A DNA stretch of 64,000 bases from Porphyra umbilicalis (Eukaryota; Rhodophyta; Bangiophyceae; Bangiales; Bangiaceae): the NCBI GenBank assembly GCA_002049455.2, contig KV918774.1:124001-188000 (forward strand), given 5' to 3'. Numbering within the stretch: position 1 is the first letter of the stretch; every line of letters begins with the position of its first letter. Below the pieces are notes generated by a model, which saw nothing but the letters and a program-made list of their open reading frames with translations, had not been told where the DNA came from and made no database searches. Positions 1 to 64,000 of the stretch are shown here, piece after piece. The position numbers were made by a program, and so were the translations under genes.

Positions 1-70
1 GGAAGAATGGGGCACGCGCCGCGCAACCTGACGACGACGAGAGGCGCCCCCCCGAGAGGCGCAGCGCACT

Positions 71-2374
71 ATGTTCGGCTACCTGCGCTCCGCACGGCAC
101 GCGCGGGCGGCGCCGAGCGGCACCGCCGCGGACGACGCTGTGGTCGTCACGATTCTTCCAGCAGCTGAGCGTCTCCCAACGGCGACTCCTTACACGTCAT
201 TGCGTCGGTCTTGGCGACGGCTTGAGCACGTGCCTCCCGCCAAGTTCACACCATACCTTGGCCCCTCGGACGAGGCGCATGCAAAGGTGGACAAGATCAT
301 GCGAAAGAACGGATGGGCGCCCCCCGAGTGGAACAGTGACGGCAGCGACGCGTCTGATCCGGACACCATTCATCACGACGGACACTACCGAACGCTCCCG
401 TCGCTTGCGTGTCGGTTGGCGCAGCGGGCGGGGATGCGAGCTGTCGTGGAGGCCCTGAGTGAATCACCTGCGGTGTTGCGCGCTATGAGCAGCGCATTGG
501 GCGAGACCGTCTCCTTCCTGACCCACGTCATACAACTCATCAAGCGTCGAGCGAATGACCACCGCCGGGCTTCTGCCGGTCGAGCCGCGCGCGCTAAGAG
601 CCGAGCGGCGATCAAGCGCTTGACGGGCGGTGCCAGCCTCGCCGTTGTTCTCGGCAGTGGAGCCGTAAGGGAGCAAGTCGTCAGTCCATCGGTCGGTGAG
701 TGCGTTGCGCAGGTCGGGCGCCTCGGCCATGAGGACCTTCACGATCGTCAGGCCGCGGCCGTGGCGCTCGCCGTCGCTGCGACGACAACTGCGTCTGACG
801 CGCTCGCTGCTGGTCTTGCCCCCGCCAGTCGCGCGTGGGCGACGCGGGAAGCCGCACTTGTATGAGAGTCGCACGCCGACAACGGCGCGCTGCGGGCCGA
901 CGTTGCCGCGCTGCGGTCTGTTCACGCTGCTCTTCGTGGTCCAGAGGGTCCTGCCGCGGTCACGCTTCTGCCGTGTATGGGCGCTCTGTTCTCCACGGAC
1001 CATGTGGACCGCGCAGACGCTGTTGCATGCGAGTGTGCGCTGGCGTTCGAATTTTCTGGGACATCGAGAGAAGTCTTCATGCGTCTGTTGTGTCGAACGT
1101 GCCTGCGCTACACTTGTCGCGTGCACGGCACGCATACGGCGGAGCTGTCGTCGTCTGTACCTGTCGCTCGCCGTGATGATGCGTGTCGAGGCCGTGATGC
1201 ACACGCGCGCGCGGACCCAGATCGGGTTGCGGGGGTCGTCTCTGGAGAGTGCAGAGCGTCTTTCCACGCGGCGTCCTTCGCGCACCGCGAGCGGCATCGC
1301 CGTCGCAGGGTGCTCAGCGACAGTGATGGTGACGCAGACGGTGTCGCGGCTGGCAGCGCGTTATCCTGCCGCGTGCGAAAACGTTGTTGGCTCTTCGAGA
1401 GGCGTTTTGGACCGTTTGTGTGGAGGCATTGACAGCCTCTCGGTCAATGATGGGGACGAACACGTTCCCGACAGTGATGTACCCGTCTTCGCACGGCCCT
1501 CCGTGTCGGATGGTCTCCGTGGTGGCCACGCAGGCATTTTGCATGCTTCCATTGCCACAGCAGCCAGTTGGTGCGCGGATTGTCGCCAACGCGCTGGCGT
1601 GAAGGCGGCCATGACGTACGAGAAGCCGACCGTCGATGATTGGAGTGACGCACAGGTGGCGCTTCTTCACCTAGGCGCAGACATTGTCCGAGACGGAGAC
1701 ACTTGTCTTCTCGCCAGATTTGTTCCTGGCAAGACGTGTCGCGGTGTTGCTGACTACGTTGCAGGGGCGAGGTGGACTGGGCGGAGCGTGTCGCACGTAC
1801 AGCAGCGTGACGAAAATTTCGACGTGGATGCCGCCGCACGCGACAGCTCCACGCCCGTGACGGGGGCTGGGGCGGCGTTTGCACGTGACTTGCAGCAAAC
1901 TTACACGCGTCCGGCTTCACCGCCGTTGTCCCTGGGTGCGTTTTCCTGGCCTGGGAGAACCACGAACGGCAGCAGTCAGGAGGAACCCGACGCGCTTGAT
2001 AAGATGCATGACTTCATGCCGTGTTTCCACGTCGGTGCGTGCACGGCAGAGTGATGCAGGTGCGCCAGGGCGGGACTGTCGTGCGAAAAGTCGTGCTGGT
2101 GCGCTCTTGGTTGTCGGGCAGCGGCGGGGCGGTCTGCGTCGTCGGCGGACACCTCGTTGGCGCTCATCGACGCCGCGCCAGCTTCTGCGTCTCGGCGTTG
2201 CGACCGGCGCACCTGGTGCGCATGCGTGCCGCTGTCACGGTGTACCACGGACAGGTGCCCGTGCTTCAGCGTCGACCGGGAATGCGACCCCGATGCTTGC
2301 GTCACGTGCGGTGCACACTGGAGTCCAGATACTTGTGTCGACGGGCTGCCAACACCACCCGGTTAAGCTGGCCC
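71..2374 (+). pseudogene. E(z): Enhancer of zeste (E(z)/EZH)-like PRC2 methyltransferase, 3'-truncated pseudogene
   Basis: E(z) proteins are the catalytic subunit of Polycomb complex 2 and methylate histone H3 Lys27 through a C-terminal SET domain. Three regions are readable in family order. A Cys cluster at about 1027-1135 (ACEC, then LLCRTCLRYTCRVHGTH) resembles the EZH cluster CRRCFKYDCFLHP. A SANT-like segment at about 1611-1760 contains WSDAQ and PGKTCRGVADYV. A CXC (pre-SET) region at about 2010-2340 contains CRCARAGLSCEKSCWC and CPCFSVDRECDPDACVTCGA. The frame from 71 has a TGA at 863-865 just before the first cluster. A frame change follows between about 1432 and 1600, and a second TGA lies at 2052-2054 inside the CXC region. 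An in-frame stop follows at about 2372, and a Copia LTR begins at 2395. No SET motifs were seen anywhere in the window. Introns could explain some breaks, but not the TGA inside the Cys-rich motif or the missing SET domain. The N-terminal assignment (71-860) is weaker. Confidence 0.8.
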
Positions 2375-2394
2375 TAGCGCCGGTGTACCGCCTC

Positions 2395-2812
2395 TGTTGG
2401 ACTGTGATGCTCGTCGCCGACACCACTGGCGGTTCGCGGTTGGATGATGGTCGGTGATCCTTATGGTACCCCACATGGTACATTTGCAAGACGTGGTCAA
2501 AGTGCACACATTCGTGTTGGGTCATATTGGGGCGTTACTTTTGGCACGTTTTGGATTTGATCTTCGCTTTGCTTTTGTGGTTTTTGATTTGGGGAGTGAT
2601 TCGATTTGGTGCGAGGGCGTGGGCGTCGGTGTGGGCGCGAGAGGGGGGAGCACTTGGGCAGGTGGGGACTATTTGAGAGATGCTCTCGGTTGGGAGAGGC
2701 GGGCGAACCTTAGGACAACCAACAAAGCACGTTCGCACACACACACACAAGCTCAAGCCACTCAACCACTTCACCGTGGTCCGCCAACCCCTATCCCCAC
2801 TGCGTGTCAACA
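2395..2812 (+). repeat. 5' LTR of Copia-1 (418 bp)
   Basis: Starts tgttggactg and ends tcaaca. It matches the sequence at 4808-5135 plus 28675-28768 and, inverted, 61987-62405. It contains a CA-rich stretch at about 2737-2752 and a kpnI-like palindromic pair (ggtacc...ggtac) near 2464-2480. The following bases, ggttatgggcccagagc, are where the primer binding site should lie. Confidence 0.88.
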
Positions 2813-2993
2813 GGTTATGGGCCCAGAGCCGGGGCTGTGACAAGAGCAAGGTGTGCCAGCTGGTGTCGCGGCGGTCGCGGCAAGTGCGAAGAAGACGAGG
2901 TCAAGGTGGTTCAAGGACGTGACGGGCAAGGCGCACGGCTCGGCAAGGTCGGGCGCTGCGACAAGAAGACATCATGGACGGGGCGCTGCCGGC

Positions 2994-4772
2994 ATGGGCG
3001 GCATCAAGATCGAACAGTTGACGGAGACGAACTTCCACCAGTGGCGTCAGCGCATTAAGATGGTCCTCGCGCTGCGCGACCTGGATGATATGCTTGACGA
3101 AGACGGCAAGCCGACGGACGCGGAGACCCGCGAGTTGGCGTTGTGGAAGCGTCGAGACACGAAGGCGAGCGCCATCATCGGGCTCACCCTTGAGTGTGAG
3201 CAGCTCGAGCACGTGTCGGGCTGCAAGACGACGGCGGAAATGTGGTCGACGCTGCAAGGTGTCTTCCAGCGCAAGAGTTTGATGAACAAGATGAAGGCGC
3301 GACGCGAGTTCTACACCGTCGAAATGACCGTCGGCGAGGGCATGCTGGGCTACATCAACCGCGTGCGCAACCTCGGCGAGAACTTCAAGGCCATGGGCGG
3401 CGAGGTGACGGAGATGGACGTTGCCATGAGCGTCCTCAACGGGCTGACGTCCAAGTACGAGAACCTGCTGGTGGCTCTTGACGCCAAGGGCGAGTTCACT
3501 ACCATCCGATGCATCCTGGCGATGACGGCGGCGAACGGGTGGGAGCTACATCAGATGGACGTCAAGACGGCCTTCTTCAATGGAGACCTTGACGAGGAGG
3601 TCTACATGGAGCAGCCAGACGGCTATGTCGTTCCGACGTATCCTGACAAGGTTTGTCGTCTCCTCCAAGCGCTATATGGGCTGAAGCAAGCCCCCAAGAT
3701 GTGGTACGCCAAGCTCGACGACTTCCTCAAGTCGCAGGGGTCTGAAAAGATTGACCCGGATGCATGCCTCTACCTCCTTATGGATGACGGCGAAATCATC
3801 ATCGTCCTGGTGTACGTCGACGATCTCCTGTTGGTGGCATCAAGCCTGGCGGCGATCTACAAGATTAAGGCCGCTCTGCACAAGCGTTTTGAGATGAAGG
3901 ACCTGGGCGAGGCGAAGGTCATCCTCGGGCTACAGATTAGACGTGACAAGGCGTTGGGCACCCTCAAGCTGTCGCAGGGCAAGTACGCGGCGCAAGTGCT
4001 GGAGAAGTTCGGGATGGCGGAGTGCAACCCGATCGGAACGCCGCTGGAGGTGGGCCTGCAGCTGGTCAAGGCCGACGAGAGCGACGACGTGCTGCCCTAC
4101 CGCGAAGCTGTCGGCAGTCTTATGTACCTGATGGTCGGGACACGTCCTGACCTCGCCTTCGCTATCGGGAAGCTGAGTCGTTTTGTCTCGTGCTACGGCA
4201 AGGAGCATTGGGCGGCGATTAAGCGCGTTCTACGGTACGTCAAGGGTTCGATGGACAAGGGGCTGGTCTTCGACAAGAACTCTTCCTGTGTTCTACAAGG
4301 CTTTAGTGATGCCGACTGGGCGGGTGACCACGAGACGCGACGTTCTACGACGGGCTTCACCTTCATCTTTGGCGGAGCAGCTGTCAGCTGGGGTTCTAAG
4401 TTGCGGAAGACGGTGGCGCTGTCGACGATGGAGGCCGAGTACATGGCTCTATGCGAGGCCAGCAAGGAAGCTGTTTGGCTCAACAAGCTCGTGCAAAGCG
4501 TTGCAACTCAAGGGCTGCGGACAGCGATCTCGGGCGGGCCGATCAACATCAAGGTCGACAACAGCGTGTGCATTGACTTCTTAAAGAACCCCGTCGAGCA
4601 CAAGCGCACGAAGTACATCGACACTCGCTACCACTTTGTGCGCGGGGTCATCACGACGGACAAGGTGACAATAGAGCATTGTGCAACGGACGACATGGTG
4701 GCGGACCCGATGACGACGGAGCTCGGCGAAACCAAGCACGACAAGCATGTCGAGCCCATGGGGCTTTGCTGA
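2994..4772 (+). CDS. Copia gag-RT-RNase H fusion polyprotein with internal deletion
   Basis: Translation probably starts at the ATG at 2994 (MGGIKIEQLTETNFHQW), a typical Copia Gag beginning. Gag runs to LLVALDAKG near 3490. The frame then jumps straight into the reverse transcriptase (FTTIRCILAMTAANGWELHQ), which carries MDVKTAFFNGDL, LYGLKQAP and the catalytic YVDDLL. RNase H follows with DADWAGD and ALSTMEAEYMAL. In copy 2 the same RT segment is preceded by ETFAPVAK. The Gag zinc knuckle, protease, integrase and the first part of RT are therefore missing, yet the frame is uninterrupted. The deletion joint lies at a shared gccaag. The product cannot replicate by itself, but the RNA could be packaged in trans. 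Confidence 0.88.
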   Translation: MGGIKIEQLTETNFHQWRQRIKMVLALRDLDDMLDEDGKPTDAETRELALWKRRDTKASAIIGLTLECEQLEHVSGCKTTAEMWSTLQGVFQRKSLMNKMKARREFYTVEMTVGEGMLGYINRVRNLGENFKAMGGEVTEMDVAMSVLNGLTSKYENLLVALDAKGEFTTIRCILAMTAANGWELHQMDVKTAFFNGDLDEEVYMEQPDGYVVPTYPDKVCRLLQALYGLKQAPKMWYAKLDDFLKSQGSEKIDPDACLYLLMDDGEIIIVLVYVDDLLLVASSLAAIYKIKAALHKRFEMKDLGEAKVILGLQIRRDKALGTLKLSQGKYAAQVLEKFGMAECNPIGTPLEVGLQLVKADESDDVLPYREAVGSLMYLMVGTRPDLAFAIGKLSRFVSCYGKEHWAAIKRVLRYVKGSMDKGLVFDKNSSCVLQGFSDADWAGDHETRRSTTGFTFIFGGAAVSWGSKLRKTVALSTMEAEYMALCEASKEAVWLNKLVQSVATQGLRTAISGGPINIKVDNSVCIDFLKNPVEHKRTKYIDTRYHFVRGVITTDKVTIEHCATDDMVADPMTTELGETKHDKHVEPMGLC

Positions 4773-4807
4773 ATACAAGAACCGCCGCGGCAACAAGCAA
4801 GGAGGAG

Positions 4808-5135
4808 TGTTGGACTGTGATGCTCGTCGCCGTCTCCACTGGCTGTTTGCCGTTGGATGATGGTCGGTGACCCTTATGGTACCGCACATGGTACATTTGC
4901 AAGACGTGGTCAAAGTGCACACATTCGTGTTGGGTGATCTTGGAACGTTACTTTTGGCATGTTTTGGATTTGATCTTCGCTTTGGTCTAGTGGTTTTTGA
5001 TTTGGGGAGTGATTCGATTTGGTGCGAGGGCGTGGGCGTCGATGTGGGCGCGAGAGGGGGGAGCACTTGCGCCGGTGGGGACTATTTGAGAGGTGCTCTC
5101 GGTTGGGAGAGGCGGGCGAACCGTAGGACAACCAA
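4808..5135 (+). repeat. 3' LTR of Copia-1, first part
   Basis: Matches 2395-2719 of the 5' LTR. It is preceded by a purine tract (aagcaaggaggag) that fits a polypurine tract. It ends at ...ggacaaccaa where gypsy A begins; accaa (5131-5135) is the duplicated target. Confidence 0.9.
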
Positions 5136-5722
5136 TGTAGCACCACCGGGATGGGGGTGGTGCTGGGAACGCCCTTCGGGGGCCGGGCGGGCGTGGCCTG
5201 CGCGTGGCGAGCGGCGGGGCGGGCGACACGGCCGCCACGCCCCCGCGGGTGGCGTCCTGGCGCCGCCTGGGCAGCTGTCGGGGACGCGGGCGCCCGGGCC
5301 ACGAGCGAACGGCTGCCAGGGCGTCGCTGGGCGGGGCGGTTATGTGGCGCGCGCGCGCCGCCGCGTGGCCACGCCAGGGGCCGCCACGTCAGGCTCGGCC
5401 CGGCAGCTGCGATCCCTCTCGTCTCTACTTATCGCATTGGGGGACTTGTCTTGTATTGCACTTAGTTGTATTAGTTGGTCGGAGGCGGGGGCCAATTCTC
5501 ATAAGGGGAATTGGACCTCCGCAACGGTTTTCGCCCTTTTTAGGATGAAGGGCGACGACGGTAGGAGGCACCGTCGTCGCCGGCAAGTAAACCGTGCCTT
5601 TTTTCTTGTACCTTTGGCGGCCCCTCTTCCCGGATCGGGTGATCCTATAGGGGGCACGTTCTTAGGACGGCAGCGGTGGGATACTTCCCTCTTCGGGCCC
5701 GTGGCTACGGGGTTGTGCTACA
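5136..5722 (+). repeat. 5' LTR of gypsy A (587 bp)
   Basis: Starts tgtagcaccaccggg and ends ggttgtgctaca, giving 6-bp terminal inverted ends tgtagc/gctaca. It is the same length as the 3' copy with modest divergence. The next bases are tt followed by tggtgctccgggtgag, the expected place and 5' TGG of a tRNA primer binding site. Confidence 0.92.
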
Positions 5723-5816
5723 TTTGGTGCTCCGGGTGAGACCATTGGTCCACGCCCGGTTGCACGACCCGCGGCCCCGATCTCGAGCTTGTACCGGTTC
5801 GTTGGAGGATCCCCTC

Positions 5817-8107
5817 ATGGTACGCGTCGCGGCCCCCGGGGCCATGGACCGCGTCGCTTCCTCTTCTTCTTCCTCTTCGGTCGCCGGGGGCGCTCCCCGG
5901 GTGGTCGTGAGCGACGGCGACGTCGGCGCGGCCACCGGGGCCCGGATGGACGGACGGGGCGGGCTGCCCTCCTTGCCATACCTCATCGCCGTGGGGCGAG
6001 GGGGCCCGGCGGCGTTGACGGCGGGCGGTGGTTCGGTGGCGACGGTGCACGGCACGTCGCCCTTTGACCCCGACCACGCGCATCCCGCGGCGACCGACCG
6101 AGCCGTCGCCTCAGACCAGGGGCTGACGGGGATGACATCCAAACGGGGCCCGGGGGGGCCCGCGAACACCCCCCGGGACCTGGCGCGTCGGAGCGGCGAT
6201 TTCGCCCCGCCGCGGCGCCGGGACGCAGGTGCGATCCGTCTCCCCCCGTCGTCTGCCGCGCGCCGACGGGCGGACGCAGATGCGACGGAGCTGGACACGA
6301 CGGAGGCGGAGGAGACGGTCTCCGCGTGGGCAGCGGCGCGCACCGAGCGCCGTCGCGGGGCCTCGCCGCCAACGAACGGCAGCGCAGCCCAGATGGGGAC
6401 CCGACCGGGGCGCCATGGGCGCTCCGTGCGCGGGTCGCGGCGATCGGGCGGACGCCGCCCCGAGACCGTCGCCGACACGACAGAGTCGCAGCTGCTCATG
6501 ACCGAGATGCGACAGGAGCTGGGGGAGCTCCGCCGCCTGCGGGACCAGATCGTCGAGACGGCCTCCTCGGCAGCTGTGCCCGACGCGCTGCCCGCGCCAA
6601 CTCGCGTGGCCCCGCGGGCGGGGCCGAGCGCGTCCACCCGGTCGGCGGCGCTCGCGCCCGGCTGGGCCACGTCCCCGGCGGGCGGCGTCCATGCGGGGGC
6701 CCGGTCCTCCGACAGTGAGGCGGATTCGAAGGAGACGGCCGAGCCGGCGGCGTCGATGGCGGAATTCCGCGAGTCTATCGTGGGCGCGGCGGTCCGGCGC
6801 CTGCGACGCGACCAGCGGTTGGAGCGGGTCACGGACCCCCGGTTTGTGCCTCTGTTCAAGACGGACTCATATCGCCTGTATGACCGCACGCCCGGGTTCT
6901 CGCGCACGCAGCGGGCGCAACAGCGGTATACCCGGCGTGACCTCAAGGAAATGATGCTCGCGGAGGATCGGCGTTGGGACGCCAAGGATCGGGTGAGCGT
7001 CATCAACTTCCTGCGGAAGCTCAAGAACTCCTGCGACGCCCTCGGCGTGGCCGAGGGGGCCGCGGTGTACCTGCTTCAGTGGCTGGTCTCCGAGACCGTC
7101 ATGGTGGTCATCCGCCGCGTGGTGCCGATGGGCAGCGACACGGCGGCGGTGGCCGCCCAGCCCAAGTTCAAGCACATCATCCGTGAGCTGCTGGAGGAGT
7201 GCATCGACGACGACGTCCTCTCCGACAGCCTCCGCGAGCTGCAGTACGCCAAGCAGCACGCGTGGGAGACCGAGGGGCAGGTCGGGGACCGCATCGTGGC
7301 GTTGAACGCCGCCCTCGGGGCCCTCTTGGACGGCAAGGACCTCGAGGCAGTGCTGGTGCAGGGGTTCTCCGAGTCCCTTCGGGCCGCTGCACGGCAGTAC
7401 AATACGGCCGGGCGGTCGTTCACGAAGTTGAAGGCCCACCTCGATCGGGATGGGAAGTCTTCCCTGGCCATGCACAAGGTGAAGTTGGCACCGAAGCCAC
7501 CGGCACGGAACCGGCTGTCGTTGACCCCGCGGAGCAAGACACCCGCGTCCAAGGCCCTCGGGGGCACCTCTCAGGCGGATGGCGACGTGGCCACGGTCGA
7601 TGCGACCGCCACACCTTGGGATTGGCATGCGGCACAGGCCGCCCTGGCCGCGGTCGAGGGAGAGGGCTCCGTGGCCTTCGTCGCCGGTACCGGAGGCCAA
7701 GCCCCGTCGGGTTGGGGCCCGAACCAGGCTCCCCGAACGGGGTACCGCCGCACGACGGAAATCGCGTCACCGCTGACGCGGGGGCCTGATCCCGCCACTT
7801 CCGGAGCCGCCACGCCCCGGCAGGGCGCAGAAGTCCCCTTCCCGGGACGCCCCAACGCGGCGCATAGCCATTCCGGGCGGGACCCCGCTCACCCGCGCGG
7901 GTACCCCGCTGGTGGCCCTACGCGCCGTCGGGGGGCCTGCGTCGTGTGCTACGACCCGGGGCACTGGGCGGAGCAGTGCCCCATAATGACCCCGGAGCAG
8001 CAAGAGCGGGTGCGTAACGCGCGGGAAGCGGTCCGGCGGGCGCGGTCGACGGGGGAGGTTCGGTGCAGGTCGACGTGCCGGCGCGCGACCCATCCTTCTG
8101 TGTCCCC
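5817..8107 (+). CDS. Gypsy A Gag, interrupted by gypsy B
   Basis: Gag forms the nucleocapsid of the retrotransposon particle. The first ATG after the LTR in the open frame is 5817 (MVRVAAPGAMDRV). About 280 residues of Ala/Arg/Ser-rich, probably disordered sequence precede a more ordered capsid-like part (about 6760-7480, with PRFVPLFKTDSYRLYDRTPG and WETEGQVGDRIVALNAALG). A CX2CX4HX4C zinc knuckle (CVVCYDPGHWAEQCP) lies at 7938-7982. The frame is open until gypsy B starts at 8108. Its original 3' end therefore lies within about 40 codons on either side of that insertion. Confidence 0.85.
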
Positions 8108-8875
8108 TGTTGGGGAAACCCCCTCTCCTCTGATGACGCGATCCCCCCGGTATGAGCCGGGAAAGGGGCCGCGAGCACACACGCAATGCCCCTAGAGGGA
8201 GCGGTGTGCGGCGCCCCTTCGGGGCGCATTCCAGGTGGCGCTTAGGGCCACCTTCGAGGCTGACATCCCCCTTGCCCAGAGGCAGAGGGGGGCAGGGCCT
8301 GACGCGGACGAGGGGCCACGCGACCCCTCGATCCTGGCCCCCTAGAGGGGCCTGGAAGCTTGTGGAGGCTCCTTTGGCTGGGAAGAAGCCCGGGGCCGAG
8401 ATTAGATCTCGGCCACTGTCGATATCCCACGAGGACTTCGATCGGAGACTTCAAAATCTGGGGATAAGTCCCTAGTGATGTATTGGGCAATTTCAGTCCA
8501 AGCTGGCTTAAATCCAGGGACCATATCTCTCTTCCAGTGGAAGGGGGTCCCTTGATCCGTGGCAGGGGCCACCAGGACCCCGCATCGGGGTCCGTGGCCC
8601 GTCGGGCCCCGGCCCCCCTACGACCGTCTTTTCCTGGGTCGGGATTGTGCACGTCCTGCGTCTTGTTTCTGAGGGTATATGTGTGTATGCTTTGGGGTCA
8701 TCGTGCGTACTCGAATAAATCAGCGTTGCGTTTGCGTCAGTTCCGGCGTTCTGGTGCGCTCCGCGCCCTGTGATCCAGGCGTTTGTGTGCTTTCTCCTTT
8801 GTGTCGCTCCGCATCCTGTGCTGGGTTTTCTGACGGGGCCGTGCCCCGTCGGCTTTGCGGGCAGAAACCACTACA
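8108..8875 (+). repeat. 5' LTR of gypsy B (768 bp)
   Basis: Identical in length to 17689-18456. It contains an AATAAA (8714-8719), a candidate polyadenylation signal, downstream of a short TATAT stretch at about 8668. It is followed by tt and tggtggatcagcggggg, the expected primer binding site position. Confidence 0.92.
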
Positions 8876-9050
8876 TTTGGTGGATCAGCGGGGGACAGGG
8901 TCTGGCCCTTCTTGATCAGTCGGGTCTACCTTGTGTCAGTTCTCACGGTGGTCTTTCCGCTGTGCTTTGTCTTGCCCTTGGGTGTGACTGTTCTGTTGAG
9001 ACTGTCTTTGAGGATTGATTGATTCCGCAGGAGGACGAAGTCTTCCCGCC

Positions 9051-10727
9051 ATGGCCACCACTGGGGTGACGGAGACCGGCGCCCCGGGCGCCGGCAACCC
9101 GTCACGGGGCGACCGTGACGGAGCCAGCGAGGGCTCGGGGTCTCAGGACCCCGGAGGGATCCCTCCTCGGCGGGAGCGTCAAGCCGGCACCGCCACGCCA
9201 GGGCGTGGCGCGCCGGGCGACGGGGGTGGAGACGGAAGGGTATTCCTGTCTCTTCCCCCCCATGGTGCGGGGGGCACAGGCGGAAGGGTATTCCCGTCTC
9301 TCCCCCCCCAAGGAGCGGGGGGTGTAGACGGAGGGGTATTCCCGTATCTTCCCCCCGAAGGTACGGGGGGCGTAGGTGGAAGGGAATTCCCACCTCCTCC
9401 CCTCCAAGGTGTGGAGGGTGGAGCCGGAGGGGAATTCCCACCTCCACATCCTCTAACCCCGGGTAGGCGGGACCAAGCGGTCCCTTGTTTACCATGGGGC
9501 CCATATGACGGGCTGGCGAGAGCCGCCGGCCCACCCCGAACACCTCCTCGTTGAGGTGGTGACCGGGCCCCAACGGGGGCCCAAGACGCGGCTGCCATAT
9601 CGGCAGCCCTACGGGATTCGTTGGACGCTTTGATTAGCCCGTTACACGATCGACTGTCTCTTATCGAGACAGCCCTCGGGACCACTAGACGGTCCCGGCG
9701 CCGACGTCGGCGCATGAGTTCCTCCTCCTCCGACGGGGAGTACTCCGGGGGAGACGGGGGTCGCCATGTGCCCCGTCGATCGGTCACCCGTGCCCTAGGG
9801 CACGAGCTGGGAGGGGAATCCCACCGTCGGATTCCCCCTAAGATCGTCCCCACGGACGACCGCTATGCCGCAGTCTTAGATTGCGCAACTTATGCTTTGG
9901 CGAATACCGACATCCGGTACGACCGGACTATGGCGCACGGCCTAGGCCGTCTGCGTAAGGATGTATCGGCCACTTTTGGCCGTGATGTAGAGTGGGATGG
10001 GACGCCCGCCTTAGGCGTCTTCGAATTCCTCAGCCGCTTCGTAAAAGCGGGTGACGACAATGACGTCTCGGAGGGCCGAGCCCTGTATCTCCTTCCCGAG
10101 TTCACTAAGGGTGATCTCAAACGGGAATTGTATACGATCATGCCGTCCCTCCAAGGAGGGCGGTGTGGAGAGGTCAGCTCCTACTTGAAACTGATCAACT
10201 GGCTACTCCGCAAATATGCGGATGAGCAGTCGCTAAGCGACCAAGATGCCCTGTTCCATTGGGCCGCCCAAGGGGCGGATGAAACAGAGAATGATTACTA
10301 CGTACGCCTACGGGGGTTACGTCGCCTGTGTGGTTACATTCACACGGAAGGACAGATGCAAAGTCGCTATATGAAGGGGCTGGGTTGGGAGATTCGCGCC
10401 GATGTGCGCGAACATAATACCCCCAACATGCCAATGGACCTGCTGGTGCAATATGCCCAGCGGAAGGGGGACGTCTGTCGTAGGCGCCTCCAGGAGCAAA
10501 AGGATGAAGAGGACCGACGGGTCGAGGCCCGTCGGGTGCGTCGCGCTGCTCGGCCAACGCCGCGGAAATACGTATCCGCGGCAGTCACAGCCCCACCTCA
10601 GGTGGGGGAAGTTCCTCCGGGTCCTTCCCGATGGGGCCCACCTAAGGTAGGGGAGGTATATCCCCCCGAAGGGACCCCCCGAAGGTTGGGGAAGCAGGTC
10701 CATCCCGATGCGGCCCCCCTAAGGTGA
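9051..10727 (+). pseudogene. Gypsy B Gag, N-terminal and capsid part
   Basis: The probable start is the ATG at 9051 (MATTGVTETGAPG). Residues from about 9233 to 9445 are encoded by a tandem repeat of about 60 bp giving Gly-rich units such as GGVDGGVFPYLPPEGTGG. A TGA at 9552-9554 interrupts the frame, which resumes unchanged (DALISPLHDRLSLIETALG). A capsid-like region follows, with VLDCATYALANTD, FEFLSRFVKAGDDNDVSEG and WLLRKYADEQSLSDQDAL. It is clearly related to the gypsy C Gag (FDCETYALDNKSV, FMRMFVKACDDNNISEGEA). The frame ends at 10727, and the zinc knuckle lies in the next (-1) frame. Confidence 0.82.
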
Positions 10728-11119
10728 AGGAGGTCCCTCAAGGACAGGCCCAATGGGCTCCCGCTAAGGTGGGGGAAGGGCCTCGAGGGCCTTCCCCACG
10801 GACTACCCCCAAGGGGGGAGAAGCGGGTCGTACCGGGCGACCCCGGACAAATAACTGTCTCGCATGTAACATGCGGGGGCATTTCTTTAGAGAGTGTCCC
10901 CGCCTTGATGCGGGGACAAAGGCTCTGTTGACCAAAGCCTTTTTGGAGCGGTGCGAAGAGCGCCGCAAGGCGGATGAGGAAGTCCGTAAGGGACAACCGG
11001 TCGCGGCGGTGAGGGAACATTATGGTCCCCCGTGGTCGTCATTGGACGACTCACCCTCCCCAGAGAGGGATGCGGCCGAGCAGGACGAGGAGGAAAACTC
11101 CTTCTCGGGAAACGAGTAG
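10724..11119 (+). CDS. Gypsy B Gag nucleocapsid (zinc knuckle) in -1 frame
   Basis: A short frame overlapping the end of the capsid frame. It has a CX2CX4HX4C knuckle, CLACNMRGHFFRECP (10856-10900), then an acidic tail (DAAEQDEEENSF). The knuckle binds retrotransposon RNA in Gag. The frame order capsid (frame 3), knuckle (frame 2), protease-RT (frame 1) gives two successive -1 steps. Either there is programmed -1 frameshifting at both joints or one is a mutation. Confidence 0.8.
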   Translation: MKEVPQGQAQWAPAKVGEGPRGPSPRTTPKGGEAGRTGRPRTNNCLACNMRGHFFRECPRLDAGTKALLTKAFLERCEERRKADEEVRKGQPVAAVREHYGPPWSSLDDSPSPERDAAEQDEEENSFSGNE

Positions 11120-12720
11120 CGGGTGGGGTTGCCCCACCCGTCCGGGAGACGAATGGAGTCGACCGGAGATGCAAGTCATCTCGTAGGGCCGGGAGAAACC
11201 GGCCTAGTCGAGTAGTGGGGGCCTCCCACGGGAGACCCCCAAAGGGAACCCCTTGCGCGTTCATGCCCTCCTCTAGTTACCAACTAGCCGTCCGGTTATT
11301 CCTGACGGCAGGATTTGATCTCACTACCCGGGCTATATTGGATACGGGTAGTGGCCCAACGCTAATAGACCGGCGGCTATTGCCGGTCGACACCCCGCTA
11401 CAACCGCTGGGTGATCTCGCGAAGATGTTCCATGATGTCAATGGGGGCTGGCTCCCCATTGTTGGAGCTGTCTGTCTTGGTGTGACCCTTGGGGGTCAGA
11501 CCTCCTACATCTCCTTTGGAGTCGTGAACAATAATATGAGTGTCCCAGCTATTTTGGGCACCTCCTTTATCGACGTTGCGACAAAGAACATTGCAACACA
11601 GGAGCAACATGTGGAACTCCTAGACGGCACCAAGGTGCCGATCAAAAGGAGGGGAGCCCCTAGGGGACGCCCCGATCCCTCCATTTCGGCGGTCTGTGCT
11701 TGCCCCGAGGGGCTAACGGCTCAACTGAATCCGGCCCGGAAGACCTGGGTTCAACCCGGAAAAATAGCCCATGTTCCCGTAAGAAGTACATACACGGGGC
11801 ATGGCCTCGTGAGAGGGCGACCGCCTTTGTACCACAAGCATGGTCTACAGGTCGCCCAAGGCCCTGGCATTATGATGGCAGACGAGCCCATAACCATCCA
11901 GGTGATGCACCTGGGCGTTACGCCGTTGCGGCTAACAACCGATATGACCGTCGGGTACATCGACGCCCACGAGGGGCCGACGTACGAGGTCTCGGAGAGC
12001 GAGCTCAAGGAGCTCGCTACGCCCCCTAAGGGGGTAGAGGGTTCACCTCTGCCGAAGGTGGATGTTTTTTCGGTGCCGGCGGAGTGGTCGGGGCCCGTAA
12101 AGGCCCTCCTCCAAAAGCATTCCTCCCTTTGGGAGGGAAAGCTCGGCTTAATTCGAGGTGTGGAACACCGAATCCGGCTGAAGCCTGGGGCTGTCTTCGT
12201 GAGACAACACCCGTACAAGACCGGGCCAATGGCCCGAGAGAGAGAAAAAAGGGAACTCGAGCGTATGCGCTCGATGGACGTCATTGAGCCCGCGAGTGGG
12301 GAATGGGCTAACCCCGTGGTGATGGTACCGAAGCCTGATGGTTCGGTACGCTTCTGTATCGATTACAGAAAGCTCAACTTGATGACTATCAAGGATGCGT
12401 ATCCCATCCCACGGATGGATGAGTGCATCGACTCCCTAGGGGACGCCAGGGTGTTCTCCACCCTGGATTGTAATGCGAGTTACTGGCAAATACCAGTAGC
12501 CGAGGAGGACAAACATCTCACGGCTTTCACGTGCCACTCGGGCGCGTGGCAGTGCGTGCGCCTTCCCTTTGGGTTGTGCAACGCCCCTGCGACTTTCCAA
12601 CGCGCCATGGATATGATCCTGGCCGGTGTGAAGTGGCAGATATGTTTGGTGTATCTGGATGATGTGATTGTTTTCTCGGGTTCCCCGAAGAACGCTTATA
12701 GCACCTTGATGAGGTGCTGA
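11032..12720 (+). CDS. Gypsy B pol: aspartic protease and reverse transcriptase
   Basis: The protease signature AILDTGSGPTLID (DTG codons at 11341-11349) is followed by ILGTSFIDV. RT then carries VIEPASGEWANPVV, RFCIDYRKLN, VFSTLDCNASYWQ, LPFGLCNAPATFQRAM and the catalytic VYLDDVIVF. All three catalytic aspartates are present. The frame ends artificially at 12720. After FSGSP a one-base frame change occurs, and the homologous thumb sequence (HLDEVLTLLGMAGV) continues in the frame of the next feature, preceded there by a TAG. Confidence 0.9.
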   Translation: MVVIGRLTLPREGCGRAGRGGKLLLGKRVAGGVAPPVRETNGVDRRCKSSRRAGRNRPSRVVGASHGRPPKGTPCAFMPSSSYQLAVRLFLTAGFDLTTRAILDTGSGPTLIDRRLLPVDTPLQPLGDLAKMFHDVNGGWLPIVGAVCLGVTLGGQTSYISFGVVNNNMSVPAILGTSFIDVATKNIATQEQHVELLDGTKVPIKRRGAPRGRPDPSISAVCACPEGLTAQLNPARKTWVQPGKIAHVPVRSTYTGHGLVRGRPPLYHKHGLQVAQGPGIMMADEPITIQVMHLGVTPLRLTTDMTVGYIDAHEGPTYEVSESELKELATPPKGVEGSPLPKVDVFSVPAEWSGPVKALLQKHSSLWEGKLGLIRGVEHRIRLKPGAVFVRQHPYKTGPMAREREKRELERMRSMDVIEPASGEWANPVVMVPKPDGSVRFCIDYRKLNLMTIKDAYPIPRMDECIDSLGDARVFSTLDCNASYWQIPVAEEDKHLTAFTCHSGAWQCVRLPFGLCNAPATFQRAMDMILAGVKWQICLVYLDDVIVFSGSPKNAYSTLMRC

Positions 12721-13391
12721 CCCTGCTAGGGATGGCAGGGGTCACCTTGGAGGCGTCGAAGTGCCACTTCTTCCAGGAGGAAGTGGAATACCTTGGTCAT
12801 GTGATCCTACCAGGACGGGTACATGTCCTGGAGAAAAACCTCCGGGCGCTTCGGGGTCTCCGTCATCCGGAAACCCAAACCCAGATGAAGAGCTTTCTGG
12901 GTATGTGCGGCGTATACCGCCGCTTCGTAGCAAACTTCGCTAAGATGGCGAAGCCACTAACGGCGCTTACAAGCACCAAGCTTCCTAAGAAGCTTCCTCC
13001 ACCCTCAGGGAAGGAGACGGACGCCTTTGAGATACTCCAAGGACGTCTATTAGACGCCCCTATCCTAGCCTTGCCCAAGAGGCACGGGCATTATATAGTC
13101 GATGTCGACGCCAGCTATGAACAGCTGGGTTGTTGCCTACAGCAACAACAGTCCGACGGGGAATACCACCCCATCGGCTACTATAGCCGTGCTCTTATCC
13201 CTGCGGAGAAGAACTATTTCGCCACGGAGATCGAGGAGCTAGGCGTCGTCTGCGCCGTGACCTCTTTAAGGTCCTACCTAGAAGGTGCGGAATTTGTGGT
13301 GCGGTGCGATCACCGCGCCCTGTTATCGGTTCTCACTAGTATGAGTCCGAATGCTCGGATTAACCGATGGCGACTCCGACTATCGGAGTAG
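12714..13391 (+). CDS. Gypsy B pol: RT thumb and RNase H
   Basis: Contains VEYLGHVI, SFLGMCGVYRRFVANFAKMAKPL, then RNase H with IVDVDASYEQLGCCL, ATEIEELGVVCAV and VRCDHRALLSVL. A frame change at 13389-13391 (RLRLSE then a stop) separates it from the terminal RNase H motif (HEPGKDHKVADAL), which is readable one frame over. Confidence 0.87.
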   Translation: MLTLLGMAGVTLEASKCHFFQEEVEYLGHVILPGRVHVLEKNLRALRGLRHPETQTQMKSFLGMCGVYRRFVANFAKMAKPLTALTSTKLPKKLPPPSGKETDAFEILQGRLLDAPILALPKRHGHYIVDVDASYEQLGCCLQQQQSDGEYHPIGYYSRALIPAEKNYFATEIEELGVVCAVTSLRSYLEGAEFVVRCDHRALLSVLTSMSPNARINRWRLRLSE

Positions 13392-15180
13392 AATTATGAA
13401 ATACGGCATGAGCCGGGAAAGGATCACAAGGTGGCAGACGCGCTATCGCCTCTCCCTACAAAAGGGTTTGGACACATCGCCCCTGGACGAGGACATCCCC
13501 GTCCTAGCTGTCGAGACCCGGGCCAGTGACGTCTTACAAGAAGCGTCACCGGAGGAGGCCCCTATGGGGGCCCTGACGGCCCGAGAGATTATCCTGGGCC
13601 AGGCCGAGGACGCCTTTTGCCAGGCCAGGCTTAAAGAGCTCGATGCTCTTTCGCCCCCCGACCCCACGTGGAGTCGTCAGGCGTTCTTCTTCCGAGAAAA
13701 GAACGGGCTACTCTGCCGTCGCTCGGTGTACGGACGGGAAACCCAAGTGGTTATCCCCGAGGCGCTAAAGAAGCGCCTCCTAACTCACCAGCACCAGTCG
13801 GTGCTAGCCGGGCATCCCGGCTCGAGAAAGATGTATAACACCCTTCGTAGGTATGTGTACTGGCCTACGATGGTCGTTGACGTGTACAAGCACGTGGAGC
13901 AATGCCCCGCGTGCGCCAAGAACCGTCTCTCAGAGAGAAAACATACGACGGTGATGAAGTTGTTCACCGCCGACAAGCCCTTCTCGGGGCTCGCCATGGA
14001 CCTGTTGGGCCCACTGCCCACCTCCACAGGGGGGCACAAGCACGTCCTCGTCATCTGGGACCGGTTCACGAAGTTGACAAGAGCGATCCCCCCGAGGGAA
14101 GCCACGGCCCTGACCGTGGCATCAGCCTTTATAGATACATGGGTTGCCGCATACGGCATCCCCCACACTGTCCTTACGGACAACGGACCGCAGTTTGCCT
14201 CGGTGTATCACCAGGGCATCCTGGGTTCACTCGATATAGCCTCGAACTATACCTCGCCTCATCACCCGCAGACGAACGGGCAGGTGGAGCGGTATAACCG
14301 CACCCTCGTTCGACAGCTCCGCTGCTATGTGGCGGAGCACCAAGCCGAGTGGGACAGCCATCTGTCCCTCTTGACAACTGCGTACAATACGCAGGTCCAT
14401 TGTAGCACTGGGGAAATCCCCTTTGCTTTCGTGAGCCCGAGGCGGCTCCAACTCATTGGGATTGAGAGGATGCCTCGGCTGAGACAAGCCGAGGAACGAC
14501 CCGTCGACGCCAGCTCGGCGGCGGAACAATATGTTGAGGACCTGAAGGCCCTCATTCCCAAGGTCCGGGAGCACCTGGGGAAGGCCCAGGCAGCGTACAA
14601 GCGCGCCTCCGATGCGCGCGCTCGAGGGAAGAATAACCAGCTAAAAGCTGGGGACTGGGTCTATCTGGATGCCCACTCCCGCTCGCCAAAGAAGCTTGGG
14701 TTCAAGACCCAGGGGCCTTATATGGTACTACAGACCGATGGGTACCGATTCCTGATAGAGAGCCCCAGGGGCATCAGGACGGTGAGCAGTGACCATGTCA
14801 CTGGAGCTCCCACGCCCCCGGCGCGGGATGCCAAGTGGACCCATGCCCTGAACGCACAAGCCCTCTTTAAGGAGGGGACCCACCTTAAGGATGGTCCCGA
14901 ATACGTGTTTGAACAATTTATCAAACATGGTTGGAATGATGACGGGCAATTGAAGCTCTTAGTCAAATGGTTTGGGTTTCCCGAAGGGGAAGCCACGTGG
15001 CAATTTGCCTCTTCTCTTCTGAGAGAAGCCCTCCGGGAATACTGTCTCCGGAAGAAAGTTAAGCTCCCCGCCTTGACGCGGGAAGGGGTGTACTTCTCTG
15101 ACCAAGTCAAGAAAAGGGTACAAGACCTGCGAGTCGCTCGGGCGGCCGTGGAGACAAGGGTGACAAAGAAGAGGGGCTAA
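13392..15180 (+). CDS. Gypsy B pol: integrase with C-terminal chromodomain
   Basis: HHCC zinc finger: HQHQSVLAGHPG...CPACAKNR. DDE core: D in AMDLLGPLP, D in LTDNGPQFA, E in NGQVERYNRTL. The GPY-like module is KLGFKTQGPYMV. The C-terminus has a chromodomain-like segment YVFEQFIKHGWNDDG, LLVKWFGFPEGEATWQFASSL. The frame closes at 15180 with a basic tail (VTKKRG). All catalytic residues are present, so this is the best preserved integrase in the window. Confidence 0.9.
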
Positions 15181-15310
15181 GCCCCTTTATTCCTTCTGGG
15201 GCCCTCTCGCACTCTCCCCCACAGTGCGGCACCTACCCTTAAAGAGGGCGGTGAAGGGTAACACAACCAATGACCGAGGGACAGGGGTGCCAAGCACCCC
15301 CGGTGACAAG

Positions 15311-17314
15311 TCACCAACCCCCGGAGCGAGAACCAAAGTCAGGGTTATAGCCCTGACCGGGATCATCATCGCGCGAGTAATACCCCGGCCCCGAGAAGGT
15401 CGGGGGTGTCGCCGAGGGACCGGTCGCCGTCCCATAAGGGACCGAAATAGCAACACCAGAGCCCGCCCCATAATGGGACGAGGTAGCCGATCCCGAGCCC
15501 GCCCCATAAGGGGTCGGGGCTACCGAACCCGAGGCCGCCCCATAATGGGGCGGAACAGAAGAGCCAGGCCCCACTCCGTAGTGGGGTGGGGAAGGGGGCG
15601 GCGGACGCTGTGGCGTCGCCGGCGAAATACCACCTCTGGTGAGAACCGGGGGTGACGCCATGTTGCGAATGGACCATCCCGCCAAGACGGTGTTGGTCTC
15701 GGCCACGGCGGCGCCATACTCCTCCGCCAAGAGGCGGCAGATCGAGTCGACCGTACTCAAGGAGTACAGCACGTCCGCTTCTCGGTCACCCATAGGGCGT
15801 GACACAATAACGGCCATCTCGTTAAGAAGCCGCACCAAGGTGCGGCTTAGGGCCATCATCTGGGTGTGATCCACCCCGTTGGTGAGGATCGGCGGGAGCT
15901 CCCCTAGGGAGCGGGCCAAGCCATCCGACACCGCGCGCCGCACGGGCCGAGGGGTCCCCAGTTGAGCGGCCCCGTCCCACGAGAACAAGGGAAGGGACGC
16001 CAACGGCGGACCCGAACGTCCCCCAATAAGGGGAACCGACCCTCCTCCGGGGTAGGTACGACGCGACCGACCATAGCGTCCACCCACACGGGGGGTGTAA
16101 GGACGGGAGACCGCCCCCCAAATGGGCGGGGCCAGATGCGGCACCCCCGCGGAGCTCGCGGGAGGCGACGCCGGCCGAGCCGCCGGGGGAGCCAAAAGGG
16201 CCGCCGGACCGTAACGGTTCGGCCCGGCTGTGGCCAGGTCCCGATCAAGGGGACGAAGACGCAGTTCATGAGTGACATCCCTCCTATAAGGGCGGGTGGA
16301 GTCACCAAGGCCCTCCATGAGGACCAAGACCCCGTCATCGTCAAGTACCTTGGCACACCGAAAGACCCCTCGGGGGCTCCCATCATACAGGAGCCACGAC
16401 TCCTTTCCCTGCTCCTCCACAAGGCGGAGGAGCTCTCACCCGGCCTCTAAGAGGGGCCGAGCGGACGAGTCGGCCGAGCACAGTCGCTCGGCCGTGAGCT
16501 CAGCCAAAGCCGTCCGTAGGACCAGTGGAAGACGCAACAGATGGCCGTGGTGGCGGATGCTGCCGACAAAGACGTCGGCCACCTCGACGGCCCAAAGGGT
16601 CGCCAACATAATGTGGTAGGGTCCCCCGAGGACCTCTCCCATGAGCTTGCTGCCACGCAGCGCCACCATCTGCGGCATCCGCGCGGCCATACCGCGCGGC
16701 ACCTCAACCGACGCCCACCAAAGGGGGGCGATCGGATACAGGGCTTTACACCGAGATACCGGAACTTCTCGGACCTCCCGCTGCTCATGGAGCACCAGGA
16801 CGCCCAGGGTAGTGCGAAGCGTCCACTCCCCCAGGGCGCCGGGTACAAAGTACCTGCGGTCCTCCTCCCCCAACTTGGGGGGGGTGCCAGGGTAGTAGTC
16901 CCACGAGCAGTAGGGCTTGTCGCCTACCTCCGGGGAAAGGTCTCGCTCCGCCAAATGGCGAAGCACCTGACACACCCGCCAGTCCTCCTGGCGACGAAGA
17001 TAGGGAGAGTCCGTTGCCGTCCCCTCGGGGACGGCGTACAACTGGCCGTAGTTGGCCCGGATGGTCGTCCATAGACTGACCATGCGGCGGCCCTCAAGGA
17101 CCGCATACCGCTGTTCCACCAGGGACCCCCCGAGGTCACAGGGGAACCGGCGAAAAGAGTCGTCGACGACGGCGGAAGTCGGCCAAGGTGCCGACAGGAG
17201 GGAGGCCAGGGTGCCGTCAATCTCCTCCTCCTCCCCGAGGACGTCACCAGGAGCACCGCGCCGACTGTCGACCGCCATGGCGGCCGTACCGTGGGCCGCA
17301 TCGGCCGACGCCAT
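15311..17314 (-). pseudogene. Gypsy B antisense ORF: conserved accessory protein with HYGxGSG repeats
   Basis: A minus-strand frame between integrase and 3' LTR. The first convincing in-frame ATG is 17314 (MASADAAHGTAAMAVDS), although the frame is open upstream into the LTR. One TGA at 16436-16438 breaks it; the same frame continues to 15311, about 667 codons in all. Shared blocks with gypsy C are WWASVEVPRGMAARMPQMVA against WWSAMEVPCGFPARMLRIVA, LATLWAVEVADV against LATQWVLEVVGV, and EGLGDSTRPYRRDVT against EGLGDLAYPYYVGVT. The C-terminal part has repeats of about 13-14 residues (PPHYGAASGSV, PYGAGSGSA; forward 15411-15600). No known domain was recognised. Confidence 0.78.
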
Positions 17315-17688
17315 CGGACCCCGCGAGACAGGGCCCCAAAGAAGTCCGAAAAGCCCCACCCGTGGGCGGGGCACGAGGTCGGCGAAGAGGGGGAAAGAAC
17401 CCCGGACACGCGCTCTCGGCGCTGTCCCACCTCGTGACGAAGAGGGTGCCCGCGGGACACCCGAGTAGTCCGGTCCCCCCAACGAGGGGGATCGTCTTGT
17501 ATGCCCTGGGGGGGGGATCACCGAGGCCCTCGTGGGGCCCGAGTCCGGGGGCGGCCCGCCAGGATGTCCCACAGAGGGGCCCTGGAGAGGCAAGGCCGAA
17601 TGAGCCGCCGGGGGCTCCCCCTGGCCAGTGTGTGGGCTGTTGGACACAGCCCCGGTTCTGCGAGACGCAGGCCCTAAGGTGGGGAATA

Positions 17689-18456
17689 TGTGGGGGAAAC
17701 TCCCTCTCCTCTGATGACGCGATCCCCCCGGTATGAGCCGGGGGAGGGGCCGCGAGCACACACGCAATGCCCCCAGAGGAAGCGGTGTGCGGCGCCCCTT
17801 CGGGGCGCATTCCAGGTGGCGCTTGGGGCCACCCCCGAGGCTGACATCCCCCTTGCCCAGAGGCAGAGGGGGGCAGGGCCTGACGCGGACGAGGGGCCAC
17901 GCGACCCCTCGATCCTGGCTCCCTAGAGGGGCCTGGAAGCTTGTGGAGGCTCCTTTGGCTGGGGAGAAGCCCGGGGCCGAGATTAGATCTCGGCCACTGT
18001 CGATATCCCACGAGGACTTCGATCGGAGACTTCAAAATCTGGGGATAAGTCCCTAGTGATGTATTGGGCAATTTCAGTCCAAGCTGGCTTAAATCCAGGG
18101 ACCATATCTCTCTTCCAGTGGAAGGGGGTCCCTTGATCCGTGGCAGGGGCCACCAGGACCCCGCATCGGGGACCGTGGCCCGTCGGGCCCCGGCCCCCCT
18201 ACGACCGTCTTTTCCTGGGTCGGGATTGTGCACGTCCTGCGTCTTGTTTCTGAGGGTATATGTGTGTATGCTTTGGGGTCATCGTGCGTACTCGAATAAA
18301 TCAGCGTTGCGTTTGCGTCAGTTCCGGCGTTCTGGTGCGCTCCGCGCCCTGTGATCCAGGCGTTTGTGTGCTTTCTCCTTTGTGTCGCTCCGCATCCTGT
18401 GCTGGGTTTTCTGACGGGGCCGTGCCCCGTCGGCTTTGCGGGCAGAAACCACTACA
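17689..18456 (+). repeat. 3' LTR of gypsy B (768 bp)
   Basis: Aligns with 8108-8875. It is preceded by the purine tract aaggtggggaata. The AATAAA recurs at 18295-18300. Confidence 0.92.
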
Positions 18457-18462
18457 GTCCCC

Positions 18463-19361
18463 GCCCGGCCGACGCGGGGGCCTCGGCAGAACCTGCCCCG
18501 ATGGCAGCCGTGGACGGGGCCCTGCTGGTGGCGGAACCCACCACAGGGCGGGGCGGCCTTGAGGGGGACCCCCCCGAGGAGGTGCCCGAGCCCCCGGCAC
18601 CGAACCCTCCGCGCGTGGCGGATGTCCCGCTGCCCGAGGCTCCGCCGCACCTCCACGAGCGGATCCGGGCGGTGCTCCGCGGGCACGAGGCGATGTGGTC
18701 GGGCCAAGCCCTGGGCGCGATCAAGGCCACGGGGCATCACATTGAGCTCACCCCGGGGGCCAAGCCCGTGCGCGTCCCGCCCCGGCGGGCCAGGCCCAAG
18801 GCGCGAGAGGCGGAGACTGCGGACGTCGAACGCCAACTGGTGGCCGACGTGATCGAGCCGACGTTCTCCGAGTGGAGCTTCCTCGTGGTCCTGGTCCCCA
18901 AGAAGGATGGGACACTCCGGTTCTGCGTGGACTACCGCTTGCTAAATGCCGTATCCAAGCGCGACTCCTACCCGCTGCCGCGCAAGGATGAGTGCATCGA
19001 CAGCCTCAGGGAGGCCAAGGTCTTCTCTACCCTGGACTGCAACGCCTCGTACTGGCAAGTCCTTATCGCCGATGGCGACCGGAAGAAGACAGCCTTCGTC
19101 TGCCACAAGGGGGCCTACCACTACAAGCGGATGCCGTTCGGGCTGACGAACACGCCCGCGACGTTCCAGCGGGCGCTGGAAATCATCCTGTCCGGCTTCA
19201 AGTGGCAAAGCTGCCTGGGTCACCTCGACGACATCATCGTCTACTCCAAGACGCAGGAGGAGCATGTCCAGCATTTGGACGAGGTCCTGGGGCTCCTACG
19301 GGCCGCGGGGGTCACCCTCAAGCTGCCCAAGAGCCGCTTTTTCCGGACGACGGTGAATTAA
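18463..19361 (+). CDS. Gypsy A pol, reverse transcriptase part (ends at a nonsense codon)
   Basis: After gypsy B and its duplicate gtcccc (18457-18462), the A frame runs into RT: IEPTFSEWSF, VPKKDGTLRFCVDYRLLN, VFSTLDCNASYWQ, MPFGLTNTPATFQRAL and the catalytic HLDD (Y replaced by H). Catalytic aspartates are intact. The frame ends FRTTVN followed by TAA (19359-19361), where related elements have Tyr, and the same frame continues with LGHEITLG, so this is a point nonsense change. Between the Gag zinc knuckle and RT there is room for only about 115 codons. None contains a protease signature, unlike gypsy B and gypsy C. Confidence 0.85.
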
Positions 19362-21362
19362 CTCGGCCACGAGATCACTCTTGGCCGCCTCGGCGTGTTG
19401 CAGGCCCACACCAAGGCCCTCCGGGACGCGGCGTTCCCGACAAAGCGTACTCACGTGCGAAGCTTTATTGGCATGTGCAATGTCTTCCGACGGTTCGTCC
19501 CGAACTTCGCGCGGATCGCCACCCCCCTGTCGGACATCATGGGCTCGACCGCCCCGGTCACGGTGCCGCCACCGACGCCGGAGCAGCTGTTCGCCTTCGA
19601 GGAGCTGAAGCGCCGGCTGACGCAGCCCCCTGTTCTCGCCCTCCCACGCGCCGGCCACAAGTATATGTTGGACGTGGACGCGTGCGGTACGCAAGAATGC
19701 GCAGCCCTGCTACAGGAGCAGCAGAAAGGCGGGCTCCGCCCCGTCGCGTACATCAGTGGCGTCCTCGAAGGAGCAGAACGGAACTTCGGTGTGACCGAGA
19801 AGGAGTGCCTCGCCGTCGTGTGGGCCTCCCTCAAGTTGAGAGCCTACCTGGAGGGCGACCGGTTCTTGGTCCGGACGGACCACAACTGCCTCAGGTGGCT
19901 CCTCAACATCGACAGGACGGCACACGGGCGCCTCGCTTGCTGGCGCATGCGCCTGAATGAGCTTGCCTTCGACATCGCGTACAAGCCCGGCCAAACCCAT
20001 TGGCTCGCCGACGAGATTTCCCGGCTGGTCACGTCGGGCACCGACCGCTCGGCCGACGACACGGACCTTCTTGTCTTCGCCGTGACCCGGGCAGAGACGG
20101 CCCGGGGCCTGGAGACAGCCAACTACGTATCCGAGCCGACTACGCGCACCATCGACAAGGGCGAGGTGGCCACGGTACAAGGGGAGGATCCCCTGTGCCG
20201 CAAGGTCATGGAGGCGCTCAACGCCGGTCGAGCGGTGCCGTTCTTCGAGGACAGTGTTGGCCTCGTGTGCCGGCGTGCCACCCACGACGGGGTGGACCAC
20301 TTTGTCGTACCGGTGTCCCTGCGGGAACGTGTTCTGCGGTTGGAACACGAGACCACGTTGGCGGGACACCCGGGGGAGTCCCGGAGGTATGCTGCCATGC
20401 GGCGGGATTACTACTGGCCCGGGATGGCGGCGGACGTCGTCCTTCACGTCCGCAACTACGCAAGCTGCGCCCGCGGCCGCGTCCGGCCACTTCGGGCGGC
20501 AGCCGCCTTGCAGCTCTTCGCAGCCACGTTGCCCTTCCAGGACATCGCCACGGACTTGTTCGGGACGCTGGCCAAGACGGCCGCTGGCAACGAGTACATC
20601 ATGGTCATCACTCACCGGTTTTCCAAGCTGGTATGCGCCATCCCGATGGGTAAGATACGCGCGGTGGACTGCGCCTCCGTCCTTCCGGACTATTGGATCG
20701 GGGCCTACGGTCCCCCTGACCGGGTCCTGTCGGACGGCGGGCCCCAGTTCACCGCGCAATTTTGGCACCAGGTGTGTAACCTGTTGTCCGTCGATGCCAA
20801 GGTGACCACGCCGTCGCGACCGCAGACGAACGGGCAAGCTGAGCGGTTCAACCGCACGATGGGCCGCATCCTCGACCACTACGTCGCCGAGCACCCCACA
20901 ACGTTGGACCAGCTCCTCCCGGCGCTCACGTTGGCGTACAACACGCAGCCGCATGCGGCGACCAAGGTCGCTCCGTTCGAGCTCGTCAACCCGTTGGGGG
21001 CGGCCAGCTGGTCCATCAAGGACCTGACGCGGAGGAGCCGGTACCCGGCAACGGCGCAACGGGGCGCCCACGCCGAGAAGAAGGAGCAGGCCGCCTTCCT
21101 GACGCGCATGGTGCGCCTGATCCCGCGGATCCGGGAGGCCCTGGCGGCAGCGCAGCAGCGGTACAAGCGCAACCACGATGCACGCATCCGGCCCCAACCG
21201 CCTGGGCTGGAAGTCGGCGGGTTCGCCTTCAAGCGGCACCATGACTACAAGGGGAGTAAGCTTGGTCACCGGGCCCAAGGCCCCTTTCGCGTCGTCCGCA
21301 TCGAGAGGCCAACCGCCGTGCTCGACATCAAGGGCGAGCACCGGCGGGAAAACATTGTGCAC
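19362..21362 (+). CDS. Gypsy A pol, RNase H and integrase part (split by a MITE)
   Basis: Same frame as the RT part after the TAA. The RT connection (SFIGMCNVFRRFVPNFA) is followed by RNase H (YMLDVDACG, EKECLAVVWA, VRTDHNCL) and then integrase. The integrase N-terminal zinc finger is HETTLAGHPG...YASCARG, with the first expected Cys of CxxC read as Tyr. The DDE core shows D in IATDLFG, D in LSDGGPQF and E in NGQAERFNR. Basic C-terminal residues RHHDYKGSKLGHRAQGPFRV precede the break at 21362, where the hAT-type MITE is inserted. The chromodomain resumes at 21951. Confidence 0.88.
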
Positions 21363-21942
21363 CAGGCCCTGTCACAAGTATCGTTTTCAGCTTCGGGTAC
21401 GGTATATACAAATCGTTGAATTCGAGTACGAGTACTGGCCACGTATATCTTCACGTGTATCAATACGAAATATACCTTGAAAACACGAGTACGAATCAAT
21501 TCCGAAATTGATTGACTTGGAACAGCTGCCGATCTTTAGCAGCGCCGAGCGCCTATTCTTCCCGAGCATGTCGGATCCGTTCCGTCACTTGAGTCATCCT
21601 GTTTGCGGCGTTATCAACTGCTCGCGTGAGAATTCTGACGGGCGCCCTTTGGCGAGCACACCACGGTTCGGAAAATCCACCCCAACTAGAACTTTTTGTA
21701 TTTAAATCAAGTTCAATTATCAACTGGTACTTAGCGGAGGTGAAATGACATTATTGCACTCGATTGGCGCGCTCTTCTGGGTTTCACTCCGCTCTCGGTC
21801 GGAATCGATAGATACCCACGGCTACCTACTCAATTCTTGATATGGGTGTGGGTGCCTGCCGCCTTGCTGCCTACGGGTACGGGAGTTCAGACACTTACAC
21901 CTGTAAAAACACCTTCTCACATTATACGTATGGTAGGGCCTG
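21363..21942. mobile_element. hAT-type MITE, family 1, copy 1 (580 bp)
   Basis: Ends are caggccct...agggcctg, flanked by perfect 8-bp duplications ttgtgcac (21355-21362 and 21943-21950), the hAT signature. The interior is AT-richer than the surroundings and has no coding capacity. It matches 30270-30851 along its length. It lies inside the gypsy A integrase between the core and the chromodomain. Confidence 0.93.
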
Positions 21943-21950
21943 TTGTGCAC

Positions 21951-22277
21951 CTGGTGCGCGCCCCGTCAGGGCCCCCGGCCGAGCCGGCCCTGCACCCCTC
22001 ATTGGATGCCACGGTCCGGCCCCACGGGCCTAGCCCCGATGGGCACACGTATTACATCGACCAGATACTGGACCATGCCGACGGCGAAGACGGCCGCCTA
22101 TTGGTCAAGGTGATGTGGACCGGATACGAGGAGGCCACGTGGGAGGACGCCTCCGTCGCACCCCACGAAACCCTGCGGCTGTATCTGCGCCGCGCGAGCC
22201 GCCGGGGCCTCCTCCACACGGCGGCGGACCGGCCCCCGGGCGTGACCGGGGACAATGACGCGGCCGCCGAGGCGTAG
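21951..22277 (+). CDS. Gypsy A integrase C-terminal chromodomain
   Basis: Continuation of the integrase after the MITE and its 8-bp duplicate. The stretch YYIDQILDHADGEDG, VKVMWTGYEEATWEDASV has the chromodomain pattern (aromatic, then acidic turn, then VKW-x-GY-x-x-x-TWE). Such chromodomains mark the chromovirus branch of Ty3/gypsy and can steer integration to histone-marked chromatin. The frame ends at 22277 (DNDAAAEA). Confidence 0.85.
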   Translation: MVRAPSGPPAEPALHPSLDATVRPHGPSPDGHTYYIDQILDHADGEDGRLLVKVMWTGYEEATWEDASVAPHETLRLYLRRASRRGLLHTAADRPPGVTGDNDAAAEA

Positions 22278-22359
22278 ACCGCGCCCGCACCCTCGGTCTC
22301 GGCGGAGCCCGGGGCCCCGGCGGGCCCGAATCCGCCGGTTGGCCCGCTCCTCTAGGGGG

Positions 22360-24030
22360 CGCGCCCCAAGGTCGGCCCGCGCCGGGGGTGCGGAGGGCGT
22401 CGCCAGCGGGGCGACACCCCGGCATCGGCCCACAGAAGGTGCGTAACGAGGGGCGTAGCGCCAGTGGGGCGACGCCCCGGGCTCGGCGCGCGACAGGGAC
22501 GCAGCGGAGGGCGTATCGCCAGTGGGGCGGCGCCCCGAACTCGGTGCACGGAAGGTGCGTAACAACAGGGCCTCTCGCCAGTGGGGCAGTGCCCCGGGAT
22601 CGGCACGCGCCGAGTGCGTACGGAGGGCGTAGCGCCAGTGGGGCGGTACCCCGGGATCGGCACGCGCCGGGTGCGTACGGAGGGCGTAGCGCCAGTGGGG
22701 CGACGCCCCGGGATCGACGCGCGAGAGGGACACTAGGGCGTATCGCCAGTGGGGCCGCGCCCCAACGGCGTCGTGGCGCCCGCCGTGACGGAGGGCGTAG
22801 CGCCAGTGGGGCGACGCCCCGGGCTGGGCGCGCGACGGGGGCGCAGCGGAGGGCGTATCGCCAGTGGGGCGGCGCCCACACGGCGTTGTGGCGCCCGTCG
22901 TGACGGCGGGCAAATCGCCAGTGGGGCGGCGCCCACACGGCGTCATGGCGCCCGTCGTCGCAGCGAAGGGCGTATCGTCAGTTGGGCGACGCCCGCGGGT
23001 GCGTGCGGAGGGCGTAGCGCCAGTGAGGCGACGCCCCGGGATCGACGCGCGACAGGGACGCAGCGGAGGGCGTATCGCCAGTGGGGCGGCGCGCGCACGG
23101 CGTCGTGGCGCTTGTCGAGACGGCAGGCGGATCGCCAGTGGGACAGCGCCCCAACGGCGTCGTGGCGCCCGTCGTGACGGCGGGCGAATCGCCAGTGAGG
23201 CGGCGCCCACACGGCGTCATGGCGCCCGTCGTCGCAGCGAAGGGCGTATCGTCAGTTGGGCGACGCCCGCGGGTGCGTGCGGAGGGCGTAGCGCCAGTGA
23301 GGCGACGCCTCGGGATCGACGCGCGACAGGGACGCAGCGGAGGGCGTATCGCCAGTGGGGCGGCGCGCGCACGGCGTCGTGGCGCTTGTCTAGACGGCGG
23401 GCGGATCGCCAGTGGGACAGCACCCCAACGGCGTCGTGGCGCCCGTCGTCGCAGCGGAGGGCGTATCGCCAGTGGGGCGACGCCCGCGGATGCGTACGGA
23501 GCGCGTAGCGCCAGTGGGGCGACGCCCCGGGATCGACGCGCGACAAAGACGCACCTGAGGGCGTATCGCCAGTGGGGCGACACTCCCACGGCGTCGTGGC
23601 GCCCGTCGTGACGCCGGGCGTACCGCCAGTGAGGCGACGCCCCGGGCTCGGCGCGCGACGGGAGCGCAGCGGAGGGCGTATCGCCATTGGGGCGGCGCCC
23701 CGTGGTCGGCACGCGCCCGGTGCGGACCAAAGGGCGTGCCGCCATTGGGGCGGCGCCCCGGAATCGGTACGCGCCCGGTGCCAAGCGGACGGCGTACCGC
23801 CATTGGGGCGACGCCCCGGGATGGGCACGCGCCCGGTGCGGAACGGAGGGCGTATCGCCAGTGGGGCGGCGCCCCTTGATCGACACACGCCGGGCGCGCG
23901 GCCGAGGGCGTACCGCCATTGAGGCGGCGCCCCCACGGCGGCGCGGCGTCCGTCGAAGCGAAGGGCGTGTCGCCAGTAGGGCGGCGCCCCCGGATCGGCT
24001 CACACCGGGTGCGCAGCGGAGGACCCCGCC
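22360..24030 (+). repeat. Minisatellite in gypsy A (about 57-63 bp unit, more than 20 copies)
   Basis: Tandem imperfect units centred on gggcgtatcgccagtggggc followed by gacgccccgggatcg-like spacers. Each unit carries an inverted repeat of the type ggggcgacgcccc. It fills the space between the chromodomain and the antisense gene. Apparent long ORFs in several frames here are by-products of the repeat. Confidence 0.88.
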
Positions 24031-24092
24031 AGCGGACACACGGCCCCGCGGGCCCAACCGGATATATTCCCTACGGCGCGCCGCGGTACCAC

Positions 24093-27000
24093 CTACGGGA
24101 CGTAGGCGGGGTCCACCACTGGGACCCCGCCTTTGCGCAGCTGCGCGCGCACCTCCTGGTTCAGGCGCGCCGCGTGCCACGTTTGGCTCGCGGCCAGCGA
24201 GCCCTTCAACTGGCGCGCGGCCCGGCTGCACTCAAGAAGGGCCCACCCCAGCATCGCGTCCGTCACCTGGCCCCAGTTCACCACCGGGTCGTACCCCCAC
24301 TTGGCCCACACGGCCCCGCGGAGGTCGCCCGGTCGGGGCGGGCCCACCTGATCGGTGTGCGCCGCCCCCGTCAAGTAGTACGCCGACACGGTGGCGTCAT
24401 GCTCGCCGGGCCCACGGCTGTCCCTCTCCGCGGCCACGTCCCGCCTGCTGGTCCGCGCCGCGACGCGCCGCCCGGAAGGCCCGTCGTCCCGTCCCCGCCG
24501 TTGGCCGACCGCCGGCGCCCCGTCCTCCTCGCCCGCGGCGTTGCCGCTCCCGCCGTTGGGGCCTCGCGGCGTCTGGGATGGGGGGGGGGGTGTTCGCGGG
24601 CGGCTCGCGACGGGGTACCAAAAGGAGAGTCCCCCGTCGCCGGGGCGCCCGACGTGGCCCCAAGCGGCGCGGGGTCGGGCGGCCCCACCACCGCAACGGC
24701 GGGCGCGGTAACCCGACGCGGGGGCGCTACGGCCCCCCCCGTGGCGGGGTGTCCCGCCGCGGCTCCTGCCGACGCGGGCAGCAGCGCCGACGGCGGCGGG
24801 GAGGACGGCCGGGGCGGCAGCGAGGGCCCCGCCCAGGGCATGAACGGGGACGGGGCTGGAGCGTCGGCCGGACGCGGTGGCGCGGGCGGGGCGCCAACAG
24901 GCGCCCCGCTCGGGCGGTCACGCCCGCCGCGGGGCCCCGCGCTCTCACGGGTCGGGTCGGGCGCATCGCCCCGCTCGGCGGCCACCGCCACGGCTCCCCG
25001 AGCCGGAGACGGCGGCGCCGTCGGCGCATCGCCCCGCTCGGCGGCCACCGCCACGGCTCCCCGAGCCAGGGACGGCGGCAACGCATCCGGCAACCCCAGG
25101 GGCGGTAAGACCGGGGACACGGCGGCCACAGCGGGAGCAAGGGAACGCCCAGGTGACGGCGGCACCGGCAGAGGCGTAGCGGGCGCGGGCGACTGATGGG
25201 GCGACATCGACGGCGCCTCGCCCCCTCCGCGGCGCAGCGACGGGTGGGGGGACCCAGCGGGGGTGGGCTCTTGACGCCGCGGTGTCGGCGGGCCCTCCCC
25301 ACCGCCGCCCCGCGGGTAATCACGCCCGTCAAGGAGCGGCGCCGGCGGCGAGACCCACTTGCGGTCCCCACCGCCGCTGCCACTGCCATGCCCGTGACGG
25401 GGTGCATCATCCCGGCCACTTCCGGTCCCGTAACCGCCAGCCCCTCGGTTCCACCCGCCGGTCTGGCCGCCCCCGCGGTAGTTACCGCCGTGATAGTCCT
25501 CCCCGCGGTCGTCACCGCCGAGGTAGCCGCCGCCAGGGTAGTCGTACCCGCGGCCGTCACCGCCGCGGTAGCCGCAACCGCAGTTGTCGTACCCGCGGTC
25601 ATCACCGCCTCGTTACCCGCCGCCGTAGCGGTCGTACCCGCGGTCGTCGCGGTTTCCGCCGCCGCGGTACTCGCCACCGCCGTAGTTCCCGCCGCAGCCG
25701 CCGCTGTCGCCGCGGTACTCGCCGCCGTAGTCGCCGCCGCGGTCGTCACCGCCGCGGTGTCCGCCACTGCGGTGGTAGTCCCTACCGTGGTAGCCTCGGT
25801 CGTCGGACGGGCCGCCAGTACGGCGGTCCCCGCACGTCCACCCGCCGTCCCCGGAGTGGTCGCCGGCTGCGCGCGGGTGCCACCCGCCGCGGTCGGCGGA
25901 AGCCGGGCCCCATCCGGCATCCGCACGGGGGTCGCCCCCGGCACCCGACGACCAACCACCGCGGCCGCCGCCGCCCGGTTGCCAACCGCCGCCGGGGCGC
26001 TGGCCGCCGGCCCCTTGGTCGCCGTGCCCGCCCGCGCCGCCGCCGGCCGGGTAGTCGCGGCCCCCGTGGTCCCCGGCCTGCGCTGGTGAACTCCACCCCG
26101 CCGCCGCGTCGGCAGTGGTGGGGTACCGTCGGCCGCCGCCCTGGTCGGCACCGCCACGACCGCCGGGCGACATGGCGCCACCAACGTCCGAGGGACCGTC
26201 GGCGCTGGCCCCTTGGTCGGCGCTGCCCCCTTGGCCGGCACTGCCCCCTTGAGGCTCCGACCGAGGAGACCGCGGCGGCGCGACCCCGTAAACCCCAGGG
26301 GGTTTGGCGGACGCTGCCGGGTGCGTGGCACCGTACCCATCCCCGCCGATATCCACGAAGGGGAACTGTGGGGGCAAGTCCGCCTCGAGGGCAGCCTCCG
26401 TACACCCCAACCCGGTGGGCGAGGACGCGCAGGGCGTCACGCCCACCCAGTGGCGCTCGGCGCTCATGATCGTTCCCCGGTGCGCGTAGAGGATGGTGGG
26501 GGGTTCCTTCCCCGGCGTCAGGTAGGGAAGGCGCTGGCGCACGAGGCGCCACGGGACATGCGGCCACGCCGCCAGGATGAGGCGCAGCGTCGTGGCCCGC
26601 CGGATATCCCCTTGGGCGAGGGTCACCGGCCCGAAGCGGGTGAGCGCCCACGTCGCCAAGGGCGGGGGCCGGAACAAGCGGCGGTCCCGCTTGTAGGCAG
26701 CGAGCACGGCGCTCACCATCGCGCACGCTGCCGCGAGCCTCGCCACGTGAAGGAGGGGGTCCCTCGTCGCCGTCGTAAGGCGGCGCGCATGATGGGTGAA
26801 GACCCGCGGCAGGAACCAAGGGAGCAGCCGCGGCGCGGCGAACACGGTGTCCCAGTCGGACGGGGCCGAGGAAAGGAGGAACGTGCGGTCGGCGGTCTCA
26901 CGCAGCGGCAGGCCCATCGCGCCATGGCCCGCGCGGGCCACCGGAGTGAGCCGCCCCATCATGCGGGCGTCCCGCTCGTTGGCCCAGTCGTCCCCGGGAA

Positions 27001-27964
27001 CCGGCACGGAGGTGAGGAGGGGCTCACGCTCCACCCAACACTCCAACCCGACGCTCACGTCCCCACACGTCGTCGCCCGCAGCTTCGGCAGCTGACGCTG
27101 CAGCGCGACCAACCACGCGAACCCCGCCGCGCCGTCGACGCAGAACATCTCCGTGACGTCCGGCATTGGCTCCGGAAGAATCACGGCGACCTCATTCACC
27201 CGCAGAAGGCGACGGAAGTACTCGGCGGCGAGCGGGGTGTCGATGGTGGCCAACGCCTTCAAGACGTTCGGCGCCGCGGCCGCCGCCAGGTACCCGCCCG
27301 CCTCGCCGATGGCGAGCATGCGGGTCCACGCCGTGTCGATGGCCGCCGCGTCGTAGGGCCCCGGCATGGCGCCCCCGGACGCGACCCGCAACGTCGGCCA
27401 AGGGCCCTCGCCGTCGACGTCGCAGGCGTCCGCGACCTCGATCGGCAACCCGACGGGAAGTGGAGCCGAGGCCGCCGGCGGCGGTAGCACGACCGCCGTG
27501 GGGACCGGGTCCCGCAGTCCCGGGGGTAGCGTCCACGGCGGCCGTGGCGTCGGCCGCAGATGGTCCCGGTTGGGGACCCGGGCCCATGTCGCGGTCCGAA
27601 GGAGGTTCTTCGCAAACGCCAAGCGCGACGGACCCGCGGACGTCGCCGACGGCGCTGCCGTCGCGGCCCGCCCCGCCGACGCGGGGCCCCGCCCCGGCGG
27701 TCGGCCGTCTCCACGCCCCGCGGCCGCCGCCGCCACGGACGACGCCCCGCCGCCGGACGCTCCACCGGGCGCCTCAGCCGCCGCGGCGCCCTCCGGCTGG
27801 GGGGGGGCGACGGCGAGCGCGACAGCGACGGCGCCTCCTCCGTTGTCGATCGGGGGCACGGCCCCGCCATGGTCGACGTCCGCCGGGTCGCGGCGCCTAC
27901 CGCCTCCACAGCCGCCGCGGCAGCCCCCAGCCCTGGGAGCCCGCCGGTGGCCGCGCCGGCCCAT
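24093..27964 (-). pseudogene. Gypsy A antisense ORF: conserved accessory protein with RGG/YGG-rich tract
   Basis: This minus-strand frame lies opposite to gag-pol. The frame is open from inside the 3' LTR, and the first in-frame ATG is at 27964. The N-terminal quarter is Ala/Gly/Pro-rich. An ordered-looking region follows at about 27600-26340, with NEVAVILPEPMPDVTEMFC and GKEPPTILYAHRGT. Next comes a Gly/Arg/Tyr/Asp-rich tract (about 26000-25460, repeats like DRGYHGRDYHR and GGDDRGYD). One TAA interrupts that tract at 25613-25615 and the same frame resumes. A Pro/Ala-rich stretch and then a shifted frame (24437-24093) encode a C-terminal block, NWGQVTDAMLGWALL. Aligned by eye, its blocks resemble the antisense ORFs of gypsy B and C. 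The function is unknown; the tract resembles RNA-binding, condensate-forming sequences, which is inference only. Confidence 0.7.
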
Positions 27965-28087
27965 ACCGCCGGCGCCTCGATCGTGGCTCGGGCGCGCCGC
28001 CCCGTTGCCGTCCGCGTGACGGGTCCCGCGAGTCGGGCGGACCCCGACATTCACCGCCGGGGACGGCGGTCGCTCAGGAGGGGTTGA

Positions 28088-28674
28088 TGTAGCACCACCG
28101 GGAGCGGGGTGGTGCTGGGAACGCCCGTCGGGGGCCGGGCGGGCGTGGCCTGCGCGTGGCAAGCGGCGGGGCGGGCGACACGGCCGCCACGCCCCCGCGG
28201 GTGGCGTCCCGGCGCCGGCTTGGCAGCTGTCCGGGGCGCGGGCACCCGGACCACGAGCGAACGGCTGCCAGGGCGTCGCTGGGCGGGGCGGTTATGTGGC
28301 GCGCGCGCGCCGCTGCGTGGCCACGCCAGGGGCCGCCACGTCAGGCGCGGCCCGGCAGCTGCGATCCCTCTCGTCTCTACTTATCGCCTTGGGGGACTTG
28401 TCTTTTATTGTACTTAGTTGGATTGGTTGGTCGGTGGCGGGGGCCAATTCCTATATCGGGAATTGGACCTCCGCAACGGTTTCCGCCCTTTTTAGGACGA
28501 AGGGCAACGACGGTAGGAGGCACCGTCGTCGCCGGCAAGTAAACCGTGCCTTTTTTCTTGTACCTTTGGCGGCCCCTCTTCCCGGATCGGGAGATCCTAT
28601 AGGGGGCACGTTCTTAGGACGGCAGCGGTGGGACACTTCCCTCTTCGGGCCCGTGGATACGGGGTTGTGCTACA
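28088..28674 (+). repeat. 3' LTR of gypsy A (587 bp)
   Basis: Aligns end to end with 5136-5722. It is preceded by a purine-rich tract caggaggggttga (polypurine tract) and followed by TSD accaa and the resumed Copia LTR. Confidence 0.92.
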
Positions 28675-28768
28675 ACCAACAAAGCACGTTCGCACACACA
28701 CACACAAGCTCAAGCCACTCAACTATTCACCGAGGTCCCCCAATCCCTATCGCCACTGCGTTTCAAAA
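28675..28768 (+). repeat. 3' LTR of Copia-1, second part
   Basis: Begins with the accaa duplicate (28675-28679) and resumes the Copia LTR at the base where it was cut at 5135: caaagcacgttcgcac, the CA repeat, and so on to about 28768. The last bases read tttcaaaa instead of tttcaaca. Confidence 0.88.
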
Positions 28769-30269
28769 GACACGGTGGACGGCGCCGCCGCCGGCAGGAA
28801 TTCGGGCGTTAGTCGGCGGCGGAGCCGGCGGGCGATGCGGCGTTGGTCCGTGGCAGCGCCGACGTGCACGGCGGCTCTGCTCGGAGTCGGCGGTTGTCTT
28901 GGTCGGCGGCGGCGGCAGGGACGGGGGCGTCGGTCGGCGGCGGCGGCGGGGAAGAGAGCCGACGGCTTCCCCAGCGTTAGCACCGAGGGCACCGGGTTGC
29001 GGGGCGGGGACGGTGTTGGCGGTGTCGGCAGCGGTCACGGTCGGCGTTTGCAGCGGTCGGTAGGGTCGGGGGCGCGCGTCGGGACGTTGGCAAGACGACC
29101 AACGTCGTTGACGGTGGTCGGCGGGGCCGGAAGCGCGCGTCGGGCCGTTGCCGGGGGCGACCGACGTCGTTGGCGGTGGTCGGCGGGGCCCGGAACGGCG
29201 TTGGCGGTGATGCAGGGGGCAAAAGAGGTGTTGGCGGTGTCGGCGGGGTTGACTGCCGCCGTTGGCGGCCGTCGGCGGGGGCGGCGGCGCGGGTCTGAAC
29301 GATGGCGGGGGCGACCAAAGTCGGTGGCGGTGCTCGGTGGGGCCAAGGACGGCGTTGGCGGTGTTGGAGGGGTCGAAGAAGGTGTTGGCGGTGTCGCCGA
29401 GGGTGAAGGTCGGCGCTGACGGCGGTCGGCGAGGGCGGGGACGAGGATGGGGATACCGATTGCCGGAAGCAACCGGCGTCGTTGGCGGTGGTCTGTCCGG
29501 GAGAGGGCGGAGGTGGCGGCGCTTGTTGTGTTGGGCAGAAGCGGAGACGGGAACAACAACGGCGTGGGCTGCGGTAGACGGGGTTCCAGATCGGCGTGGG
29601 CAGCGGCGGGGCTGGCGACGGCAGCGCCAGCGACGGCATGCGGGCCACACGGCAATGAAGGGGACGGCGGTCGGTGCGGCGACGGCGGGCGGCGAGGGCC
29701 GCCGTCGGCCGCCGGGACGGTGGTTACGGCGGGCGGTGATGTCGGCGGCGGTCGGTGGCGGCGGGGAGGCGCACGGCGACGACGGGGACAGAGGCGCGGG
29801 TGGCAACGGTCGGCGGGGACAGCGGCGGTCGGCGGGGGCCGGAGGCGCAAGCGGCCACGAAGGTCGGTGGTGGCGATGCCGGTGGCGGCAACGGTTGGCG
29901 GGGGCGGCGGCGATCGGCGGGGGCGGGGGGGCGGACAGTGGCGGCGGACAGGGATGGAGGCGCGGGTGGCAACGGTCGGCGGGGGCGGCGGCGCTCGGCG
30001 GGGCCGGGAGGCGTGAGCGGCAATGTTGATCGGTGGTGGCGGCGCGGGCGGCGGCAACAGTCGGCGAGGGCGGCGGCGAACGGCGTGGGTGTGGGCGGCG
30101 GTCGGCGGCGGCGGTCGGGGACGGAGGCGCGGGTAGCAACGGTCGGCGGGGCGGCGTCCCTTGGCGGAGGCGGGAGGCGCAAGCGGAGACGACGGTCGGT
30201 GGTGGGGGCGCGAGCGGCGGCAACGGTCGGCAAGGGCGCCGGCGATCAGCGGGGGCGGGGGGTGCGAGC
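28769..30269. repeat. Degenerate GC-rich tandem array, left part
   Basis: G/C-rich imperfect repeats. From 28769 to about 29450 a coarse period of about 150 bp is suggested by recurring gaccaacgtcgttggcggtggtcggcgggg-type segments. Further right, units of about 80 bp recur (ggcaacggtcggcgagggcggcggcgatcggcgggggcgg pattern). Long ORFs on both strands are by-products of the composition. No gene is recognised. Confidence 0.75.
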
Positions 30270-30851
30270 CAGGCCCTGTCATAAGTATCGTTTTCAGCTT
30301 CGGGTACGGTATATACAAATCGTTGAATTCGAGTACGAGTACTGGCCACGTATATACTCACGTGTATCAATGCGAAATATACCTTAAAAACACGAGTACG
30401 AATCAATTCCGAAATTGATTGATTTGGAACAGCTGCCGATCTTCCGCAGCGCCAAGCGCCTTTTTTTCCCGAGCATGTCGGATCCGTTCCGTCACGTGAG
30501 TCATCCTGATTGCGGCGTTGTCAACGGCTCGCGTGAGAATTCTAACGGGCGCCCTTTGGCGAGCACACCACGGTTCGGAAAATCCACCCCAATTAGAACC
30601 GTTGTAGAATTCAAATCAAGTCCAAATATCAATTGGTCCTTAGCGGAGGTGAAAGGACATTATTGCCTTCGATTGGCGCGCTCTTTTGGGTTTAACTCCG
30701 CTGTCGGTCGGAATTGATAAATACCCACGGCTACCTACTCAATTGCTGATATGGGTGTGGGTGCCAGCCGCCTTGCTGCCTACGGGTACGGGAGTTCAGA
30801 CACTTACACCTGTAAAAACACCTACTCACAATATACGTATGGTAGGGCCTG
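30270..30851. mobile_element. hAT-type MITE, family 1, copy 2 (582 bp)
   Basis: Ends caggccct...agggcctg with an 8-bp duplication gtgcgagc (30262-30269, 30852-30859). Closely similar to 21363-21942. Inserted in the GC-rich array. Confidence 0.93.
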
Positions 30852-30859
30852 GTGCGAGC

Positions 30860-32165
30860 GGCAACGATCGACGCTGGTGGCGGCGCGGGTGGCCACAACG
30901 GTCGGCAAGGTCGTCAGCGATCGGCAGGGGCGAAAGGCGCGAGCGGCGACGATGGTCGGTTGTGGCGGAGCGGGTCGCCACAACGGCCGACGGGGGCGGC
31001 GGCGATCGGCGGGGGCGGGGGGGCCGGACGGCAGCAGCGGTCGGCGATGGATGCGTGGGTGGCAACGGTAGGCGGGGGAGGCGGCAATCGGCGGGGGCGG
31101 AATGCGCGAGAGGCGACGACGGTCGGTTGTGGCAGCGCAGGCGGCGGCATTGGTTCGCAGAAGCGGCGGCAATCGGCAAGGGCGAGGGACGTGGACGCCG
31201 GCGGCGGTCGAGGACGGAGGCGCGGGTGGCAACGGTCGGCAGGGGTGGCGGCGCTTGGCGGGGGCGGAAGGCGCGAGCGGCGCCGGCGGTTGGTAATGGC
31301 AGCGCGGGTGCCGGCAACAGACGTCCAGAGCGCCGGCGATCGGCGAGATCGGGCGGGACGAGCGGCGATGACGGTCCCTGGTGGCGGCGCGGGCGGCGGC
31401 AGCGGTCGGCAAGGGCGGCGACGATCGGCGGGGGCGGAAGTTGTGAGCGGCGACGGCGGTCGCTTGTGGCGGCGCGGGTGGCGGCAGCGGTCGGCGGGGG
31501 TGGCTGCGATCGGCGATTGCGGGGCGGGCGAGTGGCGACGACGGTCAGCGTTGGGGGCGCGAGCGGCGGCAACGGTCGGCGAGGGCGGCGGCGATCGGCG
31601 GGGGCGGGGGGGGCGGGCGGCAAGGACGGTCGCTGGTGTCGGCGCGGGCGGCGGCAACGGTCGGCAAGGGCGGCGGCGATCGGCGGGGGCGGAAGTGGTG
31701 AGCGGCGACGGCGGTCGTTTGTGGCGGCGCGAGTGGCGGCAGCGGTCCGCGGGGGTGGCGGCCATCGGCGATAGCGGGACGGGCGAGTGGCGACGACAGT
31801 CGGTGGTGGGGGCGCGAGCGGCGGCAACGGTCGGCGAGGGCGGCGGCGATCAGCGGGGGCGGGGGGGGCGAGCGGCGACGACGGTCGGTTTTGGGGGCGC
31901 GGGCAGCGGCAACGGTTGGCGGAGGCGGCGGCGATCGACAAAGGCGGAGGCGGCGGACGGCGGCGGTGGTCAGGGACGGAGGCGCGGGTGGCAACGGTCG
32001 GCGGGGCGGCGTCCCTCGGCGGGTGCGGTAGGTGGAAGCGGCGACGTCGGTCGGTCGTGGTGGCGCGAGTGGCGGCAATGGTCGGCGAGAAGGGTGGCGA
32101 TCGGCGCGGGCGGGGGGGGCGAGCGGAAACGACGGTCGGTGGCGTTGGCGCGGGTGCGGGCTGCA
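30860..32165. repeat. Degenerate GC-rich tandem array, middle part (about 81-84 bp unit)
   Basis: Units repeat a core such as ggcaacggtcggcaagggcgg followed by cggcgatcggcgggggcgg and gcgacgacggtcggtggtgg. Successive cores near 31565, 31647 and 31813 are about 82 bp or a multiple apart. It ends at the gtggg target duplicated by gypsy C. Confidence 0.82.
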
Positions 32166-32170
32166 GTGGG

Positions 32171-32863
32171 TGTGACGGTCCGTCCAATGGCCCCCACAGT
32201 CGGGGAACCAGATTCCCCGGAAATATGCCCCACTACCACATGTTTCAAACTGTTCCGTTGTCGACCCACCTCTGATGACCTCGTGGCTCACCAACCACAA
32301 CCGCAATCCCATTACTTCCCTGGGATTCGTAACCCCCCCGAGCGGGCTCCCACTTAAGCGCCTTGTTTTGTGTAAATCCGACTTGGATTATCGACTTATG
32401 TTACTCCGCGCCCCTGACCCCGGGGTGCCGCGAGGGTGTCACGTAGCACCCTTCCCCCGCCTCTCATCAAGGCGGTATTCGAAGCTTCGTCCGTCTTTCG
32501 GGTTATGGGCCCCGTGGTCCCTGAGAAGAGAGTTTTCCGAGGCTCCTTTAAGGGTGGCTGAGGAGGGTTTTCCGAGGGTCCTTTGAGGGTGTCTGAGGAG
32601 GGTTTCCCGAGGGTCCAAGGGGAACGGATGGGATAAGAGGGTGAGGCGCGAGTGTCGCCTCGAGGCCTTCGACGCGGGCAAGTAAGCTTCCGGTCACACA
32701 ACTCGTGTTTGTCCCTCGGGGCGCCTTCCCCCGGTCAACGCCGTGCGTGTGTGCTCTTCGAGGTTTTCTTCTGGAGCGGGTATTCCCCGACAGGACTATC
32801 CGGCGAAACGGATTGGCTCAACCTTCCCCCAGCTGGGTGGGGTTGTCTGAGCGTGTTGTCGCA
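32171..32863 (+). repeat. 5' LTR of gypsy C (693 bp)
   Basis: Matches 43549-44241. Around 32519-32620 it carries about three tandem copies of a unit of roughly 35 bp (gaggagggttttccgagggtcctttgagggtgtct type). Following bases are tt then tggtggagcagcaggg, the primer binding site position; A, B and C all read tttggtg here. Confidence 0.92.
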
Positions 32864-33025
32864 TTTGGTGGAGCAGCAGGGCAAGAAGGCGACTCAACCT
32901 TCCTCGGGGTGGTGGCGCTGCGCCAACCCGCCTCGGGGGAAACCTAGTTGGTCCTCCTCCCCTTGGTGCCTAGCGCTGCGGGCGGCGTCCCGCAACGCCA
33001 GGTTTGGCTGAGTCCGGCCGGGTCA

Positions 33026-35255
33026 ATGGCCGATTGCGGGGGTAATGGAGACTCCCCTGGTGTCGAGGTGCCTGGAGCCGGGGAGGATGAGATTACGCCC
33101 CGCGGAGGCGGATCGTCGGTTGACGATCGCCACACCAGTGCCGGCACCACGGATGCGGGTGCCCGCAGGGAGCGGACATTGTTCTAGTTCTTGCCCCAGG
33201 CCTCGATCCGACTGAAACTCGCCCCCCGACAGACGCCCCCTCGGGTAGTACTCACCCCGAGGCGGTCCTGTCGGGTGCTGGCACTCATTTCGGCGTAGAA
33301 CAGCTGCCCGACGTTACCACGTGGGGCGGTGGGTCTGTGCAACCACCGGCACGGGAAGCTGCGGGTGAAAGCTCTAGTGCTGCTCCCCCAGGTTCACGGA
33401 GTGCCAAGGGTGCCCCGGCACTTGAGCACAGCGCCGGAACCCATGGTATCGCTCCCCCGGCCCTCGCGCCCGGTTGGAGATCCCCTCTCGGTGCTGAGGA
33501 GGGGGGGGCGATGCCAGGATCTCTCGAGTGCCGAGAAGCCGTGGCCGAGAACGTTCGGTCTGAAGCAGGGGTTGTCAGGATAAATATCCGATATCTTGGG
33601 CTACTGTAATTGCAAACAAAACGGCAATATTCGACATCTATTTGTGCCAGTAGCTCGGGATATTGACATAGTGACGTCCAGAGCTTCCCGTAGATGGTAT
33701 TTTTTTCTTCAATGGACAATCATGGACGAATATTCTGCGACATATTCCGGAACATATCCGTATTCTGGCCCGGATACGGCCAAAAAAGCGTATTCTGACA
33801 ACCCCTAGTCTGAAGATACCCGATCGCTAATTACGATGTTCATGGGCTCTACGCCCAGGCCCGCTGAGCGGCGGGGCCGAACCCGGCGCTCTTCTCGTCG
33901 GAGGCGACGCGACAACTTGTCGTCGTCGTCGACCACTGATGTCTCCCGCTCGGGGGACGCGTCAGCTGTTGCGGCCCTACTTCGTGCGTTTCGTGCTACC
34001 CCCACGCCGTCGACGGTGAGGGAGGGCACTCGGGGTATTGACCCGAGGGCCCAACCGACTCCTGGCTCGGCTAAGGGTGAGCAAGGCGGGGGAGATGTGC
34101 GAGAGATACCCCGGGGTATTGACCCGGGGTTCCTGACGCAACTCTCCCCCGCGACCGGTCCGGTGGCAGGGGGGTCGCCCACTCTAACCATTCCGACACC
34201 CCCAACTCGGGTGGTGCCACCCAAGATTGTCGTGAACCACACGCACTACCACTTGATGTTCGATTGTGAGACATATGCGTTAGACAACAAGTCGGTTGCC
34301 TACATGCGGCACCAGGCCCGTACTCTGGGCCGGCGCAAGAAAGAGGTTGCTCAGTCCTTCGGGGTAAACGACGAGTGGAATGGTTCCCCCCCGGCCAAGG
34401 TCTTCCGGTTCATGCGCATGTTTGTCAAGGCCTGTGACGACAATAACATCTCCGAAGGCGAAGCCTTCTACATCCTTCAAGACGTCACGAAGGAACCTCT
34501 CAAGTCAGAGGTAATGATGGTTATGCCAACTCGCCGGGCGGAGAACCCTGGCGAGGTCACGTCAGACCTGGAGCTCATCATTTGATGATCCGGCGTCACG
34601 TCGACGAGGCCTCGGTGGCTACTCTAGTCGAAAATCTGATCGTCGCGGTCCAACGGGATGATGAGGAAAAGTTGTCCTTCGCCAAGCGCCTTCACCGCCT
34701 CAACACCGAGTGCGGGTTCATGTACGGGGAGGTACCCGCAAGGGGCGCTTTGTGGAAGGTGTCCACCGCGCGGCGCGCGCCACTGTGCGCGAGCGCAACA
34801 CCCCCGGCATGACTATGGCGGAGCTGGCTCGCGTCGCCCAGACTAAGAGCGACGAACACCGCTGGCTACGACTTGAGCAGCACAAGGAGCGGACAAAGGA
34901 GCGAGAAGCGCTCGCGGAGGAGGCCCGGCTCCGGCGGCAAGCTCGTGCAGCCGCCCTTCCCCGGGTCACTGGGGGAACGCGGGAATACCAACAGCGAAAC
35001 GCCCCCGTCAGGACCGTCGGGGCCGTGGGTGCCCACCCGCCGGGCCCCCGGTACGATGGGTCCCGACCCAAGGCTCCGGGCGGCTCGTTTCCCGGGGGCA
35101 GCGACAGCCCGCGCTACCGCCCCCGACCGAGGGATGAGCCTTCCCGACCGAAATCCCGGATGGGAGAGTACCCTTGCTGGCAGTATGGCCAGCTAAGTCA
35201 TTGCACCGAGGTGTGCCCCGACTTGGACGCACGCCTACGCGGCCGATTGGCCATA
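33026..35255 (+). pseudogene. Gypsy C Gag (frameshifted, split by a MITE)
   Basis: The first ATG after the LTR is 33026 (MADCGGNGDSPGVEVPG). A frame change near 33170-33187 moves it to the frame with VQPPAREAAGESSSA. The MITE at 33566-33807 then splits it; removing the MITE with one 8-bp duplicate leaves the reading frame continuous. The capsid-like part FDCETYALDNKSV, FMRMFVKACDDNNISEGEA (to about 34585) matches gypsy B Gag. Further frame changes follow near 34585 and 34710. The zinc knuckle near 35170 reads CWQYGQLSHCTEVC, with the second Cys replaced by Tyr. Confidence 0.82.
33566..33807. mobile_element. hAT-type MITE, family 2, copy 1 (242 bp)
   Basis: Terminal inverted repeats caggggttgtcag.../...ctgacaacccctа-type ends (right end reads cccta) with 8-bp duplications gtctgaag (33558-33565, 33808-33815). 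AT-rich and non-coding. It is the inverted counterpart of 36882-37123. Confidence 0.92.
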
Positions 35256-35981
35256 CAGTCATTATTAGGTTAAATCCGTACCGATTCATATCCACAGTGG
35301 ATATAACCGGGCCGAAGAACGCACCACGGGCGCCGAGAGAACGGGGAATGTGGACTGCAATCACATTGACGGTCGACATTTTGAACTTATTCTCAGGTAG
35401 GATCAACTTACACAATTCCCAGCTCATGCTGCAGGAATGGAACGCAATGTTGCCGGCGCAGATTGCCCACCGGTCTGCCTGAAGGCGGACTGCCTGCCCA
35501 ACAGGACCAACACTGAGCTCAGACGCCAGCCTGATGACGTTCAGCCTGTTGCTGACAACAAGAACTTGAACGTGTCTTCTCCAGTAGCCATGATGGCCAA
35601 CACGACGCTGCAGTGCGAGTTCGAGAGCGTAAGCGGTGAAGACCATGCGCAGGTGATGCGTCGCTGGGTGGTGGCTGAGACCGATGTTGAGGCCATCGAT
35701 GTGAAGGTTAACGTGGTTTTGGCTGGTGCGGACGATTAACAGTGATGGGGCGTAGTGGGTCGGTACGAGGCACAATCTTCCGTGATCAGGTTCTGCGAAG
35801 GCAAGTAAAATTGGAATTTGTCTCGTCCGAGTTCACCGTAAATGCTCTCTTTCGTACTTCTCTTTCTTCCCAGTAGTATTGAAATGACCTCATGGCAGCC
35901 GATCGCAAGTCGAGTCAGAGGAACCTAAGTGCTGTCAGCTACTGTAAACAAATGGCGATGGATATAACCGAATACTGTCTG
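35256..35981. mobile_element. Candidate diverged TIR element in gypsy C (about 726 bp)
   Basis: The left end cagtcattattaggttaaat and the inverted right end cagacagtattcggttatat agree at 18 of the first 22 positions. The interior has a base composition unlike the flanking gypsy sequence and no recognisable retroelement coding. The flanks tggccata and tagccagt only partly match, so no clear target duplication remains. A small ORF (35437-35739) inside matches nothing I know. The insertion lies between the Gag zinc knuckle and the protease. Confidence 0.45.
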
Positions 35982-36171
35982 TAGCCAGTCGGTGGTCCAC
36001 TCTCGGGACCTCCTCAGGCTCCCGTGATACCCAGCGAGCGGGCCGGCGAGTAACCGTTGCCACTCCCGTTGAGAAATCCAGCTCAAGCGGCGAGGAGTCG
36101 ACGCCGCTTGAGAAGGGGGAACCGCAGACCGAGCCCGAGTGCGGACCCGCCACATCCTCTGAGTCCGAGGA

Positions 36172-37975
36172 GTGAAACGAAGAACCACTGGTGCTAGGCC
36201 CTTCCCGCGGCAATCGGTGGACCCAACCCGGGCCTTGGATGTGATGCCAGTACGCATCCTATCCCGACCCAAGGGTATCCGCCCTCGGGACGCACCCCTC
36301 CCGAAGGGGGTAGGCGGCCAGAATGTGGTGGCCATCCTGAAGGGGTCCGCCTACCAGGTGGCCAGTCGCGTTTGGCTAGACGCGGGGCGTGAGATAGCCC
36401 TACGCGTCATTGTCGACACGGGGTCGTGCGTCTCCCTAGTAAGGGAAGCGCTACTCCCCCGGGAGATGGAGGTAGCGCCTTTAGACGCGGCGACCACCCA
36501 GTTTTTTGACGTGAATGGGGGACTCCTCTTCATCACGGGTACCGTGACTCTTACGGTGCGAGTAGGCACTTTCTCCACCCCAGTCACGTGTGGGGTAGTG
36601 CGTGGCATGTTGGTTTCTCTACTCCAGGGGACCGACTACATTGACGTCCATGTTCCCAACATTTGCGGGCCCAAGGGGTACATCCGGTTACTAAACGGAT
36701 GTAGATTCCCCATCCTCCGTCGGGGTAAGACGGTGTCGTACGCCCGGGAGGACCAACCTCAGTCGGGGGCCGCTAGTGAGGCGGACACTAAGCTGCGCCT
36801 GGCACACGAGGTGCTCCTACACCAGCGGTCCCTGGGATACGTCCCATTACAGACGTCATTCCAAGGGAATGGGGTCATCACCAGGGGTTGTCAGAATGCG
36901 GTTTTTTGGCCGTATCCGGGCCAGAATACGGATATAATCCGGAATATGTCGCAGAATGTTCGTCCATGATTGTCCATTGAAGAAAAAACGACCACCTACG
37001 GGAAGCTCTGAACGTCACAATGTCAATATTCCGAGCTACTGGCGCAAATAGATGTCGAATATTGCCGTTTTGTTTGCAATTACAGTAGCCCAAGATATCG
37101 GATATTTATCCTGACAACCCCTGGTCATCACCCAACGCCATCAAGTGTATGAGCGCCACCGCATGCATGTTGCAACTGGCACCATGGACTGCACCGCCAA
37201 CCAGACGTGATGGGTGGAGGTAACCTATGCGGCGAACACGAATGAGCGACTCCCCAAGGGCATGGACATGGGGCATATGTCGGCCTACTCCGGTACGGTA
37301 GCCGCCATATCCCGAGAGAACTGTGCTGCACTCAGCCCCAGTCCGACCACCTCGCCCGATGCGACGGACCCCGTGGAGGAGCCCCACGTTCATACTTCGA
37401 ACGTGCCCGAGGGGCTGCGGCCTCAAGTGCTTGCCCTACTGGAGAAGCACCGAGCCCTCTGGAGTGGGCACTTGGGCTCAATCAAGGCCACGGAGCACCT
37501 GATCGACTTGGAGCCGGGTTCCAAGCCCGTCCGGCTCAACCCCTACCGGATGAGTCCCCGAACTAGGGAACTCATCAAGGCCCAAGTCGACCGGATGCTC
37601 AAGCTCGAAGTGATAGAGCCCAGCCAGAGTGAATGGACTAGCCCGTTGGTACTCATCCCGAAGCCCGACGGGAGTCCCCGGTTCTGCATCGACTATCGGC
37701 AGTTGAACGAGCGCACAGTACGCGACTCGTATCCATTACCCCGGATGGACGACTGCCTCGACTCCTTAGGAGATGCACAGTTCTTCTCCACGTTGGTCTG
37801 CAACGCGGGGTACTGGCAGATCCCCCTAGCCGAGGAGGATATGCCGAAGACGGCATTCACTTGCCACTGTGGGACGTACCAGTGTACGCGTCTTCCATTT
37901 GGCCTGTGCAATGCCCCTGCCACTTTCCAGCGGGCTATTGACGTGATCCTATCCGGAGTCAAGTGGCAGAGTTAG
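36172..37975 (+). pseudogene. Gypsy C pol: protease and inactivated reverse transcriptase
   Basis: The protease has RVIVDTGSCVSLV (DTG near 36414-36422) and LLQGTDYIDV. The second family-2 MITE sits at 36882-37123. Past it the frame continues with one TGA at 37208-37210. RT shows VIEPSQSEWTSPLV and RFCIDYRQLN, but FSTLVCNAGYWQ has Val where the first catalytic Asp belongs. The YxDD box reads FLEHLIIF, and a TAG stands four codons before it (37973-37975). Three of three catalytic aspartates are thus gone and the enzyme cannot work. Confidence 0.87.
36882..37123. mobile_element. hAT-type MITE, family 2, copy 2 (242 bp, inverted)
   Basis: Ends caggggttgtcag...ctgacaacccctg with 8-bp duplications gtcatcac (36874-36881, 37124-37131). 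It is the reverse complement of 33566-33807 with a few differences. It lies in the protease-RT linker of gypsy C. Confidence 0.93.
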
Positions 37976-39646
37976 CTCGTCTTCTTAGAACACCTCATCA
38001 TCTTCTCCGCCGATGCCGAGTCGCACCTGTCCCACTTGGACACGGTGCTCACCTCACTCGGGAAGCACGAGGTCACCCTCAAGGCACAGAAGTGCCACCT
38101 GTTTCATAACGAGGTGGAGTACCTTGGCCATGTAGTGCGGCCAGGACACTGGAGTGTGAACAAGAAGAACCTCAAGGCCATAAATAAGGCCAGCTTCCCC
38201 CAGACCCAAACCCAACTCAGGAGTTTCTTGGGGATGTGCAATGTCTACCGTCGGTTCATGGTAGACTTCGCTATGACCGCGAAGCCGCTGAACAACTTGA
38301 ACAGCGTGAAGCTTCCGAAGCGGTTGAGTCCCCCTACCCCGCAGGAACAGAACGCGTTCGACAAACTACGCGAACAGTTATGCCACCCGCCCATTCTCGC
38401 GATACCGCGCAAGGAGGGAAAGTACATCATCGATGTGGATGCTAGCTACGACAAGCTAGGGTGCTGGCTACTACAGCAGCAACCCGATGGTAAGTACCTG
38501 CCCGTAGGCCACTTAAGTAAGGGCCTACTGCCGGCGGAGAAGCACTACACCGACACCGAGATTGAGGGACCAGGTGTGGTGTGGGCGGTCGGTTTACTAC
38601 GACCGTACATCGAAGGCACCAAGTTCTTCATCCGGTGTGACCACAAGCCACTGAAGTGTATACTAACCACGACGGCCTGCACCAACAATCGACTCAATCG
38701 TTGGCGCATCCTCCTCTCGGAGTTTGAATATGATGTGGAACACAAGCCCGGCCCCCAACATGCGGTGTCCGACGCTCTGTCCCGCATCCCAACTGAGGGG
38801 CTGGACACGGGACCCATCTCCCCGGAGATACCCACAGTCGGGGTGACCACTCGATCGGGGGCGGAACTCGACCCCCGACTCCCCGAAAACAGGGAGACCG
38901 CCCCCATACCCCTGGGCGAACTAGTCCAGAAGCAGGCGACAGACGAGTTCTGTGAGGGGGTAAAGAAGTTACTTGACACCCCCACACCCACGCGCTTCTA
39001 CGAGATCGCAGACGGGTTGTTGTGCCGTCGCGGACACGGCGAGGAGACCCAGCAGGTAAGGGTTTCCCAGTCCCTAGTCAAGGACGTATTACAGGCAGAG
39101 CACTCGTCCCTCTTGGCGGCGCATCCAGGTGGGACGCGCATGTACCAGACCCTGCGAAACCGATAATACTGGCCCCTGCTAACGATGAATGTGTTCGGGT
39201 GGGTGGCAGCTTGCCCCACCTGTGCAAAGAACCGGCTCATGGGTACGCAGAGTAAAGGGTTTATGAGGTTGTTCCTCGCGACGGAACCCTTCGCAGCACT
39301 GGCCATTGACTTAGTTGGCCTCCTGCCCAGAACCCCCGAAGGATATGAGTATATCCTCGTTATTTGTGACCTATTTACTAAGGTCACTCGGGCGGTCTCG
39401 TTTCGAGACATCACGGCTCTGGATGTTCTCAGCGCATTCCTCAACACGTGCGTTGCTAGCTACGAGATCCCCGATTCAAGTCTATCGAAAAGCGGACCCC
39501 AATTCGCTGCCGTACTCTGGCCAGGGGTGCTCAAGACCCTGGGTTTTTGTTGGGATTCGAAACTTGTACCACTCAGCTACAGCCACAATACCGGTGTGAA
39601 TGGTCCTGAGGAGTTCAAACTTATAGTCCAACAGTATGGACACTAA
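37976..39646 (+). pseudogene. Gypsy C pol: RT thumb, RNase H and integrase N-terminus and core
   Basis: Same frame as the RT after the TAG. VEYLGHVVRPGHW and SFLGMCNVYRRFMVDFAMTAKPL are followed by RNase H (IIDVDASYDKLGCWL, DTEIEGPGVVWAV, HKPGPQHAVSDALSR). A TAA at 39164-39166 falls in the zinc finger (before YWPLLTMNVFG and CPTCAKNR). In the integrase core the first Asp (AIDLVGLLP) is kept, but the second site reads LSKSGPQF where TDNGPQF is expected. About 80 bases of non-homologous sequence follow LGF before the last part resumes in another frame. Confidence 0.85.
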
Positions 39647-40469
39647 CTATGTCACCCCTTATCACCCACAAACTAATGGGCAAGGCGAACGCTTTAATAA
39701 GACCTTAGTTAAGCATCTACGACACTACGTCAGTGACCACATGGTTACGTGGTCCCGATACTTAAGCCTGGTAGTAACGGCTTACAATTCGCAAGTGCAT
39801 ATTAGCACCGGGCAGATCCCTTTTGCGTTCGTAAGCCCTCGACGGCTTACTCCCGTGGCAGTCGAGCGACTTACAGCGGGTACCGACCCCGGGGAGTTAG
39901 TTACCGCCGGGCGAGCCAAGGAGAATTTCCTCCAGCGCCTTGACTCCCTTATCTTCCTAGTACGGGACAGCATGGAAAAGGCACAGGCCCGATACAAACG
40001 AGCCTTCGACAAGCGCGTGCAGACTCACCGCGAGGCCCTCCTAGTTGGAGACTGGGAATTCGTGAAGTCCCACGAGAACGAGGGGGGTAAACTCGTCTTC
40101 AAGACACTGGGACCCTACCAGATCTTGAAGACCGACGGGAGTCGGCTTACAATCGAAACTGACGATGGTATCCGTACCATCAATGAGAACCACGCCATCC
40201 GGGCCCCAGAACCACCCGAGGGGGACCCGGCGTGGGCGCGGGCACTGACCGCATGGCGGGTCCCGTCCCTCCCCAGTAAACCGATTGAGGCTGTCTTTGA
40301 CCGCTTTGTCGGACAGGGGTACGATGACCAGGAGCGACTCATGCTCAAGTTCAGGTGGTTCGGGTATGGACCCCGGGAGGACTCCTGGCACTATGTGGAG
40401 GACCTCCCGGCTGAGAAGGTCCGCCAGCACTGTGCGCGGCACCGGCTCACGATGAGAAGTAGGGTATAA
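39636..40469 (+). CDS. Gypsy C integrase C-terminal part with chromodomain
   Basis: Begins TNYVTPYHPQTNGQGERFNKTL, carrying the integrase catalytic Glu. The GPY module (GGKLVFKTLGPYQIL) follows, and then a chromodomain-like end VFDRFVGQGYDDQERLMLKFRWFGYGPREDSWHYVEDL. It terminates at 40469. Collinear with gypsy B 14250-15180. Confidence 0.85.
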   Translation: MDTNYVTPYHPQTNGQGERFNKTLVKHLRHYVSDHMVTWSRYLSLVVTAYNSQVHISTGQIPFAFVSPRRLTPVAVERLTAGTDPGELVTAGRAKENFLQRLDSLIFLVRDSMEKAQARYKRAFDKRVQTHREALLVGDWEFVKSHENEGGKLVFKTLGPYQILKTDGSRLTIETDDGIRTINENHAIRAPEPPEGDPAWARALTAWRVPSLPSKPIEAVFDRFVGQGYDDQERLMLKFRWFGYGPREDSWHYVEDLPAEKVRQHCARHRLTMRSRV

Positions 40470-40606
40470 TACAACTAACAACCCCCAGTACGGGGTACCT
40501 CTCGCACACACCCCCGACAATAGATCCAACCCAACTAGGGAGAAGCACGATGGGGGCCGGACTACCCATAGCTCAGCGCCCCGGCACCTCACTCGAACCA
40601 ACGTAC

Positions 40607-42955
40607 CTACTTCCCACCCAGCGAGTGCGGGCGGTCGTTGCAGACGTACCCACCGAACTTGTTGTAACCCGAGTGGTCCCCCGGGTACTTCTGGGCCGAC
40701 CCCCTGTCCGAGGGGCCCGGCCCCCACGACGAGCGCGGCACCCTACTCGGTGCCGCTCCCGCCACGGCGTACCCCTCAGCGAAGAAGGGGAAGCCGCACC
40801 CATGGTACGACGCGGCCGAGCCAGCACTCTCGCCGGCGTACGTGGCCCAACTGGAGCCCCCGCCCGCCGAAGCCCCCGCGGGCGCAGCCGCCACCCGCTG
40901 GCCGTGCCCCTTCAAGCGGGAGCTCATCTGGTACCCGATGGCCTCAGGGGTGGTGTCCACCAAGAACTGCTCGGCTGAGGCAGACCGGGGGGACGAGGAG
41001 TCCCGCAGTACGGCCCCCGCCCCCCGGGTATCCCACGCCATGGTGTTTACCAGGGAGGCAACTATCGCCTCCACAGGGGCAGCCCCAAGCGCCCCCGCCG
41101 CACTTGGGTAGGTGGTCGCCAAGGCTTGGGCGCACCGCAAGGTGACGTACCCCCAGCTGAGGCTCTGCCCCTCCCCAAGGGCCAAGTAGTACGGGACCCC
41201 CGGCGGGGCAAACGTCGGACGGCCCGACCGCCGCACGGGGGACGCCCCCGCCCGGGTGGTCCGCCGGACAGCGCCTCCACGAGCAGGGGGGCGCTCGGAA
41301 GTACCTCGGGTGCTCCTGCGCTGCTGGGGGGCACTTGCCCCCGGCGCACCCCAACCCGAGTCGGGCAAGGGCGACGTCGTCGTTACCCCCACATAGTAGG
41401 GGTAGGCCAGGTCACCCAGGCCCTCACGGAGGCTTAAGCGCCCGGGCACCAGGCGTTTGTCACAGTGGACAAACGCTCGAGGCGTCTCGCCCTCCTCCGC
41501 GCCAACTCGGCGGGCCAGGTAGGGCCCGGCCGCATCCCAGTCCAAGGACTGGTGGAGGTCCAGCAACTCGCTGAGGTACGCAAGCGCGTCCAGGCCTGCC
41601 CCCACCGCCACGTTGGCGAGGCGCAGCCGCACCAGACGCCCCACTACGGCGGCTGGCAGATGCCAGAGGTACCCCTTAGTGCGGGCAGAGTCATACCACA
41701 CCCCTACTACCTCAAGCACCCACTGGGTAGCGAGGATGGCCGCCGCCGGGGTAGACTCCCCCCGGCGGAGCGCAGTGCCAAAGTAGGCCACTATGCGCAG
41801 CATCCGGGCCGGGAACCCGCAGGGCACCTCCATGGCCGACCACCAGGACGGCGTCGGGACGTAGTATGCCCGCCGCGCCGAGGTGTGGACCTGGGTGCTC
41901 TCTACTTGAGAGGCCCGCACCAGGATGCCTGACGCCTCCCGCACCCAGCGTTCGGTGCGGACGTCCTGGTGGTGGAAGTGGAGATCTCTCTCCCCCTGGT
42001 ACAAGAAGCAGGAACACGCCCACTCCCACGCCATGACGAACGGCACGTCGTCGGCGGTGGCCCCGTCAATGACGTCGGACAGGCGCACGACCACGCACTC
42101 CACCCACGGCGCGTCCCCCGCCTCTGGTAGAGCGCAATGGTAGGTCGTCACCCCGGCAGGCAGTTCGTACAGCACAAGGTGGCGCGCCAGCCAGCGCTGC
42201 CAAGCCGGGCCCTGCTTGGGCAGCGGGATCGCGGAGTAAAGCGTCCGCAAGCGGCACTCCCCCATCTGACTGGGGGCTGCCGGGGGCGTCCACTGGACGA
42301 ACGCCCCCGGCCCCGCAAGCCTCGCCTCCTCCACTGCCGGGAGGCGCCCCGAACGCGGCACCGGCCGGGAAAACTCCCACTCTATGGGGTCATCCTCAGC
42401 CTCGCCCGGCGCCGCCTCAGCCGCCGGGGAAGTACCCGGCCGGCTGGGTGGCAGCGGCTCGCGCGCCGCCGCCGTGCGACGCCCGGCCGCGTCCTCGCCA
42501 GCCGACCGCGTCGCCGCACTCGACAGGCGCGAGTCCAACGCCGACCCCGCCGTCGACTTGAACCGGCGAGGGGGCGGCAGCGGTTAAGTCGCTTGACTCC
42601 CCGCCGCCGAGGACTCCCGGCTCGGGGGCGCGCCGTTGGCCTGGCGGGACCGGCGGGCTGCCTTGACCCGGGACGCCGCCACGGCCGCGCCACTTGACTT
42701 GGTGGCGCCTGCCGGCGTCGCAGGTGCAGACGCCGCCGCCCCGCCATCCCGCGGCGTGGCCGCCGTCGAGCCCGTGGCCCTGGGGGCGCCCATACTGCCC
42801 GACGCCCCGCCCACCCGCGGGGAACCCGCCGCAGGGCTGCCCGACGTGGCTGTTGCCGACGTAGGCGTCCCACCCGGCGACGGCGGGGCGCGCCTGGCAC
42901 TTGGGGAAGCCATCTCCTCGGTCGGCTCCACTGCCGTTGACCGCGAGGAATCCAT
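40607..42955 (-). pseudogene. Gypsy C antisense ORF: conserved accessory protein, one stop codon in about 783 codons
   Basis: A minus-strand gene between integrase and 3' LTR. The ATG at 42955 starts MDSSRSTAVEPTEEMASPS. One TAA (42584-42586) interrupts a disordered N-terminal region, and the same frame then runs unbroken for 643 codons. The ordered core has WQRWLARHLVLYELPAG, WWSAMEVPCGFPARMLRIVA, ILATQWVLEVVGVW, GETPRAFVHCDKRLVPG and REGLGDLAYPYYVGVT. It shares these blocks with gypsy B and more weakly with gypsy A. The C-terminal block LSWGYVTLRCAQAL matches NWGQVTDAMLGWAL of A. The tail is Gly/Tyr-rich (YPGDHSGYNKFGGYV). Function unknown. Confidence 0.8.
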
Positions 42956-43104
42956 AGCCGCAGCGCCCTGGTAGGGGTGACGGCAAGGGGGATGGCAATG
43001 GAGAGGGGGGCGCCCTGCGCACAGCGGGACGAGGGAAGGCTCTCAACTCTAGTAGCGGTGAGGGGGAACGGTGACGGCCTCCCCGTCTGTCCCCCGCCTA
43101 CCCG

Positions 43105-43113
43105 CTTTTTATG
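43105..43113 (-). promoter_or_regulatory. Candidate TATA box for the gypsy C antisense gene
   Basis: On the minus strand the bases read CATAAAAAG in an otherwise very GC-rich 590-bp stretch between the antisense ATG and the 3' LTR. It lies about 150 bp upstream of the ATG at 42955. The site was chosen by eye only; the stretch holds nothing else I recognise. Confidence 0.35.
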
Positions 43114-43548
43114 AGCCCCTGCGTGTGGACAGGGCCGCTTACCCCGGGACCCCTCAGCCCCTGCCCTGCGGGCCAACCCCCCTGGATAACTCTTCATAGG
43201 GGGGATGCCCGCAAGACAGCCCCCCGGGTGGGAGGGCCGGGGGGGTACCGTACTGGGCACCCCCATGTTGACCAACCGGGCACGGTTCGCGGTCCTGCCC
43301 CAGACACGCGGCCGCACCCCCCGCCCTTGCCGCCGTGTCCAACATACGGCGACGGCGCGTACCCCCTTGCCCCTGCGGGGGCGCCCCAACGATCCGGGGC
43401 GGCCCCCGGTGGCGAGGACCGGGGCAGCACCTGGGCCGCACACTGAAGAGACCGGCGGCTAGCCGTCCTGGCCCGCCCGCCAAACTCGTGCGGGCCCGCC
43501 CCACTGGCTCTGGGCCGGCGGGACGGCGACTCCTTTAGAAGGGGGAAT

Positions 43549-44241
43549 TGTGACGGTCCGTCACATGGCTTCCACACTCGGGGAACCAGATTCCCCGGAA
43601 ATATGCCCCACTACCACATGTTTCAAACTGTTCCGTTGTCGACCCACCTCTGATGACCTCGTGGCTCACCAACCACAACCGCAATCCCATTACTTCCCTG
43701 GGATTTGTAACCCCCCCGAGCGGGCTCCCACTTAAGCGCCTTGTTTTGTGTAAATCCGACTTGGATTATCGACTTATGTTACTCCGCGCCCCTGACCCCG
43801 GGGTGCCGCGAGGGTGTCACGTAGCACCCTTCCCCCGCCTCTCATCAAGGCGGTATTCGAAGCTTCGTCCGTCTTTCGGGTTATGGGCCCCGTGGTCCCT
43901 GAGAAGAGAGTTTTCCGAGGCTCCTTTGAGGGTGTCTGAGGAGGGTTTTCCGAGGGTCCTTTGAGGGTGTCTGAGGAGGGTTTCCCGAGGGTCCAAGGGG
44001 AACGGATGGGATAAGAGGGTGAGGCGCGAGTGTCGCCTCGAGGCCTTCGACGCGGGCAAGTAAGCCTCCGGTCACACAACTCGTGTTTGTCGCTCGAGGC
44101 GCCTTCCCCCGGTCAATGCCGTGCGTGTGTGCTCTTCGAGGTCTTCTTCCGGGGAGAGTATTCCCCGACAGGAATACCCGGCGACACGGTCTGGCTCGCC
44201 CTCCCCCCAGCTGGGTGGGGTGGGCTGAGCGTGTTGTGACA
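43549..44241 (+). repeat. 3' LTR of gypsy C (693 bp)
   Basis: Aligns with 32171-32863, including the 35-bp internal tandem units. It is preceded by the purine tract agaagggggaat. Confidence 0.92.
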
Positions 44242-44246
44242 GTGGG

Positions 44247-44560
44247 CGGGGGCGGCGTCGATCGGCGGGGGCGGGGGGGGCGAGCGGCGGCGGCGGTCGG
44301 TGGCCTGGGCGCGGGTGGCGGCAACGGTCGGCGGGGGCCGCGTCGAAAGTGGCTGGTGCGGGGGGCGGCGGCGATCGGCAGGAGCGAGGGGGCGGACGGC
44401 GACGACAGGAATGGTAGCGTGGGTGGCAGCGGCGGTCGGTGGCGGTGGCGTGGGTGGCGGAAACGGTCGGTGGGGGCGGCGGCGACGTTGGGGCGGCGGC
44501 GGGTTTTCCGTTGTGCGCTGGTGACGTGGCGCGGGGGCAGTACGCGCGCGCGCGGGCCGC
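44247..44560. repeat. Degenerate GC-rich tandem array, right part
   Basis: Continuation of the 30860-32165 array after gypsy C: the same gatcggcgggggcgg and ggcaacggtcggcgggggc cores. It fades out near 44500-44560 into unrelated GC-rich sequence. Confidence 0.8.
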
Positions 44561-45225
44561 GGGGGTGGGTGGTAGAGAGGACGGTATTTGTGGCCGCCAA
44601 GGTGTGTTGTGTTGGCTGTGGGTTGCTGTGCGGGTGTGGCGGTTGTCAGGGGTGCCCTGGGGTGGTGTGAAGGGTGGAGGGTTCTGCTCAGTTCACTACG
44701 TGGCCGCAGGTGCTGCCATTTGGCGACCGGGCGCGAGACCGTGGCCCGGCCCCGCCTCGTGTGCCCGCACGAGCGCTCCGATCCAGTTGTTTTACCAGTG
44801 TCGGTGCGATCGCGCCGCGTGTCCGACAGGCCCGCAGGCGCGTTCGGCCACATGCCACCGCACGAGATATACGTGACACACTTCAACGATCCGGGCTGTG
44901 AGGTCGAGATGGCATGCGGTCGTCCAGTTCCGAGAGGTACAATAATCCATCCGTGGGTGGCTGTCGAAACAAAAATATGATAAATCGGGCAATCTGAGGA
45001 CAATATGAACAGCCACTTGTCACTCATTTATTCCCGTGAAACCGCGATGGACCAATCAGAGCACAGAACCCGTTGGCCCAAGGGCCAACGAGTTGCCAAC
45101 GGAGGCTCCGTTTGCAACTCGTTGGCCCTGGGGCGAACGGTTCCGACCCCGAATCGGACGCATGTACATTCGCGTCTTAACTCGCTTGACCTCCGTTGGC
45201 AACGCCGCGTGCACGTTCGACATTG
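44561..45225. other. Unassigned sequence with a fold-back repeat
   Basis: No gene recognised. Balanced base composition begins at about 44680. A near-perfect hairpin sits at 45082-45128: two 23-base arms, 22 of 23 paired, one-base loop. A further inverted copy of its end (cgttggccc) lies at 45071-45079. A 130-codon ORF (44588-44980) has no recognisable features. Confidence 0.5.
45082..45128. repeat. Near-perfect 23-bp fold-back (hairpin)
   Basis: Arms gggccaacgagttgccaacg... and its complement, separated by a single base and with one mismatch. The outer 9 bases (gggccaacg) are also inverted once more just to the left, 45071-45079. Confidence 0.85.
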
Positions 45226-46209
45226 TTACCCGCCCCGAGAACTGGCCAACGGCGAATTTGAGACACGTTTCTGTAACGTGTGCCCAATATGGCGTTGGCC
45301 CGACATTGGTGGGAGTGCTCTTACGCCCAAGAGCATGTTGTTCAGGGCGCCATCGATGAAGTCTGCTTTCACCTCAGGCAACTGAGAAGCCATGGCGTCA
45401 CCGAGCGATCCCTTGTGCGTCGCCACCGCCAGCTCTTCTGACGTCATGACGCTGTGCGACGGCAGCTCAAATACACCCAGAGACTCTTCAAAGCGCTGGC
45501 GCTCGCCCGGCGGCCACGCAAAGGGGCTCGACGCCGCCTTAAACGACCGCGTCCCACTACCCGTGCTGGCCGTCGTCTTGGCGGCTCGTGACGCTGGCAG
45601 CGTCGATACAGACCCCGTCAAAGAGAGACGGCGAGCAGTATCTATGCCAGCTTGCGCCATTGAGAAGTTGTTTGCGCCAATGAGCATCTGCGCGCTGACG
45701 AGGGAGCTCCCTCGGGATGTCAGGCCGCCGCGTGACAGCAGCATGGCCTGTTGTTCGACTGGTTGCTCGGCGATGGCGGCAGTGGCCGCAGTGGCAGACG
45801 GAGCATCCCGAGCGGCCAATCGAACGGCAGCCGCGACGCCGTGCGCCGAAGGGGCGTCAACGACAGGTCCCGCTGGTCCCGGTGCCGCAACTGGGCCTAC
45901 TGCCGACCGCCGCGTCGAACGGACGTACACGATGCATGCGCCCAAGGCTGTTACCACAACAGACACATTGGGGTTTTTCAAAAGACGTGACGACTCGTCA
46001 GAGTGTACCAGGTTTGAGGGATCCAGGGTTGCGGCCTTCATTACCATCTCCTCTATGCGGGCCAGGCTTGCCGCTGGGTTCATTGCCGACTGCGACGCGT
46101 AGCCAACGAGCTCCCCCACGGCATCTGTCAGACGAGCTGAGTCATCCAACTTCTTTTTGTAGTGAGCAACCGCGGCCACGCGAAAGCTCTCGGCCTCGGC
46201 GTCGTTCAT
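45226..46209 (-). CDS. Hypothetical protein, about 327 residues
   Basis: A minus-strand frame from the ATG at 46209 (MNDAEAESFRVAAVAHYKKKL) to 45226. Composition is balanced, unlike the low-complexity frames around it, and includes a possibly amphipathic N-terminal helix region. A hydrophobic stretch (VSVVVTALGACIVYV, around residues 75-90) could be a membrane segment. The middle is Ala/Ser-rich. I recognise no family. It could be an exon of a host gene or an accessory ORF of the Tnp2-type element upstream on the same strand. Real coding status is uncertain. Confidence 0.4.
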   Translation of the reverse strand: MNDAEAESFRVAAVAHYKKKLDDSARLTDAVGELVGYASQSAMNPAASLARIEEMVMKAATLDPSNLVHSDESSRLLKNPNVSVVVTALGACIVYVRSTRRSAVGPVAAPGPAGPVVDAPSAHGVAAAVRLAARDAPSATAATAAIAEQPVEQQAMLLSRGGLTSRGSSLVSAQMLIGANNFSMAQAGIDTARRLSLTGSVSTLPASRAAKTTASTGSGTRSFKAASSPFAWPPGERQRFEESLGVFELPSHSVMTSEELAVATHKGSLGDAMASQLPEVKADFIDGALNNMLLGVRALPPMSGQRHIGHTLQKRVSNSPLASSRGG

Positions 46210-46263
46210 GAGGCGACAAACGTTGTTCGCCACGCACAAGGGCGGTGCGCTCCCCTTGCGCAA

Positions 46264-48559
46264 AATGCTGCCGCCCGTGCCGCTGCGGTAGTGCCTGCCG
46301 CTGACGGCGAGAGAGTGAAGTCAGCGATATGGCGCGTCGCCTAAGAATGATTGGATCCGAGAAACGCTAACCGCAAGTCACAGCAAACTTGTACATAATT
46401 CCATCTCCTGTCAGCACTTTTCCATACATGTGATTGGCTGTAGTTGCACGGTGACTCTAGATCTCTGCAACGCTGCAGGATCTGGCCGCATGTGAGGACG
46501 GTGAACAGTTTTTTGATCCGACAGATGAAGGGTGCTGCGGCGGAGACAGGTTTTCCGGCTTGTTCAGATTTGCTGTGGGAGTTGTTGTCTACTGTGCCTT
46601 GCTTTATTCAGCCGTTCGTCGACATCTTCCGAATCGGTTCCAATCGTGGACCCGTGATTGGCCAGGCTCGTGCCTCGTGTTTCATCTTCCCTGCTCAGGA
46701 ATGCTGTGGGTTGCTATGGAATCCCACAGCAACTCGCAGCATGCTTCCATGGAAGTAACTTCTTCAGGAGTCGCTCGTGCCGACATTCGAGCACATTGCT
46801 TGGTGACGCGTTGGCCAATGAATGGGCTGGCTTTGCTGCACCCGCTGTGCTGTGAAGCGGAGTCTGCGGGTCGTTCGTTGTCCTCCTTCGCCCCATCGTT
46901 TCCGCTCCCTAGTGTCATCAGCCGTCATCAGCCATCTCCGAGAGGCCCCCTGCAGGGGACGCACACCCCCCCCCGTGAGAATATTGGCGCACAAAACTCC
47001 TGCAGAAGGATTTTCCGCGTCGGAGGTCTCTGAAGTGCCTGCCGCGCGCCGTCTCGCTTATTCCAAAGCGCCCACTTTGGCTTCCCTCTCGGCACTCCGC
47101 ACGTTCAGAGTCCACCCTCCCCTCTTCTTTGCCTGAAGCACGACGCGCTACCCCACCTCTATCCGTGGCCGGCTGGGCCCAAGTGCCCCCCCCGCCCCCT
47201 ACGCGCTCGCCGAATGAACAGCCAGCGTAACGACCCCCCCCCCCCTCCTGCCACCCCTGCCCCCCCGCTGCCACGCTTTCCCGCCCCTGCCACCGCCCCC
47301 CCCCCTCAGCCGTCCCCCCGCCATCCGCCCCCCTCCCAGCCGCCCCCATTGCCCCCAGCCATCACTCCCTCGCCCACCACCCGCTCCCCCGCCCGTCCCG
47401 CCTGGGCAAACCCACCCGCTGGGATGCACGAGAGGCTCAAAGTGGCCGATGATCGAGCGAAGGATCGCTATTGCAAGTCTCAAATCAAAGGATCCAAATC
47501 CACACCGTGTGATCCAGATCCAGAAACTTAGTGAAAGCCCTGTTCGTATCGATAGCTGCCTGTGATGGCGTTGTCCATGTGCCGAGCAGTCGGCGGGAGG
47601 GGAGTTGGACGTTTTCATCGGCGATCGAGCTGGAAGAGGAGGACGCCCAGACAAGGATGGTCGCCACGACGGAGAGATAATAACTCAAATTCCTACGCAA
47701 AATACGAGCAATTGGTGTGCTGAGAACGATTTTTGTAGTTATCAGTGCCGCCGACCGCACAGTGGCCACAGCCACCGTGATGGCGGGGGGGGGGGGACGA
47801 CCGTGCCGGCGGCGGCACGGTGGCCACCGCCGCTGACGTCGGGCGAGCGGCGAAACGGCGGCGGGCGAAGGCTGTGGTGGCGGCGGCGGCGGTGGGGGCG
47901 CGGCGGCGGCAACGGCGGCGACGGCGGCAGCGGCGGTGGCGGTGGCGGCGGCGGCAACAACGATTTCGGCGGGTGCAGTCGCCGACCTTGTGGGTAGTGG
48001 AGCGGCCGCCGTGCGGCCGTACGGACGATCGCCGCCGCCACCGCGATGGCCGGGGGGGGGGGGATGGCCGTGCCAGCGGCGGCACGGCGAACACCGCCGG
48101 TGACGTGGGGCGAGCGGGGGACGGGCGGCCGGCCGGGGTGGTGATTGCCGCGGCAGCGGTGGCGGCATCGACGGCGGCGGCGGGGGTGGTGGTCTCCGCG
48201 CTATCGGGGAGCCGCGCGGAGGCCGCGCTCCCGACCTTGCGACAGCCACCGCCGCCGCAATGGCGGCGGGGGGGGAGCGCGGCCGCGCCACCCGGCGGGA
48301 CGGTCGCCGCCGTGTTCGACGAGGGGCGGGCGGAGGACGGCCGATGGGCGGAGGCGGTGGTGGTGCTGGCGGCGGCGGTCGCGGACGTTGCGAACGGGGT
48401 GGGGGCTGTGCGCCAGACGGCACGATTGCCGCCGGCACCGCAATGGCGAGAAGAAGGGGGACGGCCGTGCCGGCGGCGGCACGGCGGTCACCGTCGCGGA
48501 CGTGGGGCGAGCGGGGGACGGGATGCCAGCTGGGGCGATGAAGGTGTCGATTCCATAAT
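46264..48559. other. Unassigned region, GC-rich low complexity in its right half
   Basis: 46264-47100 has mixed composition; a 157-codon plus-strand ORF (46560-47033) has one hydrophobic stretch near its start but no known motif. 47200-47400 is C-rich. 47780-48540 is dominated by ggcggcggc-type triplet runs on one strand, which create spurious ORFs in all frames. Confidence 0.5.
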
Positions 48560-51474
48560 TCATGGCCGAGTACCCATACCGTCCCGAAAGGTCTTTGGCG
48601 GACTTGACTCGCTCGACGTTGGCCCGAATGTTGAAACGAGGCGCTTCCCGACTGTTCTGTCGGGGAGGAGGATTTCTTCCGTAGAGTTGATCCGCACTAA
48701 GTAGTTGCGACGCCGATGATTGTCAAAATCCGAACCGACTAGTGTCGATCCCGCCACAGTTCCCGATGCCAGCTTAGCCCGGTAGTACTTCCTTGCCTCG
48801 ATAGCGAAAGGCACTTCGGTCGCCGACTCGAGCATTAGCGCCGCCCGCATGCTTTCCAACTCCATCCCGCTCAAATGCAGACTTTGTTTCTTTGGTGGGA
48901 GCAACGCGCAGTCGGGGCCGACGTCCTCAGGAATCACCAAGCTTTCGACAGGAATCCCCATTGCCACGGGTTGCTTGCCTGCCGTAGCGGCCCGCTCCTT
49001 CGGGACGTACAGTTCGCCGAAAGAAGAAACGCGGTCAGCCTTGCAATGGCGAGTTACATTCGCCGTCAGACTTGCATAAGGGTTCGATGCCAATCGGATG
49101 AGCTTGCCAAGCGTCCCAATCTTTCTTTCCATGGGAAACTGCCATGTAACCCAGGCTGGTGCGCACGCCCATAGTAGGCGAACGACGTTCAACAAAGTGG
49201 CAATGGTGGACAGGCAGAGCGGTAGCCGCTCGGTGGCACGGTAGATCTTGGCGTAGTAGTTGGACAGAAAGTATATGAAATCCTTGTCAATCGCCTCAAT
49301 CACCGTCTTAAGACCGCCTCTTGGGCGAAACAGAAGCCGGCACGCCCGATTTATTGCCTCGAAAACGTCAAAATAGTCGCTTGGAATCCGTCCTGCCAGC
49401 AGGACTTCTCCGCTGCACAGGATAAAGTGCATCCCGTCGACGGCCTTGAAACTCTTATGGTGCACTTAGGTGTTCCGCAGAGACCTTTCCTGAGCCATGG
49501 GCACTGTCCGTCGAGCTCCGCGGAGCTTGCTGCCCATACGGGCCACTGTGCCTTGGCAGAATGTAGTCTTGATTCTTTTTCTTGTTGACCAGTTTGAGCC
49601 CCGCAGACAGCCTCCACAAGTGCGGAACGACGTTCAGCAGCACCAAGTGCAGGGTGTCGTAGGGCGCCGCGGTGGGGCCCATGTCCCAAAGGTCTTTCAG
49701 GTGCGGGTAGGCGTCACGAGCAGCTGGATTGGGTGCGAAGAATAGCGAGTACCCCTCGACACGGCTTCTCTGTTGCATCCTTTGTTGGCACGCGACAGAC
49801 TTGCCCTCCACACGAGAATTCTCGATTTCAGCCGCACTTGCGGCAATACTTGCCGCCGTACGACGGGGTGTTGTACAACTAAGTACCTTAAAGAGGACGT
49901 CGCCGTTTAAAGGATCCGTCGGCGGGAAGTAGATATGGCTGCTTGCGGGCACTTCGACCCCCTTAAAAAGTCTGAGGCGGTTGTAAACGTAGCTGCTGAC
50001 GCCCGTTGACTGGAAAAGCTTATCGCCTCCGGGCTGGTCTGTCGTAAAGTTCAAAACTCCCGCCCTGAGACGTACGTGGCGTCGTGGAGTTCGGAATGAT
50101 AAAGCCAGGGACGCCCTTGGCCAGGTCATTTAGATCCTCTGCCATAGGATGCAAGAACGACTCAAGGTCGACAGGTTGCATTGGGCCGGGAGTTACGACG
50201 AGAATTAGTTGGTGCTTGTTGCGCGCGCGTTGGTCCGGGCTCAAACTTAATGCAGTGGCTGTAACTGGCCAGCCTTCAAACCCGTTCTGTCGAAAGAATT
50301 GGAAGCCATCGGCTCCAACGTTGACAAGAATGGAGGGACCGCCGTCCAGCAGCTTCCTGTCGAGATACTGACGAAAGTTCTCTAAATGAGGGTAGTCGTG
50401 TACGCCGTCCGCCACTTCTTCTGCAGCAGTGCGGGCGGACGCCATGTTTTTCAACATAGCTTTTCCGATGACGGGGTCGCCAATGAGGTGTGCCAGCCAG
50501 GCAATTAGCGACCAATAGATGACTTGTTTGCCCGGTTATCCGCTGGCTGCGTACCTCGCTGTGCCCCACGCGTCGCACACTGACTGCTGCGTGCGTAATT
50601 GAGTGAAGGCCACGCAGCCGTTGATGCAGCAATCGACGGCGCGCGTCTCCAAATTGACGCTTGCGTCGATAAAGCGCTCGATGAGAAAGGGTGTTCGGTA
50701 CTTCACTGCTGTCGAGCTGATATTAAGTTCATCTGCAATCGAAGCTTGCGTTAAGTCGTGGCGAACTGTGCAAGAATGGAGCGTCAGATCACCGATATGA
50801 TGCTTGAACTGGCCGATGGGAAGCCGCAATTCGTTCGTGCTTACAGAAGGCTGGTAAATAGGTGTTGGTGCGTGCCCCACTTCGCTTTCCGCTACGATTT
50901 CGGTTTCAATACCGGGCGTCGGAACGACATCCGGATCACTCGCCTCGCTGGCTTCGCTCGACTCAGGGGTTTCATCGGCATCGCATCTGCGGCCGTTTCC
51001 AGCGGGTCCCGAGTCCGACCAGGGCCAGCCTGCGCCCGCCGCCGCCCGCGCACTGTCGCTTGGGCTTGCGCCCGCGCCCGCCACGGCCTCCGCGCCCGCC
51101 CCAGCGCCCGCGCCAGCCCCGGCGCCCGCGCCCTCGCCAGCGACCGCGCTCGCCCCGTCACCGTCACCGACCCTGGTGCTCGTCGAACACCCATCCCCGT
51201 CTTCGTCTGGCACGCTTCCGACACTGGGCGGGTCCAGGCGACGACGCTTCTCGTATTTGCGGTGTTTGTTGACGGTGGAGCTGGATACGCGTTTAGGGCC
51301 TACGCGGCCTCCGTCCATACGCGTGAAACACTCGCAGTCAAACGCCCCGCCGGGGGACATCGCCAGGTGCAAAGGGGAACGGGAGGGCGGGGGGACGGCG
51401 AAAAGGACGGATGAAGGAGGTCCCGCATGCGTCTGTGTTGATGGGGCGGTTGATCTGGCAACCAGAAGTACCAA
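48560..51474 (-). pseudogene. Tnp2/KDZ-type (EnSpm-related) DNA transposase, decayed
   Basis: This minus-strand gene is in pieces. The N-terminal part (51474-50536) ends with a DNA-binding-like segment and the zinc-ribbon-like CCINGCVAF...CDAWGTARY. A TAA at 50536-50538 follows, then the same frame continues, with VNVGADGFQFFRQNGFEGWPV and HQLILVVTPGPMQPVDLESFL (50457-50020). A frame change leads to VLNFTTDQPGGDKL and GYSLFFAPNPAARDAYPHL, DTLHLVLLNVVPHLWRLSAG (50129-49455). Another frame change leads to the C-terminal part, SFKAVDGMHFILCSGEVLLAG, IYRATERLPLCLSTIATLL, WQFPMERKIGTLGKLIRLA (49465-48560). The order and motifs follow the Tnp2/DUF4218 family of fungal and algal transposons. Introns could explain the frame changes but not the TAA. 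Terminal repeats were not found. Confidence 0.75.
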
Positions 51475-54092
51475 GGGATACTATTTTATAAACGTTCGAA
51501 GCCTCTGTCGCCCCATCAGAGGCCAGAACATTTTTGCTGACAGTGGATGGTGCTGGAAGCTTCGATGGCATTCCATGTCTCACCTGTGCCTCTTCGTGGG
51601 GGAAGCTGATCGCCCTCCATAAGCGTCATGTTTTCTGTGAGAGCACACCAGAGTATTCTGTGTCTGGAACCCTCCACCAGATGCAGAATGCATTGCTATG
51701 TCCGCTGGTGTGTGGCGCTCGCTCTTTGCAGCACGTACTGTACCTGTTGGGGGTGGGGGCGGTGGAAAGGCCGTGGAAGGACTGCAAGTTGCGGAAACGA
51801 ATGAAGACGAGTAGCGACCAACCTGTGTCTGAGGCCACTGCCAGGGGTTGGACGCCAGTGAGTGCGCTGCCACAGCGAGGTGTGGAAGAGACAGGCCCGG
51901 CCCGAGTCCCCATTTCCGGAAGATCCCGGGTTGACCCCCGTGCACCGATCGAATGGCCACAACCCCCGTGTTGATCTGGATGAGGCGACTCCCGCTGTCA
52001 TAGAATCCCGGGTAAATCTCTCCCGGGATACCGATATGGCCCGGGATCCCAGGTTTCCTGGGATTCCGGGGTGGAAACCCGGGACATCCCGTATATTTTT
52101 CTTTTAGGGCTATGGCTGTGACGCTGGCAGCGACATGGCTGAAACCGCTCCTGGTATACCGCCAGTTTTGGCGCGGGGCGGGGGGCAACGGGGCCGGGAG
52201 CGGCAGGGCCCTGCCGGGTGGAGATGGCGACGCCGCCACCGATTGCAACGCGGTGCCCAACTGCGTGCGGACGCCGGGTCCCGAGCCGGCCGACGGCGCC
52301 ATCGGCGCCGCCGCCGAGCGCATCGAGGAAGGCGCCTTCCACCCGCCCACCTCCAGCGTCCCCCATGCCCACGCTGTCCACTCCCCTCGGACTAGAGTGG
52401 GCGCGACGGCCGCCATGGATGAAGAGCTCAATGAGCTTAAGGAGATATCCGACCCCCTCCAGTTCGTGACAAACCAGCTCAGATGAGCACTTCAGCTCAT
52501 GTCTGTCAAACAAAAAACATATGTCTGGGCTCAGGAGAGGCTCACGAGGTGAGCGCACTTAGCGTCATCGCGACCCTTCCAACGCTGTCACGACCTCAGA
52601 TCCCTGAGGGCACGAATGCAGACCGCCACGTCTAAAACGGAGAGCAAGACCCGTGACCTAAGTACATGTGTGCATCACTACACTTTGAGAGCACCCTGTC
52701 CTGAAGGCCAGGGAAAACCAGTCTCGATCTCCCGAGTACACTGGATCTGAAACTCTATCAGAAGGGGTCCATTCACACTGCATGCTGGAGCCAACTCCAG
52801 TCTCCTCTGCCTCTGTGCCCGGTCGCACAGGCTAGGGTTGCACACGACGCCCCTATTTCGGGGGTGTCAGGGGCGCGCAACGGAAAAGACGCCTTACAAA
52901 CGCCCCATTAGAGCAAACCTAGCAATGATGGGCTAACGAAACGTGTCTGTTTTATTGGTGCAATGTGTCTATATTCGCTTATTGGTCCACGAACCACCCT
53001 CTTGTCAATGTAACCGTGCCCCAAACAACGTCGAATCACCTCGAACCACCACCGACAATTTACATAACTCCTTCTCGGTCCAATAGTCCGGGTGGCAGAA
53101 TAGGAGGTGCATGTTCCATTCGAAGGCGAAAGACGGCACGGCACCCCTATTCAGGACACGAGGACTATCCTGGACGCCCTCTCATTGGCTGATCGTCAAA
53201 TGAGATGGATCCACCACGTGTCCCACGGCCTCGGATAACCCGAAACGAAGACCGGCAAACGATTGCACGCTACAGGCAGGGCTGTATCTGACATGTGATC
53301 GAACGTTTGACCGAACGTTGGACGCTCCCAGACAGACACAGCGGGCTTGAGGCGTCGGAACGTATGAGCGAGACACGGACGCCGGACGAAGGGACACACC
53401 AGTACCTTGACTCCATGGGCCGGACACATGACACCTGAACGAAACGAGCTGTTCAACATCGGGGAAAGTGGAGCACACGCGGGCCTGTCACGTTGACACG
53501 GTCTCGTGTTGGTCGCGGTGTTGGCGCACTCAGCTAACCGCGAATCGAGTACCCAAGGTGACGAAGTGTCAAGGACCTTGCACTAAACACGATACGTTGT
53601 CCTCGGAATGGCGAAAAAGACGACAGTGGGAGTCGAATCCACAGTGCGTGGCAGGAAATGGTGCTTCGTGACTATCGGTCAACTATCCGGTAAAGGTGTG
53701 TTGGTCAACTGTCCTCCTTTTGTGACAGCCTCTGATACGTAGTTGATTGTGGATTGTGTGGTCCAGCAGGGACTGTTCTGTTGAACAGGGGAGCATCCGT
53801 CGAACTTCCTCCCCGTTGGTATGATGCGAGGGGTAGCGGCAGGTCCGATGTCCTGTATGGACCCGCAGATGCTCTGGGAGGGGTGGGGGCAGCAACGATA
53901 TGCTGCCCGGTCCCGATGACATTCTGGAGGTGGGGGGCCATCTGCTCAATCCGCGGCTGCACCCGTCGCGCTCCGTCCGCCAGCGACACGGAGGAGCACC
54001 GCGCTCGCGACCACAGTGACCGCCGTGCTCGCGACCGCCGTGCTCCGGCCGCCCTGTTCGCGTCGTTTGCGCAAGCACAGTACTCCAGCGCC
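51475..54092. other. Intergenic or unassigned region
   Basis: No convincing gene. A cluster of cccgggat palindromes lies at about 52008-52095. A short sequence resembling one inside the MULE-like element (acactggatctgaaac... at about 52738, compared with about 57131) suggests a dispersed repeat. The 51580-52431 minus frame is open but has no recognised domain. The left end of the PIF/Harbinger element must lie somewhere before 54093 but could not be placed. Confidence 0.45.
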
Positions 54093-55139
54093 ATGGACGG
54101 CGGTTCCATAGGGGGTGGTTTCATGTCACTGGGCGGATGGGAGGGGGAGGAGGGTGGCAACGACGACGTGGCGACATCAGCCGTCGTCGCAGTGCATGTT
54201 GCTACGCTCCTGGAGTGGCGCCGTCGCGCTATGGCGGCACGACGTGTGCAGCGCCCGCGATACCGCGGCTCCACGCCCGGCCGGGCGGCCAACAAGCGTT
54301 GCTATTTAGAGCTTGGTCTGCACAGTATTCTGCGGGACTACTTTGGCGTGGATGGCCTTCCCCCAGTTTACGGCCTGCGAGAGTTTGAGCGTGGTTTTAG
54401 CGTGCCTATGCCGGTTTTCTTGCGCATCTACCACGCTATAAAGAACCGCCCGTTCTGGGGACAGAGCGTGAACGCGACAGGGCGGCCGCAAGCGCATCCT
54501 CTGCAAAAGCTCGTTGCAGCGTTCCGGGTGCTCGTGTCTGGGGAGTCGTGCGATCGTCGGCGGTTCTGCCATCGCGCTTCTTTGGTTACTTTCAAGCGAT
54601 TTGAGGGCGACACAGTGTGGTGCCCCATCGAAACCGCAGCCTACGACTTGGAATGGCCGGTCGGGGATCTGGCGACACAATTATTCGGATCGGATGGCAT
54701 GTCCAACTGCTAAGACAACGAGAATCAAGCTGACACGGCCAAGTCCCAGGCTTGTGTATCACTGAAATGATGCAATTTCACGAACTCAGGAGGGACCTCG
54801 CCCCTGGTGCACTCAGGCGAGATTACTGTCAGCACGGAATGGTGAGAACAGCAGCACACCGGCCTCCGCCGTCTATCATAGCAATCGTGCCGGTGAATTC
54901 TGCCTCTGATTGGCTGGTGCCGCACTGCGATGACAGTATCAGAAGGACTGACACTGACCGTGTTTTTGCCCTGCGGCGAGGTGCGCTGAGACGATTTTCA
55001 TTGGATAAGAGCCATGTCCTCATTGTTCTGCTCGTTTATCCTTGTTTTCCAGCAATATGATTGGTTGGCGGTGACATCTTCTACCATAAATGCCCCCAGA
55101 GCACTTGGGGGGGCGGGAGAGGCTCCAACCGCCACCATC

Positions 55140-55216
55140 GGCGGCCGCGAAGGGCACCCCTGGCGGCCGCGAAGGGCACCCCTGGCGGCCGCGAAGGGCA
55201 CCCCTGGCGGCCGGCG
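55140..55216 (+). repeat. 22-bp tandem repeat, three copies plus part
   Basis: Unit ggcggccgcgaagggcacccct repeated without change at 55140-55205, followed by a partial unit. It lies in element X just left of the MULE-like insertion. Confidence 0.9.
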
Positions 55217-55281
55217 GTCATCCCCTGCCCCCGCCGCCCGCGCGGTGGACGCGACTCAGAGTGCCGGCGCGGTCCGCAGCC

Positions 55282-58051
55282 ATGTAGGATCTCAACATCT
55301 CAAACACGAAGCAAAATTTTGCTTCGGGCGAACGCTGACGAGCTCTGAGAGCGCGTGCTCCGGAGCAGCTGCCCAAGGCCCTGCTGGGGAATGCCTTGGG
55401 CCATTGGATTTACTGCTTCGCGAGCATAATACCATTGCCTGGCCTGGGGTGTCGGTGGTGATGACGACATGCATGGATGACACCCGCTCTGGGATGCCAT
55501 GAGGCGGCCCCGCTCCCCCCGCGCCCCCATCCTCCCGCACCCGCCTCTCCCCGCTCCCCCCGCCCCCCCGCCCTCCTCCTATCGCGCCCCAGCCTCCTGT
55601 GGCATCCAAATGCTCCCTACGGCCCCCTCCACCAGGGTGGCGGTCCGTGGGGGCGACAGCGGCAGGCGGCGGCGGCGGCCGAACGGGCTGCAGCCCGCCG
55701 CTGGAGGCACCCCCCCCGCCCCCCTAGCTTCCCACTCCCCCCGTGCCACCCCCCTCCCTGCCTTTTCCGGCTTCCTGCCGTTTCCCTTCGGCCCCATCTG
55801 CCATGCTGGCGGTGTGTGCTGCCGGTGGCGGCAGCCAGCGGCGGTGGTCGTGCGGGCTGCCGCCCGCCCCTCGGGGCACCATTCGCGCCCGCCCCGCCCC
55901 GCTGCCCCCCTGCCCCCTCCCGCCAGCCTCGGCCGGCATCCTGGTGATCCCCTCGGGCCCCCCCACCACGCTAGTGTTCTGTGGGGGTTGCGGCAGCGGC
56001 TAGTGGCGGCGGCCGTGCGGATGGTCGCCCGCCGCTGGGGGCACCCTGCCTGGTTTCCGCGCCCCCCCCGCCCGCTGGCTAACGAGGGAGGTACATGGCG
56101 CAGAATGTGGTGCGGGCGGTCTGCAGCGGGGGCGAGTGGCGGGTAGGGCGACCTGCAGTGGGCGCGGGCGGCAGGGCGGTCGGCTAGTGGGGCGGGCCGC
56201 CGGTAGGGTGGGTGGCGGTCGGCCGGCGGGGCGGGTGTTCGGCGGGACGGCCGGCAGGCGCGCCCCCCGCCACGGTGGTGCTCCCCCCCCCACCGCGGCC
56301 GCGGTTGCCCCCCCCCATCCCCCCAAAGTCTCCTGGAGATGTCTGTCGGGGGGGTTTGGCGCTGGCGGCCAGCGGCAGCGGCCGGCTGCGGGGGCGGCCT
56401 GCGGCGTCTGGCGGCTGCGTCTGGCGGCTGCCTCTGGCGGCGGGGCTGGCGGTGGTGGCGGTAGAGATTGAGGCGGTCAGCGCCGGCGTCTGGTGCCGGC
56501 AGCTGGCGGCGACGACTGCCGGGGGTGGCGACAGGCGGGGGGGGCAGTTCACGCCGGTGGCTGGCGTGGGGGTTGTCGGCGGGGGCTACCGATGGGGGTC
56601 ATTGTGTGGTCTTTTGGGCTCTATACAGATCATAGAGTGCAAAAAAGCCAGCGCACATACAAAGTTGCCCGGGAGAGAGGTTGGGAGCAGTGAAGAGGCG
56701 GTGGCCGTTCCAGGCTAGGGCTAGGGTTAGAGACCTCTGGGGGCGGGGGAAGGCATGAAGGAAGCATTTACACGCTTAGCCACGCACAGCACCGTTCCCA
56801 GGACCCTTCAAAGCACCAGAAGAAAGGCTTAAAAAAAAAAGTGATGTTTTGGTCAAGTTCCGCCCGGACGTGCCGTTGCTCCTCCATAGCGGACCAGATG
56901 GCAGCGGGTTGCCACGCGACAACCGGACCATACCAACTCATGCGAAAAACAAGTAGAATGGGCACAGGACAGTGTCGGATGCATATCATGACTTTTTTTC
57001 TGTGAGAAAAGAAACAGAACAGTTGTAGGCAGAAAGAGAAGCGCAGGGTCGCATTCCACTGGATTTGACAGTGTCAGAAAAAACACGTGATTCACTGGCT
57101 TGGCCAGTGTCAGTGTCCATCTATCGTTTACACTGGATCTGACACGCTGACAGAGGGGGTCCATCCGCCCCATCTCGTGGAGCTCCCCTGGCCGCCACTG
57201 CCCCCTCCCATCCTTTCTGCGTCCCCCCACCCTTACTGTCCTGACGGGCCCCGGGGACCCGGGGCCGGCATTGCTCCTCGCGCTCTCCCCTCCAACCACC
57301 GCTGCTTCCCTTTGTCTCCGTCGCCGACCCCCCTCGGCCGGCGTCTGCCGGTCGCGGCATCCCCAAACGGCGAGTACGTCTGGAGCCGCCCACACCTACA
57401 CCCCCCATAACCCCCCCCCTCCATAATGGCGGTGTCTTCCCCCCCCCCGACGCGTCGGCCTCCACCCTTGCCACCACCACCGCTGCGAGCCCCCCCACGG
57501 CTCAGAGGCGCGCGACGCGGAGCAACCCCGCCCGGCGTTCCGACACCGCCGCGACTGCGGCAGCAGCGACGACGTGGTGGATGGGGGCCGGGGGGGTGGG
57601 GGGGGTGGGACGGCCACCGGAGGCGGCCGGCGGCGACCGTTGGGACCAGCACGTAGAGGCGGGCGAGGGTGAGCAGCGCGCCGAGGGGGGGGAAATCCGC
57701 CCGTCATTGGCGTTTCTGGGAGGGGGGTGCGGGGGGGGGAACGTTGAACCTCATGGTGGGGAGGGGGAAAGGCGAGGGGAGAGCCCGCACAACAAGCATG
57801 AGCCGCTTCCACCAGCTCCACCCAACCGACTGGCGGCGGCCAGCGGTCATGCACGGATACGATTTACACACGCAGGATAAGTACCAGTCCAGGCATGCGG
57901 AACTGTCCCCGCCCGAACCCACCCCCCCCCCCAGAAGCCCCGAAACTCCCCCCTGCACACCTCCACGTGGAGGCACGAGAGGCGTCCCCCCCTCCCCCCT
58001 TCACCCGAAGCAAAATTTTGCTTCGTGGTTGACATTGTCAAATCCTACCTC
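55282..58051. mobile_element. MULE-like non-autonomous element (2,770 bp) nested in element X
   Basis: Left end (gtaggatctcaacatctcaa, then acgaagcaaaattttgcttcgggcgaa) and right end (the inverse, with a few changes and one indel) form TIRs of about 45 bp. The flanking duplication tccgcagcc (55273-55281, 58052-58060) is 9 bp, as Mutator-like elements make. Each TIR contains the 20-bp palindrome cgaagcaaaattttgcttcg. The interior is GC-rich low complexity without recognisable coding. TIR identity stops a few bases short of the TSD, so the exact ends may shift by 2-4 bases. Confidence 0.75.
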
Positions 58052-58149
58052 TCCGCAGCCGGCTGCGATTAGGTGGCAAGCAGCGGCGGCTGCAAGGAGC
58101 GAGATCGCGTCTGCGATCTCCCGCTGCGGGGGGGCCGGGGGGGCGGACG

Positions 58150-58610
58150 TGCGGGGGGGTGCGCGGTTTCGCCGGCGGCGGCGGCAAGCCGCGGCGGTGT
58201 CGGGCGTTGCGGCGGCGTCGGCCGCCGCCGCCACGCGTCGCCGCCGCTGCCGCCAATGCACAAGGCGGCGGCGGCGGCAAGGGGCGGCGGCGATGCGGCG
58301 GTCGGCGGCCGCGGCTGCCGCGTTGTCGGCGCGCGGGGGGGGCGGACGTGCGGGGGGGGTGCGCGGTGTCGGCGGCGGCGGCGGCAAGCCGCGGCGGTGT
58401 CGTGCGTTGCGGCGGCGTCGGCCGCCGCCGCCACGCGTCGTCGCCGCCGCCGCAAGTCCACAGGGCGGCGGCGGCGGCAAGGGGCGGCGGCGATGCGACG
58501 GTCGGCGGCCGCGGCTGCCGCGTTGTCGGCGCGGGGGGGAAGGCTGACGTGCTGGGGGGGTGCGCGGTTTCGGCGGCGGCGGCGGCAAGCCGCGGCGGCG
58601 GGAGGCGACA
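58150..58610 (+). repeat. Tandem repeat of about 205 bp, two full copies plus part
   Basis: Units begin gtgcgcggtttcgccggcgg near 58160, 58367 and 58560 and share the aagccgcggcggtgtc and gcggccgcggctgccgcgttgtc segments. It lies in the right part of element X. The apparent ORFs across it on both strands reflect the repeat and base composition. Confidence 0.8.
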
Positions 58611-58976
58611 GCGACGCGGCGGCGGCGGTGGTCTTGGCGGCCAAGGAGGTGCGCGCGGCTGGGGGGGGGGCGGCGTCGCCGGCGCCGCGTCGACCCCGGG
58701 TGGCGGGCGGGCGCCAGCGGCGGCAAGGGGCGGCGCCGCTGCAGCTGCCGCGGATTTCGCGCCCGAAGGCGACAGGCACCTCGCGCGGGGCGGCGCCGCG
58801 GCAGCCGACGGGGGCAGCGAATTGTCGGCGGCGACTCGGCGACGGTGCCTCGGCGTGGCCGGCCGCCGTCGGGCGACGGCGGGGCGACGGCGGCGGTGGC
58901 TGACGATGCTGCGCTCGGCTTTTGCACCGCGCCCAACGCGGCGGGCGGGGGGGGGGCTTGCCTCGTCGGCGGCGGT

Positions 58977-59001
58977 GGGGGGGGGGGGGGGGGGGGGGGG
59001 G
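58977..59001 (+). repeat. Run of 25 consecutive G
   Basis: An uninterrupted G homopolymer with further G-runs nearby (59030-59041). It may form a quadruplex or be an assembly length error. Confidence 0.95.
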
Positions 59002-60719
59002 CTGGCCTCGTCGGCGGCAGTTGGGGCGAAGGGGGGGGGGGAGAAGGGTGCCGCCGGTGAGAGGGTGGGGGGCGGGCGCGGCGGCCCCCATCCCCGCCGA
59101 AGCGGTGCCGTCGACGGCGCCCGTGTGGATGCTGTGCGTGCCCGCAGTCACCGACAGGCTGCTGCGAACGCTGATTGCGCCGGGCGGCGCCGCCGCCCGC
59201 ACGCCGGCGGTGCGGCAGGTGCTCGTGCTCCTGCTCGCGCGGGAGGCGTGTCAGCAGCTGCCGGGAGCGGCGGGGGCGGGGGCGGGTGCGGGTGCTGGAG
59301 CGGGTGCGGGAGCGGGGGGGGGGGCGACGCGGCGTCTGCTGCTGCGGGAGGCGGCGGCGGCGGGGCACCCTCCCGTCGCCCGCACCGGCCCCCGCGTCCG
59401 CGACGGCCGCCGTCTCCAATGGGCACCCGCTGGTGCAGCATCGCGCCTCCGCCGCCGCCGCCGCTGCCGACGCCGCCACCGCCGACGCCGCCCTGTTTGA
59501 CGCTACTCGCGACGCGCTCGACGCGGCGGCGGCGGCGGCCGCCGCGGCGCAGGGTGGCGCTTGTGACCTGCAGATATGTCCTGTGGGCGCGTTCCTGTCG
59601 CGTGATCCACAATGTCATTTGACTGAGATTGTTGGTCGCGTGTCAGTCATCGATTTATGGAATACTAGATCCAAACTTTTGCCGCGGAAAATGGCAATTG
59701 AACAGGACGCTCCTTATGTTTGTTCCGTATACGGCACGGCCGGATGCTTATCCGCTGCCGGCGTGCTCCCATGGTGCTCCCGTCTCCGACCCAGTTAGCC
59801 CCCCTGCGCGACACGTTGGCGACACTCGACCGCTGTGTGTCGCCAATGTGTCACCAAGAACGAACCAAAAATTAACCTAGGGCAGAACCGCCGACGATCG
59901 CGCGGACTAGTACGTGCGGCTCTCCAGTTCAACTATATCTCGGGCGGTGACGCTCTTCACAGAGTTCATCGTGGACGAGTTCAGCCCCCGGTACCTGCGA
60001 CCGCCCACCACGGCGGAAATCGGTAACATCCTCGCCCGCAACGCTGAGCGTGGGTTTCCAGGGTGTCTCGGGTCGCTTGACTGTTCTCACTGGCAGTGGT
60101 CCATTTGCCCCAAGGGGCGTGCGGGCACCTACCAGGGCCGCGATGGCCAGCGGTTCATCGTGATTGAGGCTATCTGTGACGGGGACACTTGGATATACCA
60201 CATTTTTTTTGGGTGTCCCGGGAGCCTGAATGATATTAACGTCCTGTACCAATCTCCGTTGTATATGGATGTGATCACCGGCAAATGGCCCCCGCGTGAC
60301 TGTCCGTTCGCTGTGAATGGCAATACTCGCACCTTGCTATATTACCTAGTGGACGGCATTTATTCTCGCTTCGCGTTTTTCGTCGCCCCTTATCCGAACC
60401 TCCAAACTCGAGAGCAACGGACTTTCAACCGCCTGCAAGAGGCGCTACGCGAGGACGTGGAGCGCCTCTTCGGGATCCTGCCGGCACGCTTCCACATTAT
60501 GCTGCACGCGTGCCGGTACTGGTCGGTACCTCGAATGGGACTGACCACGCAAACCGTTGCAATTTTGCTTAACATGGTTGTCGAGTGCCGCCGCGACGGG
60601 TTTGTGTCGTGGTCGCGCTCGTCGGTGTACGGGGCGGGTGGCGGCGGGCCTGTCAGGGCGGGGGCCGCCGGAGCGGCGGAGGCGGATGGGGCGGACGGGG
60701 AGGGCGGCACCGCGGTTCC

Positions 60720-61240
60720 GGGCGGCGCCGCGGGCGCGGGCGCCGCCGGTGGCGGTGGTGGAGCAGCGAGCGCTGGTGGGGCGGGCGGCGCCGACGCGGA
60801 CACGGGCGCCGCCGGTGGCGGTGGTGGAGCGGCGAGCGCTGGTGGGGCGGGCGGCCCCGACGCGGGCACGGGCGCAGCCGGTGGCGGTGGCGGAGCGGCG
60901 GGCGCTGGTGAGGCGGGCGGCGCCGACGCGGGCGCGGGCGCCGCCGGTGGCGGTGGCGGAGCGGCGAGCGCTGGTGGGGCGGGCGGCCCCGACGCGGGCA
61001 CGGGCGCCGCCGGTGGCGGTAGTGGAGCGGCGGGCACTGGTGGGGCGGGCCGCGCCGACGCTGGTGCGGGCGCCGCCGGTGGCGGTGGTGGAGATGTGGG
61101 CGCTGGTGGGGCGGGCGGCGCCGACGCTGGCGCGGGCGCCGCCGGTGCCGGCCCTGCAGCGGCGGCTGGTGGTGGGGCCGGCGGCGCCGACGCAGGTGCG
61201 GGCAGAGCCAGTGGCAGCGCTGAAGCGAGGGGCGCTGGCA
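60720..61240 (+). repeat. 66-bp coding repeat in the Harbinger transposase tail
   Basis: About seven to eight units encode 22-residue blocks such as GAAGGGGGAASAGGAGGADA with variation in the last residues. The reading frame is kept across all units. Confidence 0.88.
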
Positions 61241-61479
61241 ATACGGGGGCCGTCGGGGTTGGTGCGGGTGCGCTAGGGGATCTATAGCAGCCCCCCGGCG
61301 TCCCGCCCCCTCATGTCGGGAGCGCTCCTGTGGCGCCAATCAGCGAGTTTATGCGCATCCTCATGGCCACCGGCGACGCAAAGTCCGTCGCAGAGCACAA
61401 GGCGCTTCGCGACAACCTGTGTGCGCATGTTTTTGCTCAGCGAGGTGAGCTGCTGGAGCCGTATGTTGATTGAGCTTTG

Positions 61480-61986
61480 TTGTCTTTTCTTTTTTTGCGT
61501 CATCTGATTCTTTGTCGCCATCTTTTTGTGATCTGGTACGATGTGCACCATGTTCTCTATTCAGTGGTCTTGTTTCTTACGCTACGTTCGGGAAACGGTG
61601 ATTTAACAGGTGCGATGGTGTGATCCTCCCCTTTTCCTTTCAGAATTTATTTGCGATGGCGGCAGGACAGGGTTGGGCGGCGGCAGCCGCCGCCCTTGTC
61701 GCGCTTGCACGACGGCGGCCGCACGAGCGGCCAACCGCCGAAATTGCTTGTGCTGCACGGCACACGCAGCGGCCGCCGCCCTTGTTGCTGCTCCAAGGTG
61801 GCCGCCGCACTGACTTTTGTTGCAGCCGCACCTGTTCATGTTGCGCGGCGGCCGCCACACCTGTTGTTGCGCGGCGGCCGCCGCACTTGTCGTCTTTGCG
61901 CTGCTGCTGCCTACGTGCGTCCGCACTTGTTGCTGTGGAGCGGCGCGCCGGCCGCCGCCCTTGCTGTCGCTGCGCAGCCACCGCCA
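61480..61986. other. Unassigned sequence between Harbinger and Copia-2
   Basis: A T-rich stretch (61480-61640) ends in ctccccttttcctttcag, which looks like a polypyrimidine tract and 3' splice site, and is followed by an open frame starting ATG at 61656. That frame is Ala/Cys/Arg-rich with repeated gcggccgccgc segments and no recognised domain. Confidence 0.4.
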
Positions 61987-62405
61987 TGTTGAAACATAGT
62001 GGGGATAGGGGTTGGGGGACCACGGTGAAGTGGTTGAGTGGCTTGAGCTTGTGTGTGTGTGTGCGAACGTGCTTTTTTTGGTTGGCCTAAGGTTCGCCCG
62101 CCTCTCCCAACCGAGAGCACCTCTCAAATAGTCCCCACCGGCCCAAGTGCTCCCCCCTCTCGCGCCCACACCGACGCCCACGCCCTCGCACCAAATCGAA
62201 TCACTCACCAAATCAAAAGCCACTAGAGCAAAGCGAAGATCAAATCCAAAACATGCCAAAAGTAACGCCCCAAGATCACCCAACACGAATGTGTGCAACT
62301 TGACCACGTCTTGCAAATGTACCATGTGGGGTACCATAAGGGTCACCGGCCATCATCCATCCGCGAATCGCCAGTGGAGCCGGCGACGAGCATCACAGTC
62401 CAACA
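61987..62405 (-). repeat. 3' LTR of Copia-2 (419 bp)
   Basis: The reverse complement begins tgttggactgtgatgctcgt and ends tttcaaca, like 2395-2812. In transcript order it is preceded by aagcaaggaggag, the polypurine tract. Confidence 0.9.
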
Positions 62406-62440
62406 CTCCTCCTTGCTTTTTGCCGCGGCGGTTCTTGTAT

Positions 62441-64000
62441 TCAGCAAAGCCCCATGGCCTCGACATGCTTGTCGTGCTTGGTCTTGCCGAGCTCCTTCGT
62501 CATCGAGTCCGCCACCATGTCGTCCGTTGCACAATGCTCCAGTGTCACCTTGTCCGACGTGATGGCCTCGCGCACAAAGTGGTATCGAATGTCGATGTGC
62601 TTGGTGCGCTTGTGCTCGACGGGGTTCTTGGAGAAGTCAATGCACCCGCTGTTGTCGACCTTGATGTTGATCGGCCCGCCCGAGATCGCTGTCCGCAGCC
62701 CTTGAGTTGCAACGCTTTGCACGAGCTTGTTTGGCCAAACAGCTTCCTTGCTGGCCTCACATAGAGCCATGTACTCGGCTTCCATCGTCGACAGCGCCAC
62801 CGTCTTCTGCAACTTAGAACCCCAGCTGACGGCTGCTCCGCCAAAGATGAAGGTGAAGCCCGTCGTAGAACGTCGCGTCTCGTGGTCACCCGCCCAGTCG
62901 GCATCACTAAAGCCTTGTAGAACACAGGAAGAGTTCTTGTCGAAGACCAGCCCCTTGTCCATCGAACCCTTGACGTACCGTAGAACGCGCTTAATCGCCG
63001 CCCAATGCTCCTTGCCGTAGCACGAGACAAAACGACTCAGCTTCCCGATAGCGAAGGCGAGGTCAGGACGTGTCCCGACCATCAGGTACATAAGACTGCC
63101 GACAGCTTCGCGGTAGGGCAGCACGTCGTCGCTCTCGTCGGCCTTGACCAGCTGCAGGCCCACCTCCAGCGGCGTTCCGATCGGGTTGCACTCCGCCATC
63201 CCGAACTTCTCCAGCACTTGCGCCGCGTACTTGCCCTGCGACAGCTTGAGGGTGCCCAACGCCTTGTCACGTCTAATCTGTAGCCCGAGGATGACCTTCG
63301 CCTCGCCCAGGTCCTTCATCTCAAAACGCTTGTGCAGAGCGGCCTTAATCTTGTAGATCGCCGCCAGGCTTGATGCCACCAACAGGAGATCGTCGACGTA
63401 CACCAGGACGATGATGATTTCGCCGTCATCCATAAGGAGGTAGAGGCATGCATCCGGGTCAATCTTTTCAGACCCCTGCGACTTGAGGAAGTCGTCGAGC
63501 TTGGCGTACCACATCTTGGGGGCTTGCTTCAGCCCATGTAGCGCTTGGAGGAGACGACAAACCTTGTCAGGATACGTCGGAACGACACAGCCGTCTGGCT
63601 GCTCCATGTAGACCTCCTCGTCAAGGTCTCCATTGAAGAAGGCCGTCTTGACGTCCATCTGATGTAGCTCCCACCCGTTCGCCGCCGTCATCGCCAGGAT
63701 GCATCGAATGGTGGTAAACTTGGCCACCGGCGCGAACGTCTCGTTGAAGTCGAGCCCCTTGATCTTCCGGTTCCCCATGAAGCACAGGCGCGCCTTGTGC
63801 CGCGTCGTGTTGTTCCCGTTCTTGTCAACCTCGTTCTTGACCTTGTACACCCACTTGCCCTTCAGCACGCGTCGACTGGCCGGGCGATCCGTCAAGCGCC
63901 AAGTCTTGTTCTTGCGGATGGCTTCCATCTCCTCGTCCATAGCAATCTTCCACTTAGCCGATTCTTGCCCTTGAACGGCTTGCACGTACGTCGTGGGCGC
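62441..64000 (-). CDS. Copia-2 pol C-terminal part: reverse transcriptase and RNase H (partial)
   Basis: Open from the window edge. The RT N-terminus has AMDEEMEAIRKNKTWRL, RRVLKGKWVYKVK and HKARLCFMGNRK. The core has MDVKTAFFNGDL, LHGLKQAP and YVDDLLLVA. RNase H has DADWAGDHETRRSTTGF, ALSTMEAEYMAL and VDNSGCIDF. It ends with a stop at 62441 (VEAMGLC). Catalytic residues are intact and there is no internal stop, so this copy may come from an autonomous element. Its integrase and gag lie outside the window. Confidence 0.92.
   Translation of the reverse strand, partial: APTTYVQAVQGQESAKWKIAMDEEMEAIRKNKTWRLTDRPASRRVLKGKWVYKVKNEVDKNGNNTTRHKARLCFMGNRKIKGLDFNETFAPVAKFTTIRCILAMTAANGWELHQMDVKTAFFNGDLDEEVYMEQPDGCVVPTYPDKVCRLLQALHGLKQAPKMWYAKLDDFLKSQGSEKIDPDACLYLLMDDGEIIIVLVYVDDLLLVASSLAAIYKIKAALHKRFEMKDLGEAKVILGLQIRRDKALGTLKLSQGKYAAQVLEKFGMAECNPIGTPLEVGLQLVKADESDDVLPYREAVGSLMYLMVGTRPDLAFAIGKLSRFVSCYGKEHWAAIKRVLRYVKGSMDKGLVFDKNSSCVLQGFSDADWAGDHETRRSTTGFTFIFGGAAVSWGSKLQKTVALSTMEAEYMALCEASKEAVWPNKLVQSVATQGLRTAISGGPINIKVDNSGCIDFSKNPVEHKRTKHIDIRYHFVREAITSDKVTLEHCATDDMVADSMTKELGKTKHDKHVEAMGLC

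Follow-up and report, generated by a model that had tools for sequence, protein, structure and literature searches.

In the window analysed here, a 64,000-nucleotide stretch of Porphyra umbilicalis contig KV918774.1 from a phycobilisome-bearing red-algal genome, a long frame runs on the minus strand, opposite gag-pol, in each of three Ty3/gypsy retrotransposons (A, B and C), raising the question of whether these frames encode a protein and, if so, whether it is one protein common to all three, as a first-pass annotation had claimed. The placement reported there, antisense between pol and the 3′ LTR, is seen in the window elements and in copies of each family. Reviews of antisense accessory genes in LTR retrotransposons deal mainly with plants (PMC7264820), and within the one open literature collection searched no published antisense ORF from a red alga came up.

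Table 1. Features of elements A, B and C (window positions)
Feature	Position	Strand	Basis or remark
Element A, whole	5135-28674		B nested inside A
A 5′ LTR, TGTAGCAC...GTGCTACA	5135..5722	+	95% identity with the LTR at 28087-28674
A gag-like frame, zinc-knuckle-like end, split by B insertion	5724..8105	+	ORF list
Element B, nested in A	8108..18456	+	self-BLAST; GTCCCC at both flanks
B LTRs	8108-8875 and 17689-18456	+	98.4% identity, self-BLAST
B gag and pol (RT, RNase H, integrase, weak chromodomain; several frames)	9555..15180	+	Pfam
B antisense gene	15311..17314	-	one in-frame stop, 16436-16438
A pol, chromodomain-like stretch at end, split by 580-bp MITE-like insert	18457..22277	+	Pfam, sequence
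MITE-like insert within A pol	21363..21942	.	8-bp duplication TTGTGCAC
57-bp tandem array, A pol stop to A antisense gene	22356..24022	.	TRF
A antisense gene	24093..28050	-	stop 25613-25615 and frame changes in window copy
A 3′ LTR	28087..28674	+	self-comparison, sequence
Second copy of MITE-like insert	30270-30851	.	duplication GTGCGAGC
C 5′ LTR	32171..32859	+	96% identity with 43549-44237
C gag and pol, broken, internal inverted repeat	33809..40469	+	Pfam; gag 39.7%, RT 52% to B
C antisense gene	40607..42955	-	one in-frame stop, 42584-42586
C 3′ LTR	43549..44237	+	96% identity with 5′ LTR

Element A as a whole is flanked by the 5-bp target duplication ACCAA, read from the sequence, and element C by the 5-bp duplication GTGGG. 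Pfam recognises RVT_1, Integrase_H2C2 and rve in the B pol, with Chromo below its cut-off, and RVT_1, RT_RNaseH and Integrase_H2C2 in the A pol, where Chromo (E 1e-4) is again below cut-off. The B gag was assigned by eye and by its likeness to the C gag, and the zinc-knuckle call on the A gag was made by eye because Pfam returned zf-CCHC_2 only, at E 0.19. A tandem array lies between pol and the antisense gene in A; B and C have none there, their antisense stops lying 131 and 138 bp, respectively, from the pol stops. TRF found a further array in the B leader (9222-9439) and reported arrays in C in the LTRs only, and GC-rich tandem arrays are common throughout the window. Positions 21357 and 30262 were rejected as the A LTRs, since a MITE-like repeat of ~580 bp lies at both sites, with an 8-bp duplication at each; hAT elements also have an 8-bp duplication. 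A genome search with this repeat gave at least 40 matches (40 of 51 candidates scored), and by eye most of the other matches listed lie far from the pol rows.

The antisense gene is interrupted in all three window copies. The B and C frames lie where the first-pass annotation had put them, with one in-frame stop each; its start for the A frame did not hold, as the gene reaches 28050, the position matching the start of those copies whose start is open, and contains a stop and frame changes. Many copies of all three families carry the gene, the copies having been collected by the antisense query itself. Open frames of 667-679 aa are present in 8 of 20 B loci, and relatives of the B protein in public protein sets are 50-94% identical.

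A codon-level comparison of the minus frame across copies had been proposed as a check, and it shows selection in each family, with a context-corrected omega of 0.42 in A (18 loci), 0.54 in B (20 loci, one being the reference's own copy) and 0.68 in C (18 loci). The sense controls gave 0.50 for the C integrase (17 of 19 loci) and 0.68 for the B chromodomain end (19 of 20 loci), the flank-plus-LTR controls gave 0.92 and 0.93, and values for single copies spread over 0.30-1.09 in A, 0.39-0.98 in B and 0.52-1.63 in C. In every family constraint is strongest on the antisense frame of the six, the pair counts behind the codon-level and six-frame comparisons being non-independent. The antisense protein is constrained about as strongly as the element's own pol parts, and because selection on it resembles that on the enzyme parts, the elements very likely use a previously undescribed accessory protein. 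With selection scored per frame against pol and LTR controls in several red-algal families, the layout is seen to be wider than the plant cases and under protein-level constraint. The substitution rate along B and C did not mark out a promoter. In the B flank-plus-LTR control, stop gains numbered 7 against 33 expected, yet the nonsynonymous/synonymous ratio is neutral (0.92).

The B and C proteins carry the shared motifs from which the first-pass annotation had related them, and they align by BLASTP (E 2e-15 with SEG) and by hhalign, whose alignment covers 292 columns in the N-terminal part (E 1.5e-23); the C-terminal parts alone gave no match (E 0.92). In a six-by-six frame comparison of B with C the antisense/antisense pair reached E 4e-21, the sole other pair under E 0.9 being its mirror frame, which reaches 2e-5 and contains 23 and 15 stops. 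Judged by these alignments, the two proteins are homologous over their N-terminal domain; B and C are 30% identical in the antisense protein versus 52% in RT. Because B and C are also related in gag (39.7%), RT and RNase H (57%), the simplest reading of how both come to have the gene is whole-element descent and not sharing across unrelated elements.

The claim of one protein common to the three elements was borne out for the B/C N-terminal domain; A groups instead with a distant sister family, A2f, and its link to B/C is undetectable by sequence. The A and A2f proteins, 27-38% identical (pol, 53-66%), are homologous. The A-to-C matches noted earlier are not significant by BLASTP, by hhalign (0.032 and 0.17) or by HMMs with decoys. 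Apart from a match in the glycine-rich tail (E 0.001 with SEG, 0.004 if SEG is off), BLASTP gave E values no better than 0.62. Between A and B, BLASTP gave 0.06 and hhalign 0.0029 over 31 columns and 0.0067 over 37, with probabilities of 11% and 6%, so that in the pairwise profile comparison B-C is significant and A-B and A-C are not. A profile HMM of A scored the best of 89 B/C proteins at 4.9 bits, against 7.3 in 890 shuffled and 4.3 in 89 reversed decoys (top-tenth means 3.6, 1.0 and 3.0, respectively), and the C-terminal part of A alone found no match among the B/C C-terminal parts. Homology of A to B/C, sought by BLASTP, own-copy profiles, deeper profiles and decoy-tested HMMs with no significant result, is unproven, and because the profile of A has little depth (Neff 1.6) this null is absence of evidence. 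It is conceivable, though we would not expect it, that A/A2f and B/C are two branches of an ancient fast-evolving, element-specific antisense regulator gene (anti-silencing or copy-control), diverged past detection and each adapted to repeats or LTRs in the element that carries it.

The position of the gene relative to pol is fixed. Wherever integrase was in reach, it lies opposite the gene, in 19 of 19 such loci for B and 17 of 17 for C (20 and 19 examined, respectively), and among pol rows with an antisense match within 15 kb the gene is opposite and downstream in 12 of 13 for A, two of the 12 being pieces of one pol, and in 39 of 39 for A2f. Antisense and integrase distances among 17 C copies are correlated (Mantel r 0.92, exceeded by 0 of 5000 permutations); the gene has descended along with the elements. 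It runs towards gag-pol from a start close to the 3′ LTR and ends beside the pol stop or, in A, beside the post-pol array.

The A protein has an N-terminal domain, a Gly/Arg/Tyr-rich tail and a C-terminal domain, and the antisense proteins as a group have variable low-complexity tails rich in G/P/S/Y, with peptide repeats; Gly/Arg richness in part reflects GC-rich DNA. In agreement with the earlier statement that no described family fits, Pfam and PDB sequences gave no relative beyond weak single matches, no recognised DNA- or RNA-binding domain and none of the domains known for capsid, nucleocapsid or targeting functions. In Pfam, a few individual members of two of the protein alignments matched weakly (best E 0.053); these matches, and two in the PDB (E 0.28 and 0.64), were judged to be chance. 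No bZIP match was found by Pfam among the 36 and 9 proteins scanned, and PF04195 (Transposase_28) had 0 matches at E ≤ 1 in six frames of the whole genome. Five proteins were checked for a clustered basic NLS-like motif and for a strong transmembrane segment and have neither (best 19-residue hydropathy 1.4-2.0, the B stretch containing acidic residues); antisense and without such a segment, the gene does not resemble a retroviral Env-like ORF. In viral contigs, 0 of 32 pattern-matching stretches encode a relative.

The mechanism that we tentatively favour, taken whole at somewhat less than even probability, is that each family's minus-strand accessory protein acts in trans as a nucleic-acid-associated regulator. 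An antisense transcript would begin in or next to the 3′ LTR and be translated. The protein, made up of an N-terminal domain that is likely folded, a further C-terminal part and a variable tail that is rich in Gly/Ser/Tyr or Gly/Arg/Tyr and carries short peptide repeats, may act on its own element's nucleic acid by regulating expression or RNA/cDNA handling. The model follows HTLV-1 HBZ, where such a mechanism is known, and plant antisense ORFs (Grande gene23 and Retand TRP28 proteins), where a regulatory role is proposed (PMC7264820, PMC11963269). Function is testable with unbroken copies and the B-C pair with its conserved core.

Chance or shadow ORFs are suggested by the base composition, as a GC of 0.61-0.78 across the antisense genes accompanies many long frames on both strands. 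This explanation, already thought inadequate in the first-pass annotation, was rejected by the six-frame constraint, by a context-corrected omega below that of the flank-plus-LTR controls and by the frame-specific B-C homology of the six-by-six comparison, and the open B frames and their relatives in public sets also speak against it; its probability is negligible, and the frames are almost certainly a real protein gene. A role for the antisense RNA itself, as dsRNA copy control with the frame incidental, would suit the convergent layout, and dsRNA has been discussed in connection with plant antisense ORFs (PMC7264820). However, the synonymous bias, specific to one frame, and the homology of B and C at the protein level require that the product be translated, and since the codon-level result largely refutes an RNA-only reading we consider it highly improbable.

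Two further alternatives accept the protein and differ in what it would do. As an assembly, packaging or nuclear-targeting factor it would become part of the Gag particle or the pre-integration complex instead of controlling expression, which is consistent with its low-complexity tails and its travelling with integrase in the Mantel test, and chromatin targeting is in play because the A and B integrases have weak chromodomain matches; none of the domains known for such functions was recognised in the protein, and we consider this reading unlikely. A sequence-specific anti-silencing factor binding family-specific repeats is proposed by analogy with VANC proteins, which combine conserved domains with variable repeat regions and have targets in tandem repeats (PMC5735166). 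The faster divergence of the antisense protein than of pol (A/A2f) or RT (B/C), the variable tails with peptide repeats and the arrays in A and the B leader point this way, but no Pfam family matched, C has arrays reported in its LTRs only and such arrays are common in the window regardless, and we regard this reading as rather improbable.

Of the systems compared with the favoured trans-acting regulator, HTLV-1 HBZ carries a bZIP domain and VANDALs are DNA transposons. The A, B and C proteins match neither bZIP nor any other Pfam family, and their likeness to HBZ is that of a minus-strand gene close to the 3′ LTR (PMC11963269; promoter, PMC7264820). VANC, though encoded by elements of another class and compared in sequence through Pfam only, is likewise transposon-encoded, with a conserved domain and a fast repeat-rich variable part (PMC5735166). 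Retand-type plant ORFs share the antisense pol-to-3′ LTR position and conservation across many copies, and about half of Retand elements, like A, have a tandem array in that region. In contrast, Retand is described as a non-chromovirus, whereas A and B have weak chromodomain matches (none in the C piece scanned); its antisense ORF has the domain PF04195, which had no match in this genome, and in B and C the stretch from pol to the antisense gene contains no array. Outside plants, Boty of Botrytis cinerea is alike by description, with an antisense ORF between pol and the 3′ LTR (PMC7264820).

Each of the three Ty3/gypsy elements in the window (A, B and C) carries its long minus-strand gene opposite to gag-pol, starting about 40 (A), 375 (B) or 590 bp (C) from the 3′ LTR. 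The gene is broken in all three window copies, but other copies in the genome frequently have open frames: B frames run 667-679 aa from a start codon in 8/20 loci, five of 19 C loci hold a single frame to the query end (residue 656 of 658) starting at residue 1 or 25, with a sixth reaching residue 646, and eight of 19 A loci have a frame of at least 1000 aa within the stretch fetched. The extent that the first-pass annotation gave for A was too small; the true element is larger, with B nested between its gag-like frame and pol (GTCCCC on both B flanks), and its pol is interrupted by a 580-bp MITE-like insert before continuing. TTTGGTG directly follows the 5′ LTR in all three elements, and the internal inverted repeat of C marks an insertion or rearrangement.

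Positions of features in the window
Feature	Position	Strand	Remarks
Element A LTRs	5135-5722 and 28087-28674		95% identical; ends TGTAGCAC/GTGCTACA; target duplication ACCAA
A pol end	22038-22277		chromodomain-like; below the cut-off for Pfam Chromo (E 1e-4)
A antisense gene	about 28050 to 24093	minus	57-bp tandem array separates gene from pol stop
Element B	8108-18456		LTR pair 98.4% identical
B leader, 5′ LTR to gag	9222-9439		48-bp tandem array
B antisense gene	17314-15311	minus	its stop 131 bp from pol stop
Element C	32171-44237		LTR pair 96% identical
C internal inverted repeat, 244 bp	33566-33809 and 36880-37123		94.7% identical
C antisense gene	42955-40607	minus	its stop 138 bp from pol stop
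MITE-like repeat, ~580 bp	21363-21942 and 30270-30851		8-bp target duplications; short inverted repeats CAGGCCCT/AGGGCCTG at ends
Fragment adjoining A	2395-5135		Ty1/copia pol-like, judged by eye
Inverted copies of that fragment, far window end	61987-63720		94-97% identical
GC-rich minisatellite between A and C	29743-32156		long; 85-bp unit; split by MITE-like repeat copy

That one protein is shared by all three elements, as originally proposed, holds, over the N-terminal part, for B and C, whose profiles match over 292 columns (E 1.5e-23) and whose residues V245, V248, L259 and L295 (P0001 numbering) are invariant across 36 aligned B and C proteins, but not for A, which matched neither in BLASTP, profile and HMM comparisons. 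Homology of A with B and C could nevertheless be lost from view through divergence, because the antisense proteins of A and its distant sister family A2f (27-38% identical) diverge beyond pol (53-66%), and the integrase/RNase H of A is only 35-44% identical to that of B or C. Among ∼5.8 billion predicted proteins (∼8000 candidates scored in each search) the B, C and A proteins have 69 (down to 50% identity), 20 and 8 relatives, none with a source-given name; several B relatives start M(A)S, as does the window frame.

Searching the genome (83.8 Mb in 665 contigs) returned at least 77 matching pieces for B, at least 71 for C (67/315 candidates scored) and at least 111 for A (300-residue query piece, A2f included), all lower bounds on pieces rather than copy counts. 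The stretches examined extended to integrase at 19/20 B and 17/19 C loci, and in 36/36 of these it is on the strand opposite the antisense gene. Pairing positions from separate antisense and pol searches placed the gene opposite and downstream in 12 of the 13 A pol rows with an antisense match within 15 kb (two of the 12 being pieces of one pol) and in 39/39 such A2f rows; the one A row that does not fit is on contig C112, where an additional pol lies near an antisense gene better matched to a different pol.

The codon-level check across copies that the first-pass annotation had called for found the antisense frame constrained. Median Nei-Gojobori dN/dS over pairs with dS >0.03 is 0.40 for B (of 230 pairs), 0.51 for C (of 211) and 0.34 for A (of 216). 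After redistributing substitutions across sites sharing the same trinucleotide, to remove mutational context, omega relative to a single reference copy of each family comes to 0.42 for A, 0.54 for B and 0.68 for C. The sense controls give 0.50 (C integrase) and 0.68 (chromodomain end of B), and flank plus LTR gives 0.92 in B and 0.93 in C. Copies taken singly reach 1.09 in A, 0.98 in B and 1.63 in C, which would be expected if some are dead. The observed/expected ratio of stop-making changes is 0.40-0.56 for the antisense genes, 0.26-0.32 for the sense controls and 0.97 for the LTR control of C; by contrast, the B flank control (17320-18451), covering the antisense frame upstream of its start and through the LTR, gained 7 stops versus 33 expected (0.21), although its non/syn ratio is neutral. 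When copies are compared in pairs, none of the six frames is under stronger constraint than the antisense frame in any family (0.59, 0.58, 0.43); next comes the mirror sense frame with the same third positions (0.70, 0.67, 0.48). B-C similarity is 4e-21 in the antisense frame and weak (2e-5) in the mirror.

An antisense accessory gene in this layout is already known from the plant element Retand, where PMC11963269 gives 97% of clusters with TRP28 in the pol-to-3′ LTR region. TRP28 was not found in this genome, searched whole in six frames; the genes here form an antisense protein family that has no Pfam match, comes from another host group and shows a selective signature that was measured directly on its copies.

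Because the gene converges with gag-pol and starts within about 40-590 bp of the LTR, one may propose a candidate antisense promoter at or near the 3′ LTR that would drive the minus-strand gene. PMC7264820 reports such a promoter at the 3′ LTR of HTLV, and for gene23 of the plant element Grande an own promoter upstream of the gene. The proteins combine a hydrophobic-rich N-terminal part, a second C-terminal part and a low-variety tail rich in few residues (Gly, Ser, Pro and Tyr in B and C; Gly, Arg, Asp and Tyr in A). They lack a strong membrane segment, and neither Pfam nor PDB yielded a relative. We favour a putative trans-acting protein with a regulatory or nucleic-acid-handling role; the rival readings are that it would serve assembly or targeting, or act against silencing.

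Window GC is 0.56-0.78 in 2-kb steps, a range that may fit Porphyra-like algae. Searching the genome for the phycobilisome linker gave 12 matches above cut-off (C665 has four, C407 has two, and six more contigs have a single match), which makes a red alga the very probable host. For the MITE-like repeat, at least 40 matches are listed across the genome.
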